IMG/VR virus record: IMGVR_UViG_3300030116_005147
Location: 1 to 55,990 of that record
From: a virus
DNA: 55,990 nucleotides
Reading direction: 5' to 3' (one strand)
Below are positions 1 to 55,990 of this stretch, in pieces. The position numbers and the translations under genes are program-made. Numbering within the stretch: position 1 is the stretch's first letter; the number at the start of each line of letters is the position of its first letter. Under the pieces are notes generated by a model. That model ran no database searches and was not told the DNA's origin. It saw only the letters and a program-made list of their open reading frames with translations.

Positions 1-96
1 ATGAGATTACTATACGTGTCACTAATAGTCCCAGCGACAGACTAAGCCATTATGCAGAAAAAATTGCTCACCAGAAAGCAAAGAAGATTATCAACC
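1..96. repeat. Terminal direct repeat, left copy
   Basis: Bases 1-96 are identical to the last 96 bases (55895-55990). The copies lie inside one continuous reading frame, so joining them makes a circle of about 55,894 bp. This is most simply the overlap left by assembling a circular or circularly permuted genome. A short physical terminal repeat cannot be excluded, but its position inside a structural gene argues against a packaging end. Confidence 0.9.
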
Positions 97-3000
97 AAGA
101 ACTAATGCGCGGAAAAGGCGTTGTTTTTGTTAGACAAGCTACTACCGAACAAAGAGCAGCAGCCGCTCGCAATTCCGGTATTCCTTTCTTATACAATACT
201 TTTGTTCCTTCTGCTCCTAGCGACACGCTCTATGTCAACGAAGACGGCTACGTAGTCGCTACAGAGAATACGTTTAAAGAAGGATCTTTTGCTATTGATT
301 ACACAGCGCAAGTTTTTAACAGCACTATTGCCTACACAGGCGCTGTGGGACACGAGCTTTGGGACTCAGGCGTTATCTCAGACATGTCGAGTTTTGCAAC
401 TACCGAAGACGGTAGTTTTAACTGGCAAGGCTTAGGCGGTCAGCAAACGCTTAAGCACCGAGTTGCTGAAGGAGAAACTTTAGAGGACATTGCTTTTAAG
501 TACTACGGCAGTAGAGAAAACATGCACGGTCAGTTGTGGGTAGAGCGGCAGCGTGTTGCGTTAGGTTTAGGCCCCGGCGAACAACCCCCCGTGGGCACTC
601 GCGTCTCCGTACATCGTGATGTCTTTGATGTGTTGAACAAAGCCGCTGCTGTTGCTCTGGGTACAGCAAAGGATGTAAACGTATGGGAGGAGATGGTAGA
701 AAGAGAGCAGTTGTTGGCAACAGAACAGCTTCTTGATTTGGCCGAGTGGTCTGCTCACAACCTGGATTTATCGGGCTCTGTTACGCTTCCTTTTGGCGGC
801 GGCCCGACGATGACCTCTGAAATAGAACTTCTTTCCTGGGGAGATTTTGACTTAGATACTAAGTCTGCCGCCTTGGGTGCTCTCTTTGCTACTAGCGGCA
901 TCTATGCAGACGTACGAGCAATAGATGCCTTTACTGGTACTATGGTTATTGCAGGTAAAGGTATTCAGGCTGGTAAGGCTTATAGGCAAGCCCGACAAGT
1001 CGAGCGCACTGCTAACGAGATGGTCAAGGTTGTAGACGAAGCGTACGATTACGACAGCCTGGTGCAGAAGATTAGAGAGATAAACCCTGGTGCAGACTAT
1101 GTGTACGAAGCCAAAGTAGCTGCGGCTATGGGTATAGACGAGAACGTATCGGCTCAGCTTAGGGCATTGGACAGAGCCAGAGAGCAAGAACAGATTCTTC
1201 TTCGCCGGGCAGAGTTAGACGAAGAGAGTTTGGTTTCTCAAGTAGAGAGAGCGGAGGCTACTGCTGCAAAAGACAGGGCAACAGAGAATATTCTGGAGAT
1301 ACAACTTAAGTCAGAAATACTTAAAAAGGAAGCTTACGAATCTGTTGTATCTGCTTTAGACAAACAAGGAGCGGTGGCAGCGGCCAAAAAGTACAAGCAA
1401 GAGCTTGAGGCTGCTGGAGTATTACAGAAACAAACAGACGCAGCGGTTGCTTCTCGTGATTCGTTTATTGCGAAGGAGACAACAAAGAGCCACGTTAGGA
1501 CTTTAGAAAACAACCAGAAGCAGATTAAGGATGCTGTAGAGCAGGAGAGCGCTGCGTCAAAGTCTTTTTCTGTAGAGGCAGAAAACGTAAAGACTGTTGT
1601 TACTGACCTTCGGCTTCAGAAGAGATCTCTTAATGCGCGAATGGATGAGTTGCGAGCAGCGCAACGACAAGAGCTTGATGACATTGCTCTGCAAGCACAA
1701 CCCGTACGTGCTCCTACAGCCGAACTGGTTGTAAGAGCCAAGAATGCAGGCGTGCCTATAGACATTAACAGACCCCCGACAAACCTTAGCAGCTTTAGAA
1801 AAAAAGTTAGTAGAGCAGAAAGCAAGGCAGGTAAGAAAGACGTTAATCCAGACGATGTGGAAGCCGTTCAAAAAGAACTCGATAAGGTGGCAGCGGCTAA
1901 CAAGAAGAAATCAATCAGCAAAAGAAGAGCAGGACAAGAGGCTGCGAAGAAACGTCACAAGGCAGAAAAACAAGAAATCTTAGATCAAATCAAAGACGTT
2001 AACAAAGACATTAAGTACCTGACCGCTAAAAGAAAACCTGGAGCCGAAAAGCTTGAAGGAAGCCCGGATGCGGAAAGGTTTTACAACAAAAAGAAAACAG
2101 CCAAAGAACGATTAGACAAGGCAAGAAAAGCCCGAGAAAGCCAAGTAAAGCAGGCCCGAGAGTATCGGGCATCTAAAGAAGCAAAGAAAATAAGAGAAGA
2201 GCTAAAGAAATTAGACGCAGAGGTGTTTCGATCGAACGCTGCCTTAGCTCGCGTAGAAGGCTCCGCCTACTCTCGACTAGCAGCTTACGCTCCCGGCATC
2301 AACATGGGCGTGCTGAAGAAGTCAGACGCAGTTGATGCGCTTGAAGAAGCAGTTCAAAGAAACAAGCAAGCTGCTCTGGATGCTGACGAAGCAGTTGCTG
2401 CTGCCAAGAAGAAATACCTTGAGTTTCAAACCTCTCGTAAGACCGCTCAACTATCTGCGCGAGAGGCAGAACGCGCTTTAGATAAGTTAATCGAAGTTAG
2501 GGACAGAAAAGCTCGCTTAGAGCAGAGCATTCGCGGCCAGACAGAACAGCAAGATGTTTGGCGTAAGATTGCTCTAAACATGGCAAGAGAGCTTAGAGAA
2601 GGAAACGGGTTGCTAAAGGCGTTCCCTGACCAATCTGTGAAGTTTGTAGACCCTCTTGGTCCTTCTACTATGTCTGTAAACGCACGCACCGGAGAACGTG
2701 TCATCGACACAAAACTACTTCGGAAGTCTTACGACGAGATGTACGGAGAAGACGCAGTAAATCACTTCTTAAAAACAGAGCCGGAAATGGCTAAGCCTCT
2801 CAATAACTTGTTGTCTAAGACAGGAGAGGTAACGCTGTCTGGAAGCGAGGTGTTTGGTATTCAGCAACTCCAGGCTGGGCTTCTTCGGGCTCGTGAGGCA
2901 GTGCATCCCAAAGCGCAATCGATAGCAACGGTTCGTGCTATTGCACAAGCCAAGGGAGATGTTGACATGATGCGCGTTTCTTTACGCGCATCCAAGAACT

Positions 3001-6000
3001 ATTTTAAGAGAGCTGGTCAAACGTTTTTGCACACGATGTCTTTGAATCCCGATTGGTTGGCGTACACGGCTGCTCGTATAGAGAACCAGTTTAACTCTAT
3101 CAACAATCGTGTCGGCCCTATCGCGGGTGAGTATGCTGCTCTGTTGAAGTCTGCAGACTACAGCGCGTCTATGATCAATGACGATTTGCGTTTGATTCAG
3201 AGAGAAGCACACGGCGGTACTCTTTTGGGAGGAGCCCCAGGTGTTGTCTTAGAGACTTTTAACGCCAACAAGAAATCGCTTAACTCTCAGAAAGCAACCA
3301 ACCTATATTTTGATTTGGTAGATGGGGACGTTCAGCGTCTTAGTACTACGGTCTTTGGAGAAGTAGAGGCTGTTGATGTTATCCGTGGTCTTCAGCAGGA
3401 AGTTAAAAGCTTAGACGAAAAACTTAAGGACATAGACAGAAAGCTTAAGATAGAGAGTGAAGTACCCGGAGAGACTCTTCTGGACGATGCTCTTCGGGAA
3501 GCCAGCGAAAACCTTACTATCAAGCAAAAGGAGTTGGAAGAAGCAGTAGCTGCTCAGCGTGTTTTAGAAGAACGCTTTTATAAGATGAAGCGAGACGTAG
3601 TTACTCAGTCCAATCGGCTTTCTGAAGAAGCAGATCTTTTAGAAAAAACCACTAAGGTATCAGACAACGAATATTCCGTTTTTAATAACTATACCGCTGC
3701 TATGCAAGCTAGAGAAGCTGGAGATACAGTCGCTTTTCAATCCAGAATAACAGACGCAGCGCAAGCATCTGGTGTGTTTTCTCCAGCTAAAATACGAGAC
3801 ATGCGTACAGGCTTCTTAAATGTTTTTGGGGACGCAGAAGAAACAGTTCTTAGAAACCTGGCTGCTGCTGTAGAGACAAAGCTTACACGTCCGCAGGCTT
3901 TGCGCCAAGAAGCAGACGACCTCTTGGTTGGTTTTGAAAGAGGAAACCACCCGCAGCAGAACAACTACGACCGCTTAGTAGCCCAGATTAGAGAATCCCA
4001 AGTCGAGGTAGCTGCTGCGGAAAAAGCAGGTAAGTTAGCAGAAGCTCGTATTAAAAACTTAGAGAGAGGTCAACTCCCCGAAGACCTTATGGCTGCTCTA
4101 ACCAGCAGACAGCAAGTAGTTCGTAAGCAACACGAATACAAACGCTTAGAGCAGAAAGTAGCAGTTCGACAGAAAGACGTAGATAAGTTGGACGCTGAAA
4201 TTGAAGACCTTCAAAACCAAATAGACACAAAGCCCGCGCAGATACAAGAGGAAATCGCTAAGCTTGAGCAAAAAGCTGCGCCCCTCTACACGCGACTACA
4301 GGCTGCTCAATACGTCGGAAACGTAGACGAATCCAGCGACTTGGCTGCAAGCATCGCAAGTATCAATAAAGAAATCGACGAAGCCCAACTGCGCTTTAAT
4401 GCGTATGCAGAAACGAGAACAAACACAGTCGACGGTTCGACTATTGTTGAGCCACGGTTTGATAACACCAACCCTTTATATAACCGAATCGAAAAAGCAA
4501 GGGCTCAACGAGACGATGTTTTTGCTAAGCTATCGAGTGATCAAGATTTATTAGCAGATATTAACACTGAGCTAAGACAACTAATCGATGAGGTAGGGTT
4601 TACTTCAATCAACAGCGAAACGAAGCTGGCTTTAGTACAAGAGCGTAAGTACGTAGAGCGCTTGATTGCGGAAACAAACCAGAAGATAAAAGACCAAACT
4701 AAGAAACCTTCTTACAAGGAAGCGAGTGATTTCTTAGAGTTTAGTGACGAAGGCAACGCACTTCGGGCTGCTACGGTTCGTAAACTAAAAGCTGAAAATC
4801 GACTTGAGCAGCTACAACAAAACTCTTCTTTTGTTGCTGGAGAATCTGAGTTCCACGCTCAGTTGCTTAAAGTAGCTATCGAGCAGGAGAAGAACGAGCT
4901 TGCTAGAGTACTACAAGCCACAAAGCCCGAAGAAGGTACGATATCTAGCGTTCAGAAAAGAATAAGCAACGCTCGACAGATTGCAAACGCTCTAAAGAAA
5001 GAGCCTTTGATTGACTCGTACGAAGAGACTTTGCGTCTTCTAACTAACCAAAAAGCGTTTACTTACGGCATGCACATTGAAAAGTTAGCAAGCGCAGAGC
5101 AAGAACTCTTGCTTGCAACACGGGCGTTTGACGAAGCAAAGCCAGCGTACAGCCAACGACTAAAAGCGTTGATGGACGGCGACGAGGTAATGCCTGTAGG
5201 CAATCGACAACACGGAGAGCTTATCGTCAAGAAGAACATTCCTATTAAGGTTGGGGCACGAACAACTGCGTCTAACACGGGCATGACTGTTCCTTGGGAC
5301 GATGCTGTTCATCAGTTTCGATACACTGACTTACTGCACTTCAATAAAAAAGTAGAAGCAGCAGCAAAGCAACCAGGTAACTTTTCTACCAACTTAAGAA
5401 ACCACGGTGTGTCTGAAGCGTTCATGGGATTGTCCCGCATGTGGTTACCCAGAGGACACAAGCTGTCGGATTACAACTCAACAGAGCTTTTGTCTTCTGC
5501 AGCAGACATCTTGGCGTCAGGAAAAGGAACTACTTTCAGAGAGTTCTCTGACGCTATGAGGTTGAAAACGTATCAGATTATTAAAGAAACTTCTGGTATT
5601 CCAGAACAAGCGTTGTTGGATTTAAACTCTACGACGAAAGCCGCTGAAGCAGAGCACTCTATCGCTATGGGCGCGTACAATGTTTTACGAGCATCGTTGC
5701 TCAAGAAGACACTGGACAGAATGGTGACCACGCATGGAGCGATGTTCACTACTAAACAAGCCGATGCGATTAACGCTTTCTTAGGTGCAGAAGCCGGAAT
5801 CAAATCTATTGACCCCGCAGATTGGCCAGACGTTGTCGAAGGACTAAACCGTCTCGGCACACCGATTACTCAAACGCACGTAGGTGCTCGCCACGGACTT
5901 GCAGAAAAAACCACGCGGCTAATCGCTTCGGGCGCTACTGCTGAGGGCTCTACTATTTACGCCAGAGAAGATTTGATTGGTGCCATTAACGATGTCTTTA

Positions 6001-8060
6001 ATGACGCTGCTAAAAGATCAGATAGATTCTACCGTGCTAGCAGTGATTCTCAGATGGGGCTGGGCTCCAAAGTTGCAAACAACAAACTGTATTCTATGTG
6101 GAAACAGAGCGTTACCACCGGGCTGATTCTACCGAATCCTCACTACTGGGCTAACACCGCAGTGGGTGACTTTTCGCAAATGGCTTTTACGGTTGGTTAT
6201 GGAACAGCGACCAAGCAAAGCCTTATGAACCTGCCTCACTTTGTTCCTGTATTAGGTAAGTACTGGCAGCCCTGGGTGTCTACAATGACGCACTGGTCTT
6301 CAAACAAGCCTGTCTTGGGGACACTGACAAACGCCTGGTTTAACCCGCACTTAAACAGCATCTGGAACAGAAAGCCCGGTTACATTGTTTTTAAAGGCGG
6401 GCAAACTGCTTCTTACGACGACGTATATCGCTTTGCTGTAGAAGACGGCATCATAGATTCAGTCATCCAACAAGAGTTCTTGGCTGCTTTAGATAGAGGC
6501 AAAACAGCAGCTATGAAAAACAAGTTTGAGTCTATGGCTACCATAGGCAAGAACTGGAACGAAGATATCTTGTTGTTTGCGGACTTTGCCCAGAAACGAC
6601 AAAGAATGGCTTTGTATGTAGATTTATTGCAGAAAGGCTATACAAGAAAAGAAGCGGCTCGTCTTACTTTAGAGGCTTTGTACGATTGGAAGCACGGTGT
6701 TTCTCAATGGGAAGTAGCTAAGATTTTGTGGATGAGCCCGTTCTGGCGGTTCTGGAAGAATGCTCTTAAGCAAACTGCTCGTGTCTATACCGACCCGCTT
6801 ACGAAGCCAGACAAGGTTATTCAGGAGCTTATGGCTTCTGGGCTCGGAGAAGTACCTGCGGGGTCTGCGGCTGCTCAAAGAATGCGTCAAACACTTATTG
6901 CTGCAGATCGAGGCGGCGAGATGTTGTATGAACAGTTTGCTCAAGACACAGAACCTGCCCAAGCTCGTTTCTATACGGACGTATTAGAAGATGGAAGGGC
7001 ACAACTAAAAGAAGTCTACATGGACGCTTCGGTGTTTATGCAAGACTACATGTTAGACAATCTTTACTACGGAACAACTACGCTGTCTGACCAGAAGCGG
7101 AAGTTTTTTGATACTGAGTTAGTTCCTTTGGGTGGTTTGTTAGACCCTCTGGGTAACGCAATGGGTATCGCCCCAGGAAGATCTCCCTTCCCAGACTCTA
7201 CGTCTGTAGACGCTCACAGGTCTTACACACACGCTCACTACATAGGTCCAAAGTTCTCTACCATAGAGTCGTTTGTCTTGTTCTCTACCCTTTCTGCTTG
7301 GGCTGTTTCTGGCGGATACGCTGCAAAAGAAGCAATAGAAAACGGAGAGGACACGGTCATAACACCTGACTTTATAGAGGACTTCGTACTAAAACCCTCT
7401 ACAAAAGTAATCGGCGGACCCGTAGCGTTTCCTATGTTGGAAGCTGCAGCCAAGATGGGCGGCTACGAGATTCCTTTTGGAACCTTAGACAGGTACGCGT
7501 ATCGAGGAGGATACAGTTCAACGCTGTCAGAAGGAGAAGCTTACCTAATGTCTGCAATGAACCTGAACGTTACACCCGCAGAAGCAAGAGAACAACTCAA
7601 GGAAGATCCAAAACCGTTTACTCCAGGCACCGCAGGAAAGTACGTAACCGACAACGCTTTTGGACTGTTCCTCTTACGGAACCTGCCCTTCGTAATGCAG
7701 CTACCTACTAAAGTAGATCAAGCTTACTTTAGGAATCCAGACGTGCAGAGAGGTTTGTTTCCCGCCGCATACGGTGCTTTTCAACAAATGGGAGGACTGC
7801 CTTATAAGCCCGTATACTTTGATCCCAAGCAGATATTTACAGGCAAACAATACGAAGTAGACAGCCAGTTTAAAGCCATGAAAGAGAAGTACGGTAAGCT
7901 GGAAGCAGATAGGAAAGCAGCTAAGTCGCGTGCTGCAGCCGAAAGGGACTTAGAGCAGAACATCGAGTTCTTGCGAGGCGAAGGCGAGATAGCACCGTTG
8001 CCGGAAGGAATGTCTACGGACGAGCTATTAGAGGGTTTTGGCGAAACAGCCGACGAGTAA
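1..8060 (+). CDS. Giant internal virion / DNA-ejection-type protein, C-terminal 2,687 residues (continues from 54004)
   Basis: This is the remainder of the gene that starts at GTG 54004. Codons run in frame from base 3 to the TAA at 8058-8060. Across the join the product is 3,316 residues, and the first in-window ATG (105) is residue 666. A LysM-like segment lies at about residues 781-836, with the pattern HRVAEGETLEDIAFKYYG followed by a late RVSV. Long Lys/Glu/Ala-rich coiled coils fill about 1020-1480 and 1760-2300. Residues about 2660-2915 form an aromatic, partly hydrophobic module (NPHYWANTAVGDF, then SPFWRFWKN) that resembles the conserved C-terminal part of large polyvalent or ejection-type phage proteins I know. 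Position after the tail and internal-virion genes fits a protein ejected with the genome, like T7 gp16, though no lysozyme or transglycosylase motif was recognised. An N4-type virion RNA polymerase of similar size was considered, but I could not find its catalytic motifs. Confidence 0.85.
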   Translation, partial: EITIRVTNSPSDRLSHYAEKIAHQKAKKIINQELMRGKGVVFVRQATTEQRAAAARNSGIPFLYNTFVPSAPSDTLYVNEDGYVVATENTFKEGSFAIDYTAQVFNSTIAYTGAVGHELWDSGVISDMSSFATTEDGSFNWQGLGGQQTLKHRVAEGETLEDIAFKYYGSRENMHGQLWVERQRVALGLGPGEQPPVGTRVSVHRDVFDVLNKAAAVALGTAKDVNVWEEMVEREQLLATEQLLDLAEWSAHNLDLSGSVTLPFGGGPTMTSEIELLSWGDFDLDTKSAALGALFATSGIYADVRAIDAFTGTMVIAGKGIQAGKAYRQARQVERTANEMVKVVDEAYDYDSLVQKIREINPGADYVYEAKVAAAMGIDENVSAQLRALDRAREQEQILLRRAELDEESLVSQVERAEATAAKDRATENILEIQLKSEILKKEAYESVVSALDKQGAVAAAKKYKQELEAAGVLQKQTDAAVASRDSFIAKETTKSHVRTLENNQKQIKDAVEQESAASKSFSVEAENVKTVVTDLRLQKRSLNARMDELRAAQRQELDDIALQAQPVRAPTAELVVRAKNAGVPIDINRPPTNLSSFRKKVSRAESKAGKKDVNPDDVEAVQKELDKVAAANKKKSISKRRAGQEAAKKRHKAEKQEILDQIKDVNKDIKYLTAKRKPGAEKLEGSPDAERFYNKKKTAKERLDKARKARESQVKQAREYRASKEAKKIREELKKLDAEVFRSNAALARVEGSAYSRLAAYAPGINMGVLKKSDAVDALEEAVQRNKQAALDADEAVAAAKKKYLEFQTSRKTAQLSAREAERALDKLIEVRDRKARLEQSIRGQTEQQDVWRKIALNMARELREGNGLLKAFPDQSVKFVDPLGPSTMSVNARTGERVIDTKLLRKSYDEMYGEDAVNHFLKTEPEMAKPLNNLLSKTGEVTLSGSEVFGIQQLQAGLLRAREAVHPKAQSIATVRAIAQAKGDVDMMRVSLRASKNYFKRAGQTFLHTMSLNPDWLAYTAARIENQFNSINNRVGPIAGEYAALLKSADYSASMINDDLRLIQREAHGGTLLGGAPGVVLETFNANKKSLNSQKATNLYFDLVDGDVQRLSTTVFGEVEAVDVIRGLQQEVKSLDEKLKDIDRKLKIESEVPGETLLDDALREASENLTIKQKELEEAVAAQRVLEERFYKMKRDVVTQSNRLSEEADLLEKTTKVSDNEYSVFNNYTAAMQAREAGDTVAFQSRITDAAQASGVFSPAKIRDMRTGFLNVFGDAEETVLRNLAAAVETKLTRPQALRQEADDLLVGFERGNHPQQNNYDRLVAQIRESQVEVAAAEKAGKLAEARIKNLERGQLPEDLMAALTSRQQVVRKQHEYKRLEQKVAVRQKDVDKLDAEIEDLQNQIDTKPAQIQEEIAKLEQKAAPLYTRLQAAQYVGNVDESSDLAASIASINKEIDEAQLRFNAYAETRTNTVDGSTIVEPRFDNTNPLYNRIEKARAQRDDVFAKLSSDQDLLADINTELRQLIDEVGFTSINSETKLALVQERKYVERLIAETNQKIKDQTKKPSYKEASDFLEFSDEGNALRAATVRKLKAENRLEQLQQNSSFVAGESEFHAQLLKVAIEQEKNELARVLQATKPEEGTISSVQKRISNARQIANALKKEPLIDSYEETLRLLTNQKAFTYGMHIEKLASAEQELLLATRAFDEAKPAYSQRLKALMDGDEVMPVGNRQHGELIVKKNIPIKVGARTTASNTGMTVPWDDAVHQFRYTDLLHFNKKVEAAAKQPGNFSTNLRNHGVSEAFMGLSRMWLPRGHKLSDYNSTELLSSAADILASGKGTTFREFSDAMRLKTYQIIKETSGIPEQALLDLNSTTKAAEAEHSIAMGAYNVLRASLLKKTLDRMVTTHGAMFTTKQADAINAFLGAEAGIKSIDPADWPDVVEGLNRLGTPITQTHVGARHGLAEKTTRLIASGATAEGSTIYAREDLIGAINDVFNDAAKRSDRFYRASSDSQMGLGSKVANNKLYSMWKQSVTTGLILPNPHYWANTAVGDFSQMAFTVGYGTATKQSLMNLPHFVPVLGKYWQPWVSTMTHWSSNKPVLGTLTNAWFNPHLNSIWNRKPGYIVFKGGQTASYDDVYRFAVEDGIIDSVIQQEFLAALDRGKTAAMKNKFESMATIGKNWNEDILLFADFAQKRQRMALYVDLLQKGYTRKEAARLTLEALYDWKHGVSQWEVAKILWMSPFWRFWKNALKQTARVYTDPLTKPDKVIQELMASGLGEVPAGSAAAQRMRQTLIAADRGGEMLYEQFAQDTEPAQARFYTDVLEDGRAQLKEVYMDASVFMQDYMLDNLYYGTTTLSDQKRKFFDTELVPLGGLLDPLGNAMGIAPGRSPFPDSTSVDAHRSYTHAHYIGPKFSTIESFVLFSTLSAWAVSGGYAAKEAIENGEDTVITPDFIEDFVLKPSTKVIGGPVAFPMLEAAAKMGGYEIPFGTLDRYAYRGGYSSTLSEGEAYLMSAMNLNVTPAEAREQLKEDPKPFTPGTAGKYVTDNAFGLFLLRNLPFVMQLPTKVDQAYFRNPDVQRGLFPAAYGAFQQMGGLPYKPVYFDPKQIFTGKQYEVDSQFKAMKEKYGKLEADRKAAKSRAAAERDLEQNIEFLRGEGEIAPLPEGMSTDELLEGFGETADE

Positions 8061-8141
8061 ACTGGCACAGGCAACTCGCCTATGATAGGATTTGAGCGGT
8101 GATGGGAGCATGAAGCTCTAAGGATTGGATAGGAGGTCACC

Positions 8142-8795
8142 ATGGGTATTCCACAACATTCTCTTAATCCCGGTCGCGCAGTTCCGAACTCTCGGGACCA
8201 CGGTCAGGAAATGCTTTTTGAGGCCGCAGGCACTATTACTGCCGACGCTCTCGTTTATTCTTCAGCCGACTCCAGCGGTCGCGCAGTTGTAAGTGTCGCT
8301 GATGACGATGCTCGGTCTACTGCCGATGGCGCTCTCTGGGTTGCACTTCACGCCGCTGCTGCAGGACAGCAGGTTCGTTGCGCCAAGTACCGTATCTTGA
8401 GCAACGTCAACGCTTCTTCGGGCGCGGTCGGTGGTGCTGTCTATCTGAGCGATGACGGCGGTTGGTCGGCCACAGCGGGTACTGTTCGTAAGCGCGTTGG
8501 AACTTTCTTGGACAATAGCGCAACTACAGGTGTCGTAGAGCTTGCTCCACAAGCGAGCTTCTCAAGCGAGACATTGTCAGGTGCTTTTATCTCTTCGGAG
8601 CAAACAGGAAGTGGAAGCCTACAGAGCATTGCTCACGGACTGGGAAGGGTGCCTACTACGATTATCCCCATCCTCACGACTACAGCGAGTGGTGCTAATT
8701 CGGCTGTATTGGGGACAAGCAGTGACGCTTCTGACGCTACCAACGTCAAGATTACAGTTACTAATACTGCAAAGTACATCGTTATCGCATTCTGA
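8142..8795 (+). CDS. Virion decoration or fibre-type protein (217 aa)
   Basis: The start ATG follows a strong Shine-Dalgarno (TAGGAGG). The product is rich in Ala, Ser, Thr and Val and low in Lys. Its N-terminal half (about 25-130) has the alternating small and beta-branched residues of a beta-rich head decoration protein of the DUF2190 kind (DALVYSSADSSGRAVVSVAD). The C-terminal half (about 145-217) resembles the beta-sandwich ends of phage fibre proteins (HGLGRVPTTIIPIL). It is the first gene after the giant ejection protein and leads a run of five virion-surface genes. Exact role is inferred from composition and position. Confidence 0.6.
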   Translation: MGIPQHSLNPGRAVPNSRDHGQEMLFEAAGTITADALVYSSADSSGRAVVSVADDDARSTADGALWVALHAAAAGQQVRCAKYRILSNVNASSGAVGGAVYLSDDGGWSATAGTVRKRVGTFLDNSATTGVVELAPQASFSSETLSGAFISSEQTGSGSLQSIAHGLGRVPTTIIPILTTTASGANSAVLGTSSDASDATNVKITVTNTAKYIVIAF

Positions 8796-8803
8796 GGTGA
8801 GCT

Positions 8804-9202
8804 ATGGGCGCTTATAGACGCTTTGATTCTACAGCGTCCACGGGCGGCTCTGCCACAGTGGACGTAACACTACAGCTTTCTAACGTAGACTTGGTAACGA
8901 GTAAGCCACTCAACCCGATGTGGCTTGTTCGTGCTGTATATGTGAAGTTCACTCGTGGCGGCTCCTCTGCGGCTACTTATGACGTGCGTATTGGCGAGAC
9001 TTCTGGTTGGACCAATGGTGCCCAGGACGAGCGGTACTCTAACACAGCTACTGCTCACGGCACTCTGGTCACGGACGTGCTCGATGGCGTGCCCATCAAG
9101 ACGGACGATAACGGTCGTGTGTATATTCGCTTTACAGGTAACGCAGGAACAGGTCACTCCATCGAGTATACCGTCGATTTAGAATCCGTACCGGGGTCTT
9201 GA
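8804..9202 (+). CDS. Putative virion surface / tail-associated protein (132 aa)
   Basis: The ATG lies 8 bases after the preceding stop, with GAGGTGAG as ribosome binding site. The protein is a small, Gly/Thr/Val-rich, probably all-beta domain with no signal peptide or membrane segment. I do not recognise a family. Tight packing between decoration-like and fibre-like genes suggests a structural role on head or tail. Confidence in coding status is high, in function low. Confidence 0.6.
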   Translation: MGAYRRFDSTASTGGSATVDVTLQLSNVDLVTSKPLNPMWLVRAVYVKFTRGGSSAATYDVRIGETSGWTNGAQDERYSNTATAHGTLVTDVLDGVPIKTDDNGRVYIRFTGNAGTGHSIEYTVDLESVPGS

Positions 9203-9203
9203 T

Positions 9204-10178
9204 ATGCCTATTGTTCGTCCCAAGCAACCAGGAAGAACTCAGCTTTCTGAGTTGGAAGTTGATGAGACTACTACTGTAGTAGACTCTGTTAACAATCGCC
9301 TTGGGGTCGGTCTTTCAGATCCCAAGACTCGATTGACTGTCGAGGGCTCTGTCACCTTGAAGGAGCAAGCATCTGCTGATGGTGACACTGCTGCTTACGG
9401 TCAGCTTTGGGTAAAGACCGCGACCCCGAATGAGCTTTACTTCACCACCGACGCTGGTGACGATATCCCGATTACCTCTGGAACTACGACTGCTTTTGTT
9501 GGTGATATTACGGGAGTGACGGCGGGCACAGGATTGTCAGGAGGAGGATCTTCTGGAGCAGTTACTCTTAGTGTAGACGCCAGTCAAACCCAGATTACTG
9601 CTGTCGGAACTATCGGTACGGGAGTCTGGCAAGGTACTGCAATCGCTCAGGCGTACATTGCAAACGACGCCATTAACGGCGACAAGATTGCAGACGACGC
9701 GATTAACTCGGAGCACTACACCGACGGTTCTATCGACACCGCCCACATCGCAGACAATCAGGTCACACTGGCTAAGATGGCGGGGATTACTCGCGGGTCT
9801 ATTATTATTGGAAACGCCAGTGGAGATCCTGCCCTCTTGGCTGCGGGCTCAAATAACTATGTGCTAACTTCCGATGGAACCGACATTGCCTGGGCTGAAG
9901 CATCGGGAGGTGGGAGCACAGATCTAAACGGTCTAAGCGCTGCTGTTGTAGATGTCGCGGCTGACAGCATTGGAATCATTGATGCTAACGACAGTAACAA
10001 CTCAAAGAAAGAAAGCATCGCTGACTTCGTTAGCGCTATTGCTGGCACAGGGTTTAGTGCTTCAAATGGTGTGCTGAACCTCAATGCTTCAACATCGGCG
10101 GCAGGGTTCGTCAGTGGCGGCGTTCGCGGTACTGCTGACCAGTTAGGCGAAGTTTTATTCAACCAAGTTTTTAGTTAG
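9204..10178 (+). CDS. Tail fibre protein (324 aa)
   Basis: It starts one base after the preceding stop. Residues about 95-130 carry the low-complexity pattern GDITGVTAGTGLSGGG, and about 145-190 have repeated AYIANDAINGDKIADDAI-type motifs (NDAINGDKI, DDAINSEHY, DGSIDTAHI). Both are typical of trimeric beta-helical tail fibres of aquatic phages. A further GNASGDPALL segment sits near 215. The N-terminal roughly 90 residues (PKQPGRTQLSELEVDETTT) may be the attachment end. Probable role is host recognition. Confidence 0.75.
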   Translation: MPIVRPKQPGRTQLSELEVDETTTVVDSVNNRLGVGLSDPKTRLTVEGSVTLKEQASADGDTAAYGQLWVKTATPNELYFTTDAGDDIPITSGTTTAFVGDITGVTAGTGLSGGGSSGAVTLSVDASQTQITAVGTIGTGVWQGTAIAQAYIANDAINGDKIADDAINSEHYTDGSIDTAHIADNQVTLAKMAGITRGSIIIGNASGDPALLAAGSNNYVLTSDGTDIAWAEASGGGSTDLNGLSAAVVDVAADSIGIIDANDSNNSKKESIADFVSAIAGTGFSASNGVLNLNASTSAAGFVSGGVRGTADQLGEVLFNQVFS

Positions 10179-10189
10179 AGGGCTCGATT

Positions 10190-10540
10190 ATGGCGACAAT
10201 TGTAAAGCAAGAATTCTCTGAGTCAGACGATGGCAGACCAATCAAAGTGGCAGATTCAAACACCACTATTCACCAAACACAAGCGGGTACTGGTGATAAC
10301 AACTTCGACGAAATTTGGGCTTGGGCGACGAATACCTCAACTGCCGGGGTAGAATTGACTATCCTCTGGGGAGGCACAACAGACCCTGATGATAAAATCA
10401 TTGTGACCATTCCTCCTAAATCAGGTTTAACGCAGATTATTCCGGGCCTGGTTCTTCAAGGCGGGGACGACTTTTTGGCTGTGGCAGCCACCACCAATGT
10501 TATTAATATTGTTGGCTTTGTAAACAAGTTGACAGCCTAA
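10190..10540 (+). CDS. Small beta-sandwich virion protein (116 aa)
   Basis: Product is acidic and beta-rich with pattern EIWAWATNTSTAGVELTILWGG in the first half and VTIPPKSGLTQIIPGLVL in the second. The layout (a companion-values strand, a polar 'zero-point' loop, then a hydrophobic strand) resembles the two proteins at 24472 and 25321, so these three may share a fold. The gene overlaps the next by one base (TAATG). Likely a fibre- or capsid-associated domain; precise function unknown. Confidence 0.55.
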   Translation: MATIVKQEFSESDDGRPIKVADSNTTIHQTQAGTGDNNFDEIWAWATNTSTAGVELTILWGGTTDPDDKIIVTIPPKSGLTQIIPGLVLQGGDDFLAVAATTNVINIVGFVNKLTA

Positions 10541-11391
10541 TGCCTCGTAGAACGCGAACAATCGGTCAAACGTCAGATGACCACCAGCCCAAGAGAGGCG
10601 GGTGGGTCGATGTCTGCCGTCTGAACTTCAAAGACTTGCCGAACCAAACCATGACCAAGAACCAAGAGAACGTGGTTGGCGGTCATACGTTTTGGATGAA
10701 TGATATTTGGGATACGGGTAACAATGCCAGTTGCGCTATCGTCAACGGCACAGGGTTGGTATGCAACTTCAGCAACGCCTCGGCGTCTAACAAGCATTCT
10801 AACTTTCTCTTCAAGGGAACAGGTATTCCGAAGTTAGAAAGCGGCGGCTGGCCTTGTTTCCGTATCGCCATGGTGGTGAACAGCATCACGTTCCGTAGCA
10901 ATTTGGACGCTGTAAAGTTGGTGGCGACAGGGCATCCTTGGGAGGACACGCAACGAATCCCGATGGTCAAAGCCACTTATAGGCGTGAAAACTCATCCAA
11001 CAACGAGTATCACCTGGCTCACCGAACAGGCGGACCATACGCAACAGGCAGCAACACTAATAGCAGTGATGTTGCGAGCGGCGAACCAAGCACATTGTGC
11101 ATGCAGTTGTTTATGCGTCCAGAAGCAGGGCGGTGGGAGTTCTCAATCATTGAGGGCGCTACAGTCATTCCCCACACACCCCATGACTCATCATTCACCA
11201 ACATCGCGTTTGGTAGAGATTACCGGTCTGTCTTGGCCTCGACCAATGAAGGCTATTGGGATGGAGATAGCAATACCGGGCCGTACCTTGGTCCTTCGCT
11301 GTTGGCCCGTTTCAGTGGGGGCACGACAGAGGCTTGCACTATTACTCATTTCTTAGTCCAGAAATACGTTGGAGGTAACGATGTCCGATAG
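10540..11391 (+). CDS. Putative receptor-binding / lectin-like virion protein (283 aa)
   Basis: It starts in a TAATG overlap with the previous gene. The N-terminal 35 residues are basic (MPRRTRTIGQTSDDHQPKRGG). The remainder is a Trp-, Asn- and Gly-rich beta domain with segments such as GRWEFSIIEG and YLGPSLLARF that look like a concanavalin-type jelly roll. It is the last gene of the fibre cluster before lysis, a usual place for an adhesin. No enzyme motif is visible. The adhesin role is inference. Confidence 0.55.
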   Translation: MPRRTRTIGQTSDDHQPKRGGWVDVCRLNFKDLPNQTMTKNQENVVGGHTFWMNDIWDTGNNASCAIVNGTGLVCNFSNASASNKHSNFLFKGTGIPKLESGGWPCFRIAMVVNSITFRSNLDAVKLVATGHPWEDTQRIPMVKATYRRENSSNNEYHLAHRTGGPYATGSNTNSSDVASGEPSTLCMQLFMRPEAGRWEFSIIEGATVIPHTPHDSSFTNIAFGRDYRSVLASTNEGYWDGDSNTGPYLGPSLLARFSGGTTEACTITHFLVQKYVGGNDVR

Positions 11392-11602
11392 TGCTGATGT
11401 TTGTTACGCCATCGACTGTTACCCTCAGTTGGTCGATCCCTACGACGAACAAACAGGTGAAGATATCGAAGGCTTAGGTCCAGGCAAGATTGTTGTGTTA
11501 TGGGTCCCTGACTCTCGTCGAGATGATATCGATCGCAACGATGACATGCGGCGTTTGGTCACCGGGAAGATTGATGCAATCATCACAGCCGCTGGAGGTT
11601 AG
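11381..11602 (+). CDS. Small acidic hypothetical protein (73 aa)
   Basis: The start is ATG 11381, preceded by GGAGGT and overlapping the last codons of the upstream gene. An upstream in-frame start at 11369 lacks a comparable ribosome binding site. The product is acidic (many Asp/Glu in the first 55 residues) with a central beta-like stretch (GPGKIVVLWVPDS). No family is recognised. It leads directly into the lysis cassette (2 bases before the next ATG). Confidence 0.6.
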   Translation: MSDSADVCYAIDCYPQLVDPYDEQTGEDIEGLGPGKIVVLWVPDSRRDDIDRNDDMRRLVTGKIDAIITAAGG

Positions 11603-11604
11603 CC

Positions 11605-11856
11605 ATGCCGCAAGACCAGATCAAAGACTTGTGGAAGGTTACCAACGGTATCCGCACAGACCTTAATGAGATCAAAATCTGTCTTGCACGGCTTGATGAG
11701 AAAGCGTCTGCGCGTGAAACCCAGTTTGCTGTACAGGCCCATCGAATGGACAAGATGGAAGCCAAGCTACAGAAACTTGATTTAAAGGTTGCCGCAGCCA
11801 TGGGCATGGTTGCGCTTATCTCCTATGGTCTTCAACTTCTGGCACCTGCAATATGA
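11605..11856 (+). CDS. Putative XhlA-like holin accessory protein (83 aa)
   Basis: Residues about 5-62 form an amphipathic coiled coil (IKDLWKVTNGIRTDLNEIK and following), ending in one C-terminal membrane segment of about 18 residues (MGMVALISYGLQLLAPAI). That architecture, and the position directly upstream of a cell-wall enzyme, match the XhlA-type haemolysin/holin group. The stop overlaps the start of the next gene (ATGA). Function is inferred from topology and context. Confidence 0.6.
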   Translation: MPQDQIKDLWKVTNGIRTDLNEIKICLARLDEKASARETQFAVQAHRMDKMEAKLQKLDLKVAAAMGMVALISYGLQLLAPAI

Positions 11857-12440
11857 GCTATCTTCCCCCAGTTTTGCGTGCAGTACACGCACTCAACTAT
11901 GAAGTGTTTGATGGTGCTGCCGATTACGACCTAAACATTGTCGGCGTTCGTAACGAAATAAGTCACCGCAAACCTGACCTGTACGCAGATGATTTGTATG
12001 TTTACTGGAAGCAGTCGGGCACTTGGCGCTGCTTCAATGCCGCGATGACCACCACCCCTGGTGAGTATTACCTTGTCCACCCAATGCGCCCGTCGCAGGG
12101 CTGTGCGATTATGGCTCCCGGTCAGTACCGTGGCGCTTACAAACGTGGGCTACACAAAGGCAAGCAAGCTCTGCGGCAGCACAAAAAGGTCAACTACTAC
12201 AGAGACAATGACCGTGACCGAGAACTCGATTTAGACCCCGCAACGCTTCAAAGTGGTATTGCATATTTGAATATCCATCGTGGAGGCACCAGCGATCGGG
12301 TGGGTCGTTGGTCAGCAGGATGCCAAGTGCTGCACCCAAAAGACATGGACTTTCTGGTAGAGTTGGCAGACAAGCAAATCGCAGTCAACGGCTGGGAGAG
12401 CTTTACTTATACGCTTTTGACAGAGGACCAACTCAAATGA
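11853..12440 (+). CDS. Putative YkuD-like cell-wall enzyme, candidate endolysin (195 aa)
   Basis: Near the C-terminus, His142 is followed by Ser154-Ala-Gly-Cys157, in the order His...Ser-x-Gly-Cys that marks the catalytic site of L,D-transpeptidase/YkuD-fold enzymes (HRGGTSDRVGRWSAGCQVL). The roughly 140 residues before it contain paired His and Tyr residues but no muramidase or amidase motif. It lies directly after a holin-like gene with ATGA coupling and before three more small membrane or charged genes, which is where an endolysin is expected. I infer that the fold is used here to cut rather than link peptidoglycan. No signal peptide is seen. Confidence 0.6.
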   Translation: MSYLPPVLRAVHALNYEVFDGAADYDLNIVGVRNEISHRKPDLYADDLYVYWKQSGTWRCFNAAMTTTPGEYYLVHPMRPSQGCAIMAPGQYRGAYKRGLHKGKQALRQHKKVNYYRDNDRDRELDLDPATLQSGIAYLNIHRGGTSDRVGRWSAGCQVLHPKDMDFLVELADKQIAVNGWESFTYTLLTEDQLK

Positions 12441-12784
12441 CTACAGCTAAGAAGACTGCAAAGAAGACTACAAAGAAAGCACCTGCCAAAAGAGCGGCTC
12501 GTAAGGCGAAGCGCAAGCTTGCCGTTCAGCGCCTTGGGCTTTTACTCAAGGCTGCCTGTGAACTGGCAAACGACTTAATGCCTGATGCCAGCGGTGCAGA
12601 CAAGAAAGCCTGGGTAGTTTCTTTGCTCAACAAGAAGATTGATATTCCTATTTTAAACGAGGACCAGGAAGAGGTTGTATTCGACCTCATGGTCGATATC
12701 ACTTGCGACCTAATGTTTGGTCGATACAAGACAGATAGCTATAAAGCACAAGAAGAGCTAACTGCTCTATTGGAAAGAAAGTAA
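12437..12784 (+). CDS. Lys-rich N-terminus small protein, lysis region (115 aa)
   Basis: ATG 12437 overlaps the preceding stop (ATGA) and is preferred over a longer upstream start. Residues 1-30 are a histone-H1-like run of Lys, Ala and Thr (TTKKAPAKRAARKAKRK). Residues 31-115 are a mixed helical domain (AWVVSLLNKKIDIPILNEDQ). It is followed by a protein with a strongly acidic tail, so the two could pair by charge. No family is recognised with confidence; a lysis-associated role is inferred from position only. Confidence 0.55.
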   Translation: MTTAKKTAKKTTKKAPAKRAARKAKRKLAVQRLGLLLKAACELANDLMPDASGADKKAWVVSLLNKKIDIPILNEDQEEVVFDLMVDITCDLMFGRYKTDSYKAQEELTALLERK

Positions 12785-13032
12785 TGGACAGCGATATAAC
12801 AAAGAAAGTGATTGCAGCAGGCACTGCTGCGGTTGCCGCATTTATTTTTGGTGAGGCTCAGATTCTTGATATGGACGAGCGTATCTTGGCTTTGGAGGAA
12901 GCTTGTCTTCCTGCCGATGAAGAAGCTATTGACGAGCCAAAAGAAGAAGAGCAAAGTGAAGAGGAAGCTGCTGCTTCTAAAGAACCCGAAGAAGAAGAGC
13001 CCGAAGAAGAGGGCGAACTAGAAGAGGAGTAA
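12784..13032 (+). CDS. Small membrane protein with acidic tail (82 aa)
   Basis: An N-terminal membrane segment lies at about residues 8-24 (VIAAGTAAVAAFIFGEA), followed by a tail that is nearly all Glu, Asp, Ala and Pro from about residue 45 to the end. Starts in a TAATG overlap. Fits a small holin-type or anti-holin-type membrane protein with a cytoplasmic charged tail, but no specific family was recognised. Confidence 0.5.
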   Translation: MDSDITKKVIAAGTAAVAAFIFGEAQILDMDERILALEEACLPADEEAIDEPKEEEQSEEEAAASKEPEEEEPEEEGELEEE

Positions 13033-13036
13033 GCCA

Positions 13037-13387
13037 ATGGATCCGTCAATGCTAATGGAACACATTGACGCGATCGGGCTCATCCCGTTGCTCATCTGGC
13101 AGTCGCTGCGTATGGAGAAGAAACTCGATACTCAGGCTGAGCAGATGGCTGCTCAGCGAAAAGACAACGAGGAGAGAAACCTCGACATGGTCAAGGGCTG
13201 GGAGAAACAACTCGTGGCTCTGGTCAACAAGTACGAAGAGCGCGAGGACGAGATTCGTACCCGCTATGATCAAGTGATTGCCACGTACAACAACGAGCGC
13301 GATCGCATGTTTCGAGACTTCGATCGAAAACTCGATGACGTGGTCCGCTTCGTTGGAAGCCGAAACACGACCTTCTACAACGAGTAG
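13037..13387 (+). CDS. Putative BhlA/UviB-like holin (116 aa)
   Basis: An N-terminal hydrophobic segment (about 8-23, IDAIGLIPLLIWQSL) precedes a long charged coiled coil (about 26-105, rich in Glu, Arg, Lys). This single-span-plus-coil layout resembles bacteriocin-type holins. The ribosome binding site is weak (AAGCCA upstream). It is the last rightward gene. A leftward gene ends 4 bases beyond, with no visible terminator between them. Confidence 0.5.
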   Translation: MDPSMLMEHIDAIGLIPLLIWQSLRMEKKLDTQAEQMAAQRKDNEERNLDMVKGWEKQLVALVNKYEEREDEIRTRYDQVIATYNNERDRMFRDFDRKLDDVVRFVGSRNTTFYNE

Positions 13388-13391
13388 GGCC

Positions 13392-14402
13392 TTACCGCGT
13401 AGATGCTAATATCCACCCCTCCACGGGCTGTGGAGATATCGTACTGGTTATAAACACAGAGCATGCCGCCTCTGATATGTTCTCCATAAACGTAGATAGC
13501 GTCTTAGCATCCCAGGCTACGTGATCAATAACCAAAGCATCTATCGCAGGTAGCTGAACCAAGAGTCTACACGCTTGAGTCAGTTGCTTTACGCTTTCTG
13601 ATTTCGGTTTGAGCTTGAGAAGTCGATCGTCTACTCGTTGCTTCAACAACTCATACACAATGTGCATCATGTGGTTTTGACATTTCTTGTTTAGGGACAG
13701 TCTTCTCTTAGCTTCCTCTGTCTGCGCGTAAGCGCCTTGGCACACCTCGTATATAGCTGAGTTCTCTACACACGTTTGAAGGGTGCTCCACGCCTTCTCC
13801 TTGCTTGGCAGCGTCATAAGAGTCTCTTTGGTGCCAAGCATCCGAAGCACGTAACTAAGCGCCTCCAGCGGCTGTTTGTTGCTCTTTGCTTGGGCAGCTT
13901 TGATTGCTTCTACTAACAGACCGACCCTGGCTGCTTTGATGAACTCGCCCTTAAGTTCGGCTATTGTTTTCTCTGGGGGCACGATACCGTCAAAGAGAGA
14001 CAAGACCATCGACGCTTCTTGTATTGCGTGCTCTAAGTTGTCTTGTTCTTCTTCCAAGTGGTTTAGTATGTCGATGAGGTTGTCAGAAGATATTTGTTTT
14101 CCAATCAACCTTTCTTTGATGACGCGAAGAACTTCCTCATCGCCTTGTTTGATGAACAGGTATGTCGGCATTTCAGGCAGGTAGTTGTGTATAAGAAATC
14201 TTTTATACTCTTCGCGATCGTTTATTCTGTCAATCAAATCAGTGGCGTAGAACACTTTGTCTACAGATAGCGTCTGTAGGAACTGCTCTATGCGCGTTGT
14301 CTTTCCTGTGTTGTTATTTCCTACCAGGCATAGCTTTATTTGCTTCTTCGTAAAGCTTTCGCACTGCTGCTCGGTAGGGAGGAGATGGTTGGGTTTTTCC
14401 AT
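13392..14402 (-). CDS. P-loop ATPase of unknown role (336 aa)
   Basis: A Walker A motif (GNNNTGKT) lies at residues 28-35, directly after a beta strand (IKLCLVG). Near the C-terminus a hydrophobic strand ending in Asp (AIDALVIDHVAW) could be Walker B, followed by a sensor-like strand (CSVFITSTI). The long helical middle (about 100-270) has no match I know. ATG 14402 follows GGTGGCGAT, and its first 89 bases overlap the end of the upstream HTH gene in another frame. No later in-frame start precedes the P-loop. It is the last gene of the leftward replication operon. A role in regulation, packaging or defence evasion cannot be chosen from sequence. Confidence 0.65.
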   Translation of the reverse strand: MEKPNHLLPTEQQCESFTKKQIKLCLVGNNNTGKTTRIEQFLQTLSVDKVFYATDLIDRINDREEYKRFLIHNYLPEMPTYLFIKQGDEEVLRVIKERLIGKQISSDNLIDILNHLEEEQDNLEHAIQEASMVLSLFDGIVPPEKTIAELKGEFIKAARVGLLVEAIKAAQAKSNKQPLEALSYVLRMLGTKETLMTLPSKEKAWSTLQTCVENSAIYEVCQGAYAQTEEAKRRLSLNKKCQNHMMHIVYELLKQRVDDRLLKLKPKSESVKQLTQACRLLVQLPAIDALVIDHVAWDAKTLSTFMENISEAACSVFITSTISPQPVEGWILASTR

Positions 14403-14538
14403 ATCGCCACCGTCTAATGCTGTTTATAGATGGAGGGACATTGCCGGGTAGAAAATCAGACAACCGAGAAGCAATCATGCCGTCGGTGTATCCGTTGTCT
14501 CGCAGTTCTTGTATTATTTCTTTTATGGATGTACCCAT
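14314..14538 (-). CDS. Small helix-turn-helix DNA-binding protein, candidate regulator (74 aa)
   Basis: Residues about 5-60 form three helices with the pattern GYTDGMIASRL, then PSINSIRRWRYGKTQPSPPYRAAV, the shape of a Xre/MerR-like HTH with a basic recognition helix. The start ATG lies inside a GTACCCATGTGAGCCT operator half-palindrome, and a second, overlapping operator (14542-14557) lies just upstream. It is therefore the obvious candidate for the protein that binds these sites and controls its own synthesis. Its 3' end overlaps the next gene by 89 bases. Binding is inferred, not shown. Confidence 0.65.
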   Translation of the reverse strand: MGTSIKEIIQELRDNGYTDGMIASRLSDFLPGNVPPSINSIRRWRYGKTQPSPPYRAAVRKLYEEANKAMPGRK

Positions 14539-14557
14539 GTGAGCCTCACCTGAGTAC
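14531..14557. promoter_or_regulatory. Double operator-like palindrome over HTH gene start
   Basis: Two 16-bp sites of the GTACYCA-NN-TGRGTAC family overlap by five bases: 14531-14546 (GTACCCATGTGAGCCT, good left half) and 14542-14557 (AGCCTCACCTGAGTAC, good right half). They cover the ribosome binding site and start codon of the leftward HTH gene, right after the resolvase stop. The arrangement suggests autoregulation. Confidence 0.6.
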
Positions 14558-14558
14558 C

Positions 14559-15044
14559 TTAGCGAGATCTTCGCCAGCGGTCAATGCCCTGTTTCCTAAA
14601 GTAATAAGCGCCAATGCCTATCGCATCCCACGCATCGTGCGTAGCGTTGCTTGCTATGTTGCTTTTCTCTTTGTCTGTCAAGCGCGACCGTAATCTCTTA
14701 CGTGATATTTCTTTAGGTACTTGCCCTTTCCATTCAGCGGGCTTGTAGCCTTTTAGCTTAGCGCCTTTGAATCGCCAGACAAAAGCACCGAGTACGCCTG
14801 TCAACTCCAGCAGGTCATCTGCGTTAGTCGTCTTGTCTCGATACACTTGCATCTGCTCGCACACCAGAACCGAAATGTCTGGTGAGATTTTAACGGCTTC
14901 TACCATCTTGACCCACGCAGCAGGACCACGCGCACCCCCTCGGGCACGGGCTGTCCATGCCCGAAGGAGTCTTCCGTCAGCAGTCCAAAGCGCACAACCG
15001 CACTTTCGCAGTCCAGGGTCAATGCTTAGTACGGTTCCCAACAT
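14559..15044 (-). CDS. RuvC-like Holliday junction resolvase (161 aa)
   Basis: The N-terminus has the RNase H-fold motif SIDPG with Asp9. Glu63 follows a strand (VLVCEQMQVY), and a C-terminal acidic pair lies in HDAWDAIGIGAYY (Asp137, Asp140). These are the acidic positions expected of RuvC-type nucleases. The gene overlaps the 3' end of the DNA polymerase gene by 19 bases and is co-oriented with it. Probable role: resolving branched replication or recombination intermediates before packaging. Confidence 0.8.
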   Translation of the reverse strand: MLGTVLSIDPGLRKCGCALWTADGRLLRAWTARARGGARGPAAWVKMVEAVKISPDISVLVCEQMQVYRDKTTNADDLLELTGVLGAFVWRFKGAKLKGYKPAEWKGQVPKEISRKRLRSRLTDKEKSNIASNATHDAWDAIGIGAYYFRKQGIDRWRRSR

Positions 15045-16936
15045 AGTAGTTTGCCCTCCTCGTCTCTGGATTCTTCTGCTCCCTTGTACCAGCGGCGCAT
15101 TGCAGCAGGTTCTGCGTCAATCTTGACATCGGGGATGTAGACTTTCATGGCCTCGACCATGACTTCAGCGAGTCTATCTGCGGCTGCGGTCCGTTCTTCG
15201 ATGCTCTCAGGCACCTCGACGAGAAGCTCATCGTGAATAAAAGCAACAGGACGGCAACCAAACAGCGGGCTTTCTTCTCGGACATAGCACTCCTTCATTA
15301 CTTCCCAGATAGCGTGTTTAGCTCCGTCGGCAGCTAATCCTTGGAAGAACGTATTACAACCAGCGCAATAGTTTGTGCCTCCTCTCAACCTGCCAGAGCG
15401 TAGTTGCTCTACCGTGAAGTCGTTACCCATTTGGCTAAGGGCTGCTACGTGTCGAAAGAACTCCTGCATCTCAGGCCACGTATCAATCCACTGATACTTA
15501 AGTTCTACTGCTCGGTCTTCCGAGATGTCTACGTTGTATCCTGCCTTAGCAAACGATACGAAAGAAGCAGCGCCCATGCCGCCGGGGAACCCGAAGTTAA
15601 GAGCTTTGGATAGCTGCCTTGCTTCTTTGACTTTCTCGTCTCCCTCTTTTCTTTTGGTCTTGGCGTCTTCGTATGACATTCCTAAGAGGTTGGCTGCCAT
15701 AGCAAGGTGCAGGTCCATTCCGTTGTTGATGGCGTTGGCCATCTCAGACCAACCGAACAGGTCCAAGCAAGCTTGAGACAAAGCACAAAGCTCCAGTGTC
15801 GAGTAGTCGCAGGCTACGAAGACCGTCCCTTCTCGGGGCACGTATGCTTCTCGGATACCACCCATCCTCGGTACGTTCTGGATGTTGGGTCTGTAGCTAC
15901 TGGTGCGTCCAGACTCCTTTAAGAGATCGTAGGATGGATTGAGAGGCACCTGTGTCCCTTGCTTGAGCACGGGGATGTACGTAGTCAGGAGCTTTTCAGC
16001 GTTGGTGTTTGACCCGTACTCCACGAGCAGGGGGTCACCGCTATGTCGCAGTGTCTCTCTCGACGTAGAGATCCTACCAGTCTCGGTCATGGGAGGACGC
16101 TTGCCTTGCTTACCGTATGCTCGACGCACCCTCTCCTTAATCGCCGCCATGTTCTTAGATGTTTTACGTTCTCCTTTGACAGTCTTGATTCGGGTGAGCC
16201 CTGCACTTTGAAGGTCTGCTTGTAGCTTCTCCACCTTGGGCTTGAGCACAGCTTCCAGCTTAGCAACTTGCTCTCCGTCGGTGCGAATGCCCCAGACTGA
16301 AATCAAGTGAAGACCCCACGCTGCTCGCATCTGCTCGTCTTCGTTGGTGACCCCGTCCGGTCCTGCGTACATTCTGCCTTCACATTGGAATGGCTGTGCT
16401 TGGGATTGGTACACTTTGTAGGTCCACTTGGAATCGTCCATAGCGTACGCGGCAGCAGCAGGCGGCCAAGAAGCCAGAGGCACTCCGTCCAACTCGTTAT
16501 ACCTAAGTCGCCAAGCGTCGTCTCCTTTCTTGGATTCGCTAAGGTCTACCCTGAACCTATTGTTTACAAGAGTAGCTAAGGAGAACGAAGGGCGTTGTTT
16601 CTTATTTACATAGTCGTAAGTCAAGCGACCTTGCGCCAAGAAGAGAAGCTTCTCTCTAACCTGCGTGTCCTTAATCCTGCCCTGCTCTATGGCGTTGAAG
16701 ATCAAGGGCAACAAAGAGCCATCCTCCGCTGCCAGAACTGCAAGGTCAAAGCTCACGTTGTGCCCTACCAGAATCAACCCGCTGTCCGATAGCGCGTGCC
16801 TGGCCCACATGACTGCGTCTTTTCGCAACATCAAGTCTTCCGTCTCTCCGTCGTAGGTAGAAAGACAGACCAACCTGGGCGCGAGACAGCCCGGTTTAAT
16901 GAGATGTGTTTCTGTATCAAATGCTATTACTTTCAT
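15026..16936 (-). CDS. polA-like: Family A DNA polymerase with 3'-5' exonuclease (636 aa)
   Basis: The N-terminal exonuclease domain shows FDTET (Asp7, Glu9) and GHNVSFDLAVL. The polymerase domain has motif A as DYSTLELCALSQ, motif B as RQLSKALNFGFPGG and motif C as FIHDELLVEVP. The motif B residue equivalent to E. coli Phe762 is Phe (K-A-L-N-F). In motif A the usual Gln-Ile is Thr-Leu and the following Arg is Cys. At 636 residues it lacks a 5'-3' nuclease domain, as is usual in phages. ATG 16936 has a clear GGAGG. It follows a terminator-like hairpin downstream of the SSB-like gene and overlaps the resolvase. Probable phage replicase. Confidence 0.92.
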   Translation of the reverse strand: MKVIAFDTETHLIKPGCLAPRLVCLSTYDGETEDLMLRKDAVMWARHALSDSGLILVGHNVSFDLAVLAAEDGSLLPLIFNAIEQGRIKDTQVREKLLFLAQGRLTYDYVNKKQRPSFSLATLVNNRFRVDLSESKKGDDAWRLRYNELDGVPLASWPPAAAAYAMDDSKWTYKVYQSQAQPFQCEGRMYAGPDGVTNEDEQMRAAWGLHLISVWGIRTDGEQVAKLEAVLKPKVEKLQADLQSAGLTRIKTVKGERKTSKNMAAIKERVRRAYGKQGKRPPMTETGRISTSRETLRHSGDPLLVEYGSNTNAEKLLTTYIPVLKQGTQVPLNPSYDLLKESGRTSSYRPNIQNVPRMGGIREAYVPREGTVFVACDYSTLELCALSQACLDLFGWSEMANAINNGMDLHLAMAANLLGMSYEDAKTKRKEGDEKVKEARQLSKALNFGFPGGMGAASFVSFAKAGYNVDISEDRAVELKYQWIDTWPEMQEFFRHVAALSQMGNDFTVEQLRSGRLRGGTNYCAGCNTFFQGLAADGAKHAIWEVMKECYVREESPLFGCRPVAFIHDELLVEVPESIEERTAAADRLAEVMVEAMKVYIPDVKIDAEPAAMRRWYKGAEESRDEEGKLLCWEPY

Positions 16937-16949
16937 ATTTCCTCCAGAG

Positions 16950-16984
16950 AAAACCCCCCACCAGCGGGGAACACTGATGGGGGG
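16950..16984 (-). terminator. Intrinsic terminator / attenuator before polymerase gene
   Basis: On the minus strand CCCCCCA pairs with TGGGGGG around a loop that contains a second short GC stem, followed by TTTTCTC. The structure lies between the SSB-like gene and the polymerase ribosome binding site. It may end most transcription of the abundant SSB-like protein and let a fraction pass on to the polymerase. Confidence 0.65.
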
Positions 16985-17010
16985 CAGACGAAACTTGAGT
17001 TTTCCCTACC

Positions 17011-17457
17011 TTAGTTGTCGTCTTCTCCCTGTAGTGCAGACCAAAAATGCTTTGAGAAAACCCCTCCTCTCTTGGTCTGTACTTCCTCCACTTGGCAATT
17101 CACTTTTCTACCTGAGACTAAGTCGCCTGGACCGTCTACAAGTTCTTGCATGAACTCTGCATCTACCTCATCTTCGTCTGCGCCTGTGACCGCAACAGCG
17201 AACTTCTTAATATCTGCAAGAGCCATCTGAGGATAGTCGCCTCCCAGCTTAACTACCCAACTGGCACGGGTGCCTGGTCGAATGTCTTCGTTGTTGGATT
17301 CCATAACAGTGGATTCCACTACGAAGAAAGTGCGGTTACCGACAGTAGACTCGGTGAGCTTACAACGCTCGATGGTCAACAGGTGCTGCCCCTCGGGGAG
17401 ATACACACCTTTCTGCTCGGTTGCCTTTACGTTTCCGATTCCTGCAAAAATACTCAT
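17011..17457 (-). CDS. Putative single-stranded DNA-binding protein (148 aa)
   Basis: The product is a beta-rich domain (GVYLPEGQHLLTIERCKL, then RTFFVVESTV, then ASWVVKLGG) compatible with an OB fold. It ends in a short acidic tail (LQGEDDN), a common SSB feature for partner binding. It lies between helicase and polymerase genes with its own promoter-operator upstream and a terminator downstream, as expected for a highly expressed SSB. No exact family was recognised, so the function rests on fold pattern, tail and context. Confidence 0.6.
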   Translation of the reverse strand: MSIFAGIGNVKATEQKGVYLPEGQHLLTIERCKLTESTVGNRTFFVVESTVMESNNEDIRPGTRASWVVKLGGDYPQMALADIKKFAVAVTGADEDEVDAEFMQELVDGPGDLVSGRKVNCQVEEVQTKRGGVFSKHFWSALQGEDDN

Positions 17458-17496
17458 TGTCTTTTCCTTTTCTTGATTTTGTTTTTGTTTTTTAGA

Positions 17497-17512
17497 GTAC
17501 CCACCTGAGTAC
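17497..17512. promoter_or_regulatory. Operator-like palindrome upstream of SSB-like gene
   Basis: GTACCCACCTGAGTAC is an imperfect 16-bp palindrome of the same family as sites at 14531, 20965, 36194 and 36243. It lies about 40 bases before the start codon and just downstream of a candidate minus-strand extended -10 element, so a bound protein would block early transcription. Confidence 0.6.
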
Positions 17513-17520
17513 TCCCTGAC

Positions 17521-17549
17521 TCTATAACAGCAAGCACACCATGTGCAAG
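17521..17549 (-). promoter_or_regulatory. Candidate sigma70-type promoter for SSB-like gene
   Basis: Minus strand: an extended -10 TG-T-TATAGA (TATAGA at 17526-17521), with a weak -35 TTGCAC about 16 bases upstream. The expected start falls near 17513, right at the operator palindrome. Read by eye only. Confidence 0.4.
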
Positions 17550-17551
17550 CT

Positions 17552-19186
17552 TCATGTCCACATCGCAGACAATATCTTCATTCGGTTACCTTGTGTCTCG
17601 TTGATATATCGAGCTACTTCCTTTGCTTTCTTAATGTCTAACCAGACGCTATCGTGTTGGTCAAAGTACCATACGTTTACCTCATCAGCGTCTTGTCCTA
17701 ACCGGTGCGTTCGACCTATCAACTGCTCAAGAGCAGAGCCGTTGGGGAGAAAAGAAGTCAGTAGATTCTCTGACCACCTTTGTAGGTTCTTACCTGTCCC
17801 GTGGGCTGTGATTGACATGGCGCAGTTGTGAGCGGGAACTGAGGGTATCTCCATACCTGCGCCATACGTCGGCAGACCACGCTCCTCAAACTCTTCCAGC
17901 AAGGCGCGATGCTGACACCAGATAATCGTAGGTAACTCTCGGCTGGCTACGAACCGCATCGCTGCATCCACAATGTATTTGTCTATCCAGACAGTACGCA
18001 CGGGTGGGGGCTTCTTCCCTCGCTGTGCATCCCACTCGTTCCATGCACGAACGAGCGCACGGTCATGGCAGGCATCTGACTGCGCCCATCGAGCGACAAG
18101 GAGCGGACTATCCTTTCCTTCCAAAGACCTCTTGAGGATTCGCCTGACCTGTCTGTGCCACTCACCTCGGGCATCAAGCCAGTCCCAATCAGGAGTACCA
18201 TCGGGCCAGTCCCACACATAGTAGAATCCGCACAGTAGTTGTCTCCGAACCCGCGCCATCTCCAGTGCGTCCTCGATCTCTTCCCCTCCTGGTGCTGTCC
18301 AGGTTCTCTCCAAATGGTCGATGGCTTTCTTGACCATGGGAGGAAGAGCGCACTGTGCTGTACGCATGTAGATAGCGCAGGATGCAGACGAGTCCTGCGT
18401 TGCTACTACGCCGGGGGTAGAGCGGAAGCGTCGGAAGTATGCCTCTCGATAGTTACCTCCGTACTTCTCGACCATGGGCTGGAAGCACTGCCTTTCGTAA
18501 GCATCCGGGCTTCCTCCTACGTCCAAGCACGCTGCCCATATCTGTAGTTCCCAGAAGTCCAGGGGGATGGGCGCGTTGTTACGCAGAGAAATCTCTACAA
18601 TGTGCGCGTAGTCTGCCAGTCCCTTCGCAGTCAGTGTCCCGCTCAGGGCTACGAACTTACACGTCGGGTTGCTCTGGAAGTAGCGAATGACTCTCTTGGT
18701 TCGTGTCGCTGTTCGGTGTCGGAGGTGGTGGCACTCGTCGGCTATAATCAAATCAGGCTGCACATCGTCTAAAATCTTAGCGCCTGATGCTACAGACAGC
18801 TTGCTGTAGCTCACCACCCTGATGTTGTTAGAGATGCGGAAGTGCTCTCGGAACTTCTTTATTTCATTTCTTGTTTGAACTTCCAAGGCTGGAGGCACAA
18901 GCAACAGCGGACGCTCGGCACCAACCACTGTGGGCGCAAGGGCACTGATGAGAAACTTGCCATGCCCCACACCAATAGGAGCGCATAGCCCACCGTACTT
19001 CTCTAGATGGTAGAGTGCCTTGCTTTGGATAGGTCGCAGAGAGTAGCGACACCCTGGCAGTGCGTACTTACTGGTCTGGTCCGGCACCTTGTCTTCGCCA
19101 CGGGACAGTGCGAGTACCCGTCGCATGCCTGGAGTCATGGGGGGACGATCGGGTTTGTTGGCTTTTAGTTTCTGAAGTGTTCTCAT
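17552..19186 (-). CDS. SNF2/SF2-type helicase (544 aa)
   Basis: An RPIQ helicase entry motif (51-54) precedes a P-loop IGVGHGKFL (Lys77), then LLLVPP (Ia), ADECHHL (DECH at 150-153), LSGT (motif III) and a C-terminal QLIGRTHRLGQ (motif VI), the order of SF2/SNF2-type ATPases. The P-loop has Phe78 where Thr or Ser is normal. The start overlaps the small upstream gene (ATGA). It lies between the nuclease and SSB-like genes of the replication operon. Likely role: DNA translocation or strand separation in replication or recombination. Confidence 0.85.
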   Translation of the reverse strand: MRTLQKLKANKPDRPPMTPGMRRVLALSRGEDKVPDQTSKYALPGCRYSLRPIQSKALYHLEKYGGLCAPIGVGHGKFLISALAPTVVGAERPLLLVPPALEVQTRNEIKKFREHFRISNNIRVVSYSKLSVASGAKILDDVQPDLIIADECHHLRHRTATRTKRVIRYFQSNPTCKFVALSGTLTAKGLADYAHIVEISLRNNAPIPLDFWELQIWAACLDVGGSPDAYERQCFQPMVEKYGGNYREAYFRRFRSTPGVVATQDSSASCAIYMRTAQCALPPMVKKAIDHLERTWTAPGGEEIEDALEMARVRRQLLCGFYYVWDWPDGTPDWDWLDARGEWHRQVRRILKRSLEGKDSPLLVARWAQSDACHDRALVRAWNEWDAQRGKKPPPVRTVWIDKYIVDAAMRFVASRELPTIIWCQHRALLEEFEERGLPTYGAGMEIPSVPAHNCAMSITAHGTGKNLQRWSENLLTSFLPNGSALEQLIGRTHRLGQDADEVNVWYFDQHDSVWLDIKKAKEVARYINETQGNRMKILSAMWT

Positions 19187-19347
19187 TTCTCACCCCACTT
19201 CTTGAGCCAGTCCGCTGCATCGATGCGATCTTGCTCGTGCTTGCCTGCGAACTGTTGACGAAAGACATGCGCCCTGGCTTCTTTAACGCACTGCTGAAGC
19301 TTTATTATTTCATCGCAAAGGATGTCTATATCTTCTTGTGTATACAT
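19183..19347 (-). CDS. Small helical hypothetical protein (54 aa)
   Basis: ATG 19347 is preceded by AAGGAAC. The product is almost wholly helical and charged (begins MYTQEDIDILCDEIIKLQQC, ends DWLKKWGEK). Its stop overlaps the helicase start (ATGA), so the two are translationally coupled. No family recognised; a small helicase partner is possible. Confidence 0.6.
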   Translation of the reverse strand: MYTQEDIDILCDEIIKLQQCVKEARAHVFRQQFAGKHEQDRIDAADWLKKWGEK

Positions 19348-19364
19348 TTCGGGTTCCTTGTTTC

Positions 19365-19404
19365 ATAAGAGAGCCCCACCCCCCAGAGGATTGGGAAGCG
19401 GGGC
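19365..19404 (-). terminator. Candidate hairpin terminator after nuclease gene
   Basis: On the minus strand GCCCCGCTTCCC can pair with GGGGGGTGGGGC over 12 positions with three wobble pairs and an 8-base loop, followed by TCTCTT. It lies between the nuclease gene and the small gene at 19347. The U-tract is weak. Confidence 0.45.
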
Positions 19405-19418
19405 CGGGATTAGTTGGG

Positions 19419-20972
19419 CTACTTAATCCCCTGTACCACTACGTCCGCAGCCTGGATGAGTACTGTCTTGCAGGCGGGCCAGTAGGGACTATCACTGGAT
19501 ACTGTGATGCAACCAGTGGGTGGTTGAACGCGGAGGCGTCCAGCCACCTCGTTCTTACCTTTTCCGTAGTCAATTTGCAACGGTGTAGAGACTTTGTTTT
19601 CTTCTGCTATCTCTGCAACGAAAGAAGCGATGATGTCTTCAAACATGACAGGAGCAGAAGAAGCACCTTTGGCAGGGACACAGTCAATGTATAGATGCAA
19701 CTGTGGTGCTGTCTCTTTCTTCGGCTCTTCCCTTTTCGTAAAGACTTGAGACTTCAGGTTGGGCTTGGGCTTTGCTACAGTCTTAGGTGTCGCAGCCACT
19801 GGGGGTTGGGGCTTGGTTGCTTGTGGTCGAACGGCAGTGTCCGAAGCCCCTCGATACACTGTTCCCTTTTCGTAGCTCAGTGTGCCTTCGGAGAAGTGGC
19901 ATGCCTTTTCTACATAGTATGGACGCACACGTCCCAGGTCCAGCACACGTCCCACGATGGGGCGAGCGGTGACATTGTTTAGAGATCGAACATCTCGGTT
20001 CCGCATGAACAAGAGCAGTGCGTCGGCAGCTTCCGAATACTGCTCGTCTGTGTACTTGTCTTTCGACGGGGCAGGTTCCGTGAAGTAGAGGATGTCTTTA
20101 GCCACCACGGGCTTGGGTTGTTCTTCTGCTACTCGGGGTGCAGCGTCCTGCGACAGGATGGATGCAGTGCGCTCTCTTCTTCCTTGCAGCATTTTTTGTA
20201 GGCGGTCATTCATATCATTCTCCTTTTCTGTTTTTATGTTTTCAATACCTGCGAATGGAGACTGGCTGTCTCCGAGTGCAGCGCAGGTGTCTGCGTATGG
20301 GCAACCACCAAACGCTCCGCAAGCGGAGGTGTTTGGCTCTACATCTTCAACGCTATCGAGCAGAGACGTTGCCTTAATCTCTGCTGCTACTTTCTTCAGT
20401 CCTTCCCAGTGCTCATCGACATGCTCTCGATCTATGATTGCCGAGACTCTCCGCGCTTCCGGTGCTCCTTTCGTAATGTATTGGATGTGACAGACCTCCA
20501 CGGCGTCTGCGGCAACACATTGGTCGAGTGCATATCGAGCGTATGCGATCATTTGGGGATCGCTCTTCAACTCTTCTTCCGTCTTTGTCCAATCCCAGGA
20601 TGACGTTGTCTTGTGGTCAATGACCACTGGCATCCAAGGTTCCGTCAGGTCCAGCACATCGATGTACCCCAACAGCGGGGGCTCGATGTCCTGCAACTTA
20701 ATCTCTCTTTCAATCTCCAACACACCCTCGGGTAGAAGGTGTAGTCCAGAGGCAGCTATTCTCCCAGCCCGTGTCTCTTCGTCGGGCTCTACTCCGTCAC
20801 GGAGGTACGCTTCTAATACCTCATGCACAGCAGACCCAAGCACCACAGCCTTAGAAGGCTCGGGCTTGGGCGTGTCCGTACACTTCTCGATGTACCACTT
20901 ACGTTTACATAGAGAAAACGTCTTGAACTGAGACGCACTAACGTGCTGTATTTTAGCTTCGGAGGTACTCAT
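19419..20972 (-). CDS. Cas4/RecB-like PD-(D/E)XK nuclease with extra C-terminal region (517 aa)
   Basis: Residues 11-235 carry the RecB/Cas4 nuclease signature: SASQFKTFSLCKRKW, His50 in GSAVHE, Asp105 in GYIDVLD, Asp119-His-Lys121 (VVIDHKTT) and Gln140. Four cysteines (22, 218, 224, 230) in the Cas4 arrangement suggest a 4Fe-4S cluster. Residues 254-517 are a separate Pro/Lys-linked region with no family I know. Start ATG 20972 is inside an operator palindrome and has AAGGG upstream; a longer start at 21008 runs into the primase gene. An internal in-frame ATG with a strong ribosome binding site begins the C-terminal region (see 20211). Role: end processing in replication or recombination. 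Confidence 0.82.
   Translation of the reverse strand: MSTSEAKIQHVSASQFKTFSLCKRKWYIEKCTDTPKPEPSKAVVLGSAVHEVLEAYLRDGVEPDEETRAGRIAASGLHLLPEGVLEIEREIKLQDIEPPLLGYIDVLDLTEPWMPVVIDHKTTSSWDWTKTEEELKSDPQMIAYARYALDQCVAADAVEVCHIQYITKGAPEARRVSAIIDREHVDEHWEGLKKVAAEIKATSLLDSVEDVEPNTSACGAFGGCPYADTCAALGDSQSPFAGIENIKTEKENDMNDRLQKMLQGRRERTASILSQDAAPRVAEEQPKPVVAKDILYFTEPAPSKDKYTDEQYSEAADALLLFMRNRDVRSLNNVTARPIVGRVLDLGRVRPYYVEKACHFSEGTLSYEKGTVYRGASDTAVRPQATKPQPPVAATPKTVAKPKPNLKSQVFTKREEPKKETAPQLHLYIDCVPAKGASSAPVMFEDIIASFVAEIAEENKVSTPLQIDYGKGKNEVAGRLRVQPPTGCITVSSDSPYWPACKTVLIQAADVVVQGIK
20211..20213 (-). other. Internal in-frame start with strong RBS inside nuclease gene
   Basis: ATG at 20213-20211 (Met254 of the nuclease) is preceded six bases upstream by AAGGAG. 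Translation from here would give a separate 264-residue product, MNDRLQKMLQG onward, lacking the nuclease domain. The boundary coincides with the end of the Fe-S cysteine cluster. Confidence 0.5.
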
Positions 20973-20980
20973 GTGAGTAC
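20965..20980. promoter_or_regulatory. Operator-like palindrome over nuclease start codon
   Basis: GTACTCATGTGAGTAC is a perfect 7+7 palindrome with a 2-base centre and is the best copy of the family. It starts two bases after the primase stop and contains the minus-strand ATG of the nuclease gene. Confidence 0.65.
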
Positions 20981-20982
20981 CC

Positions 20983-23124
20983 TTAAGCCAAATCACTATT
21001 AGATGCAAACACTAATATTTTATTTATTGTTCGCTCGTGCTTTTCAGCACCTCTAATATCTCTATACTCTCTACCTTCTGGTAGTTCGATGCCGGGTTTA
21101 ATCCAGTAGCTCATACGCATCTGGTCTGCCTGAGATCTTTTTAGTGGCGCGGCTCCCAGTTTCCTAAGCATTTTAGATAGTCGGTTGCTGGAGATACGAA
21201 CACCTGCCAGTGCCTTTTGAAACACATCAGTCATGGTAAAGGTTTCGTATCCTGGGCGTTCCAACCATTTTGCCAGAACGCCCATGAGAGGGTCCTCTTC
21301 GGTAAATCTCTCCTCCGCTATTCGCTTCTGCTCTGCCTCCATTGCACGGTCAAGGTGCCAGGGTTCGCCTGCGAGATAGGCTGCTCGGGCTTCTGCCCAC
21401 AGTTGGTTTCTATTCTTCTTGATCCATTCCAGGTTGACGTGTTGCTGTAGGCGCACGGGCCAGAAGCGTCGGCTACCTGTGGGGTCGGTCAGCGGTGTGT
21501 CTTCGTTACTGGTAGCCACGATGCAGGTGTGACGTGGGTAGTCCATTGCCTTTCTTTCAAAGGGCATACGGAAGTTATCTACCTGCGATGTGATGAATGC
21601 CTTGACCTTCTCAGCATCTGAGCGTCGGAAGGATGTGAGTTCTGCGACTTCGTAGATCCATGCTCGGGCGAGCATCATGAACGAGTCCTTGTTCTGCAAG
21701 GGGAGGTCGGTATCTCCGAACCACTCGCCACCTGCCAAGGTACGCAGCAGGGTTGACTTACCCAAGCCCTGTGCCCCGATGAGTAGGAGCACGGTATCTA
21801 CCTTGCAACCTGGAGAGTAGGCTCGGGCACATGCTGAGATAAGAAACTTCTTAGCGATGTTCTGATAATAGGGACTGGGCTCACACCCGAATGCTTTCTC
21901 CATCCATGTGCTTGCTCGTTCTATTCCGTCCCACTCAATCGAGTCCAACCATTCTAATAGTGGGTTCCTTTTGTTGGCGTATACAGCGGAGGCGAAGGCA
22001 TCGAACATCATGTTCTTACCGGGCTCAAAGCCGTAGTGCTCACCAATCCAGATGCGTGCGTTGATGACATCGGAGTCACGCAGTTGGCGCTCGTCAATCA
22101 TTTCGCAGAAGGTACGCTCGTTATACCAGAGTCGATTGGCCCATCGGGTGTCGAGGGTCAGGATGGTCACGGCGTTTTGCAGGCTGTTTCTAAACCCACC
22201 TTGCGCGGTGATGGTCAGTTGTTGGACGACATCTCTTTGTTGTCTGGGCGGAATCCATTCGTCATCCCAGTATGTCTGTCCGTCCTGTGCGGATGTGCAG
22301 ACGAGGTATGCCTGCCCTTCGTCGTTTCTTTTTAGGAAGGCAGAGTCTGTAGAAGATCCTTCATGGAAGGGACACTGCAATCGAATGCGGTGACCGTCAT
22401 GTCCAAGCTCTGCATCGACCAGTTCTCTAAGAGTAGCGTAAGTATTACTCCAATGGTCGAGTAGGTTTACCTCGGAGTACTTCTCTCGACGTATGCCCGT
22501 AGCATTCTCGATGCCGCTAAACACACCGCTGCTCTGACTGGTACGCTCTTGTCTCAGGTTGGGCACAGTCCGAGGTAGTTCATACACTGGCCCATCTGTA
22601 GACATAAGGAGCACAGCAACCGGCTCGTTACCTTTGCGGTTGAACGTACCAGGGGGTCGAAGGATACGTGTACCGGCGTCGGTGGCGTTGATGTCTGCCA
22701 TCGCAAAGCCGACTGTCTCGTTAATCTTATGTGCCAACCAACGGTTGACTGCTTTTGCATGGTCAACGTCATGACCGCCACAAGCAGTCCACAGGTAGAC
22801 GTGGTAACCGTAGCCTGACATAACAACTGCGGAGGGATCTACACCGGCTACCTGCTGGACCACCAACTCGATAGTCTCTAACAACTCTGCAAGATAAGTA
22901 TCGATGGCATCCCTATCCAATCCGTACAGTACCGACTTCGGTACTTGCAACCAATCGGATAAATCAAAGTCCAACACCAAGGTCGGACAACGTAGCAACT
23001 CCGACTTAGTGTGTGACTCTGCGCCCAGGGGGAAGAGTCCGGTCGTAACGTAGACCTCCTGTCCCACCACTCGCTGGGCATATTCTGTTCCCTCATCTAC
23101 CGGAGGGAGATGCCTATACTCCAT
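20983..23124 (-). CDS. AEP-type primase fused to VapE-like helicase (713 aa)
   Basis: The N-terminal part fits an archaeo-eukaryotic-type primase: LDFDLSD with Asp52/Asp54, SGYGYHVYLW with His108, and DAGTRILRPPGTFNRKG (about 149-165). A middle segment has Cys251, His254 and Cys276 of a possible zinc ribbon (CPFHEGSS). The C-terminal half is a VapE-type P-loop ATPase: Walker A GAQGLGKST at 450-458, IYEVAEL with acidic Glu492/Glu495, and VATSNEDTPL sensor. ATG 23124 has GGGGAA upstream. The candidate origin lies immediately upstream, so the protein likely initiates replication there. Confidence 0.85.
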   Translation of the reverse strand: MEYRHLPPVDEGTEYAQRVVGQEVYVTTGLFPLGAESHTKSELLRCPTLVLDFDLSDWLQVPKSVLYGLDRDAIDTYLAELLETIELVVQQVAGVDPSAVVMSGYGYHVYLWTACGGHDVDHAKAVNRWLAHKINETVGFAMADINATDAGTRILRPPGTFNRKGNEPVAVLLMSTDGPVYELPRTVPNLRQERTSQSSGVFSGIENATGIRREKYSEVNLLDHWSNTYATLRELVDAELGHDGHRIRLQCPFHEGSSTDSAFLKRNDEGQAYLVCTSAQDGQTYWDDEWIPPRQQRDVVQQLTITAQGGFRNSLQNAVTILTLDTRWANRLWYNERTFCEMIDERQLRDSDVINARIWIGEHYGFEPGKNMMFDAFASAVYANKRNPLLEWLDSIEWDGIERASTWMEKAFGCEPSPYYQNIAKKFLISACARAYSPGCKVDTVLLLIGAQGLGKSTLLRTLAGGEWFGDTDLPLQNKDSFMMLARAWIYEVAELTSFRRSDAEKVKAFITSQVDNFRMPFERKAMDYPRHTCIVATSNEDTPLTDPTGSRRFWPVRLQQHVNLEWIKKNRNQLWAEARAAYLAGEPWHLDRAMEAEQKRIAEERFTEEDPLMGVLAKWLERPGYETFTMTDVFQKALAGVRISSNRLSKMLRKLGAAPLKRSQADQMRMSYWIKPGIELPEGREYRDIRGAEKHERTINKILVFASNSDLA

Positions 23125-23532
23125 GTTGTTCCCCTTGTACTCACCAACCGGGTCATCCTATCAAAGACATCCCGACCAAGCAAACACTATATGTTGTGTC
23201 TTTTATCGAATCTGCCAAGCACTTACCCATTAAGTGGATGGCATCGATAACATAGGTTCTAACTGTACTTTCTAAATAGCTGCCAAGCACTGTACGTCTG
23301 TGCCCAGAGGAGTGGTTGGCAGCAATAACGTAGCTTCAAACGTAACAACCAAGCCCCTGCCAAGCACACCAACCACTTTTATCAAATTATTTAGTAAGTA
23401 TTTATCTATTAGTTAATCTATTTATTTATTTTATTTGTACTCTAATTATAGTGTGGCACCCGTTTTTACCCCGAGTGCTTGGCAGCCGCCTCATAACCTA
23501 CTTCCTTTGGGCACAATCGCTGCCAACCACAC
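23125..23532. other. Gene-free interval upstream of primase
   Basis: This roughly 400-base gap has no supportable gene. It holds most of the iterons and the AT-rich stretch of the candidate origin. A half-site GTACTCACC at 23141 resembles the operator family, but only one arm matches. Confidence 0.7.
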
Positions 23533-23570
23533 TCAAGAGTGCTTGGCACTGTGCTTGGCAGTGGTTGGCA
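23213..23570. other. Candidate replication origin: TGCCAASCAC iterons
   Basis: Nine perfect copies of TGCCAASCAC in either orientation start at 23213, 23281, 23312, 23358, 23475, 23521, 23539, 23551 and 23561, with single-mismatch relatives near 23235. An imperfect repeat of about 80 bases (GGCATCGATAACATAGGTTC versus GGCAGCAATAACGTAGCTTC) spans two of them. With the adjoining AT-rich segment and the primase-helicase gene next door, this is the classic layout of an iteron origin. The repeats could also be operators for the primase promoter. Confidence 0.65.
23377..23451. other. AT-rich stretch, possible unwinding element
   Basis: About 75 bases of almost only A and T (ATTTATCTATTAGTTAATCT and similar) lie between the two iteron clusters, in a region that is otherwise near-even in base composition. 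It may be the DNA unwinding element. Confidence 0.55.
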
Positions 23571-23766
23571 CGGTCCAAGTTTCCACCGTCTTACCCACCC
23601 ATCCGCACTCACACTGTCTCTTTCTCACGACGAAGTCTTCGCCGCGCCGTCCGATCCTGGTCAGCGCCCGTCTCCCTGCCCGAACCAGGCCGGGGTCTTT
23701 CGCCACCTTACTCTCCGTCCGGGTGGCGACCACCTTCGTTCCCTTCCCACACTCTGGGCACAGCAT
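23533..23766 (-). CDS. Zinc-ribbon protein, NrdR-like pattern (77 aa)
   Basis: MLCPECGKGTKVV at the N-terminus and RQCECGWVG near residue 50 give two CxxC/CxC pairs around a basic middle (RRALTRIGRRG), like the zinc ribbon of NrdR-type regulators and small phage zinc fingers. The last residues (PTTAKHSAKHS) are encoded by three iterons of the origin. The start overlaps the stop of the next upstream gene. Possible DNA-binding regulator or origin-associated protein; function not shown. Confidence 0.65.
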   Translation of the reverse strand: MLCPECGKGTKVVATRTESKVAKDPGLVRAGRRALTRIGRRGEDFVVRKRQCECGWVGKTVETWTVPTTAKHSAKHS

Positions 23767-24029
23767 CAGGCTTCTGCCGCAACAAAAGTACTCGACGAGT
23801 ACCCGCAGCTAATGCACATCTTCCATGCGTCGGGCAGCACCTCGCCATCCCCGGCCAACAAACCGATAGATCCACACGCTGGACACACTTCCACATCCGG
23901 TGCCAGAGTCAGCGCCACGAACGCCAAGTCCCGCAGTGCGTGCCACTCATCTTCCGTAACGATGTACGAACCGTCGGTCAGCCTACGGCGTCTCGCCTTG
24001 TCTACCATTTCATCTAAAGTTTTCTTCAT
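23766..24029 (-). CDS. Small zinc-ribbon protein (87 aa)
   Basis: ATG 24029 is chosen because CAGGAG lies 8 bases upstream; an in-frame ATG at 24053 is possible. A helical N-terminus (KKTLDEMVDKARRRRL) is followed by CPACG (about 50-54) and CISCG (about 72-76), a four-cysteine zinc ribbon. Neighbour of another zinc-ribbon gene and of the origin. Family not recognised. Confidence 0.6.
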   Translation of the reverse strand: MKKTLDEMVDKARRRRLTDGSYIVTEDEWHALRDLAFVALTLAPDVEVCPACGSIGLLAGDGEVLPDAWKMCISCGYSSSTFVAAEA

Positions 24030-24033
24030 AGCA

Positions 24034-24423
24034 TCACTCCTGTAACCAAACATACCGTATCACTCCACCCAATCTTCTTCTCTTTCTCGTCCACCCATTC
24101 GCCCGCAAACATTTAGTCACGGCATCATGCACAGATCTCCTACCAATCACCCGGCAATCCTCCCCCCACATAAAACGAACCAACGTCCTCACCTCAAACG
24201 GACCTATCTCCTCCCACAAGCCACGCGCGACTATCTGCACCTCGCCCTCGCGCACATCACCCACTCCCTTGGGCACAGACAAAGACTCCAACGCTTCCCA
24301 ATCACGAGTCAACGCTTCTTCCAACGCTTCAATAGCAGCTATCCGCGCAGTCACCCCACGCCGTCTCCCCAACTCCGCTGCTAAAACATCTACCTTCCTC
24401 TCTGTTTTCCTTCTATTGCTCAT
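24034..24423 (-). CDS. Hypothetical basic protein, possible winged helix (129 aa)
   Basis: CAGGAGAGAAGT precedes ATG 24423. The N-terminus is basic and helical (SNRRKTERKVDVLAAELGRR). The C-terminal 60 residues end in a strand-turn-strand rich in Arg (WTRKRRRLGGVIRYVWLQE) that could be a winged-helix wing. It is the first gene of the leftward replication operon, divergent from the 24472 island with a 48-base gap. Function unknown. Confidence 0.55.
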   Translation of the reverse strand: MSNRRKTERKVDVLAAELGRRRGVTARIAAIEALEEALTRDWEALESLSVPKGVGDVREGEVQIVARGLWEEIGPFEVRTLVRFMWGEDCRVIGRRSVHDAVTKCLRANGWTRKRRRLGGVIRYVWLQE

Positions 24424-24471
24424 ACTTCTCTCCTGTGTTAGCGTTTACCCACCCTCCGCAGGTAAAACAAA

Positions 24472-24846
24472 ATGGCTATTACTAGTTCAAAACAAAACAT
24501 CCCGTTGACCTACCACGTGACCATCCAAACGGACTGTGACGCGACCATGGCGAACAACATCACGGGCACAAACTCCACCCTCTACGCCATCGAAATAGAC
24601 AACGACGCAAACGCGGGTGAGATCAACTACATAAAACTATACGACGCGACATCCGCGACCATAAACTCGGACGATCCCTACCTCTCACTCCAGGTAGACG
24701 CCGACGAAAAGAACATCACGTACCACATCCCCCAGGGGCTCACCTTCACAAACGGTATCTGCCTCGCGGGCGTATCCGATGGCGGTGGCACCGCAGGCAA
24801 CACCAACCCCACCTCCAGCGTAATCGTGCGCCTCATCCACAGTTAA
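24472..24846 (+). CDS. Beta-sandwich virion-type protein (124 aa)
   Basis: Pattern STLYAIEIDNDANAGEINYI, then LYDATSATI, then ITYHIPQGLTFTNGICLAGV, closes with VIVRLIHS. It closely parallels the protein at 25321 and matches a small beta-sandwich type I know from aquatic phage genomes, probably a capsid or fibre decoration. It is the first gene of the rightward island and runs against the surrounding leftward genes. Confidence 0.6.
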   Translation: MAITSSKQNIPLTYHVTIQTDCDATMANNITGTNSTLYAIEIDNDANAGEINYIKLYDATSATINSDDPYLSLQVDADEKNITYHIPQGLTFTNGICLAGVSDGGGTAGNTNPTSSVIVRLIHS

Positions 24847-24857
24847 AGGAAAACACA

Positions 24858-25142
24858 ATGGCACTCCCCAAGAAGGGCAACAAACCGCTGAGCCCAGAAG
24901 ACCGCAAGAAGATCAAAGAATCTGAGGAAGAGCACCGTAAAGATCGCACCGCTGGAGACGTGCAGTCTATCGAAAAACGGATGATGAAGGATTTCGTATT
25001 AGATCCAGCTACTAAACAAATGATGAAAGACAGAAAGCTTAGTAAGCAAGCCAAGACGGAATACCTCAAGAAAATAGAAAAGCAAAAAGGGAAAAAGAAA
25101 GACTATCCCAACATAAATAAAGAACTGAAAAAGGCTAAGTAG
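24858..25142 (+). CDS. Small highly charged Lys-rich protein (94 aa)
   Basis: Lys and Glu dominate from end to end (KKGNKPLSPEDRKKIKESEE onward). It has predicted helices and no hydrophobic segment. AAAGGAAA precedes the ATG. Possibly a DNA-condensing or virion-packaged protein, as are its island neighbours. No family recognised. Confidence 0.5.
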   Translation: MALPKKGNKPLSPEDRKKIKESEEEHRKDRTAGDVQSIEKRMMKDFVLDPATKQMMKDRKLSKQAKTEYLKKIEKQKGKKKDYPNINKELKKAK

Positions 25143-25144
25143 TT

Positions 25145-25318
25145 ATGGACACCTACAGAAGCAAGCCGCCGAAAACAAAACAGAAAAAAGATAAGGCTAC
25201 CAAGCCAGACAAAGAATACAAGAAGCCTCGCTCCCGCTCCTTTCAAAAACTAAACAAGAAAGAACAAGACACTTCGACTGAAGCATCCAAAAGGTTTCTT
25301 AAGAAGAAAGGTAAGTAG
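25145..25318 (+). CDS. Very basic small protein (57 aa)
   Basis: ATG 25145 comes three bases after the preceding stop, and the TAG at 25316-25318 is two bases before the next ATG. The product is almost half Lys, Arg and Thr (MDTYRSKPPKTKQKKDKATK and similar) and must be disordered alone. Tight packing between coding neighbours supports it as a gene. Confidence 0.5.
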   Translation: MDTYRSKPPKTKQKKDKATKPDKEYKKPRSRSFQKLNKKEQDTSTEASKRFLKKKGK

Positions 25319-25320
25319 CC

Positions 25321-25710
25321 ATGTCTTTTAGCACGACGACACTTGCGAACCCTACCGGGTCTAAACTGCACAAGGTAACTCCCGCTTCGGGCAGTGGGTC
25401 TGCCGATGGGCAGGAAGATCAACTGAACTCCGGCGCTACCGACTTAGCCCAGGTCCACATCGACAACACGGCTAACGCATCCGCCACCGCTTTCGTAAAG
25501 CTATGGAACAACACGGCGAGTAACGTAACCGTCGGGACGACTGCACCGAACATGATACTCCCGTGCCCTGGGGGCTCGACTATCACGTACAACTTCCCGC
25601 AGGAAACGTCGTTCGCGAATGGTTGCACGATCGCAGCGGTGACTACCGGAGGAACCGGAGGCACCACGCGAATGACAAACGCCATCACGGTCTACGTCCT
25701 ACAAGGATAG
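25321..25710 (+). CDS. Beta-sandwich virion-type protein, paralogue of 24472 (129 aa)
   Basis: Shares with the 24472 product the order of IDNTANASATAFVKLWN (compare IDNDANAGEINYIKLYD), ITYNFPQETSFANGCTIAAV (compare ITYHIPQGLTFTNGICLAGV) and a closing VYVL strand. The two are clear relatives separated by two basic genes. Likely a decoration or fibre-associated domain. Confidence 0.65.
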   Translation: MSFSTTTLANPTGSKLHKVTPASGSGSADGQEDQLNSGATDLAQVHIDNTANASATAFVKLWNNTASNVTVGTTAPNMILPCPGGSTITYNFPQETSFANGCTIAAVTTGGTGGTTRMTNAITVYVLQG

Positions 25711-25717
25711 TACCGCT

Positions 25718-25900
25718 ATGGCTGAACAGAAAAGCACAGTCAACAAGGCGGGTAACTACACCGATCCAGGCAAGCGTAAGGAACTGTTCGAAAAGATCAT
25801 GGCAGGCGACAAGGGAGGCAATCCGGGTCAGTGGTCTGCCCGCAAAGCTCAAATGTTAGCCAAGGAATACAAAGCAGCGGGCGGGGGCTACAAAGACTAA
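25718..25900 (+). CDS. DUF5872-like small basic protein (60 aa)
   Basis: The core GGNPGQWSARKAQMLAKEYK followed by AAGGGY is a pattern I recall from small proteins shared by cyanophages and large algal viruses (DUF5872 type). N-terminus NYTDPGKRKELFEKI fits the same family. Its stop overlaps the next start (TAATG). Function of the family is not known to me; a virion or DNA-associated role is likely from charge. Confidence 0.6.
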   Translation: MAEQKSTVNKAGNYTDPGKRKELFEKIMAGDKGGNPGQWSARKAQMLAKEYKAAGGGYKD

Positions 25901-26175
25901 TGGCAATGCAAGAAAGCCAGAGGAGCCTCAAGCGATGGACTGACCAAGAGTGGGGAACTAAGAGCGGCAAGCCATCGACCCAGGGTGCGAAGGCTACCGG
26001 CGAAAGGTACGCTCCCAAGGCAGCCATAAAAGCTATGAGCCCAGGCACATACGCTGCCACCACAGCCAAGAAAAGAAAGGACACAGCAGCGGGCAAGCAA
26101 CACAGCAAGCAACCCAAAGCAGCAGCGGAGGCAGTGAAGCGTTACCGCACTCCCTCCGAAAGAAGGAAGAACTGA
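25900..26175 (+). CDS. DUF5872-neighbour-type basic protein (91 aa)
   Basis: Begins MAMQESQRSLKRWTDQEWGT and continues KSGKPSTQGAKATGERYAP, then RYRTPSERRKN at the end. The SLKxWTxQxW...SGKPS...GERYxP layout matches small proteins that accompany DUF5872-type genes in aquatic phages and large DNA viruses of algae. Strongly basic. Probably virion-packaged. Confidence 0.55.
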   Translation: MAMQESQRSLKRWTDQEWGTKSGKPSTQGAKATGERYAPKAAIKAMSPGTYAATTAKKRKDTAAGKQHSKQPKAAAEAVKRYRTPSERRKN

Positions 26176-26178
26176 ACC

Positions 26179-26445
26179 ATGGCAAAGGCACCAGCCAAAG
26201 GCAAAGCCGTTCGCGTTAAGGTCGGCGGCAAGACACGCAGCGTAGGTCAGGCGGGCAGGACACCGCAGCCAGGAACTTCCAAAGGCGACTCGTACTGTGC
26301 TCGGTCAGCTAAGATCCCTAAGTGCAAGGATCCCCCCTGCGCCAACGACATCTCGCGCAGGAGATGGAAGTGCAGGGGCGACAAGTCCATGAAAGACGCA
26401 GCAGTCAAGAAGTACAAGACGCCGAAACAACGGAGACGTTCTTAG
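26179..26445 (+). CDS. Cys-containing basic protein of aquatic-virus type (88 aa)
   Basis: The central motif GDSYCARSAKI, then CKDPPCAND, then RRRWKCRGDKSM carries four cysteines spaced for a small metal site. The ends are Lys/Arg-rich (AKAPAKGKAVRVKVGGK; KYKTPKQRRRS). It is the third member of the same recurring set of small viral proteins. Its stop codon overlaps, in opposite sense, the stop of the leftward gene at 26442. Confidence 0.55.
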   Translation: MAKAPAKGKAVRVKVGGKTRSVGQAGRTPQPGTSKGDSYCARSAKIPKCKDPPCANDISRRRWKCRGDKSMKDAAVKKYKTPKQRRRS

Positions 26446-26684
26446 CTCTCCCATTGCTCCGCTGCGTCCAGTGCCTGCCGCATTGCCCATGCACTTAGCA
26501 CGTCTTCCTTCTTGTCCGTCACCTCGTACTCGATGTCGCCACCGAGTACCGAAGTCGGAGTCTTGACGAGTCTCTTACATGCCTCGACGAAGGCAGCATC
26601 TACGTCGCCGCCCCACCTGTCCTCAAGGTCTACAACTTCAAGGTCCAGGCGGAAGCGGTATGCTCTGGGTGTGGACGACTTCAT
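26442..26684 (-). CDS. Hypothetical protein (80 aa)
   Basis: Starts as part of an ATGA overlap with the upstream gene and ends in a stop shared with the convergent island gene. The order is a beta hairpin (YRFRLDLEVVDLEDRW), a helix (DVDAAFVEACKRLV), a strand (DIEYEVTDKKED) and a helix ending EQWES. Acidic, cytoplasmic. No family recognised. Confidence 0.55.
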   Translation of the reverse strand: MKSSTPRAYRFRLDLEVVDLEDRWGGDVDAAFVEACKRLVKTPTSVLGGDIEYEVTDKKEDVLSAWAMRQALDAAEQWES

Positions 26685-27052
26685 TCGCTGGGCTCCCAGG
26701 TTCGCTCGACGAGTTCTTCTATCACGTCGAGGTCACGCAACCCACCCTCACCCAGCCGGGCATCTGCCCTACATGTAGTGAGTGTTTGTTTTATTCCGCA
26801 GACCTGCATCCAAGACAAGCGGCTTCTTGTGTTCTTCCACTCTTGCATGTCTCGGGCTGCGATGTGGTAGGAGTAGGGCAGGCTACTGTACCCCACGCGA
26901 TCGAGCACCTGGTCTACGAGCGTCATCCGCTTATCTGTTTCTTCTAAGGATACTGTTCGCTGGTCTTGCTCTGTGTACAGGGCGTTCTCTGCCAGGGCAC
27001 ATATCCATTTCACGACTGCTGCGGGCAGTTCCACGGTCTTTACTTTACTCAC
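26681..27052 (-). CDS. Hypothetical helical protein (123 aa)
   Basis: A GTG at 27052 is the likely start. It sits where ATG stands in other copies of the GGAGGTGAGTG junction cassette; GTG 27055 would add one residue. The product is mostly helical with scattered Trp and Cys (VKWICALAENALYTEQDQ). ATGA-type coupling to the next gene. No family recognised. Confidence 0.5.
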   Translation of the reverse strand: MSKVKTVELPAAVVKWICALAENALYTEQDQRTVSLEETDKRMTLVDQVLDRVGYSSLPYSYHIAARDMQEWKNTRSRLSWMQVCGIKQTLTTCRADARLGEGGLRDLDVIEELVERTWEPSE

Positions 27053-27212
27053 CACTCACCTCCTCGGGCTCGACTACCATGTTCCTGACATCGACATCGA
27101 TACCTTCCATGTCATCGAGCAACTGGTCAGCCATCCATTCGAGCGGGTGTCCTTCAAAGTCCACGTCCGCGACGATGTAACCTTTGATTGTTATTTGGTA
27201 TACACGATTCAT
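27045..27212 (-). CDS. Small acidic protein (55 aa)
   Basis: ATG 27212 is followed by NRVYQITIKGYIVADVDFEG and an acidic second half (DDMEGIDVDVRNMVVEPEE), ending VSGE. It has a beta-strand-rich start and no hydrophobic anchor. It overlaps the next gene by eight bases because its copy of the junction cassette has lost the in-cassette TGA. Confidence 0.5.
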   Translation of the reverse strand: MNRVYQITIKGYIVADVDFEGHPLEWMADQLLDDMEGIDVDVRNMVVEPEEVSGE

Positions 27213-27215
27213 GTT

Positions 27216-27731
27216 TCACTTCCTATGTTTTGGTTGTTCATATGTTTCTACTAAGCAGCGGGACTCCCACTTAGGGTGGAAGATGAGCACCGCTGACGGT
27301 GCTGGAGAAGGCCCGCCTTCCTTCTCTCCTTGTCTAAACTTTAGCCTGCCTTTGATGAGCAGGATGCGGCTGGCTTTCATGGCGTAGTCATGCCACCACC
27401 GGGTGTCCGTCCGGGCAAATACCAAGACGACCACGTACCTACCCCCATCTAGCAGAGATTGTTCGTAGGCTTTCTGTACCCACTTGCCCACGTCCCTACC
27501 GTAGGGAGGGTTCAGCCAGATGTCGGAACCCGGCCATCGTTCCATAGCCAGGGCATCCTCTCCCAGGTCCGAGCCGGGGCCGAGGTGTCGGATACACAGG
27601 GACGATTCCTTAGTCGCCGCCGCATCCAGGTTGAACAGGAACGTCTCGTTCAGTTCATCGAACAGCCAGTGCGGTGTCTGCCAGCACATATCCTTGGACG
27701 AGAACAGCCCGTCCTGTTTCCAGTTACTCAT
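27216..27731 (-). CDS. Dam-like DNA N6-adenine methyltransferase (171 aa)
   Basis: The catalytic motif NPPYGR lies at about 74-79, preceded by a Trp-led strand (GSDIWL). FNLDAAAT at 33-40 is the usual SAM-side motif of phage N-6-adenine methyltransferases, and residues 105-150 have the family's LVFARTDTRWWHDY and LIKGRLKF strands. Length fits the Dam (PF05869-type) family. ATG 27731 lies in a GGAGGTGAGTGATGA junction. GATC is the expected target of the family. Probable role: protecting phage DNA or marking origin or control sites. Confidence 0.85.
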   Translation of the reverse strand: MSNWKQDGLFSSKDMCWQTPHWLFDELNETFLFNLDAAATKESSLCIRHLGPGSDLGEDALAMERWPGSDIWLNPPYGRDVGKWVQKAYEQSLLDGGRYVVVLVFARTDTRWWHDYAMKASRILLIKGRLKFRQGEKEGGPSPAPSAVLIFHPKWESRCLVETYEQPKHRK

Positions 27732-28411
27732 CACTCACCTCCTTTGACTTTGGCGATTGCTTCGCGCAGGTCACACCGGGCGCGTTGACGAAGCTCTCGA
27801 CGCACTGCTTTCTCGCTCCGCAAAACCGTCTCTTCCAGCGTGATGTGGATGTTGTGAAACGGTCCCACCTTCGTCACCTTGTGGACATGCTCATCGCTTC
27901 GCACAAGGTCCAGAAACTCATCGAGCTTGTAGTGCTTGCGCTTGAGAGTGCCGTCGGGCTGCGGTATCGAATCCTTGATTGGTCGGCGGTTCGCAGTATT
28001 TGGGTTGGGGGGCCAGTCGTCCAAGAGCATGTAGGAGATGACCTCGGCGGGAGGAGTGGCGGAAGTCCACGTTCCTCGGCCTCGCTTCCATCGACAGAGG
28101 AGCGCTCCCCCAATGCTGTTGCGAAACTGGAGGACATAGCGGGCCTTGCGCTTGTAGTTGGCCTTCACCAAGTATTCGCCAAGGGGATCTTCTCCTGTCT
28201 TGGCGACGTAGGCTTGGTAGCGTTTCCAAGCCGCTTCTTGCTTTTCAAAAGAGGGAACGTCCGACTCGTCTACTGGGTCTCTGTCACCGTCACTGACGTA
28301 ATCTACCCAGTAGTTTCCTTCTTCATCCGTCCAGTAGTTGGACTTGTGCCAGCCCATCGAACAGTCTCTATCGTCGCACTGCCAGGGAATCTCTACCATG
28401 ATATAGTCCAT
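27731..28411 (-). CDS. Hypothetical protein, acidic N-terminus (226 aa)
   Basis: ATG 28411 is the junction-cassette start. The N-terminal 60 residues hold paired acidic and aromatic groups and a Cys-His cluster (IPWQCDDRDCSMGWHKSNYW). The middle has a basic patch (NYKRKARYVLQFRN). C-terminal 50 residues are helical and end KGGE through the cassette. No family recognised. Operon partner of the methyltransferase. Confidence 0.55.
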   Translation of the reverse strand: MDYIMVEIPWQCDDRDCSMGWHKSNYWTDEEGNYWVDYVSDGDRDPVDESDVPSFEKQEAAWKRYQAYVAKTGEDPLGEYLVKANYKRKARYVLQFRNSIGGALLCRWKRGRGTWTSATPPAEVISYMLLDDWPPNPNTANRRPIKDSIPQPDGTLKRKHYKLDEFLDLVRSDEHVHKVTKVGPFHNIHITLEETVLRSEKAVRRELRQRARCDLREAIAKVKGGE

Positions 28412-28806
28412 CACTCACCTCCCATGGCCCAGACTGCTGGGCGCTCCTTACCTTCAACCGTTTTCGACCCCATCACAGCCAAGTCAGACGTTCTTACGGG
28501 CTCTCCCGTCTTTCGGTCCGTGAAATGGTTGTGCTTGAACGGGTTATACGTGACGTGCTTTGGTTCGTCGTCAACGTAGAAACGAAGTTCTTCGTCGCAG
28601 AAATCTTTTAGAACGCCACGGGCAAAGGCGTGTACGTTCTTCTTGCCTTCGCGGAGTACTCGCTCACGACCACCCTGCTGGACCACCCAGGTCACGCCCT
28701 CCATCTCCAGGTAGGCGCGGTGGGGTCGGTCGGCAATGAGCTTGCCGTGCGCGTGGCGGATACTCCAGCATTTCTTGTGTAGGTTCCAGTAAACTTCAAC
28801 TCTCAT
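28411..28806 (-). CDS. Hypothetical protein (131 aa), plasmid/phage 'EVYWNLHKKCWSIR' type
   Basis: The N-terminus MRVEVYWNLHKKCWSIRHAH and the middle HAFARGVLKDF, then VTYNPFKHNHFTDRKTGEPV, form a pattern I recall from small phage and plasmid proteins of unknown function. Contains conserved-looking His and Tyr residues. Starts and ends in GGAGGTGAGTGATGA cassettes and ends GGE. Confidence 0.6.
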   Translation of the reverse strand: MRVEVYWNLHKKCWSIRHAHGKLIADRPHRAYLEMEGVTWVVQQGGRERVLREGKKNVHAFARGVLKDFCDEELRFYVDDEPKHVTYNPFKHNHFTDRKTGEPVRTSDLAVMGSKTVEGKERPAVWAMGGE

Positions 28807-28820
28807 CACTCACCTCCTTG

Positions 28821-28860
28821 AAAGTAAAAGACCCCATGCCTCACCATGAGACACGGGGTC
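28821..28860 (-). terminator. Intrinsic terminator after DUF932 gene
   Basis: On the minus strand a 14-position stem (GACCCCGTGTCTCA with TGAGGCATGGGGTC) around a TGG loop is followed by TTTTACTTT. It lies directly downstream of the DUF932 stop and upstream of the next ribosome binding site. Strongest terminator seen in the window. Confidence 0.8.
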
Positions 28861-28879
28861 ATCTCTGCTATCTGTCTAC

Positions 28880-30061
28880 CTATGCGTGGACGAGGATACG
28901 TCCGTTGTCTGCCGCTGCCAGACCTCGCTGCATCATGCGTGCTGCTGCCCGTTCGATGTTCGCCTGTTCGAACATGTCGAACTCTTGGGCGATGAGCGTG
29001 GTGGCATCGATGACGGTGGCGAGGGTATCACCGGGCGCGTTCCACTCATGCCCGATAGCAGCAGTAGCCTTATTGATCTGCTCCTTGGTGAGCTTCTCCT
29101 TCTTCAACTCGCGAGTCATGAAGGCGAAGGCATCATCGATGGCGACATCGAGTGCTTCGTTGTAAAGCTTCACCACTCCGCGTGCCTTGGTCTGGAGGTT
29201 CTCGACAGCGGAGGCCACACCATCCGAGATGCGCTGGGTGTTGCCCGAGTGAATCCACCGGAAGCTATCCTTCTCACTGAAGGTCTGCATCCCGTTGGTG
29301 CAGATGAGCTTCCAGATGGCTGCGGTCAGGATGGTACTGCGCCGACCCGCCTCACTATTGTACGCCTCGATGATGGGCATGGGCTTGTTCAGTTCGAAGG
29401 CACCCACGTCCTCGGTGCAGAACCGTAGCCGCATCAGGGTATCGGTGACCTTGAACTCCAGCACGGGCATGTTCGCCAGTTCGGGTGCGTTATTGAGCAG
29501 GTCATCCACGAACCGCAGGTTGTCGTACTCGGCGAAGGTCTGACTGTGCTGGCTGCGGAGCATCCGACGCACGGTGCCATCGGCATCACGGGTACGGACT
29601 GAGCGCAGCTTCACGGGTTTATCGTTGCGCTGGCTGAACAGTGCCCATGAAAAGGTGGACAGCTTCTCTCCGTTCTCGCCCAGTTCTGCCTGCTCCAGCA
29701 GTCCGTTACCGAACCGACTGGGCAGGATGGTCCTGCTCAACTGGTCGTAGGCGTTCTTGTGGACGAGCATCACCTCGGGGTCGAGCCCATCCCGCGTGAG
29801 GAACTGCGCCGTGACCCGTCCGTTTCGGAAGTCCATGTGCAACTGGTCAGGGGAGCGGTCGAAGGACACGGGTTCCTGCGCTTCGCTCTGCCGACGGAGC
29901 AGGTCACGCACCTCCTCCAGGTGCAGGGTCGATAGCTTACCGGGCCGCGCTCCTTTGTTGAACATGGTGCGGTTCTCGATCAGGCGTGGTCCCTCCCCTA
30001 TCGTGGCGGTGCCAGCGGTGAAGGTGGCGGGAGCGGTGGGGTTTTGTACGATCTGGTTCAT
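28880..30061 (-). CDS. DUF932-family protein (393 aa)
   Basis: The length and the spread of conserved segments (TMFNKGARPGKLSTLHLEEV, then RFVDDLLNNAPEL, then NAYDQLSRTILPS, then AAIWKLICTNGM) match the DUF932 / phage-plasmid-like family I know from many phages and plasmids. Its biochemical role is unknown. ATG 30061 overlaps the preceding stop, with AAGGAG. It is followed by a strong terminator, and its GC content is higher than that of its neighbours by eye. Confidence 0.8.
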   Translation of the reverse strand: MNQIVQNPTAPATFTAGTATIGEGPRLIENRTMFNKGARPGKLSTLHLEEVRDLLRRQSEAQEPVSFDRSPDQLHMDFRNGRVTAQFLTRDGLDPEVMLVHKNAYDQLSRTILPSRFGNGLLEQAELGENGEKLSTFSWALFSQRNDKPVKLRSVRTRDADGTVRRMLRSQHSQTFAEYDNLRFVDDLLNNAPELANMPVLEFKVTDTLMRLRFCTEDVGAFELNKPMPIIEAYNSEAGRRSTILTAAIWKLICTNGMQTFSEKDSFRWIHSGNTQRISDGVASAVENLQTKARGVVKLYNEALDVAIDDAFAFMTRELKKEKLTKEQINKATAAIGHEWNAPGDTLATVIDATTLIAQEFDMFEQANIERAAARMMQRGLAAADNGRILVHA

Positions 30062-30204
30062 GAGTTCTCCTTGACCTGCACTCGGCAGGCGTTCTTGTTT
30101 TGTTGTTTCTTCTTGTCGGGCATGGCACCCGCTCTCCTATTGTGGGCGTGAACTGCCAACCAGTTACGCCCCGTGTTCTTCTTACTGTTCTTGTCCTTCT
30201 TCAT
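30058..30204 (-). CDS. Small basic phage protein (48 aa)
   Basis: ATG 30204 follows GGGGGAGAC. The pattern NWLAVHAHNRRAG, then DKKKQQNKN, is a small basic type I recall from many phages (NWxAxHAH). ATGA overlap with the DUF932 gene. A longer start at 30279 is less likely because it would run through the upstream gene. Confidence 0.6.
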   Translation of the reverse strand: MKKDKNSKKNTGRNWLAVHAHNRRAGAMPDKKKQQNKNACRVQVKENS

Positions 30205-30331
30205 GTCTCCCCCTTCTGAGGCGGGCGCGTAGGTCAGCGATGATAGCAGACATGCCCTCCGCATCCCTTCGCAGTTCATGGATGGCAGACGCTTGCGCTG
30301 CCAGTAGTTCTCGTAGTTCTTGTTCGTTCAT
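30182..30331 (-). CDS. Small helical protein (49 aa)
   Basis: Encodes MNEQELRELLAAQASAIHEL and continues as one amphipathic helix ending LRRGRHEEGQEQ. The stop falls inside the next gene in another frame (23-base overlap). AGAACC upstream of the start. Probably a coiled-coil peptide; no family. Confidence 0.55.
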   Translation of the reverse strand: MNEQELRELLAAQASAIHELRRDAEGMSAIIADLRARLRRGRHEEGQEQ

Positions 30332-30432
30332 TGGTTCTCCCATCGGTTTGTCCAGGTTAGTTGTTTGCCCGTGTGTCCTGGGTAGTACGCCAGAAACAGA
30401 GCGGTAGCGGTGGATAGTACTACGAATGTCAT
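30328..30432 (-). CDS. Tiny membrane protein (34 aa)
   Basis: MTFVVLSTATALFLAYYPGH is a single membrane segment, then TGKQLTWTNRWENQ. ATG 30432 lies in an ATGA overlap and has GGAGGTGACC upstream. Could be a host-membrane acting early protein. Confidence 0.55.
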   Translation of the reverse strand: MTFVVLSTATALFLAYYPGHTGKQLTWTNRWENQ

Positions 30433-30587
30433 CGGGTCACCTCCCAGATGACAGCGGTGAAGCAGCATGCCATGTAGGCGCAGCACAGTACCAGGAACGT
30501 GGGCCAGTGCAGCCACGCTACCAGGAAGGGAACAGCCAGGCAGGCGACAGCCCACAGGTAATAGACGGGTGAGTGTAGGTAGTTCAT
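30429..30587 (-). CDS. Tiny two-span membrane protein (52 aa)
   Basis: Starts MNYLHSPVYYLWAVACLAVP and has a second span (FLVLCCAYMACCFTAVIW). ATG 30587 overlaps the preceding stop with AAGGAGAAACCCG. Cys- and Trp-rich. No family. Confidence 0.55.
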   Translation of the reverse strand: MNYLHSPVYYLWAVACLAVPFLVAWLHWPTFLVLCCAYMACCFTAVIWEVTR

Positions 30588-30862
30588 CGGGTTTCTCCTT
30601 TCTTGTTTCGGGTTACGAATCGGTACATGTTGATCACGGCTGCGATCGGGGGCTGGACTCCGGTGTCCCACTCGGTAGCTTTGCGGGCTGCGCGGATGGC
30701 ATCACCCAGGGTCAGGTTGTCGTTCACTGCTGCGTTCACAGCGAGCATCAGGTCCCAGATCATCTTCCCGTCGTCGCCCCCCTCCAGGCAGAGCATGTTG
30801 TCCCGCACGATCACGGGCGGGAACTCAGGCATCACGGGTATCGTGTTCTTAGCTATCGTCAT
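30584..30862 (-). CDS. Hypothetical protein (92 aa)
   Basis: ATG 30862 follows GGGAGGTGGGCG and is preferred over upstream starts that would overlap the zinc-ribbon gene. A beta segment (PPVIVRDNMLCLEGG) is followed by helices (IWDLMLAVNAAVNDNLTLGD). No membrane segment. Translationally coupled on both sides. Confidence 0.5.
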   Translation of the reverse strand: MTIAKNTIPVMPEFPPVIVRDNMLCLEGGDDGKMIWDLMLAVNAAVNDNLTLGDAIRAARKATEWDTGVQPPIAAVINMYRFVTRNKKGETR

Positions 30863-31065
30863 CGCCCACCTCCCTTCGCGATGGGGGTGGTGCTTCCACC
30901 GCACTGGGGGCAGCGATGCTCTCCAAACGGCACAACTCGTACCTCACTGCTGTCTCCCACCCACCCGCAGCGGGTCTTCCCAGTACCGGTTCGGCTGCCG
31001 TAGCATCGGACGGTCACCCCCGAGAGAACTCGCCTCTGCTCTCTAAGTTGTTGTTGCTTACTCAT
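30859..31065 (-). CDS. Putative zinc-ribbon protein (68 aa)
   Basis: VRCYGSRTGTGKTRCGWVGD at about 18-37 and HRCPQCGGST at about 50-59 give two cysteine pairs of a zinc ribbon. Starts in a GGAGGTGAGTGATGA junction and ends KGGGR via a variant cassette. TGKT is not in a P-loop context. Function unknown. Confidence 0.55.
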   Translation of the reverse strand: MSKQQQLREQRRVLSGVTVRCYGSRTGTGKTRCGWVGDSSEVRVVPFGEHRCPQCGGSTTPIAKGGGR

Positions 31066-31259
31066 CACTCACCTCCTCGGCAGTGGCACTCGTCGTCCTC
31101 GCACTCGTCGTCCTCGCACTCGTCGTCGTCCTCCATCCAGTCGTAGTGATCGTAGCCGGGGCCATCGTCCACGGCATGGAAGCGGGCGTGCTCCTCGGCT
31201 TCGGCGACGGTGGTGCTCCAAGTATCTCGGGGGTGGTAGAATGTTCCGGGTTTAGGCAT
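31065..31259 (-). CDS. Small acidic Cys-repeat protein (64 aa)
   Basis: First 40 residues are mixed (YHPRDTWSTTVAEAEEHARF). Then three tandem DDECE-type units (DDDECEDDECEDDECHC) come from a 15-base DNA repeat. Ends RGGE through the junction cassette. The repeat could bind divalent metal, but low complexity alone explains it too. Confidence 0.55.
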   Translation of the reverse strand: MPKPGTFYHPRDTWSTTVAEAEEHARFHAVDDGPGYDHYDWMEDDDECEDDECEDDECHCRGGE

Positions 31260-31269
31260 GGTTCAGTCC

Positions 31270-31347
31270 TCAGTTCAGGGGGATCAGGGCATAGGTAAGC
31301 AGGGCTACCAGCAGGATCGCAGTAGCCATCAGGTCATCACGGGTCAT
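31270..31347 (-). CDS. Tiny membrane peptide (25 aa)
   Basis: MTRDDLMATAILLVALLTYA and LIPLN; one hydrophobic span. GAGGAACC precedes the ATG. It lies between two clear genes and is in the same orientation and style as the other tiny membrane genes. Coding status is less certain because of size. Confidence 0.4.
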   Translation of the reverse strand: MTRDDLMATAILLVALLTYALIPLN

Positions 31348-31410
31348 TGGTTCCTCGTTTCATGTGTAGCCAGAACCACCGGGCACCATGCTCGGTAGCT
31401 CAGGGAACAC

Positions 31411-31428
31411 CCCCGACCGTAGCCGGGG
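31411..31428 (-). other. UNCG-loop hairpin between small genes
   Basis: CCCCGGC-TACG-GTCGGGG on the minus strand forms a 7-bp stem closed by a C(UACG)G tetraloop, known to be unusually stable in RNA. No T-run follows, so it may stabilise or process mRNA rather than terminate. Confidence 0.5.
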
Positions 31429-31435
31429 AGGGGTT

Positions 31436-31762
31436 CTACTTGGGCGTCCAGCCAGCGTCAATCCGTCGCTTGAATGCGAACATCGCAGTGACCGCGTCCC
31501 GGTACGGGCGCTTCACTCCTGCCACGGGCGGGCTGTCCCGGTATCCTGTCCGGTCACCGAGCCGTGTCCATGTGGGGTGTGGTCCTATAACCCCCGGTCC
31601 CGGTTGGACGGCTGCGTCCGACGGGACATAGGAGAGGCACCACGCGACCTGCGGCTGCGGGTCCAGGCGCCGCACTATCACGGACCCGAGCACTATCACC
31701 CCGTCACCCGCTGGGATCGTTCCGCCGTATCTGATGTGCCGCTGTAGCTGGTCAAGGGTCAT
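31436..31762 (-). CDS. Hypothetical protein (108 aa)
   Basis: ATG 31762 follows GGAGGTAGCAGC and overlaps the preceding stop. Beta-rich first half (GGTIPAGDGVIVLGSVIVRR), then Pro/Gly-rich, then a basic end (KRRIDAGWTPK). No family recognised. Confidence 0.5.
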   Translation of the reverse strand: MTLDQLQRHIRYGGTIPAGDGVIVLGSVIVRRLDPQPQVAWCLSYVPSDAAVQPGPGVIGPHPTWTRLGDRTGYRDSPPVAGVKRPYRDAVTAMFAFKRRIDAGWTPK

Positions 31763-32622
31763 GCTGCTACCTCCTGACCTTCTGCCCATCGGGTGAACGT
31801 GCCCACACCGGGGCCGTGTACCTCGATCGTTTTGTTTGGTCGTTTGCTGTTAGTCTCGGAGCCATCGCACTGTAAACAGACGGCGCAGGGTACTGGGCTG
31901 TCACCCACTGCGGGGCATGGTTTCTCGCCTGCTACATCGGGTTCACCGGGTGCCTTCGCTCGGAAGGTACGCCAGCCAGCCGATCGTGCTCGGAGTGAAT
32001 CGGCCAGGGTAGCAGCGGAGGCGGTGAGCCAGTGCCAGCCCTCACCCAGGACAGACCATCGGGCAGTGTACCCGGTGTATCCCTTGAGAACGTGGCGGAA
32101 TGAATCCCATACATGTAGCGGGACCATGCCGGGATCCCCGTATGCACCGAACCGAACCACGGACCCAGCGAAGAACTCCGCGCGGTCATCCTCGGACAGG
32201 TAAGGGTAGCCGCCACGGTTCCAACATTTCCAGACAGAACCGGCAGCCTTCGCGAGTTCCACGTAGCAGGTCCCCTGTCCACCGCTGGCCTTGCTCCGGT
32301 GGATGCATTCGACCGGACAGTTAGCGCCAGCATCCGCACCAGCCATGTAGGCATCCATCGGGCTCATAGCCTGGAGTAGAATCCAGATCTGTATCATATC
32401 GCTTGTCTTATCGTTGTTGCTGGCCTGGTCTGTAGCAGTGGCGATCACCACGATCGGGGCGCCGTTACCCGTGCTCGGCCCCTCGTACAAGACCACGCCG
32501 TTAACGTAGCCGGATCCGCTGGGGCGTTGGAGCAATGCGCGGAAAGCTTTCCGTCTAAGCTTGCGCCCCACTTTCATAGCTGCTCGGTGGACGATATCGG
32601 CTTTCAGTTGTTTGGTTTTCAT
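31759..32622 (-). CDS. DUF7227-like phage protein (287 aa)
   Basis: The order SDMIQIWILLQAMSPMDAYM, then GANCPVECIHRSKASGGQGT with cysteines, then SVWKCWNRGGYPYLS, then VRFGAYGDPGMVPLHVWDSF, then GYTGYTARW and GWRTFRA, ending with a CPA...CAVCLQC cluster, matches a family I recall from many phages and plasmids (DUF7227). The conserved cysteines suggest a metal site. It is the largest gene of the leftward accessory set, with the AATAGGAAATAGAAACC leader. Biochemical role unknown to me. Confidence 0.65.
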   Translation of the reverse strand: MKTKQLKADIVHRAAMKVGRKLRRKAFRALLQRPSGSGYVNGVVLYEGPSTGNGAPIVVIATATDQASNNDKTSDMIQIWILLQAMSPMDAYMAGADAGANCPVECIHRSKASGGQGTCYVELAKAAGSVWKCWNRGGYPYLSEDDRAEFFAGSVVRFGAYGDPGMVPLHVWDSFRHVLKGYTGYTARWSVLGEGWHWLTASAATLADSLRARSAGWRTFRAKAPGEPDVAGEKPCPAVGDSPVPCAVCLQCDGSETNSKRPNKTIEVHGPGVGTFTRWAEGQEVAA

Positions 32623-32648
32623 GGTTTCTATTTCCTATTGGTTTGGGG

Positions 32649-32948
32649 TTATGGTAGTTCGGTTCTGATTACTTTTAGGGCGTCGTCCCATTCATGCATG
32701 TCCAGGCATGACATGAGCCCATCAAGGGATAGACCTACACCGCTGCTAATATCAGGAGCATTCCGCCACATGGTATGGACTGAGCACTTCATAGAGTACA
32801 GCGCCCTTTCAAAATCGCTTTGCGCTTGTTGTTTTCTCTCAAACATTGAGTCCGATTGATAGGACAGGGATGGTCCTGGCGTGTTCAGAAATTTTCTCTG
32901 TAGTGATTTAATTTCTAAGACTGACTGAATAAGAAGATCGCGTGTCAT
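32649..32948 (-). CDS. Hypothetical helical protein (99 aa)
   Basis: Starts at ATG 32948 with the shared AATAGGAAATAGAAACC leader. Mostly helical, with a long amphipathic region (ERKQQAQSDFERALYSMK) and WDDALKVIRTELP end. No family recognised. Stop lies just before the next leader. Confidence 0.55.
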   Translation of the reverse strand: MTRDLLIQSVLEIKSLQRKFLNTPGPSLSYQSDSMFERKQQAQSDFERALYSMKCSVHTMWRNAPDISSGVGLSLDGLMSCLDMHEWDDALKVIRTELP

Positions 32949-32974
32949 GGTTTCTATTTCCTATTGGTTCGGGG

Positions 32975-33265
32975 TTAGCTTTGTTCTTTGGCTGCCACGA
33001 TATGGAAGGCTGGCCGGTTCACGTATTCAGGATCCTGTGGACCGTAGGCAGTGATGGACGCCCACAGTCCGGGGCATGGGGGCATGCCTTGGAGTACTTT
33101 GCAGGAGTCGGTGTCGATCGTTTCACACGCGTGTCTGTTCACTGCCTCACCCAATGCCTCGCGTATGCAGGATGCCTCGACCGTATAGGATGCGACCTGT
33201 ACAGATCCCTTCCATCCGTCGATCTGTTCAAATGTTTTCTGCGTTTGAATTACATAGCGTGTCAT
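32975..33265 (-). CDS. Hypothetical protein (96 aa)
   Basis: Begins MTRYVIQTQKTFEQIDGWKG with strand-helix character and three cysteines (ACETIDTDSC; PPCPG). Its leader is a one-base-shorter copy of the shared cassette. No membrane segment. Small accessory early-type gene of unknown function. Confidence 0.5.
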   Translation of the reverse strand: MTRYVIQTQKTFEQIDGWKGSVQVASYTVEASCIREALGEAVNRHACETIDTDSCKVLQGMPPCPGLWASITAYGPQDPEYVNRPAFHIVAAKEQS

Positions 33266-33269
33266 GGTT

Positions 33270-33455
33270 CTATTTCCTATTGGTTACTGATTTATGGGCG
33301 AGATCTACAGATCTCATGTCGTCAATGTTCGCTAGTGTTACCCAGCTATTGGATTCCAGCGATATCTTCTTAGCTGCTGCCATAGCTCCAAAGAAACGAC
33401 CGGTAAAGGTGCGTGTCTCGTTGGTGGCGTGGATTGTGATCAGGTAGTCTTTCAT
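33270..33455 (-). CDS. Small beta-rich protein (61 aa)
   Basis: MKDYLITIHATNETRTFTGR then FGAMAAAKKISLESNSWVTL. The last residues (VTNRK and stop) are spelled by the leader of the next gene. Resembles small 'strand-helix-strand' phage proteins. Function unknown. Confidence 0.5.
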   Translation of the reverse strand: MKDYLITIHATNETRTFTGRFFGAMAAAKKISLESNSWVTLANIDDMRSVDLAHKSVTNRK

Positions 33456-33460
33456 GGTTT

Positions 33461-33694
33461 CTATTTCCTATTGGTGGGGGTTAGTCCGCACATCCACGTT
33501 CGGAGCCGCTTGCCAACTAAATCATTCGTCTGGTATTCAGACAGGCCCATCGCTTTTCCTTCACATATGATTTCCCACTTGATCTGGTAGTAAAGAGCAT
33601 TGATTTCACGGCACCTTTTGGCATCTAATGAGTCACATTTGTGGAGGGTTATTGTTCCGTCTGCGCTTTTGATCTTTAGGTTTAAGGTGGGCAT
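33461..33694 (-). CDS. Small basic protein (77 aa)
   Basis: MPTLNLKIKSADGTITLHKC then DAKRCREINALYYQIKW; ends LTPTNRK with TNRK-stop supplied by the next leader. Two Cys in the middle, one near the end. No family recognised. Confidence 0.5.
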   Translation of the reverse strand: MPTLNLKIKSADGTITLHKCDSLDAKRCREINALYYQIKWEIICEGKAMGLSEYQTNDLVGKRLRTWMCGLTPTNRK

Positions 33695-33699
33695 GGTTT

Positions 33700-33933
33700 C
33701 TATTTCCTTTTCTGAGATTGACGTTTGATAGCTGCCGCGATCCGCCGTTGTCGGGCTTGATCGCGGAATGATTGAATGGAATCAGAGATCTCCTGATCGA
33801 TCGTTCCGTTGTATGCTTGCGGCCTACCGTAGACCGGCGACGTGTCAACGGTTCGGATCACTCCGTTGATCTTGGCTGAATCGGGACGACCGGGCAGGCC
33901 TCCCATATGGGCAAGGAATGGGGGGAGACTCAT
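33700..33933 (-). CDS. Small protein with basic helical tail (77 aa)
   Basis: Gly/Pro-rich N-terminus (SLPPFLAHMGGLPGRPDSAK), then a helix rich in Arg and Gln (SIQSFRDQARQRRIAAAIKR). Ends QKRK; the KRK-stop is part of the next leader cassette. Its ATG overlaps the stop of the upstream gene. Confidence 0.5.
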   Translation of the reverse strand: MSLPPFLAHMGGLPGRPDSAKINGVIRTVDTSPVYGRPQAYNGTIDQEISDSIQSFRDQARQRRIAAAIKRQSQKRK

Positions 33934-34202
33934 GTTGCACCCTCCGCGATAGCTTGATCAATGGGGAAGCCAGGAACCGGATCATCTTGGACTATTGATA
34001 CGTTGCTGATGTCCAGGCCTGGATATCTGCGCAGAATATATAGCGCCCAGGCTTTAGCCGTTGCATGGTTAGAGCACTGTTTCCTGTGGACTATGCCACC
34101 ATTGAGGATCTCTACAGACCACCGCCCAGATAGGGCGTGATCCCCTGACACGAGATGGCCCAGGGCATATGACAGACCGTTGATTGCTTTGTTGATGCTC
34201 AT
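33930..34202 (-). CDS. Hypothetical protein (90 aa)
   Basis: SINKAINGLSYALGHLVSGD then SGRWSVEILNGGIVHRK, CSNHATAKAWALYILRRYPG. A strand-hairpin plus helix, perhaps a small nucleic-acid or protein-binding fold. ATGA overlap at both ends. No family recognised. Confidence 0.5.
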   Translation of the reverse strand: MSINKAINGLSYALGHLVSGDHALSGRWSVEILNGGIVHRKQCSNHATAKAWALYILRRYPGLDISNVSIVQDDPVPGFPIDQAIAEGAT

Positions 34203-34378
34203 TTGATACCCCCTGCGATCTCAGCTTGTACATCACGTTCGCTCTGATCGATCGCGTTCCAGATCTGTGGATAGTCGCGGATCAATAGGGCGATCGCTCG
34301 GGTTGTAGCTGGCATACCATACTGTTCTTCAGCTATTGACAGGTCAATGTATCGGTTCACAATTTCGTTGTTAGACAT
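34199..34378 (-). CDS. Small helical protein (59 aa)
   Basis: Begins MSNNEIVNRYIDLSIAEEQY, middle ATTRAIALLIRDYPQIWNAI, ends AEIAGGIK. Start has GGAAATTAGAACC after the CCCTGAA repeat spacer. ATGA overlap with the next gene. Function unknown. Confidence 0.5.
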   Translation of the reverse strand: MSNNEIVNRYIDLSIAEEQYGMPATTRAIALLIRDYPQIWNAIDQSERDVQAEIAGGIK

Positions 34379-34390
34379 GGTTCTAATTTC

Positions 34391-34428
34391 CAGGGTTCAG
34401 GGTTTCAGGGTTTCAGGGTTCAGGGTTT
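34391..34428. repeat. CAGGGTT(T) tandem repeat spacer
   Basis: Five units of CAGGGTT or CAGGGTTT lie between the 34427 stop and the 34378 start. Read on the minus strand they are TAAACCCTGAACCCTGAAAC and so on, with the TAA serving as the upstream gene's stop codon. The repeat resembles a telomere repeat in form only. Confidence 0.75.
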
Positions 34429-34621
34429 ATTGACGCGGTGGGCATGGATTGACGGGAAAGTCCGGGTCGGAATGGATAGCGATTGCGTCAACATCGATCG
34501 AAAGTATTCGATCAATCAATTGTGCGTCCGTTTCTCCTGTCTTCCTGCGAGGCATAGCCACCGGTTTGGGCAGTTCGTCAACGATAGATAGGTGCATGGA
34601 TTGCGCTTGTGAAATGGTCAT
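34427..34621 (-). CDS. Small hypothetical protein (64 aa)
   Basis: MTISQAQSMHLSIVDELPKP, then a basic segment (MPRRKTGETDAQLIDRI) and acidic end. Start has GGAAATAAAACC. Stop TAA is the first triplet of the tandem repeat spacer. No family recognised. Confidence 0.5.
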   Translation of the reverse strand: MTISQAQSMHLSIVDELPKPVAMPRRKTGETDAQLIDRILSIDVDAIAIHSDPDFPVNPCPPRQ

Positions 34622-34632
34622 GGTTTTATTTC

Positions 34633-34654
34633 CAGGGTTCAGGGTTCAGGGTTT
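34633..34654. repeat. CAGGGTT tandem repeat spacer, second locus
   Basis: Three units of the same repeat as at 34391, placed in the same way between a stop TAA and the next gene's GGAAAT-AAAACC ribosome binding site. Second occurrence of one junction type. Confidence 0.7.
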
Positions 34655-34844
34655 ATGCGTCTGATCGTTGGGCTACTCGCTCGGCGTATCGATGCGATAA
34701 GACGGCAGCAACACCAGGATCAGAAGGATCACCGACTTGTTCACAATAAACGTTTCTGAGAATGATTAGCTCCTCTACAATTTTAGCGTCGCCATTGATT
34801 AGGTGGTGTCGGATTAGTCCGTTGAGAATTTCGATTGTTGTCAT
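34653..34844 (-). CDS. Small helical protein, first gene of leftward accessory operon (63 aa)
   Basis: ATG 34844 with AAGGAAC upstream; a longer start at 34886 would run into the leader hairpin. MTTIEILNGLIRHHLINGDA, then VEELIILRNVYCEQVGD, ending VAQRSDA. Helical, cytoplasmic. No family. The structured leader upstream suggests translational or transcriptional control. Confidence 0.55.
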   Translation of the reverse strand: MTTIEILNGLIRHHLINGDAKIVEELIILRNVYCEQVGDPSDPGVAAVLSHRYAERVAQRSDA

Positions 34845-34857
34845 GGTTTTGTTCCTT

Positions 34858-34917
34858 GTTTCCGGTTCTAAACCTGACACGATCACGATCGATCATGCCA
34901 GGATCCGAACCGGAAAA
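34858..34917 (-). promoter_or_regulatory. Structured leader hairpin of accessory operon
   Basis: TTTCCGGTTC (34859-34868) pairs with GAACCGGAAA (34908-34917). An inner CCTG/CAGG pair encloses ACGATCACGATCGATCAT, which is dense in GATC. A stem of this kind ends just before the first gene of the leftward operon. Could be an mRNA control element or a binding site for a methylation-sensitive protein. Confidence 0.5.
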
Positions 34918-34920
34918 TTG

Positions 34921-35004
34921 GCCCGGTCGCTATCTCCTTCTCTCCATATTTTGGGTTTGTCTCTCCATATTTTGGGTTTGTACACTTTGAGACAGCGACC
35001 GGGC
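34921..35004. repeat. 11-bp inverted repeat enclosing a 21-base tandem duplication
   Basis: GCCCGGTCGCT (34921-34931) and AGCGACCGGGC (34994-35004) are perfect inverted repeats. Between them TCTCCATATTTTGGGTTTG occurs at 34941 and again at 34962. The element lies in the leader of the leftward operon. A looped stem or protein-binding array is possible. Confidence 0.6.
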
Positions 35005-35526
35005 ATCAAATAAAATCACCCCATTGCCTATGGGATTAGATGGGCGGGAATTTCCAACGTGTCACTACATAGGGTGCCTCCTATGCCGTCGGTGTGCTTG
35101 CAAGCTTGAACGGTTCCACTCACTTATCTATTACGGTGATCATTGTCCGGGGCTCGCTCCCTACCTCGCTCGGGGCAGATCATAGCTGTTCGGACGATCC
35201 CGCAATCCTTTAGATCGTGTACTGCGTTCTTACTTGGGGGTTGGTGCTGTCATGGCACTGTCCCGTCCATCATTGCGCTAGGCTGTTCGGTTCTGTATTC
35301 CGGTGGAGAATGCGTCTCCACTGGTCAAGGGTTGCCGGATATTGGCTTTGCGCTCTACGTATATTGGGTTTGTCAAAGATCGCTCGCTGTTGTCGTTCCT
35401 CAGTCGTTAGCAGCGAGTGGAGATTTGAAAGAACTAAATAAGAATGATTTACAATCACGTAACCCATTAGACCATAACGTGAATATAGCGTGATTTAACT
35501 GTAGGTAAGTTCTCTAATTTATTCAA

Positions 35527-35746
35527 TAAAATCAACAACTTACGTCATTCAGCGAAAACCCAGTTTAAACCTGCATTATCGGCTAAAAGATCCTAAAAGA
35601 TCCCCTAAATTAACTATTTCTGTCAAAGAAATGTCAAGACTGAAAACCCAGTTTAAACCTGCGTTTTCGCTGAATCTGTCTATTAGATTAACTAATAAAA
35701 TTAGCCAGATTTTAAAACCAAAACCCAGTAAAATCAACAACTTACG
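35527..35746. repeat. Nested direct and inverted repeats
   Basis: TAAAATCAACAACTTACG occurs at 35527-35544 and 35729-35746. GAAAACCCAGTTTAAACCTG starts at 35554 and at 35642, and AAAACCCAGT appears again at 35720. ATTCAGCGAAAAC (35547-35559) is inverted as GTTTTCGCTGAAT (35663-35675). CTAAAAGATC is repeated in tandem at 35583 and 35593. The ordered nesting suggests a protein-binding complex, a second origin, or a packaging site. Confidence 0.7.
35609..35637 (-). promoter_or_regulatory. Candidate leftward promoter
   Basis: Minus strand TTGACA (35637-35632), 17-base spacer, GTTAAT (35614-35609). The -35 is perfect, the -10 matches at four of six. It could serve the leftward accessory operon, although its first gene is about 760 bases away. 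Confidence 0.3.
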
Positions 35747-35805
35747 GCTACTGGTCTTGACAAGCCAATAGCGTTTAAAGGGCCGTAAAGGGGCCTACAC
35801 GGCCT

Positions 35806-35821
35806 CTGAATCGAAATTCAG
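35806..35821. other. Hairpin CTGAAT-CGAA-ATTCAG
   Basis: A perfect 6-bp stem with a CGAA loop, extendable by flanking GGCC on both sides, followed by more GGCC-containing repeats and the 12-bp palindrome GTGAGGCCTCAC at 35852-35863. No T-run, so not a convincing terminator. Confidence 0.5.
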
Positions 35822-36193
35822 GCCCTACCATGTAAAATCGTCCGGGAGCCCGTGAGGCCTCACAGCGGCCAAATTCGCAATTTTGAGATCTGGCTAAATT
35901 TAGCCTATTTTGTAAACGCTGTTCACTGTTTTAAACCGGCCAATTTCGGGTATCGATTAAACGGCCTGACAGCCCCGTGGTTCTATCCAGATCTGTATCC
36001 GTCCCACTGTAGATCAAAACGATCGGAGGCATTCAGGCCAGCACAGCGACCGATAGAAGCGATCAAAAAAATAGAGAAAAAAGAGATCGATTAAGGCTCC
36101 GATTAAATTATTTATTTTTAGGCATCCCGACTTTCGACTACCCCCCAATCCAATCCAACCCCCCACTCACATCAATACTTATTTTTTCTGATA

Positions 36194-36209
36194 GTACCCA
36201 CATGTGTAC
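36194..36209. promoter_or_regulatory. Operator-like palindrome upstream of terminase genes
   Basis: GTACCCACATGTGTAC, same family as sites at 14531, 17497 and 20965. It would cover the -35 region of a possible promoter with -10 TATTTT at 36225-36230. Confidence 0.6.
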
Positions 36210-36240
36210 CCCGTCTCGACGCAGTATTTTTCTGGCCTAA

Positions 36241-36663
36241 ATGTACCCAGGTGGGTATGCTGTACTAAACCTGGGGGCTCTTGTGGAAAGGGACGAGCTG
36301 GAAACACGCCTGGAAGTGCTGCTTGCACCGGGTGTTATGCGCGAGTACGAGGATGTCATGGACGCGGCTGCTGCTTTGGCGCATGGCACCTCGCTCAATC
36401 TCATCAATCCGGCTGCGAGTAGGTCTGCTCATGGCTTTTTGGAGCTGGCTCACAAGGCGATTCGCGACCGTGAGACGCCTTCGGGCACGGAGGGCACTAA
36501 CGCTGGTATTACAAATCTGATTGCGATTGCTACGGGAGGCGAACAAATAGCTCCTACTATTACTACGCAACAAACTATTAAGCCAAAACGAATAGATAAA
36601 GAATCTATTTTAGACGAGATATTCGATGTCGAACCCCAGCGGTCACGCTCAGACAATACTTAA
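36241..36663 (+). CDS. Putative terminase small subunit (140 aa from ATG)
   Basis: It precedes and overlaps the large terminase gene by 38 bases. The product is a charged helical protein (ERDELETRLEVLLAPGVMRE, then LAHGTSLNLINPAASRSAHG) with a basic C-terminal region (IKPKRIDKESILDEIFDVEP), compatible with a DNA-recognising small terminase subunit. ATG 36241 lacks a ribosome binding site. GTG 36283, with GGGGG six bases upstream, is an alternative that would place the 36243 operator in the leader and give 126 residues. Assignment is mainly by position. Confidence 0.6.
   Translation: MYPGGYAVLNLGALVERDELETRLEVLLAPGVMREYEDVMDAAAALAHGTSLNLINPAASRSAHGFLELAHKAIRDRETPSGTEGTNAGITNLIAIATGGEQIAPTITTQQTIKPKRIDKESILDEIFDVEPQRSRSDNT
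36243..36258. promoter_or_regulatory. Operator-like palindrome at terminase small subunit start
   Basis: GTACCCAGGTGGGTAT, second copy in this promoter region, beginning about 6 bases after the expected transcription start. Paired sites 49 bases apart (centre to centre) flank the candidate -10. Confidence 0.6.
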
Positions 36664-38323
36664 CTATTTAACTACGCCGTCTAAAAGTATTCCGCAGTAC
36701 GGCAAGGTGCATGACCAGAAGACCTCGTCGTTTGTTGCGTATACGCCAGACCGGCTAACCACAAGATTCCAGCAGCAACTGCTTGCCTATCTGGACGCAC
36801 CACCCCGTACCAGAGATGGTCAAACGCGCTTTCTCACCGCATTAACAGCACGGCAGATGGGGAAGTCGTTGTCTGCGGAGTACGGGTGTTATCCGTTTGC
36901 TGCTTATCGTCCGGGCTGGGACCATGTGTGTATTGCGGATAACTCTGCGCGTGCGGAGTATTTGCATAAGCGTGTTCACCAGTTGCACGAGCAGTGGCCT
37001 GCAGATATTCGGTCGCCGACTATTCCGAATAGGGAGTCTCGTCAGCTTACGTTTCAGGCTGGCGGCAAGATGCGTGTGTTGTCTGCGGAGAACGGTGCGG
37101 TAGGTATTGGTCAGAGCCCTGACTCTTTCCATGCGTCGGAGTGTGCCTTCTGGGCAGACTTTTCGGGGTCGATGTTTCTCATCAACCCTTCGATTATTAA
37201 CCGTGATGAGTGTCGTGTAATCTTTGAGTGTACTCCTTGGGAGCGCAATACGCCGTGGCACAACCATTATCTCGCCGCTAAACGGGGTGAGGGTCGGCAC
37301 ATGGCTATTTTCCAGCCCTTTTGGGATGGGTTGCTTAATGTTCGTAAACCAGATCCCGACTCTCCGCTGACGAACGAGGAGATACGCCTGCTGGAGCAGT
37401 ACGCCCCCTCCGGGCTCAGACACGAACACCTTGCTTTTCGTCGCTTTATGATGGAATCGGACGTAGAGATACGCAGGAAGCCGGAGTTATTTCAGGTTTT
37501 CTACCCGTTTGATGACGTGACGTGTTGGGTAGCTGCGACAAACGCTGCGATACCAGACCATGTTCTTCAGAAGCACCAGGACAAAACCTTGTTGCAACCC
37601 TGGCAGGCACCGTACAAGGAGTACTACCCGCCGAATCCTGACTCGCGGTATGTGATGGGGGTAGACCCTTCTGGGCACGCTGCTCGTGACCATGCATCGT
37701 TTCATATTTTGGAGGTTTATAATAACTCTTGGCGGCAGGTAGCCAGTTTTGCAGACCACATAGACCCGCTGGCATTTACGCGCACGTTTCTTGATGCTGC
37801 GAAGAAGTACAACAATGCCAAGATTGTCGTGGAGTCGAACGGTGTTGGGCAAGCGAGTCTGTCTTTGCTCCGCGAGTGGGGGTATAACAATATTTTTTAT
37901 GAGAAGAAGCGCAAGCCTGGCTTTACATCGACGGCACAATCGCTTGACAAGGCAACGGGTTGGCTCTTGGATGCCCTTATGGATGACCTTATTTTGCACG
38001 ATGAGGATACGGTAGAGCAGCTTATGTCGTACAAACACGACAAGCGGGTGGAGGAGTCTGCGAGTAGTGAGTTGATGCGCGGCAAAGCGAGCACGAAGCG
38101 TCGTGAGCGCCATCACTGGGACAAGGTTAGTGCTCTTATTATGGCTGTTGTGGGGGCTCGGACGTTGCCTCAGCGCCCACATCCGAGTAGTATTCCTAAA
38201 AGTCTTGAAGAGGAGCCTTGGCAACCTCCCGAGACAATTACCCGTGAATGGGCTAATAAAAGATGGCGGCAGATACAGAGCAAGCGGCGCAGGAAGAAGA
38301 GAGATCCCTGGTATAGGAAGTGA
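36626..38323 (+). CDS. terL: Terminase large subunit (565 aa)
   Basis: Walker A variant ARQMGKS (75-81) with the terminase-type RQxGKS pattern, a Walker B-like strand with acidic pair (SFHASECAFWAD) and a C-terminal RNase H-fold nuclease with VMGVDPSGHAARDH, VVESNGVGQ and HHWDKVSALIMAV supplying acidic residues. Starts inside the previous gene. Packages DNA into proheads with the portal. Length is normal for the family. Confidence 0.93.
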   Translation: MSNPSGHAQTILNYLTTPSKSIPQYGKVHDQKTSSFVAYTPDRLTTRFQQQLLAYLDAPPRTRDGQTRFLTALTARQMGKSLSAEYGCYPFAAYRPGWDHVCIADNSARAEYLHKRVHQLHEQWPADIRSPTIPNRESRQLTFQAGGKMRVLSAENGAVGIGQSPDSFHASECAFWADFSGSMFLINPSIINRDECRVIFECTPWERNTPWHNHYLAAKRGEGRHMAIFQPFWDGLLNVRKPDPDSPLTNEEIRLLEQYAPSGLRHEHLAFRRFMMESDVEIRRKPELFQVFYPFDDVTCWVAATNAAIPDHVLQKHQDKTLLQPWQAPYKEYYPPNPDSRYVMGVDPSGHAARDHASFHILEVYNNSWRQVASFADHIDPLAFTRTFLDAAKKYNNAKIVVESNGVGQASLSLLREWGYNNIFYEKKRKPGFTSTAQSLDKATGWLLDALMDDLILHDEDTVEQLMSYKHDKRVEESASSELMRGKASTKRRERHHWDKVSALIMAVVGARTLPQRPHPSSIPKSLEEEPWQPPETITREWANKRWRQIQSKRRRKKRDPWYRK

Positions 38324-38329
38324 TCTGAT

Positions 38330-40132
38330 ATGGCATTAGATACTAAAACACTCGCTACGATTATTAAGGCGCACGTAAAACGCGCCGAAGAAGAGCATGA
38401 GAACTGGGACCGGTATCGCGCTTTTTACCGTTGCGAGCGTTGGGGCAATACGAACCCAGATAGCGAAGAGTTGTTTGTAGAAAACGGACACTTGTTTGGT
38501 TTCGTAGACACGATGACGGCATCTGTTGTACCGCCGACTCCTCGGATTACGGTCAACTCGCGCAAGGACAATGACGAGACGCGGATTGCAGCCAAGTATC
38601 GAGAGGCGCTCTTAAACTATAGTTTCTACGAAAGCGGTTTACACAAGACCTTGTGGAAGATTTCTACGCACGCTTCTATTTATCCTCGCGGTATTTTGAA
38701 GACGGTATGGAATCAGCAGAAACAGAAGCCTGAGTATCTTTCTATCGATCCACGGAACTTCTTTTTTGATTTGACTGCGGCTCGGTGGGAAGACATTCGG
38801 TATGCCATCGAGGTTACGGTTCTTACATCGGCTGAGTTTCAGGCCCGCGTGAAGCGAGGTAAGAACAAGAAACAGTACGACCGCATGTACAACCGCGAAG
38901 TAGCCAAGTCTGTTACGTATGAGAACTATCCGTCGTGGTTGCAGTCAAAAAGAAACAACAAGACGCACGCCAACAAGCAGATACGAGAAGTTTTTAAGTG
39001 GGTGGTAGTATACGAAGTATTTGATTTTACTACAGATACTTATTATCACATGGTAGACGGCGAGGACGAACCTCTTTACGAAGGCGACCTGCCCTACGTC
39101 TTTACAAGAAACCCTTTTTCCTTGCTAACGTTTAACGACAACATCGAGAACATTGGTGGCTTGTCGGATGCCCAGCTTATTGAGAACCCTCTGGGGCGCT
39201 TAGACGAACTCGATACCCTGGAGCTACGCTTTGCTCAGTCTACGATTCCGGTCACTACTTTAAACGAGGCGTTCGTAGAAGACCCGGAGCGTGCCGCCGA
39301 TGAGTTGCAAAACAAGACTTCACCTGGGGACGTATGGAGAATCCAGGGTAAGGACATGGCGTCTATCTCGGATATAGTAGGTCAAACGCCGACTTCGCAA
39401 CTATCGCCTAACTTTTCGCAGGTACGGTCTAAGGTTTCAGAGGACATTTTGTTCCGGCTTGGAATGCCGCAATACATGCGAGGTGGTGCGGGTGCTGCCG
39501 ACCTTGCGACAGAGCTTGCGCTTATCAACCAGGCGCTACAGACACGTCAAGGCAAGCGCATTAAAATGCTTGAAGACGTGATTCGTCAGGTCGCAGAAAA
39601 CACGATGGGCTTGTACGAGGAGTTCTTATCTCCTGGGGACGTACTACCGATTCGCATTGGGCGAGAGGATTTCTTAGAGGTAGCGCGTAAGCACCTTGAA
39701 GTAAGAGATCCTGTCATTGCAGAAGACGCCTACAAAAAGAATCTTCCGGTAGAAGCACCTCTTTCGGTAGACTATGAGGTAGTGCCGTTTAACCCGTCGG
39801 CAAACTCAAAATCAGCGCAGTTGGGTCGGATGATGCAGTTTATGCAGTTGCTGCTAAACAATCCTCTGATAGATCAAACTCGTTTGATGATTAAGATTTT
39901 GGAACTTCTGGAGCTTGGTGACGAAATGCTGGCATCGCCGCAACAAGTACAAGCTGCTGCACAAGCTGCCGCTGGGATGCCTCCCGGTGCAGAAGCACTA
40001 CAACCTCCCACAGATACCGTGGAGGGAGGTGGTCTTCCTCCTGGTGTCGGAGAACCCGCTGCGGGCACAGAAGCTATGGGAGCTATGGCTGGCGGCGAAG
40101 GTTTTCCTACTCCCTCTCCCATTTCGATATAA
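38330..40132 (+). CDS. Portal protein (600 aa)
   Basis: Position after the terminase, length, and internal pattern support a podovirus-type head-tail connector: YEVFDFTTDTYYHMVDGEDE, a long helical region near DTLELRFAQSTIPVTTLNEA, and an acidic/Gln-Ala-rich C-terminal tail (VQAAAQAAAGMPPGAEALQP) like those on portal proteins. The ATG follows a short GATCTGAT-type weak site. Twelve-subunit ring for DNA passage is the expected role. Confidence 0.85.
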   Translation: MALDTKTLATIIKAHVKRAEEEHENWDRYRAFYRCERWGNTNPDSEELFVENGHLFGFVDTMTASVVPPTPRITVNSRKDNDETRIAAKYREALLNYSFYESGLHKTLWKISTHASIYPRGILKTVWNQQKQKPEYLSIDPRNFFFDLTAARWEDIRYAIEVTVLTSAEFQARVKRGKNKKQYDRMYNREVAKSVTYENYPSWLQSKRNNKTHANKQIREVFKWVVVYEVFDFTTDTYYHMVDGEDEPLYEGDLPYVFTRNPFSLLTFNDNIENIGGLSDAQLIENPLGRLDELDTLELRFAQSTIPVTTLNEAFVEDPERAADELQNKTSPGDVWRIQGKDMASISDIVGQTPTSQLSPNFSQVRSKVSEDILFRLGMPQYMRGGAGAADLATELALINQALQTRQGKRIKMLEDVIRQVAENTMGLYEEFLSPGDVLPIRIGREDFLEVARKHLEVRDPVIAEDAYKKNLPVEAPLSVDYEVVPFNPSANSKSAQLGRMMQFMQLLLNNPLIDQTRLMIKILELLELGDEMLASPQQVQAAAQAAAGMPPGAEALQPPTDTVEGGGLPPGVGEPAAGTEAMGAMAGGEGFPTPSPISI

Positions 40133-40149
40133 TACTTTAGGAGTTTATT

Positions 40150-40473
40150 ATGCCTATGACATCCGATGGAAAGCGTCTTCCTTACAAAGAAGACTACATG
40201 AAAGCCGCTAAAAAGAACATGGGCATGGACATGCCTGAAGAAATGCCTGAAGGAGAAATGCCTGAAGGAGAAATGCCTGAAGGAGAAATGCCTGAAGAAA
40301 TGCCCCCTATGGAAACGGCAACGCTTCAGTTGACATTGACTCCAAACGCTATCGAAGAGCTTTCTAAGCCAGAAAACAAAGGGGAGCTTGAGAAGTTAAT
40401 TACTGCAGGCATCGTAGCGATGAAAGAAGGCGCTGAGATGATGGACGATGCGATGCCAAAGGGAGAAGACTAA
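40150..40473 (+). CDS. Acidic repeat head protein (107 aa)
   Basis: AGGAG precedes the ATG. The N-terminus LPYKEDYMKAAKKNMGMD is followed by four EMPEG/EMPEE units encoded by near-identical 15-base repeats, then a helical domain (IEELSKPENKGELEKLI). The YMxAAKK segment recurs in the 41281 and 41607 products. Lies between portal and scaffold genes. Probably a small head assembly or minor capsid factor. Confidence 0.55.
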   Translation: MPMTSDGKRLPYKEDYMKAAKKNMGMDMPEEMPEGEMPEGEMPEGEMPEEMPPMETATLQLTLTPNAIEELSKPENKGELEKLITAGIVAMKEGAEMMDDAMPKGED

Positions 40474-40799
40474 TGGCTCTTCCTGCTCTGGCTGCTCTTA
40501 TTCCTATGTTTACTGGTGCGGGTGCTGCTGGTGCTGCTGGTGCTGCTGGTGCTGCTGGTGCTGCTGGTGCTGCGGGGACTGCTGCTGGACCGATTGGTGC
40601 TGCCTTGGCTTCTCCCGGTGGACAAGCAGCACTTACTGGAGCAGCAAAGTTAGGCAAAGCTGCAGAAGAAAGACAAATGCAAGAAGCAACGCAGCCTAAG
40701 CCTTCTGAAACGTTAGCTGCTTCTGTTCCTCAAAACAGAGGACAAGACCCTTTTGGCGCGGCAGCTATTAAAAGAAGATACAACCAACTACTGGGTTAA
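40473..40799 (+). CDS. Ala/Gly-repeat membrane-like head protein (108 aa)
   Basis: MALPALAALIPMFTGAGAAG leads into repeats of GAAG encoded by tandem GGTGCTGCT, then a helical part (AKLGKAAEERQMQEATQ). The hydrophobic repeat could insert in a membrane, as in some internal core proteins. TAATG overlap with the previous gene. Function unknown. Confidence 0.5.
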   Translation: MALPALAALIPMFTGAGAAGAAGAAGAAGAAGAAGTAAGPIGAALASPGGQAALTGAAKLGKAAEERQMQEATQPKPSETLAASVPQNRGQDPFGAAAIKRRYNQLLG

Positions 40800-40800
40800 C

Positions 40801-41262
40801 ATGCTTTGGTATGACCATGATTGTCCAAACTGCGGCGTAACGGAAGACGTTCCTCGTCCGCTCGATCAGTACGACGTTTGCCCCGCGTGTGACGCTACTG
40901 TTCGGATTATTGTTTCTGCTGTTCCTACTCACGGGATTGTGTTCTCTAACGCAGAACACTCAAAACAGTTGGGCACGACATTTCATTCAAATGCAGAAAA
41001 GCGTAAGTTCTTTAGGGACAATCCAGACATTGTTCCTATTGCTAAAGGCTCTATGCAAGATCAAAACCTTAAATGGAAGATTGAGCAAAAGAGAGAAAGC
41101 ACAGCTAAGAAGTTGGGGTATCAAGACGCCGATGCTCACTACAAACACATGAAGCAAGAAAAAACAAGAGCAAGAAAACACGCAACCCCGCCGCCTTCTA
41201 ATACAGCACGTAATTTTACTGTGCCTCCACAGCACGTTGACAAAAAGTCAACATCGCTGTAG
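40801..41262 (+). CDS. Zinc-ribbon protein in head gene cluster (153 aa)
   Basis: ATG 40801, one base after the preceding stop, is preferred over 40753. CPNCG (9-13) and CPAC (about 28-31) form a zinc ribbon of FmdB type, followed by a charged helical region (EQKRESTAKKLGYQDADAHY) and a Pro/Thr-rich end. It could bind DNA or the packaged chromosome, but no family is certain. Confidence 0.55.
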   Translation: MLWYDHDCPNCGVTEDVPRPLDQYDVCPACDATVRIIVSAVPTHGIVFSNAEHSKQLGTTFHSNAEKRKFFRDNPDIVPIAKGSMQDQNLKWKIEQKRESTAKKLGYQDADAHYKHMKQEKTRARKHATPPPSNTARNFTVPPQHVDKKSTSL

Positions 41263-41280
41263 GTTTGTTTTGAGGAAACC

Positions 41281-41607
41281 ATGCCCAGTCCTGCGACCCC
41301 CGAACAGGTAGACGAAGTTCGACAACTGCGCGAGCAAGTCAACCAGGAGTTGAGAGCTTTGATTAAAGCAGACATGAAGAACAAAGTTCGCGACACCATC
41401 GAAGGCATGCTCGCAACCAATGCAACTGCTGAAGAGATTGTGTCTGCTTTGGATAAAGCTGGCTATTTTGTAGGTGATGAACCGATGGTAGAGCAACCAC
41501 CGGCTGCTCCCGAAATGCCCCCACCGGGCATGTCACCGGATATGCCACCTGAAATGGTTTCTAAACAAGAGCAGTACATGCAGGCTGCACAGAGGAATAT
41601 GATTTAA
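41281..41607 (+). CDS. Small helical head-associated protein (108 aa)
   Basis: Preceded by GAGGAAACC. Charged helical N-terminal half (QVDEVRQLREQVNQELRALI), a Pro/Met-rich linker (PEMPPPGMSPDMPPEM) and a C-terminal helix SKQEQYMQAAQRNMI, related to the N-terminus of the 40150 product and the C-terminus of the 41607 product. TAATG overlap with the scaffold-like gene. Possibly a scaffold accessory. Confidence 0.55.
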   Translation: MPSPATPEQVDEVRQLREQVNQELRALIKADMKNKVRDTIEGMLATNATAEEIVSALDKAGYFVGDEPMVEQPPAAPEMPPPGMSPDMPPEMVSKQEQYMQAAQRNMI

Positions 41608-42554
41608 TGTCTGAAGATTCTACGACCACCCCCGTCGCTGATGTTTCTACGCCAGCAGCAACCGATACAACATCGACCCCGGTTGGCGATGTTGCTGGTG
41701 AGGTTACTGCTGCAGAAACACAAAGTGCAGTGGAGTCGTCCAGCCAGTCGGATGGTACACCGGCTACCCCAACAACGAGCCAAAATCAAGAAACGGAACC
41801 GAGTAATCAAAGCCCTACATTTAGTCTTGATACTTGGGACGGTGTTTTCGACTCTCTTCCGGAAAAGATTCGTGACATTGTCTCTAAGAAAAACAAAGAC
41901 TTAGAAGCCGGGTATACGCCCAAGTATCAGGAACTTGCTGAACAGCGCAAGGCTTTTGAAGCCGAGTCTAAGAAGCAAAAAGATGCTTGGACGCAAAGAG
42001 AGTCTGAGTATGCTTTGTACAAAGCGATGTACGAGGGTCGTGAAGATCCTCGTTTAGCAAAAGTACAAACAGAACTCAGTGAGCTGACCAAGAAGTACGA
42101 GACAGAAAAGACAGATTGGAAGAGACAAACTGAACTACTTCAGCAGAAGTATGTAGAGTTAGAAGATGCTCATGACAATGTTTATGTCGAAGACTTCCGT
42201 AAACGCCACGCTGACATGTTGGCAAGCGAAGAGATGCGTCAAAAGTTTTCTGACTTTGTAGAAAAGGGTTGGGACTTAGACGTTGCTGCTTTGTTGACGA
42301 ATCAGAGCGAGGAAGTAGTGAACCTTGCTGCAGAGTTTGCAAGAAGCGGAGTACCGCACGAGCACGCTTTGCAGTATGCGGAACTTAAGATCAATGGTTC
42401 AGCGCCTGCTCCCCGGCAACCTCGTGTAGGTGCCAAGATTACAAACGGTGCTACTCCGAGTACGAATGCGGCTCGTGTTCCTGTCGCGGACTATGACAAG
42501 TTGTCATTGAAAGATGCTTATATGCAAGCTGCAAAAAAGGCATTCCGCTCTTAA
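41607..42554 (+). CDS. Putative scaffolding protein (315 aa)
   Basis: Position between portal and capsid genes and composition fit a scaffold: Ser/Thr-rich disordered N-terminus (about 1-70), a long coiled coil with Glu, Lys and Gln (about 100-190), a helical part, and a basic C-terminal helix (YDKLSLKDAYMQAAKKAFRS). Scaffolds usually bind coat protein through a C-terminal basic helix, which this supplies. Confidence 0.75.
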   Translation: MSEDSTTTPVADVSTPAATDTTSTPVGDVAGEVTAAETQSAVESSSQSDGTPATPTTSQNQETEPSNQSPTFSLDTWDGVFDSLPEKIRDIVSKKNKDLEAGYTPKYQELAEQRKAFEAESKKQKDAWTQRESEYALYKAMYEGREDPRLAKVQTELSELTKKYETEKTDWKRQTELLQQKYVELEDAHDNVYVEDFRKRHADMLASEEMRQKFSDFVEKGWDLDVAALLTNQSEEVVNLAAEFARSGVPHEHALQYAELKINGSAPAPRQPRVGAKITNGATPSTNAARVPVADYDKLSLKDAYMQAAKKAFRS

Positions 42555-42581
42555 TACCCCCATCTTTAAGGACATAAAAAG

Positions 42582-43658
42582 ATGACTGTTCGTAACGATG
42601 TCCTCCTGGCAACGACCGAGGACTTGCTCCCTAAACTGGAGCAAATTTTTGTTGACGGTCACCCCGCGATGGAGCGTATCTGGGATAAGCTGGATAAGCG
42701 CCAATCGGGTGGTGAGTACGCGGCCTTCGATGTAATGATCGACGGTCCTGGTGATGCAACTCAGATCGTGGGTGGCTCGGAAGCCTATACCTACGGCAAC
42801 AAGAACGTGATCAAGCAAGGTCGCGTGTACATCCCTGAAGTGGTGTACTCTTATGCCGTTCTTGGTAAAGACCTCCGACGGGCTCAAGGTCCAAGCGGTG
42901 TCGTAAAGCTCATTGAGAAGTACCCTGAGAGTGCCATGATGCACCTCAAACAAGAAGTGGTTCGCCAGTTCGTAACCGGTACTGCTAACATCAATGGTCT
43001 TGGCGGCTTCCTTACCCTAAACGGTGAAGCAACCTACACTCCTGACACAAGCGCAAGAAACGGTGTTCTTGATTTTGCTGCTCAAGCAAGTCAATCTGAC
43101 ACTGTTCTTAACCTTGCTAAGGAAGGTGCTGCTTCTGGTGTAACGGGTTGGTACAACCAATACGGTTCCTGCACAAGCTTTGCTACTGACGGCAAGCGCA
43201 CTATGCGGGACGTATACAACAAGTGTAAGCTTCGCGGCGGCAAGTACGGTAACCCCGATATTGGCCTTTGCGACAGCACTTCGTTCAACAACTACTACGA
43301 TAGTTTGGACGATCAAGTTCGTTATGCTGTTTCTTCCAAGGGTGAAGAAGGCTCCGATTCTGTCGAAGGACTTTTGTTCCACCAGCTTAAGCTGTTTGTG
43401 GAGCCGGTTCTCGATGACGAGCTTTCCAGCCAGTTCAGCGGAAAGAACGGTGTTATGATGTTCTTGAACACTCAGACTTGGCACATGCTGACTCTGGGCT
43501 CGGACGACTCTCAAGAAACCAAAGGGCTCTTCTCTACCCGTACCGTCGGGCAGTTGCAAGGACGCGATGCTTTCGGTCACGAACTTGTGATTGCTATGCA
43601 GCCGTACTGCGACTACCTTAAGGCCAACGGGATCATTGAAGGCACCGCAACCATCTAA
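42582..43658 (+). CDS. Major capsid protein (358 aa)
   Basis: The gene directly follows the scaffold-like gene. Length and mixed alpha/beta composition fit HK97-fold coats: RVYIPEVVYSYAVLGKDL early, HLKQEVVRQFVTGTANING in the middle, and TRTVGQLQGRDAFGHELVIA near the end. No cysteine-rich or membrane parts. Forms the icosahedral shell by family rule; identity by context and pattern. Confidence 0.82.
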   Translation: MTVRNDVLLATTEDLLPKLEQIFVDGHPAMERIWDKLDKRQSGGEYAAFDVMIDGPGDATQIVGGSEAYTYGNKNVIKQGRVYIPEVVYSYAVLGKDLRRAQGPSGVVKLIEKYPESAMMHLKQEVVRQFVTGTANINGLGGFLTLNGEATYTPDTSARNGVLDFAAQASQSDTVLNLAKEGAASGVTGWYNQYGSCTSFATDGKRTMRDVYNKCKLRGGKYGNPDIGLCDSTSFNNYYDSLDDQVRYAVSSKGEEGSDSVEGLLFHQLKLFVEPVLDDELSSQFSGKNGVMMFLNTQTWHMLTLGSDDSQETKGLFSTRTVGQLQGRDAFGHELVIAMQPYCDYLKANGIIEGTATI

Positions 43659-43670
43659 GGAGATAAGACT

Positions 43671-44210
43671 ATGCATGCTGCAGATGTTGCTATTGACATT
43701 ACGGAAGTTGATTCTTCTGCGATGTATCCTCTCGGTCAGGAGTTCTACGCTCCGGCTACTTCTCAGGCTTCTGTCACTACGTCGAAGCCGCCTGCTAACA
43801 CTGGTCCTCGTGTCTGGGTCTACGTCTACAATGATGAAACCTCCACTGCGTTTGCGCAGGGACACATCATCATGCGAGATGCAAGCATTACGACTTATGA
43901 CGGACTACTTGCGACGGCTAACGCACCCGCTATTCGGCTTCTTGGTGTAGCTCAACACGCTATTGCTGCTGGAAGCTATGGCTGGATTCTGAAGCGGGGT
44001 ATTGGCGAGGTTCAGGCAAGCGACGGAGGAGACGATCAAGATGATACTGCTCTCGTGCCTGCCGGTTCTGGTCAAGGTCACCCTGTTAATACGGGAACGG
44101 CTGCTGAGATCCCTGCGATCTTTGCATGGGCAACAGAAAATCAGGACCACGGTAGCGCTTCGGCTGCTGCTGGTGACTTGATGACCTGTTGGATCAACTG
44201 CCTCGGATAG
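43671..44210 (+). CDS. Head decoration or head-tail joining protein (179 aa)
   Basis: AAGGAGATAAG precedes the ATG. Beta-rich protein with YVYNDETSTAFAQGHIIMRD and NAPAIRLLGVAQHAIAAGSY, ending with a Ala/Gly-rich segment and CWINCLG. The location between the coat and the tail tubular-like genes fits a decoration or stabilising protein. Family not identified. Confidence 0.6.
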   Translation: MHAADVAIDITEVDSSAMYPLGQEFYAPATSQASVTTSKPPANTGPRVWVYVYNDETSTAFAQGHIIMRDASITTYDGLLATANAPAIRLLGVAQHAIAAGSYGWILKRGIGEVQASDGGDDQDDTALVPAGSGQGHPVNTGTAAEIPAIFAWATENQDHGSASAAAGDLMTCWINCLG

Positions 44211-44219
44211 GACTGAGAT

Positions 44220-45656
44220 ATGAACCTAGGTGATGTCCGCAAGCGTGTATTGGAGCAACTGGATTGGCAACCAACCCAGTCCGCTGACTTCGTCGCGCTT
44301 GTGGACCGCCTTATCAATCGGAGCTACCAGACCTTGTGTCGGGAAGCTCCGTACCTTTTCTGGGAAAAGAAGGTACGCTTTGCTACGCAAGCGGATACGA
44401 CGAGCGTCTCAGGCGTTACGGCGGACCGACTTGCTGTTTACTCTACTGATAAATACGTTCTTGAACGTGCCGAGTCTCCTACCGGAGGTGCGACGTGGGT
44501 AACCGACGGCACCTGGGATGGTAGGCAGATAGAGGTCACAGATTCCGCTGGTCAAACGCATCGGCGTAGAATCCGACAGGTTTGGAACCATAGCAGCGAT
44601 GCTAAAGATCGCATCTCTATCGATCGCCCCTGGCCCAACAACACAGATACTGCGATGACGTATCGTATCTTTACGGACAACTACTACTTGCCCGAAGACA
44701 CGATAGAGCTTCGCTCCGCTACTCTTTTTACAGACACAAACTACCGACTGACTGTTGCTACGCAGTACGACATGGAGCGATATCAGCTTCAAGATTTTAA
44801 GGGTCGGTTTACCGCACGTCCCGAAGTTATCTACCGAGGGCCTCCGTTTCGTCTCGACGCACCCACGCTTGCGCCTGAAGTGTCTCTAAGCAAAGACGGC
44901 TGGCAAGGCACAGCCCCGGCTGGTGAGTTTGACTACGTCTACACATACTGCTGGGGACGTAGAGACGCTGACTACGATACTGCTTTAGGCAAGAAAGCAC
45001 CTAAGTGGGAAAGCCCGCCAAGTCCTATTTCTACAAAGCAAGCGACTACGTATTCTGGTCGAGCCATTTCTGTAGAAGTTCCTGACATTGACTTTATGTT
45101 GAACTTCGGCTCTTCTGCTACCAAACGTTTTAATCGCTCTGGTTACTTTATTCGTATCTATGCTCGACGTTACAGTCGCGACGGAGGGCCCCGCATCGAA
45201 ACGCCAGAAGTATTCTTCTTGGTCGGTGAGATATCAGGCTCTGCAGAGACATACACACACGACGGTTCAGAGTTTTTAGATTATCAAAACAGGCTACGAG
45301 ACATCCACGGATACCAGTCTGTTAGTTTGTATCCTATGCCTGATGCTCGTTACGAAGTGGACTTGCGTGTGCTTGCGCGACCCAAGCCATTGGTCAATGA
45401 CCAGGACACACCACAGATTCACGAGGACGGAACTGAGGCTTTGATTCTTAAGACGTTGTATATGCTACATCGTCACAACGGAAGCGAGCAGTCCGCTTTG
45501 GTATCTCAAGAAGAATACGATCGAACGCTTCGTAATCTAACAAAGCGATACGGGTCGATTCCCTATCAACACATACAAAAGCGCCCAGCGCGTGTATATT
45601 CTCACGGCTCTAGAGTTACTCGACGAGCGGTGGTCGGAACAATCAAGGAGTTGTAA
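44220..45656 (+). CDS. Tail tubular protein A-like (478 aa)
   Basis: The gene is placed before a TTPB-like gene, as in podoviruses. The N-terminus MNLGDVRKRVLEQLDWQP resembles the adaptor-type start of tail tubular A proteins. The middle is beta-rich (DYVYTYCWGRRDADYDT). It has a C-terminal helical segment ending in Arg (HIQKRPARVYSHGSRVTRR). At 478 residues it is larger than T7 gp11 and may carry an extra domain. Probable adaptor ring between portal and tail. Confidence 0.65.
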   Translation: MNLGDVRKRVLEQLDWQPTQSADFVALVDRLINRSYQTLCREAPYLFWEKKVRFATQADTTSVSGVTADRLAVYSTDKYVLERAESPTGGATWVTDGTWDGRQIEVTDSAGQTHRRRIRQVWNHSSDAKDRISIDRPWPNNTDTAMTYRIFTDNYYLPEDTIELRSATLFTDTNYRLTVATQYDMERYQLQDFKGRFTARPEVIYRGPPFRLDAPTLAPEVSLSKDGWQGTAPAGEFDYVYTYCWGRRDADYDTALGKKAPKWESPPSPISTKQATTYSGRAISVEVPDIDFMLNFGSSATKRFNRSGYFIRIYARRYSRDGGPRIETPEVFFLVGEISGSAETYTHDGSEFLDYQNRLRDIHGYQSVSLYPMPDARYEVDLRVLARPKPLVNDQDTPQIHEDGTEALILKTLYMLHRHNGSEQSALVSQEEYDRTLRNLTKRYGSIPYQHIQKRPARVYSHGSRVTRRAVVGTIKEL

Positions 45657-46030
45657 TGAGCAAACCAGTTAGCATCAAAGAAATCGATCCCGAGATTCTT
45701 TTGTACAAACGTGAAACAAAAGAAGGGCCTGAGTTTCGTATGGTTCTTTCCGGTTCTTTTAACACCACTCAGAAACGTTGGCGGGTTTGGGTTGCTGACC
45801 CTGTTCGTGGGCTTGTGCAAGAAACCAACCTGTCCAACGAGATGGGTCGCTGGGAAACGGTTAGTCTTGTAACGAGCGACAACGTCAATAAGATTGTCTT
45901 GGAAGCTACCAAGCCACTTATCGATCGAATCGCTGCGTTGGAAGCAAAACTTAATGTAGATACTGTAAACCAGCCTGTTAAGCGCGGACGAGGTCGTCCC
46001 CGTAAATCCGAGGCAGTCGCTGCTGAGTAA
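45656..46030 (+). CDS. Small protein with C-terminal AT-hook (124 aa)
   Basis: TAATG overlap with the previous gene. A beta-rich first 80 residues (FRMVLSGSFNTTQKRWRVWV) precede a coiled segment and a KRGRGRPRKSE tail, the minor-groove-binding AT-hook with its GRP core. An AT-hook inside the tail cluster is unusual. It may help hold or guide genome ends, or regulate late genes. Confidence 0.6.
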   Translation: MSKPVSIKEIDPEILLYKRETKEGPEFRMVLSGSFNTTQKRWRVWVADPVRGLVQETNLSNEMGRWETVSLVTSDNVNKIVLEATKPLIDRIAALEAKLNVDTVNQPVKRGRGRPRKSEAVAAE

Positions 46031-46041
46031 GGAACAAATCG

Positions 46042-48186
46042 ATGGCCCCAAAGGTTTATGATACGGGGATTCTTCCGTTACGGACAGAATCTGGAAAGAC
46101 CCTTGGGCCGGTAGAAGTAGCTGCGGAGATACAGAACTTTGAAGTCACGTCGCAAGGAACGCTACGAACTGTTCGGGGGCCTATTCCTGTCTACCCTGAC
46201 TATGGGGACCAGTTGTCTTATTCGTACGGCAACGTACACGGCGTCTTCCACGCGCTACTTAAAGAAGGCAAAAGGGATGTTCTCCTCGCGCATTTCGGAG
46301 ACAAGGTCTACGTTTACGATGGATGGGATCAATCCCCTCCAACCAGCCCCTGGAGAGTTATCATCGGCAGCACTACCGGGACTCCTCCGGGGGTTGCTGC
46401 AGAATTAGTAGATACAACTACGCCGCAGTTTCCTACTCAGTTTGAGCTTGTGTCTAACGGCATTGTCATTATGCCTCAGAACGGTAGCCGTGCTTTCTTC
46501 TATGACGGAGAGGTTTGCACGGAACTGGGGTACGACGCTGCGCCGGGTGCTCCGTACGCTTACGGACCAGACAGTACGACCACTACGTTGGCGGACATGG
46601 CTGGCGATGACAATGGCGGCTTTGACGTATCTGGCGAAACGATGCAGGAGTTTTTTGGTAAAGGTCGTCTGGGCACGGTGGGCACAGAGTACAACGAAAA
46701 CGGGGCTGCCGAGTATGTGTTGAAGGCCAGTCGGTATGCCTATGCGTATCGTTGGGTAGATCGCTGGGGCAACCTGTCTCCGCTGTCTGCAAGGTCCAAC
46801 ACCATTAACTGGAGAAAGCAAAGCGCAGAAGATTTTGGGGATGATGCTTCGGCAACATCCTCACTTGCAGATGCTCGTTTAAAACAACTTACCTTGGCAA
46901 GCGTACAGCCAGGTCCAGAAAGAACCATAGGACGAGATGTTTATCGTACTCGCGATTTACTAAACAGCGGCTTTGCTGACTTGTACAACATACTAAGCGT
47001 GTCTGGGGGAACTGTTTCTGCCAACAAGGCTACGATTCCCGATAACAGTTCTACTTTGTTTCCTGACAACAACCCAGATTCTTGGTTGGTTTTGTCTGCT
47101 GAGGAAACAGACCCTATGCCTGCGGTTCGCTTTGGTCGCTTGGCATTTGGCCGGATGTGGTACAATCCTGTATCAAACCCATCGGCTTTGATTGGTACGT
47201 TACCGGGTCGTTGGGGCACACCAGAAAAAAACCAGATTATCTTTCCTGACGCCAGCGGCGGCGCTTTGACAGGAGCATGGCCAACACAAGGCGGCTTGTT
47301 GGTCTTTACGCAGACATCTACGTTTGTTCTTGTGCCTTTTGACGACGGCATTGGTTTTCGGGCTGCTACTTTGGATGCGTCTAAAGGATGCGTTGCGCCT
47401 TCCAGCATTGCCAATCTTCCGAACGGAACAGTTATGTGGCTGGGCCGAGAGGGCTTTTATTTGTACGACGGTCAGCAGATTGTGCTTGCGTCTGAGGCAG
47501 TGCGAGAACTAACAGAACGTATCAACGCAGGTCGCGCTCTACAGGCGTGTGCTGCTGTAGATCCAACAACAAGAGAGTATCGTTGTTGGGTTCCGATTGA
47601 TGGATCTCGCGAAAACAATCTTTGTTTAATCTGGGACGGCGATGGGTGGCGCAGAAGAACAGGAGAAAACCTGGTTTCTGTTTGTGTGACTAAAGACCAC
47701 CGAAGCGCAATGATAGGCGGTGGAATAGTAAACAAAGGAAACGGCGTCTTTGTACTGGACCGAGAATCGACTGCGTATACTGCTCCTACTCGCGAGTCGG
47801 TAATGGAAACAAGCTGGTTAGAGTGGCCACGATCGCGTGAACGTAAGAGCCCGATGTCGGTGTACGTGCTTTTGCGCGAGTACAGCAACGCTACTTTTGA
47901 AGTAGAGGTGTATCGCGATTGGAGGAAGACCAAGGCGGTGTACACTACCAAAGCTACGCAAATGGTTAGCCCGGAAGACACGCCCGCACTGTGGGGCACG
48001 ACTGAGTGGGACCAAGCAGCAGAGCCAAACCAGTGGGTTAAGCGTCGTCCGTTTTGGAAACAGTTAGATGTTTATGTTCCAAGTTGCGAAACATACAAGA
48101 TTCGTATTTCTACAACTGCTAAAATAGAGTTCGTTGCTTTGAGTGTAGACGAAATGCCCAAGGCAGAGCGGTCACGGATTCCATAA
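46042..48186 (+). CDS. Tail tubular protein B-like (714 aa)
   Basis: Beta-rich with a repeated WDG/YDG pattern typical of tubular B nozzles (KVYVYDGWDQSPPTSP; FFYDGEVC; GFYLYDGQQIV; LIWDGDGWRR). Length and position match T7 gp12 class. It likely forms the hexameric nozzle of the short tail, with fibres attached. Followed by one-base overlapping fibre genes. Confidence 0.75.
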   Translation: MAPKVYDTGILPLRTESGKTLGPVEVAAEIQNFEVTSQGTLRTVRGPIPVYPDYGDQLSYSYGNVHGVFHALLKEGKRDVLLAHFGDKVYVYDGWDQSPPTSPWRVIIGSTTGTPPGVAAELVDTTTPQFPTQFELVSNGIVIMPQNGSRAFFYDGEVCTELGYDAAPGAPYAYGPDSTTTTLADMAGDDNGGFDVSGETMQEFFGKGRLGTVGTEYNENGAAEYVLKASRYAYAYRWVDRWGNLSPLSARSNTINWRKQSAEDFGDDASATSSLADARLKQLTLASVQPGPERTIGRDVYRTRDLLNSGFADLYNILSVSGGTVSANKATIPDNSSTLFPDNNPDSWLVLSAEETDPMPAVRFGRLAFGRMWYNPVSNPSALIGTLPGRWGTPEKNQIIFPDASGGALTGAWPTQGGLLVFTQTSTFVLVPFDDGIGFRAATLDASKGCVAPSSIANLPNGTVMWLGREGFYLYDGQQIVLASEAVRELTERINAGRALQACAAVDPTTREYRCWVPIDGSRENNLCLIWDGDGWRRRTGENLVSVCVTKDHRSAMIGGGIVNKGNGVFVLDRESTAYTAPTRESVMETSWLEWPRSRERKSPMSVYVLLREYSNATFEVEVYRDWRKTKAVYTTKATQMVSPEDTPALWGTTEWDQAAEPNQWVKRRPFWKQLDVYVPSCETYKIRISTTAKIEFVALSVDEMPKAERSRIP

Positions 48187-48860
48187 TGGCACAACGATTT
48201 CCAAAACATAATCCTAAGAACGGAGACGTTATGGACGTAGAAGTCTATAACGAGAGTCTCCGTCCTGTAGTAGAAGAGCTTGGCGGCAGACTAAACGAAA
48301 ACAACTGGAAGACAGGTGCTGTTTCTTCCATAGAGGATTGTTCTGCCGATTACGTCTTGCGCGTAGCCCACAGCAACCAGGCTGTAAACTGGAGCAATAG
48401 TTTTGATTCTGTAGGTCAGCCGTCTGCAAATCCTACTAATGCTTTCAAAGTCAGTCCTGTCATGGAGTGGCAGGTCATAGTAGGCATGAATGTTTCGTTT
48501 ACGTCCCGAGGCTTGTTGCTTTGGGTGATGGGCTCTTTGCAGTATGACGGTGCTGAGGTTGCAAGCAGTGCGGATTATTATTCGTACTTAGAATTTGGTC
48601 TGCAGTTCGGTATTCGCGTCAATGGGTTGGTTGTAGAGGAAAGTATTATAGGCGGTTTGGAAAGGTCTAATGACGTAAAGGGAGAGGGATACGGTTGCGA
48701 CATTGCTCCTGTGGTGTTTGATGCGCTTGTTCCTGTGCCTCCTGGTGCGGTTACTGTTGAGGCAGTAGTTAGAATGCCGAAGAACACAGATTTCAAAACA
48801 TCCAGCGATTACTATTTTGAGATCTTCAACAGAGAACTGATTGTTATAGAGGCACACTAA
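48186..48860 (+). CDS. Tail-associated protein 1 (224 aa)
   Basis: Starts MAQRFPKHNPKNGDVMDVEV with 'build-up' segment SLRPVVEELGGRLNENNW like other phage fibre-base proteins. Remaining part is beta-rich (GLLLWVMGSLQYDGAEVASS; GAVTVEAVVRMP). Three genes of this class follow in overlapping order (224, 249, 231 residues), which suggests related tail-tip or fibre subunits. Confidence 0.6.
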   Translation: MAQRFPKHNPKNGDVMDVEVYNESLRPVVEELGGRLNENNWKTGAVSSIEDCSADYVLRVAHSNQAVNWSNSFDSVGQPSANPTNAFKVSPVMEWQVIVGMNVSFTSRGLLLWVMGSLQYDGAEVASSADYYSYLEFGLQFGIRVNGLVVEESIIGGLERSNDVKGEGYGCDIAPVVFDALVPVPPGAVTVEAVVRMPKNTDFKTSSDYYFEIFNRELIVIEAH

Positions 48861-49609
48861 TGGCTGTTAACTATGTAGAAATAGAAGAAGGCCAGGTTGT
48901 TTCTGCTTCTGTAGCAAACGCCAGCTTGGAAGCTGTTCGTACCGAAGTCAATGACTTAGACGAAACGTCTATTGAGAAGAACACACTGCACAGAGAGCAT
49001 TTACCAAGCACTGTGTTGAGTGCCCATACTACGGGTATTTCTGGAACGGACCATACATACACAGCATCTGCGTATCCATATCCTGGTTGGAACACGGTAT
49101 CTGGGTGGGCTACTACTGGTTTAGATACTCAGGTACAAAGCTTGTTTTTGTCCAGAGAGAAGACAGCAGGCATTTTGGTTCTGGCTAACATTAACGTCAA
49201 AGACATTAGCGGTATCTGGGGCATCTCGGCTGCTTCGTCTACTACTGCGTATCACCCAAGTTGGATGGCTGTGTTTGCAATACAGTTTCGTGCTGGTGGT
49301 GCTTGGCGGCATGTTGCTCGGACTGAGCGATACGTAGAGATGGACACGGGCGACGATAATGACTTTTTAAACAGCACACCAAAGACTGCAGTTAAGTACG
49401 CTACTGATTTGTTGGGTAAAGACGTTGCTATTCGTACCTTGATTAAGGAATCCGACAATCCTTCGGGCATGTCAGTAGACGCTGTTCGGTTGGTCGTAGC
49501 TGTAAAAATACCGTATTTAGCATCGCCGTCTTCTATTCGGGAAACCACTGTTACGCTTAGACAAGGTAATATAAGCGCGATTGCGCTACAAGCGGGAGAG
49601 ATTAGCTGA
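48860..49609 (+). CDS. Tail-associated protein 2 (249 aa)
   Basis: N-terminus NYVEIEEGQVVSASVANASL then VNDLDETSIEKNTLHREHLP is a pattern of fibre or tail-tip proteins in aquatic podoviruses, where residues IEKNTLHREHLPS form a linker. Beta-rich remainder with GAWRHVARTERYV and RLVVAVKIPY. Neighbour set as above. Confidence 0.65.
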   Translation: MAVNYVEIEEGQVVSASVANASLEAVRTEVNDLDETSIEKNTLHREHLPSTVLSAHTTGISGTDHTYTASAYPYPGWNTVSGWATTGLDTQVQSLFLSREKTAGILVLANINVKDISGIWGISAASSTTAYHPSWMAVFAIQFRAGGAWRHVARTERYVEMDTGDDNDFLNSTPKTAVKYATDLLGKDVAIRTLIKESDNPSGMSVDAVRLVVAVKIPYLASPSSIRETTVTLRQGNISAIALQAGEIS

Positions 49610-50304
49610 TGCCTGACATTACGTACCCGCATAGTTTTTCTACTGGCGTAACCGACGCTCAGCAGTTTGCTGAGAACATCTACGATCCAAACGCTGCTCC
49701 AGACTCTTTGGATGTAATCAACGGGTTTTTGGACAACGATAACAGAGAGCCCGGTTGGGACATTGACCACACGCATGTTCGTAGCTTGAGCATGGCGTCT
49801 GGTCAGATGGTGGGCGCGACTGCAAACGCAGACTACCTTGCGGCGTTGTTTCCTGTAGAGGCAACCAGCACCGAAAAGTACAAAGAGATGACGCCTGTTG
49901 CAGGTTGCTCTCTTTCCTTTTTCTGCCCTACAGACGCTGCTGTTGGCATTTTTACTTGGCAAGTGACTGTGTCTAACGATTCTCGCACCGATTCTGGTGC
50001 AGAACTAAATCCGGTGTTGATGTTTTTTATAGACGACGTTCATAAGAAGGAAACGTTTCGTACCCTTCCGGGCACGATGGACTCTGCTGTTGCTACTACG
50101 AAGAACGTTTATAGAGATCGAGTCTACTCGGGTCACTACACTATGGCTCCTTTAGATACTGCAACGCTTACTGCTGGTTGGCACACAGCCAGTCTTCGTG
50201 TGTTGATGCCTGGAGACACGTCTATTTTGTCTTCTTCGTACACTACGCGAAACCCGCTTGTGCGTTTTCGTGTTAGAAACTTTAAAGTGTTTTGGCTTGC
50301 TTAG
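49609..50304 (+). CDS. Tail-associated protein 3 (231 aa)
   Basis: Begins MPDITYPHSFSTGVTDAQQF and has DVINGFLDNDNREPGWDID, a motif I associate with tail proteins of marine podoviruses. C-terminal half is beta-rich and ends FRVRNFKVFWLA. TGATG overlap with the preceding gene. Role in fibre or tip assembly is inferred. Confidence 0.65.
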   Translation: MPDITYPHSFSTGVTDAQQFAENIYDPNAAPDSLDVINGFLDNDNREPGWDIDHTHVRSLSMASGQMVGATANADYLAALFPVEATSTEKYKEMTPVAGCSLSFFCPTDAAVGIFTWQVTVSNDSRTDSGAELNPVLMFFIDDVHKKETFRTLPGTMDSAVATTKNVYRDRVYSGHYTMAPLDTATLTAGWHTASLRVLMPGDTSILSSSYTTRNPLVRFRVRNFKVFWLA

Positions 50305-50316
50305 GAGGAAGGAGTA

Positions 50317-50871
50317 ATGTTTCCAGGTCTGCGTGCGGTTGGCGGTGTCTTAGCGGCTAAAAACAAAGATACGTTGAAAGATAAAATCAAGGGAGCTTTT
50401 GACCCTGGCGTTTCTTTTGGCGATGTCAAGGATGCTTTTTCTGCTCAATACGACCAGCTTGAGGAGCTTCAGAAACAAGATCCCGAGGGACTAACAGAGT
50501 CTCAGAAAGACGCAGCAATGACAAGAAGTGCTGAGGCAGCGACAAAAACAATAGCTGCTCAACAGAAAGCACTTGCTGACCCTACTGCTGTTGGAACGCC
50601 GGACGCTCGATCTATCTCAAGAGCACAGGCTATTACTGGCGAGGGAGCCAAGCAGATTGCTTCGGGGGCTGCACAAACAGCCGCTGAAATAGAACGTTTG
50701 TCAGAAGAGCTTGAGCTTTCTGAAAGAGACAGGAAGTCAGCAGAAATACAACAGCTATTATCAAACATCGCAGCCTATCGAGAAATGCGTAGCCAGCGTC
50801 TAAACAAAATCTTTGGCGGCGTAGGAGCGGCAGCCGGTTCTGTTTTAGGCGAAGTTACTGAGATGGATTAG
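50317..50871 (+). CDS. Putative internal core / internal virion protein (184 aa)
   Basis: A GGAGGAAGGAG site precedes ATG 50317. Long amphipathic helices (about 60-165, TAAEIERLSEELELSERDRK) with Ala, Gln and Glu, ending in a glycine-zipper-like segment (FGGVGAAAGSVLGEV). This fits T7 gp14-type core proteins placed between tail and ejection genes. Confidence 0.6.
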   Translation: MFPGLRAVGGVLAAKNKDTLKDKIKGAFDPGVSFGDVKDAFSAQYDQLEELQKQDPEGLTESQKDAAMTRSAEAATKTIAAQQKALADPTAVGTPDARSISRAQAITGEGAKQIASGAAQTAAEIERLSEELELSERDRKSAEIQQLLSNIAAYREMRSQRLNKIFGGVGAAAGSVLGEVTEMD

Positions 50872-50880
50872 GGGAATACG

Positions 50881-53800
50881 ATGGATCTATTTAGCGAAAT
50901 AGAAAAACTCAAGGGTGATGACTTAGTGGAAGCTCGGGCTCTTTTGCTGTTATTTCAAAAAGTTAACATACCTTTAGATACCATTGTCAAAGCGTTTAAC
51001 GAAAGCGAAGAGCGTCCTGACAAGGTTATTGATTTTTTAAGAAAACAAGCAAACGACAGCGAAGATGCTAGAGCTTATGTCTACGAGGGATATGAAGGAG
51101 GAGCGCAGCGGGTTGCCGATCTTTTTGCACAAGCAGAAACTACAAGATTGTCTGACATATTGCCTCAAGCAACTGCTCCACAGACCGTTGCTGACGAGCC
51201 TGTTGTTGAAGACTTAAAAGAAGAAGCAAGTGACCTTGCGCCTGAAGTCGTAGAAGAAGCCTTGACTATTCCGCAACGCTTGTCTGGCATCATCCCTTCT
51301 CGTCGTCGGTTAGAACAAGAGTTGGATTCAGACCTTATAGAAAAGGCTACTGAGCTACGGAAGTTAGACAGACAGAAAGCTGCTTATGACGCGGCGTTCC
51401 GGGCGGGTAACTTTGCCCGAGAAATGGCTGGTCAAGCTCCGTTGCAGTACGGTTTTGCCCCTGCCATTGCACCTGAAGAGCTAAGTGCAGAAGAAATTGC
51501 GGCACAGAAGACAGCGTTATTGCGTCAAATTTCTGAGCTTCAAAGAGCTAAAGCGCGGCTTTTAGGAGAGCAGCAAAAGAGCGGCAGAGAAAGCGGAAGA
51601 ACACAACGCGAAATCTACCAGATGTTGTTGAAGATGCAAGAAGAGCGCATCAAGACAATGACTGACGCAGAAGAAAAGAGATACAACGATTTGCAGGTTC
51701 GTTTTAAAGAAGCGGGCAAACAAATTGATGACGCAAGAGAAGAGTTAGATCTAAGAAAGAACAAAAAAGCAGGGACTGTTGAGACGGCAGTAACCAAGTA
51801 CTTAGACAACACGTCTGGACTTGGTAGACAAGAAGTGATTCAAGAAGCCTTTAATACCTTACAAGCCGATAAACTTGCCCAGTACTTGCTTATAAAGAGA
51901 ACAGCGGAGGCGTATTCTGCGGATACTATAGTTAACGAGGGAGGCAAGTTTAAAATCGGTCCTCGCACCTTCTTAGATGAAAACGAGTTTGTAGAGGCGG
52001 CATTAACGTTAGGAGTAGATGACGCCAACAGAGACTCTATTCGGCAGGCTTTTAAAGATTTTAAGTCTCAAGCAGTAAGAGTTAATGAGCTTGAGCAAGA
52101 CCAAATAGAGATTCGCAAACAGTTAGATGAGCTTGTTTGGCCGGGCGTATCTAAGTTTTACGCGGACAAACTAAGGACAGCTAACCCTTGGTTTGAGCAG
52201 CAGTTCGGTTCGAGTTCTGGTTTAGGTGTTGTTCAGGCTGCTCCTCCTGCATCAGACATATCGAATGCGTCTTCGTATGTCGCTTCGGTTGCTCCTGGTG
52301 CTGTGCTTGCTGGTTCACAAGTCAAGATGCCTTCTGGCGATGTTGTTTCTTACGATGACTTCGTGTCTCAGTTTCCGAGTGCTATTTATAATCCAGAAAC
52401 GCAATCGTACGGTTCACTGGCCCCGGCTACTCGTTTCTTAGAAGAGACAATCGAGCAGATTCAGGATGAGATTAGTGACCTGGATGAGCCGTCGTTGTCT
52501 GAGATGCAAGAGCGTAAGCAAGAGATTATGGAAGACCCTCGCTTCGATCAGTACATGCAGCGGTTTGGGTATACAGATCCCGAGAAAGCATTTGAGTACT
52601 TCTTAAGCGATTACGCAGCCCGTAGAAAAATCTCTGGTCCTGTCACAGACAGACAGAAGAGAGACGCGGCGATTATGTCCGGTCAAGCCCTGGGCACATT
52701 ACCGCAACGAATCGGGGCTGTCGCAAGAACTGCGCTCGGTCCTGCCGGAAGAGACAGGAGACAACGCAGGCGGCAGGCTATCTTAAACATCTTGAGCCCT
52801 GGTGCTAAGAAGTCTCGCATTACAGAAACAGACGCACGCACGACAGTGCCTACAGAAGACGCACCGGAAACAGCGCCTGCACGGGCTGTCGCTTCTCCAC
52901 CACCCGCACCGACAGAGGAGTCAACCCTTCCTCTTGTTTGGACAGAAGCAGAGGGGACACCTTACGCAAAGTACAGCTTTGATGCCGATGGGAATCTTAC
53001 GATGACCCGTTACAACCCCGAAACGAAAGCGTACGACGGCGAGACAAAGATTATAGATCCTGACAAAAACAAGAAAGCATACGATGCGATTACAGCGTTG
53101 CGTTCTAATCCTGAAAAAGGAAAAGGCTTGGTCTTTCCAGAGAAACCAGCTTCCGGTGCCGATGCCGAAACACAAACTGCTGTAGGTAGAGCAGTAGTGC
53201 AAGAAGCTGTAGAAGGGAAACAAGCACCTACTGCATTGCCTCGTCAGGTTCCGTTGTCGAAAGAGCAGTTTAAAGACGAGCTTTCTCGCATACCAGATGC
53301 CCCTGAAGACATTCAGATGTCTCCTCTTGAACGACTTCGGTTTGCGTTGGACGAGCGAAGAATGCGTCCTTTGAAAGAGGGCAGCCGTGCTCGCGCTAAG
53401 AGTGAAGCCGAGGGAGCAGCAAGAAGAAAGGATGTCGGCATCAAAGCTGCTGAAGATGCTATCTCTCGCGCAAGGATGCTTGACGAAGAGCCACCCGCTT
53501 GGGCTCTTGCTACTATCGACTCTTTGCCGCTTGCTCCTCAAGACCGAGGAGAGATTAGAGCCGAAGGATCGGAAGCACCGGGTAGCTTGGTAGACCCAGC
53601 CCCCGCGCCGTCCGAGACACCGGGCTCTCCCGGCGGTTCACCTGGAGTTCCTTTAGGCGTGTCTGCTCGGTCAGACGAAGAGCGTCCAAACGTAGGATAT
53701 ATCCAACAAGGCGTAACTACGGCAAAACAACGAACCGGTATTCCAGAGCAAGGAGGAGACGCTTTTCCTTCTGCAATTGCGTATGTTGGAGAGCCAGAGG

Positions 53801-53976
53801 TGTCTTCTAAAATGCCTGCTCCAGACGCAGTAGACTCTACAACCGCAGCAGACCCTACAACCGCAGCAGACCCTACAACCAAAGAAAAAGAGCGCAAGCG
53901 TAAGCAGCGTCTTCTGGATAGACTTCTTGAGAAAGCGTACGAACTTCCTTCTACAGGAGGAGTTCCTACTATCTAA
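50881..53976 (+). CDS. Large internal virion protein (1,031 aa)
   Basis: Coiled-coil and helix-rich throughout: a first acidic helical domain, coiled coils at about 150-300 (RQISELQRAKARLLGEQQK) and a mixed middle with FDQYMQRFGYTDPEKAFEYF. The long Pro/Ser/Thr-rich C-terminus ends in tandem AADPTT repeats and a basic helix (KERKRKQRLLDRLLEKAYEL). Together with the next gene it has the place of T7 gp15/gp16. GGGGAATACG precedes ATG. No enzyme motif found. Confidence 0.6.
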   Translation: MDLFSEIEKLKGDDLVEARALLLLFQKVNIPLDTIVKAFNESEERPDKVIDFLRKQANDSEDARAYVYEGYEGGAQRVADLFAQAETTRLSDILPQATAPQTVADEPVVEDLKEEASDLAPEVVEEALTIPQRLSGIIPSRRRLEQELDSDLIEKATELRKLDRQKAAYDAAFRAGNFAREMAGQAPLQYGFAPAIAPEELSAEEIAAQKTALLRQISELQRAKARLLGEQQKSGRESGRTQREIYQMLLKMQEERIKTMTDAEEKRYNDLQVRFKEAGKQIDDAREELDLRKNKKAGTVETAVTKYLDNTSGLGRQEVIQEAFNTLQADKLAQYLLIKRTAEAYSADTIVNEGGKFKIGPRTFLDENEFVEAALTLGVDDANRDSIRQAFKDFKSQAVRVNELEQDQIEIRKQLDELVWPGVSKFYADKLRTANPWFEQQFGSSSGLGVVQAAPPASDISNASSYVASVAPGAVLAGSQVKMPSGDVVSYDDFVSQFPSAIYNPETQSYGSLAPATRFLEETIEQIQDEISDLDEPSLSEMQERKQEIMEDPRFDQYMQRFGYTDPEKAFEYFLSDYAARRKISGPVTDRQKRDAAIMSGQALGTLPQRIGAVARTALGPAGRDRRQRRRQAILNILSPGAKKSRITETDARTTVPTEDAPETAPARAVASPPPAPTEESTLPLVWTEAEGTPYAKYSFDADGNLTMTRYNPETKAYDGETKIIDPDKNKKAYDAITALRSNPEKGKGLVFPEKPASGADAETQTAVGRAVVQEAVEGKQAPTALPRQVPLSKEQFKDELSRIPDAPEDIQMSPLERLRFALDERRMRPLKEGSRARAKSEAEGAARRKDVGIKAAEDAISRARMLDEEPPAWALATIDSLPLAPQDRGEIRAEGSEAPGSLVDPAPAPSETPGSPGGSPGVPLGVSARSDEERPNVGYIQQGVTTAKQRTGIPEQGGDAFPSAIAYVGEPEVSSKMPAPDAVDSTTAADPTTAADPTTKEKERKRKQRLLDRLLEKAYELPSTGGVPTI

Positions 53977-54003
53977 TACATTACGCTGACCCTGGAGGCA
54001 TGC

Positions 54004-55990
54004 GTGACTACCCCCAAGACGTTCGGACTAAAGAAACCAACAGGCACAAGAAGTTTTGGTTTAAAGGAACCAACAGGCACAAGAAGTTTTGGTTTAAAGG
54101 AACCAAAAGGCACAACCAAAACCGATAAAAGTGCTGGTTCTCAAGAACCCACAGGCACAAGAAGTTTTGCTTTAGAGGAACCAAAGGATGTTTCTGAGTT
54201 TCTTGTACTTACAGAAACAAAACCGCCTCCGCAAGTAGCCGTCAAAGGCCAAGTGGCTGCTTTAAAGAACCCGAAAGATTACACAGACGAAGACTTAATC
54301 TTTCCCGAACGTCAGCTTCTAAAACAAACGGTTGATGTAAAGAAACGATTTGAGCAGCGAACAAGTCCTTGGTGGGTAGGCGCTCATACGGTTGGAACGG
54401 AGACTGTTGGTGGCGGGGTAGAGGTTCCTCAGTACGCTCGTGACAAAGACTTTGTCTATTACGCTGGGGCTCCTAACAGGATTGACGAAGTTATGGGCTT
54501 GACGCGAAGGGCTACGTATGAAGAGATAGACGCGAACATAGCCAAGTTAGTTGAGAAAGGGTTTAATCCCTCTATTGCTTTGGAAATGGCACCGGTCTTG
54601 GCCTGGAAAGACGAGCTTTCCAGAGAAAAGGCGATGAAAAGTCGCTTTTCAAACAAGGCGTTGAAGAGTGATAGAGACTTATCTAACGAATATGTACAGA
54701 GTGTTGGTGAGTTTTTAAAAGAAGAAACAGATCTTCGCTTGGCTGTGGAGGAGCTTTACCGAGATACAATCGCTAAGTTCTCTGTAGATCAAAAATATCC
54801 TGAGACAAAAGAACAACAGGTAGCTGCACTAAGGAAACTCAACGCCGAAGGAACAGAGCAAGACAAAGAAATCGCAGAACACGGCTTTAACTACCTGCAG
54901 GACACGAGGTATTTGCTAAGAGCCGCAGGCGAAGAATACAACACAGGGGTTAAAATCTCTGAGCAGCTACAGAAGACAGCTTGGATTCGGCAACGAAACG
55001 TCTTATCGGACGAGATAGCAAAAGAAATAAAAGACAATGCTCCTGAAAACTACGCACAAGCATCTGCCTTAGCAGAAGAAATTGTAGGGCTAAAAGGAAA
55101 CGACGAGCAGTTTGAGTACTACGTAGATCCCTCTGGCTACGCTACCACGTCGGGCCTGAAGACTTTGGGAAAAGCCACTTTGTCGGACGACTACGTTCAA
55201 GGCTCTATAAAGTCTGGTATTTACGTAGACCAGGAAGGCGCTGATGTTTTATCTGTTCGTCCTTTTGGCGGTGGAGGAACACTTAGAAAAAAAGACAGCC
55301 CGTTACCGGAAGACTTCAAAGCCCTCTACGAGAACTACGACCGCTACCAAGCAGCCGTTAAGAAGGCGGCACAAGACAAAAACCCGCAGATGCTGAGTCA
55401 GCTCATTGCGTATAAGAAAGCATACGGTGCGCTTCGTGCGTACGAAGCAGGTTTCCAGGTAGGCGAGAAAGTAGAGCTTCAAGGCCAACGCATTGTGCGG
55501 AGGCCAGACGAAAAAGGAGCGGCTGCGGCGGAGAGAGAAGCGGCTACTAAGTGGGCTCGCGAGATTATTTTCTTAAACGATGTTCTTGCTTATCGAAATA
55601 ACCTTGTTGCACAGCAAGTAGATACAGCGGCTGAGTTCGCTGGAGTCGATCCCAGAGCAATGGCTGAGATTGTTTTTAGTAGGAAGCTACAAGCTTCTGG
55701 CGCAAAAGCAAATGAGCAGGCGTTTGATTATGAAGCTACCTTTAACGCCATCAAAGAACATCAAATGACCGTAATCGCTCAGTCTTTGGGGTATGAAGAC
55801 TACGAAGACATGGCGTATTCTGCAGATACAGTGGAAAGTCTTTCCAGTCCCGATGCACGAAAAGGCGAGTACACGTACATAAACAGTTTAGGCGATGAGA
55901 TTACTATACGTGTCACTAATAGTCCCAGCGACAGACTAAGCCATTATGCAGAAAAAATTGCTCACCAGAAAGCAAAGAAGATTATCAACC
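54004..55990 (+). CDS. Giant internal virion / DNA-ejection-type protein, N-terminal part (continues at base 1)
   Basis: GTG 54004 has GGAGG five bases upstream; ATG 54000 is too close to that site and opens only a 41-residue frame. The frame is open to the contig end and continues through base 1 to 8060, giving 3,316 residues. The N-terminus has 11-residue repeats of the EPTGTRSFGLK type (54031-54183), then a compact domain (DYTDEDLIFPERQLLKQTVD) and a largely helical region. See the entry at base 1 for later domains. The last 96 bases duplicate the contig start. Confidence 0.85.
   Translation, partial: MTTPKTFGLKKPTGTRSFGLKEPTGTRSFGLKEPKGTTKTDKSAGSQEPTGTRSFALEEPKDVSEFLVLTETKPPPQVAVKGQVAALKNPKDYTDEDLIFPERQLLKQTVDVKKRFEQRTSPWWVGAHTVGTETVGGGVEVPQYARDKDFVYYAGAPNRIDEVMGLTRRATYEEIDANIAKLVEKGFNPSIALEMAPVLAWKDELSREKAMKSRFSNKALKSDRDLSNEYVQSVGEFLKEETDLRLAVEELYRDTIAKFSVDQKYPETKEQQVAALRKLNAEGTEQDKEIAEHGFNYLQDTRYLLRAAGEEYNTGVKISEQLQKTAWIRQRNVLSDEIAKEIKDNAPENYAQASALAEEIVGLKGNDEQFEYYVDPSGYATTSGLKTLGKATLSDDYVQGSIKSGIYVDQEGADVLSVRPFGGGGTLRKKDSPLPEDFKALYENYDRYQAAVKKAAQDKNPQMLSQLIAYKKAYGALRAYEAGFQVGEKVELQGQRIVRRPDEKGAAAAEREAATKWAREIIFLNDVLAYRNNLVAQQVDTAAEFAGVDPRAMAEIVFSRKLQASGAKANEQAFDYEATFNAIKEHQMTVIAQSLGYEDYEDMAYSADTVESLSSPDARKGEYTYINSLGDEITIRVTNSPSDRLSHYAEKIAHQKAKKIIN
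54031..54183 (+). repeat. 33-base tandem repeats in giant gene
   Basis: Copies of ACAGGCACAAGAAGTTTT plus flanking GGTTTAAAGGAACCA recur four times, with a diverged unit, and encode EPTGTRSFGLK-type peptides. Probably a flexible adaptor or binding repeat. Prone to copy-number change. Confidence 0.8.
55895..55990. repeat. Terminal direct repeat, right copy
   Basis: Identical to bases 1-96. See the left copy for interpretation. Confidence 0.9.

Follow-up and report, generated by a model that had tools for sequence, protein, structure and literature searches.

Dispersed operators, in which one site recurs across a phage genome, are a known class. The C1 repressor of phage P1 acts at 22 of them, each an asymmetric 17-bp sequence (PMC8546580). 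The L5-type mycobacteriophage repressors use more than 20 asymmetric 13-mers, termed stoperators, which lie in promoters and intergenic gaps and are oriented with transcription; the repressor itself is a monomer with two DNA-binding domains (PMC9283540). Aca10, a small four-helix HTH dimer, represses through ATACGCTCATTGAGCGTAT, the core of which is CTCA-N-TGAG (PMC9410881).

Here, we describe a palindrome family in an uncultured virus of bacteria, analyzed as a single IMG/VR record of 55,990 bp (the window). As with P1 C1, one candidate operator sequence recurs along the genome and would place separate operons under one regulator; as with L5, the sites are dispersed over putative promoters and short intergenic gaps. 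However, the P1 sites are asymmetric, 17 bp long, and serve lysogeny, whereas those of the window are symmetric and number five, and as no integrase was found, a role in lysogeny is unsupported. Unlike the oriented 13-mers of L5, they are symmetric palindromes suited to a dimer. The family would work like the P1 C1 and L5 operators, with autorepression of the Aca type added, and is a member of neither class, because its sites are symmetric and few.

A palindrome family at gene starts

We scanned the window with GTACYCANNTGRGTAC, the consensus being GTACYCA-NN-TGRGTAC, a symmetric 16-bp sequence (7+2+7). Four palindromes had at most one mismatch (17497, 20965, 36194, and 36243), compared to a mean of 0.025 and a maximum of 1 in 400 dinucleotide-preserving shuffles. 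When the arm letters were permuted, the real motif ranked at the top of 1,260 palindromic patterns, and no other pattern reached its count. The family was also the largest cluster of the window in a de novo palindrome search to which the motif was not supplied, with six members versus at most three in shuffles (15423 and 22929 are weak, lie within genes, and were not counted). At the three-mismatch level, there were 13 matches in the window against about 5.5 expected. The elements and neighbouring genes are listed below.

14314-14538, minus strand: HTH protein, 74 aa, small and putatively Cro/C1-like (predicted structure, fold matches, homologues in TerL relatives)
14531-14557, no strand: candidate compound operator, a 27-bp imperfect palindrome, GTACCCATGTGAGCCTCACCTGAGTAC, with two CYCA-NN-TGRG cores
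14559-15044, minus strand: RuvC-like
15026-16936, minus strand: PolA
17011-17457, minus strand: SSB-like protein (fold match to PrgE; 70% identical in contig G043)
17497-17512, no strand: candidate operator of the SSB-like gene, 0 mismatches, 40 bp upstream of the gene
17552-19186, minus strand: helicase
19419-20972, minus strand: PD-(D/E)XK exonuclease, below "nuclease" (PF12705, 1.4e-17; phrog_69 exonuclease)
20965-20980, no strand: candidate operator of the nuclease gene, 0 mismatches, a perfect 7+2+7 palindrome
20983-23124, minus strand: primase/helicase
36194-36209, no strand: candidate operator 1 of terS, 1 mismatch, upstream of terS
36243-36258, no strand: candidate operator 2 of terS, 1 mismatch, lying about 25 bp ahead of the probable GTG at 36283
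36283-36663, plus strand: small-terminase-like (terS), inferred start, named from its position before terL
36626-38323, plus strand: terminase large subunit, terL (phrog_2, 3.1e-16; 40 relatives in IMG/VR)

The SSB-like label comes from a fold match to PrgE, an ssDNA-binding protein (E = 1.3e-5), and no sequence family supports it; terS likewise had no family match. From 36.2 kb, the plus strand carries the packaging genes. Nine copies of TGCCAASCAC at 23213 to 23570 form a separate, iteron-like cluster.

The preliminary description counted seven elements, six of them sharing the 16-bp palindrome. The palindrome is indeed shared by the four strong sites, with 0 or 1 mismatch, and the entries at 14531 and 14542, with three mismatches each when taken singly, together form one compound element. 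Its outer ends are GTACYCA half-sites, and its two cores (14534 and 14545) have centers 11 bp apart, i.e., one helical turn. The seventh entry, a half-site given as 23141 (actually 23137 to 23143), is noise: the window contains 15 heptamers of the form GTACYCA or TGRGTAC, about 14 are expected from its length, and 8 of the 15 lie inside palindromes. The number of elements is therefore five.

Just some 6% of the window falls outside the ORF set used, yet all five elements lie at least half, or wholly, outside genes. They are placed at the starts of the HTH, SSB-like, nuclease, and terS genes, spread over 22 kb and not arrayed, and position 5 of the half-sites varies between C and T independently. 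The compound site spans the HTH gene's ATG (14538) and lies in the 20-bp gap that follows the RuvC-like gene, while the 20965 site embeds the nuclease ATG (20972) and occupies the gap after the primase gene. A start codon had been proposed to lie inside copies of the motif, which holds for these two and is doubtful for 36243. The ATG at 36241 reads ACG in contig L005 (see below), which makes the GTG at 36283 the probable start of terS, and the 36243 site consequently lies about 25 bp upstream of terS.

Matches with two or three mismatches at 12429, 15423, 21771, 22929, 27476, 50060, and 52584 fall within genes and were not counted; the one at 22929 has no counterpart within the G043 primase gene. 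Of the two ways proposed to break the pattern in the window, comparison with shuffled sequence left it intact, and a search for hits inside genes did so for the strong sites and not for the weaker matches. A search of IMG/VR for the 27-bp compound site found none, and a literature search on the motif letters returned primer sequences only, with nothing relevant.

Conservation in two related contigs

Among the related contigs, only two carry the sites. The first, G043 (IMGVR_UViG_3300017697_000030; 42,456 bp), was found through the nuclease and was not used in defining the motif. Identity to the window is 71% for PolA, 70% for the SSB-like protein, 64% for the helicase, 56% for the primase, and 50% for the nuclease. 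The contig contains two perfect sites, at 1741 and 5596, against none in 400 shuffles. The first lies 40 to 52 bp upstream of the SSB-like gene, in the orthologous place, and the second overlaps the start codon of the nuclease gene, in register with its counterpart in the window. These operators are identical to those of the window at 14/16 and 15/16 positions, with flanks that are 30 to 56% identical. A two-mismatch site (8041) is found 224 bp upstream of the primase gene, and a half-site, GTACCCACATGG, lies over the TerL ATG (29673; three mismatches as a full site). No site matching the window's 23141 was present at the primase gene start. The contig ends inside PolA, and the HTH locus lies beyond it.

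The second contig, L005, has a TerL that is 97% identical and keeps both terS sites, at 15/16 and 16/16 positions. In operator 1, the spacer CA is changed to CC; operator 2 is identical and constitutes weaker evidence, because the DNA downstream is conserved anyway. The spacing of the pair is 49 bp in the window and 39 bp in L005, a difference of exactly 10 bp, or about one helical turn. Conservation at orthologous positions, on which the proposed family had been staked, is thus seen in both contigs.

In more distant relatives (TerL, 40 to 67% identical; helicase, 32 to 45%), the motif is absent, and GTGCCCA variants in two TerL relatives (G005 and G006) did not recur at gene starts. Searches for further members of the sub-clade with PolA, nuclease, primase, and helicase returned only G043 at more than 50% identity, and a scan for the two-site pattern had no hits besides L005 and the unrelated L112. 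A scan of a genome collection gave one helicase relative (33%), on a contig of a Planctomycetota MAG, too little to settle the host.

Several phages with helicase and PolA 30 to 43% identical to those of the window carry other recurring palindromes. Those in L156 and L185 lie upstream of genes, and those in L140, L145, and L138 are dense and mostly intragenic; no shared regulator was found among these phages. These cases hint at palindromic signals that recur across the replication-module group while changing in sequence, with at most a tentative link to the window family.

The palindromes as probable operators

The family shows an excess over chance, placement at the gene starts of several operons, and orthologous conservation between diverged flanks, as in the dispersed-operator class. 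We consider it probable (roughly 0.72) that the palindromes serve a dimeric regulator as operators linking replication and packaging genes, this regulator being most likely a phage-encoded repressor. A single operator family joining the replication genes to the packaging operon had been suggested before, and the statistics, the positions, and the conservation in two relatives now support it.

A symmetric dimer would read the sites as double-stranded DNA, with GTACYCA in each half. Bound at the start codons of the HTH and nuclease genes, or just after the −10-like box of the SSB-like gene, it would block initiation, and on the terS pair, it could restrain the packaging operon or set its timing. 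The two cores over the HTH gene start, one helical turn apart, may allow cooperative binding and HTH autorepression.

The SSB site follows a promoter-like box by 8 bp in the window (TTGCAC-16-TATAGA) and by 6 bp in G043 (TTGCGC-16-TATACT), with TTGCRC-16-TATA common to both genomes. Repression seems favored over activation, since this site falls in the +1 region, where a bound protein blocks initiation. Over 17300 to 36700, sigma-70-like matches were no commoner than in shuffles, and the scan did not call the proposed promoters. Candidate TAARG "−10 boxes" before the HTH and nuclease sites were rejected, as they consist largely of the preceding gene's stop codon and a Shine-Dalgarno-like AAGG.

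The HTH protein and other possible binders

If the sites are operators, the HTH protein (14314 to 14538) is a somewhat better than even candidate for binding them. It leads because its own start lies under the compound site, and a compound site over a regulator's own gene start is a usual sign of autoregulation. The predicted structure has four helices (mean pLDDT, 88.6), and its fold matches include P22 c2, DdrO, C.Esp1396I, and Aca10; the E-values are weak (at best 0.2 in PDB), which is usual for a protein of 74 residues. Its likeness to the Cro/C1-type (Xre) regulators P22 c2 and C.Esp1396I is thus one of predicted fold with weak E-values; by sequence, no significant match to this class was found in PDB. 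There was one match to an unnamed phage HTH-like model (6.4e-4) and one to phrog_6831, annotated as "transcriptional regulator" (0.0056).

Like Aca10, the protein is predicted to be a small HTH protein of four helices, with a CTCA..TGAG-core palindrome at its own operon, a likeness that we regard as analogy without claiming homology. Aca10, however, serves one acr-aca operon, whereas the window has its sites at multiple operons and showed no link to anti-CRISPRs. As in an Aca-type autorepressor, a palindrome (14531 to 14557) lies over the gene's own start; it is kept in 0 of 17 homologues.

These homologues, 32 to 46% identical, came from an HTH profile search of IMG/VR, and in several TerL relatives, HTH homologues adjoin PolA. 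The operator is absent at the starts of all 17 and throughout the fetched flanks, the starts showing only a few short palindromes of chance size. The binder is therefore unproven, also because G043 is cut off before the HTH locus. The sites could be operators for another phage DNA-binding protein or a recruited host transcription factor, with the HTH gene being merely another target. Consistent with this, distant TerL relatives have the HTH protein and lack operators, and the many small ORFs of the window without an assigned family could hide a regulator. We nevertheless consider another binder unlikely, though it is the strongest competitor: the sole compound site covers the HTH gene start, and the homologues are not only divergent but also differ in residues around the recognition helix, so that their operator may differ from that of the window. 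Pfam HTH_3 had no match in the window, the HTH protein included, and no other HTH_3 protein was found there.

RNA elements, maintenance sites, and chance

Two of the sites embed start codons, and the corresponding junctions fold as RNA: at the nuclease, z is −3.8 for a strong hairpin whose loop contains the AUG, and at the HTH gene, z is −2.4. The palindromes could accordingly be mRNA hairpins that hide or expose start codons, i.e., processing sites or translational operators. RNA folding is expected of any DNA palindrome, however, and the pair between positions 5 and 12 is broken both at terS operator 1 and at the nuclease of G043. Neither the terS sites nor the nuclease and TerL of G043 gave a stable hairpin, and the SSB and terS sites lie about 25 to 75 bp upstream of the start codon. 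Because RNA pairing is not kept and the half-sites vary independently at position 5, the sites appear to act as DNA, which fits a dimer, and a role as RNA elements is improbable.

No better placed is a function in DNA maintenance, as origin iterons or as recognition sites for partition or packaging. The terS pair is close to the packaging genes, and L112 has nearly the same palindrome in six tandem iteron-like copies beside a Rep-like protein, but L112 is otherwise unrelated. In the window, the sites lie at gene starts over 22 kb rather than in an array, and the window has an iteron-like cluster of its own in the nine TGCCAASCAC copies.

That a pattern-seeking reader picked out chance palindromes is refuted for the four strong sites, their number and rank against shuffled and permuted motifs and the perfect sites found independently at orthologous positions in G043 leaving this almost no probability, even though 14531, 14542, and 23141 are each, taken singly, at or near chance level.

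Implications

In many well-studied phages, replication and packaging genes are controlled separately; here, operators regulated by a dimeric repressor would link them. On a broader and tentative reading, one small Cro-like protein could co-regulate replication (the SSB-like and nuclease genes and itself) and packaging (terS/terL) via start-codon-embedding operators, and so time the infection cycle as a whole. A comparable role might have passed to other palindrome families in phages whose replication modules are related, with the dispersed layout persisting through turnover of the operator sequence.

The family gives a first predicted regulon for an uncultured phage lineage; its operator is specific and testable, and there is one candidate for the regulator. 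Replication and packaging genes would be joined in it, and the sites at start codons allow simple reporter tests.

Repeats upstream of the primase/helicase gene

TGCCAASCAC occurs nine times without a mismatch, with copies on each strand, in a stretch of about 360 bp (23213-23570) upstream of the minus-strand primase/helicase gene (20983-23124). The rest of the window holds no further copy, with 0.25 expected. This cluster is probably a replication origin of the iteron type. Elsewhere in the window, two further genes were annotated:

27216-27734, Dam-type adenine methyltransferase (PF05869, 3.7e-22)
28411-28809, mycobacteriophage L5 gp82-like protein (6.7e-30)

Short repeats of the form CCAGGGTTCAGGGTTTCAGGGTT separate small minus-strand ORFs at 34380-34660.

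Palindromes in other phages and elements

Among phages whose helicase and PolA are 30 to 43% identical to those of the window, L140 carries the 15-bp palindrome GTCTCANNNTGAGAC at very high density (33 matches with at most two mismatches in its 12 kb, positions 1-12055, versus 0.5 expected). The palindrome is likewise dense in L145 and L138; its copies in the three relatives are mostly intragenic, and its CTCA..TGAG core is similar to the window's motif. A comparable repeated palindrome with a different arm, TTCCCANNNTGGGAA, has 24 matches (at most two mismatches) in L147 (1-14278), both within and between genes.

Two other relatives carry different elements. In L156, four elements upstream of small genes (2886, 4574, 6586, and 16103) have a common layout, with a AAGTACTT box upstream, TGTATAWWTATACA, and then GGGTGTATA; they are predicted to form another phage-specific family, of promoters or operators. 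Seven copies of AGTGNCATGNCACT are spread across L185 553-15847, and because a TTGACA hexamer adjoins several of them, this palindrome would occupy the spacer of a predicted promoter.

Phage L093/G037, with replication genes 35 to 47% identical, has four ACTATTTNNAAATAGT-like palindromes (L093 14858-15185, equivalent to G037 34858-35185) approximately 2 kb upstream of the terminase large subunit gene.

Contig L112 is apparently an unrelated element, with palindromes nearly identical to the window's putative operator. These six GGTACTCATTTGAGTACC-like sequences, spaced 22 to 33 bp apart (6540-6686), lie close to a Rep-like winged-helix ORF. They are probably iterons.

Follow-up and report, generated by a model that had tools for sequence, protein, structure and literature searches.

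It is an open question by what means phages acquire and shed their numerous tiny orphan genes while keeping operons intact. The 55,990-nt stretch of viral DNA analyzed here (IMG/VR record IMGVR_UViG_3300030116_005147; hereafter the window) carries a leftward array of small genes. A preliminary description had noted that five of these genes share almost the same leader, and had seen in it a module by which small genes could be swapped or added while coupling is kept. Judged from its sequence, the motif is most likely a translation-initiation leader of an array of small orphan genes lying in a compositionally foreign island; there are also hints that small genes may be exchanged at it.

The Repeated Leader and Its Junctions

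The 20-mer leader AATAGGAAATAGAAACCATG has three exact copies in the window, starting at 32620, 32946, and 33453 and all on the minus strand, where dinucleotide shuffles (n = 100) give an expectation of 0 copies. They occupy 32620–32639, preceding the 287-aa gene (31759–32622, minus strand) that is the last behind the leader; 32946–32965, preceding the gene at 32649–32948; and 33453–33472, preceding the gene at 33270–33455. Two further minus-strand copies are near-exact: one at 33263–33281 with a 1-nt deletion (AATAGGAAATAGAACCATG, which lacks one A), preceding the gene at 32975–33265, and one at 33692–33711 with one mismatch, preceding the gene at 33461–33694. The consensus is AATAGGAAATAGAAACC, and the final ATG of every copy is the start of the next small ORF in a tight leftward array. 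A TAG within the leader ends three of the upstream genes, leaving the C-termini TNRK (copies at 33263 and 33453) and QKRK (copy at 33692); at the remaining two of the five junctions, the upstream gene stops at a TAA that precedes the ATG by 26 nt. The preliminary description of the repeat was correct in every detail given, both for the five leftward genes with near-identical leaders and for the unrelated proteins that end in TNRK or KRK through a stop inside the leader.

The conserved unit exceeds the one first described, reaching upstream as TAACCCC(G/A)AACC. Junctions 32622 and 32948 have TAACCCC(A/G)AACCAATAGGAAATAGAAACCATG in common, and junction 33265 (TAACCAATAGG...) is the same block minus one 7-nt unit. 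At junction 33455 (TAACCCCC-ACCAATAGG...), the block is translated in a different frame and supplies the upstream protein with its C-terminal LTPTNRK, a result that would follow if non-coding DNA had been placed behind the upstream gene. Gene 34621 has the leader TAAACCCTGAACCCTG...GGAAATA-AAACCATG. Two divergent leaders on the minus strand, GGAAATAAAACCATG after three heptads (34619–34655; gene 34427–34621) and GGAAATTAGAACCATG after five CCCTGAA-type heptads (34376–34429; gene 34199–34378), raise the tally from five small genes with the near-identical form to seven with the looser form counted. In our reading, the junctions would follow a common plan, stop - (AACCCYG)n - (AATA)GGAAAT..A(A)ACC - ATG, with the number of heptads ranging from ~0.6 to 5 per junction. 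The first gene of the array (34653–34844) has the leader AACAAGGAACAAAACCATG (34842–34860, minus strand), preceded by a 26-nt inverted repeat forming a 5′-UTR hairpin (34859–34916, minus strand), which is kept in a sister phage (L005) with G-U and G-C changes that preserve pairing.

At the seven junctions, stop and start are 4, 5, 5, 26, 26, 31, and 48 nt apart; conservation thus does not extend to tight coupling, and the proposal that the leader serves to keep coupling is unsupported. The motif is absent before three members of the array (starts 34844, 34202, and 33933) and is therefore not needed for translation. The window also has a second repeated leader, GGAGGTGAGTG(A/G)TG, at 31065, 28806, 28411, 27731, and 27055 (minus strand); at these junctions stop and start overlap or touch, which leaves GGE or SGE at the C-termini of unrelated proteins, and here coupling does look conserved.

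Probable Ribosome Binding and Identity Beyond Chance

The motif carries AGGA ~10 nt ahead of the ATG, at which position it would pair with the anti-Shine–Dalgarno (SD) sequence, while the A-rich spacer may hold the start open. The leaders have little structure and are more open than most other leftward starts: mean unpaired values are 0.62–0.82 at the seven motif junctions vs. 0.23–0.67 at ten other leftward starts. The bases flanking AGGA are conserved as well.

Each leader might have reached the optimal start context of the host independently, with neither copying nor any role in exchange. The leaders are SD-like and A-rich, and those of relatives are also SD-based, as such convergence would have it; however, the identity extends over 17–20 nt including non-SD bases, and on into TAACCCC(G/A)AACC, whereas neighboring genes in the same genome use very different leaders (e.g., GGAGGTGAGTG). 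When scored with a position matrix derived from 22 other window leaders, two 17-nt leaders would be identical with a probability of about 1e-8; thus, SD constraint alone is an insufficient explanation, and we regard convergence as unlikely.

Conservation outside the SD core, and the pairing of one genome with one sequence, would also suit a site at which a phage or host protein, or a small RNA, switches the whole array, beyond ribosome binding; a regulator-type role was likewise left open for the repeats of cluster K mycobacteriophages (PMC3203893). No candidate regulator was identified, though, and an Rfam search of the region gave sub-threshold chance matches only, which makes a regulatory site a distinctly improbable reading. 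Predicted promoters and terminators gave no signal above chance level.

Proteins Encoded Behind the Leader

The 287-aa protein is the only one behind the leader with a convincing family match (phrog_2554, unknown function); it has relatives in 148 phage records, and four homologs show ~40% protein identity. For the small genes, searches of Pfam and PHROGs gave nothing convincing (best E 0.005). No relatives were found by tblastn of joined small proteins against 50,697 phage records or by an exact-peptide scan of IMG/VR, both of which are insensitive (the former through the joining of queries), and no versions of the small genes were detectable in 34–35 related contigs.

Repetition of the leader could stem from tandem duplication of gene plus leader, after which the proteins diverged past recognition and the leader stayed. 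Two observations fit: genes 32948 and 33265 both carry ATGACACGC after the leader, and the best pair in shuffled alignment, 33265/33694, has a score reached by 0 of 200 shuffles. Yet that lone high score comes from an alignment of 28 residues with few identities, among 45 pairs tested; BLASTP among the array genes detects no significant similarity (best within-array pair, E 0.08); and neutral divergence that erased the proteins should have erased the leader too. Paralogy of the small genes is thus unsupported and duplication quite unlikely as the source of the repeat, while some of the proteins might still be very distant paralogs of one another.

A Compositionally Foreign Island

The array lies within an island (32640–36000, i.e., about 32.6–36 kb) that is rich in GATC and does not avoid AATT. 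GATC density is 14.5/kb in 32640–34844 and 13.2/kb in 34845–35600, vs. 2.0–3.2/kb in most of the window; the corresponding values for the contig end of L005 are 13.9 vs. 4.3. GATC stands at ~4 times the composition expectation both in 32640–35600 and in L005 1–720, even though the two phages differ in their first gene. The window encodes a Dam-like methylase at 27216–27731. Outside the island, AATT is found 26 times vs. 94 expected, and inside 11 times vs. 12.7; it is nearly fully avoided in four relatives (L021, L007, L022, and L027), with zero occurrences in the last three. CTAG (14 vs. 144 expected) and GGCC (68 vs. 148 expected) are also scarce in the window outside about 32.6–36 kb. The scarcity of AATT, CTAG, and GGCC looks like restriction avoidance that an imported island escaped, and the array has the look of a recent acquisition, or of one made piecemeal out of a different background.

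The heptads were considered as a host marker: arrays of them followed by GGAAA occur in a Blastocatellia MAG and in two further MAGs; this leader accompanies none of them, and no host is therefore assigned. The Blastocatellia MAG SSF51 (L082, L083, L084, and L086) has many (AACCCTG)n arrays resembling those before 34621 and 34378. A cyanobacterial source, an idea drawn from the CGATCG-rich island, was dropped.

Distribution of the Motif and Leaders of Related Phages

Among 2.9 million viral contigs in IMG/VR, the exact 20-mer occurs once elsewhere, in an unrelated phage (L004). A 17-mer search retrieves 37 contigs, all with a single copy and most belonging to one unrelated family with a 19-codon ORF, and a 23-mer is absent from the genome collection. 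The terminase adjoining the array retrieves 40 relatives; in 0 of 34 related contigs is the motif found within three mismatches. In its exact form the motif is private to this phage, and a dispersed module that moves between phages, as the preliminary description had it, is not supported.

Some relatives have repeated leaders of their own. L021 carries AGGAGAAACC before 10 ORFs when those of at least 45 aa are counted (shorter ones raise the number), L007 carries GAGGTAAAGA before 7 ORFs, and weaker sets occur in the leftward arrays of further relatives. The L021 array is a more extreme case than the window: at 91–6012, small genes follow one another leftward over a long stretch, nearly every one preceded by AGGAGAAACC or GGAGAAACC and N0–2 ATG. 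A background of 103 phage loci (1.03 Mb) served for comparison: in 97 of them no 10-mer leader is common to three ORFs, and the maximum is 4; by the same count the window has 5, and mycobacteriophage TM4, a published case that served as positive control, has 6. Most background loci were retrieved by a leader pattern, by which the control errs, if anything, toward repeats; being shorter than the window they err in the opposite direction, yet the five copies of the window together span no more than 1.1 kb.

Possible Gene Exchange in a Sister Phage

The terminase of L005 is 97% identical to that of the window, and its contig ends just inside the array. Window positions 34852–34923 are 94% identical to L005 over 72 nt, with diverged DNA on both sides; this stretch, which takes in the beginning of the leader, forms a strong hairpin, and the L005 differences retain pairing. 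Directly behind the hairpin, L005 has GAGGAAATTAGAATCATG and then a different gene (family phrog_4653), which shows no detectable similarity to any of nine small genes tested from the window array. The L005 leader matches junction 34378 at 15 of 17 positions, the near-identical copies at 12–13 of 17, and its positional homolog at 8 of 17.

The preliminary description had suggested looking for gene gain and loss between close relatives at these junctions, and that comparison yields one case in which a different gene stands behind a kept hairpin and leader type, suggesting that at least one gene may have been exchanged at such a leader; because this is a single junction at the end of a fragmentary contig, it is suggestive and not proof. 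The claim that small genes are swapped or added holds to that extent: unrelated genes share the leader, and the first gene differs in L005, in a single instance at a contig end.

We consider it probable, if by no means sure, that the motif acts as a ribosome-binding leader for the small accessory genes of this leftward array and was spread by copying and recombination at gene junctions. The leader would have been copied from junction to junction, via recombination or duplication, and not invented each time, and we propose that incoming small genes would therefore inherit a working start site. Exchange of genes at the leader, the last step of this scheme, is partly shown by L005.

The foreign composition of the island and the different gene in L005 could also point to a dedicated mobile cassette or a site-specific recombination site. 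Against this, the motif is without dyad symmetry and is not spread in viruses or genomes, there is no integrase or transposase among the scanned proteins, and the RuvC-like resolvase and PD-(D/E)XK exonuclease that are present serve general recombination; such a cassette is very improbable.

Comparison With Known Systems

Cluster K mycobacteriophages have Start-Associated Sequences (SAS/ESAS; 5′-GGGATAGGAGCCC) (PMC3203893), and Microbacterium cluster EF phages have a SAS-like sequence (5′-GGGAAAGGACCCC) (PMC7302621). The leader resembles both as an over-conserved repeat at the ribosome-binding position before different gene families, in one orientation and a non-structural region, sometimes holding the stop codon of the upstream gene; it is likewise rare outside its group, and function is putative throughout. 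As in cluster K, the repeat lies immediately before start codons, and all copies are on the minus strand, in an array left of the terminase.

Membership among SAS fails, however, on four points. The consensus shares only ATAGGA (AATAGGAAATAGAAACC here vs. GGGATAGGAGCCC; in the SAS scan, the TM4 control gave nine SAS within two mismatches). Spacing is invariant here, with the motif abutting the ATG, whereas it is 3–7 bp for SAS. The paired 17-bp inverted repeats of ESAS, found at about half of SAS sites, are absent from the motif junctions, which have a variable heptad spacer instead, and the one hairpin lies upstream of the first gene only. Finally, SAS are conserved across related phages, whereas the motif is not found within three mismatches in 34 related contigs and its looser form occurs once (L005). 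Because relatives carry repeated leaders of their own, we regard the window leader as an extreme example of a phenomenon already known, comparable to the cluster K SAS: a real and unusual, genome-private, SAS-like family in an imported small-gene array, and not categorically new.

The leaders of L021 and L007 are like that of the window in genomic position (upstream of a homologous terminase), in polarity, and in being SD leaders before many small genes; they differ in sequence, and in L021 the distance to the ATG varies from 0 to 2 nt. Going by the account in PMC3029335 (citing Susskind and Botstein, 1978; Clark et al., 2001), the conserved boundary (linker) sequences proposed for lambdoid phages are the counterpart of the exchange idea, and may be similar as short junction sequences with another gene behind them in a close relative (here L005, in one case at a contig end). 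Unlike those, the present motif is a clear ribosome-binding leader, has one apparent exchange to show, and repeats within one genome, not among many.

A tentative and rather doubtful extension is that a genome-specific leader (AGGAAATAGAAACC here, AGGAGAAACC in L021, and GAGGTAAAGA in L007) might act as a socket for small accessory genes, being at once a ribosome site and a short homology for splicing-in. If so, any new ORF spliced in behind it would be expressed at once. With its uniformity inside each genome, its differences from one genome to the next, and another gene behind it in a sister phage, such a leader offers a testable case of short-homology exchange at ribosome sites, and would connect the SAS repeats of mycobacteriophages, so far unexplained, with something more widespread among uncultivated phages.

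Other Repeats in the Window

An AT-rich intergenic region at 35547–35675 has iteron-like direct and inverted repeats (GAAAACCCAGTTTAAACCTGC) and is a possible replication origin. A perfect 21-bp tandem duplication at 34939–34981, within a larger inverted repeat (34921–35004), is absent in L005. Short tandem repeats occur at 40239–40297, 40517–40584, 53826–53880, and 54029–54115, with units of 15, 9, 18, and 33 nt, respectively.
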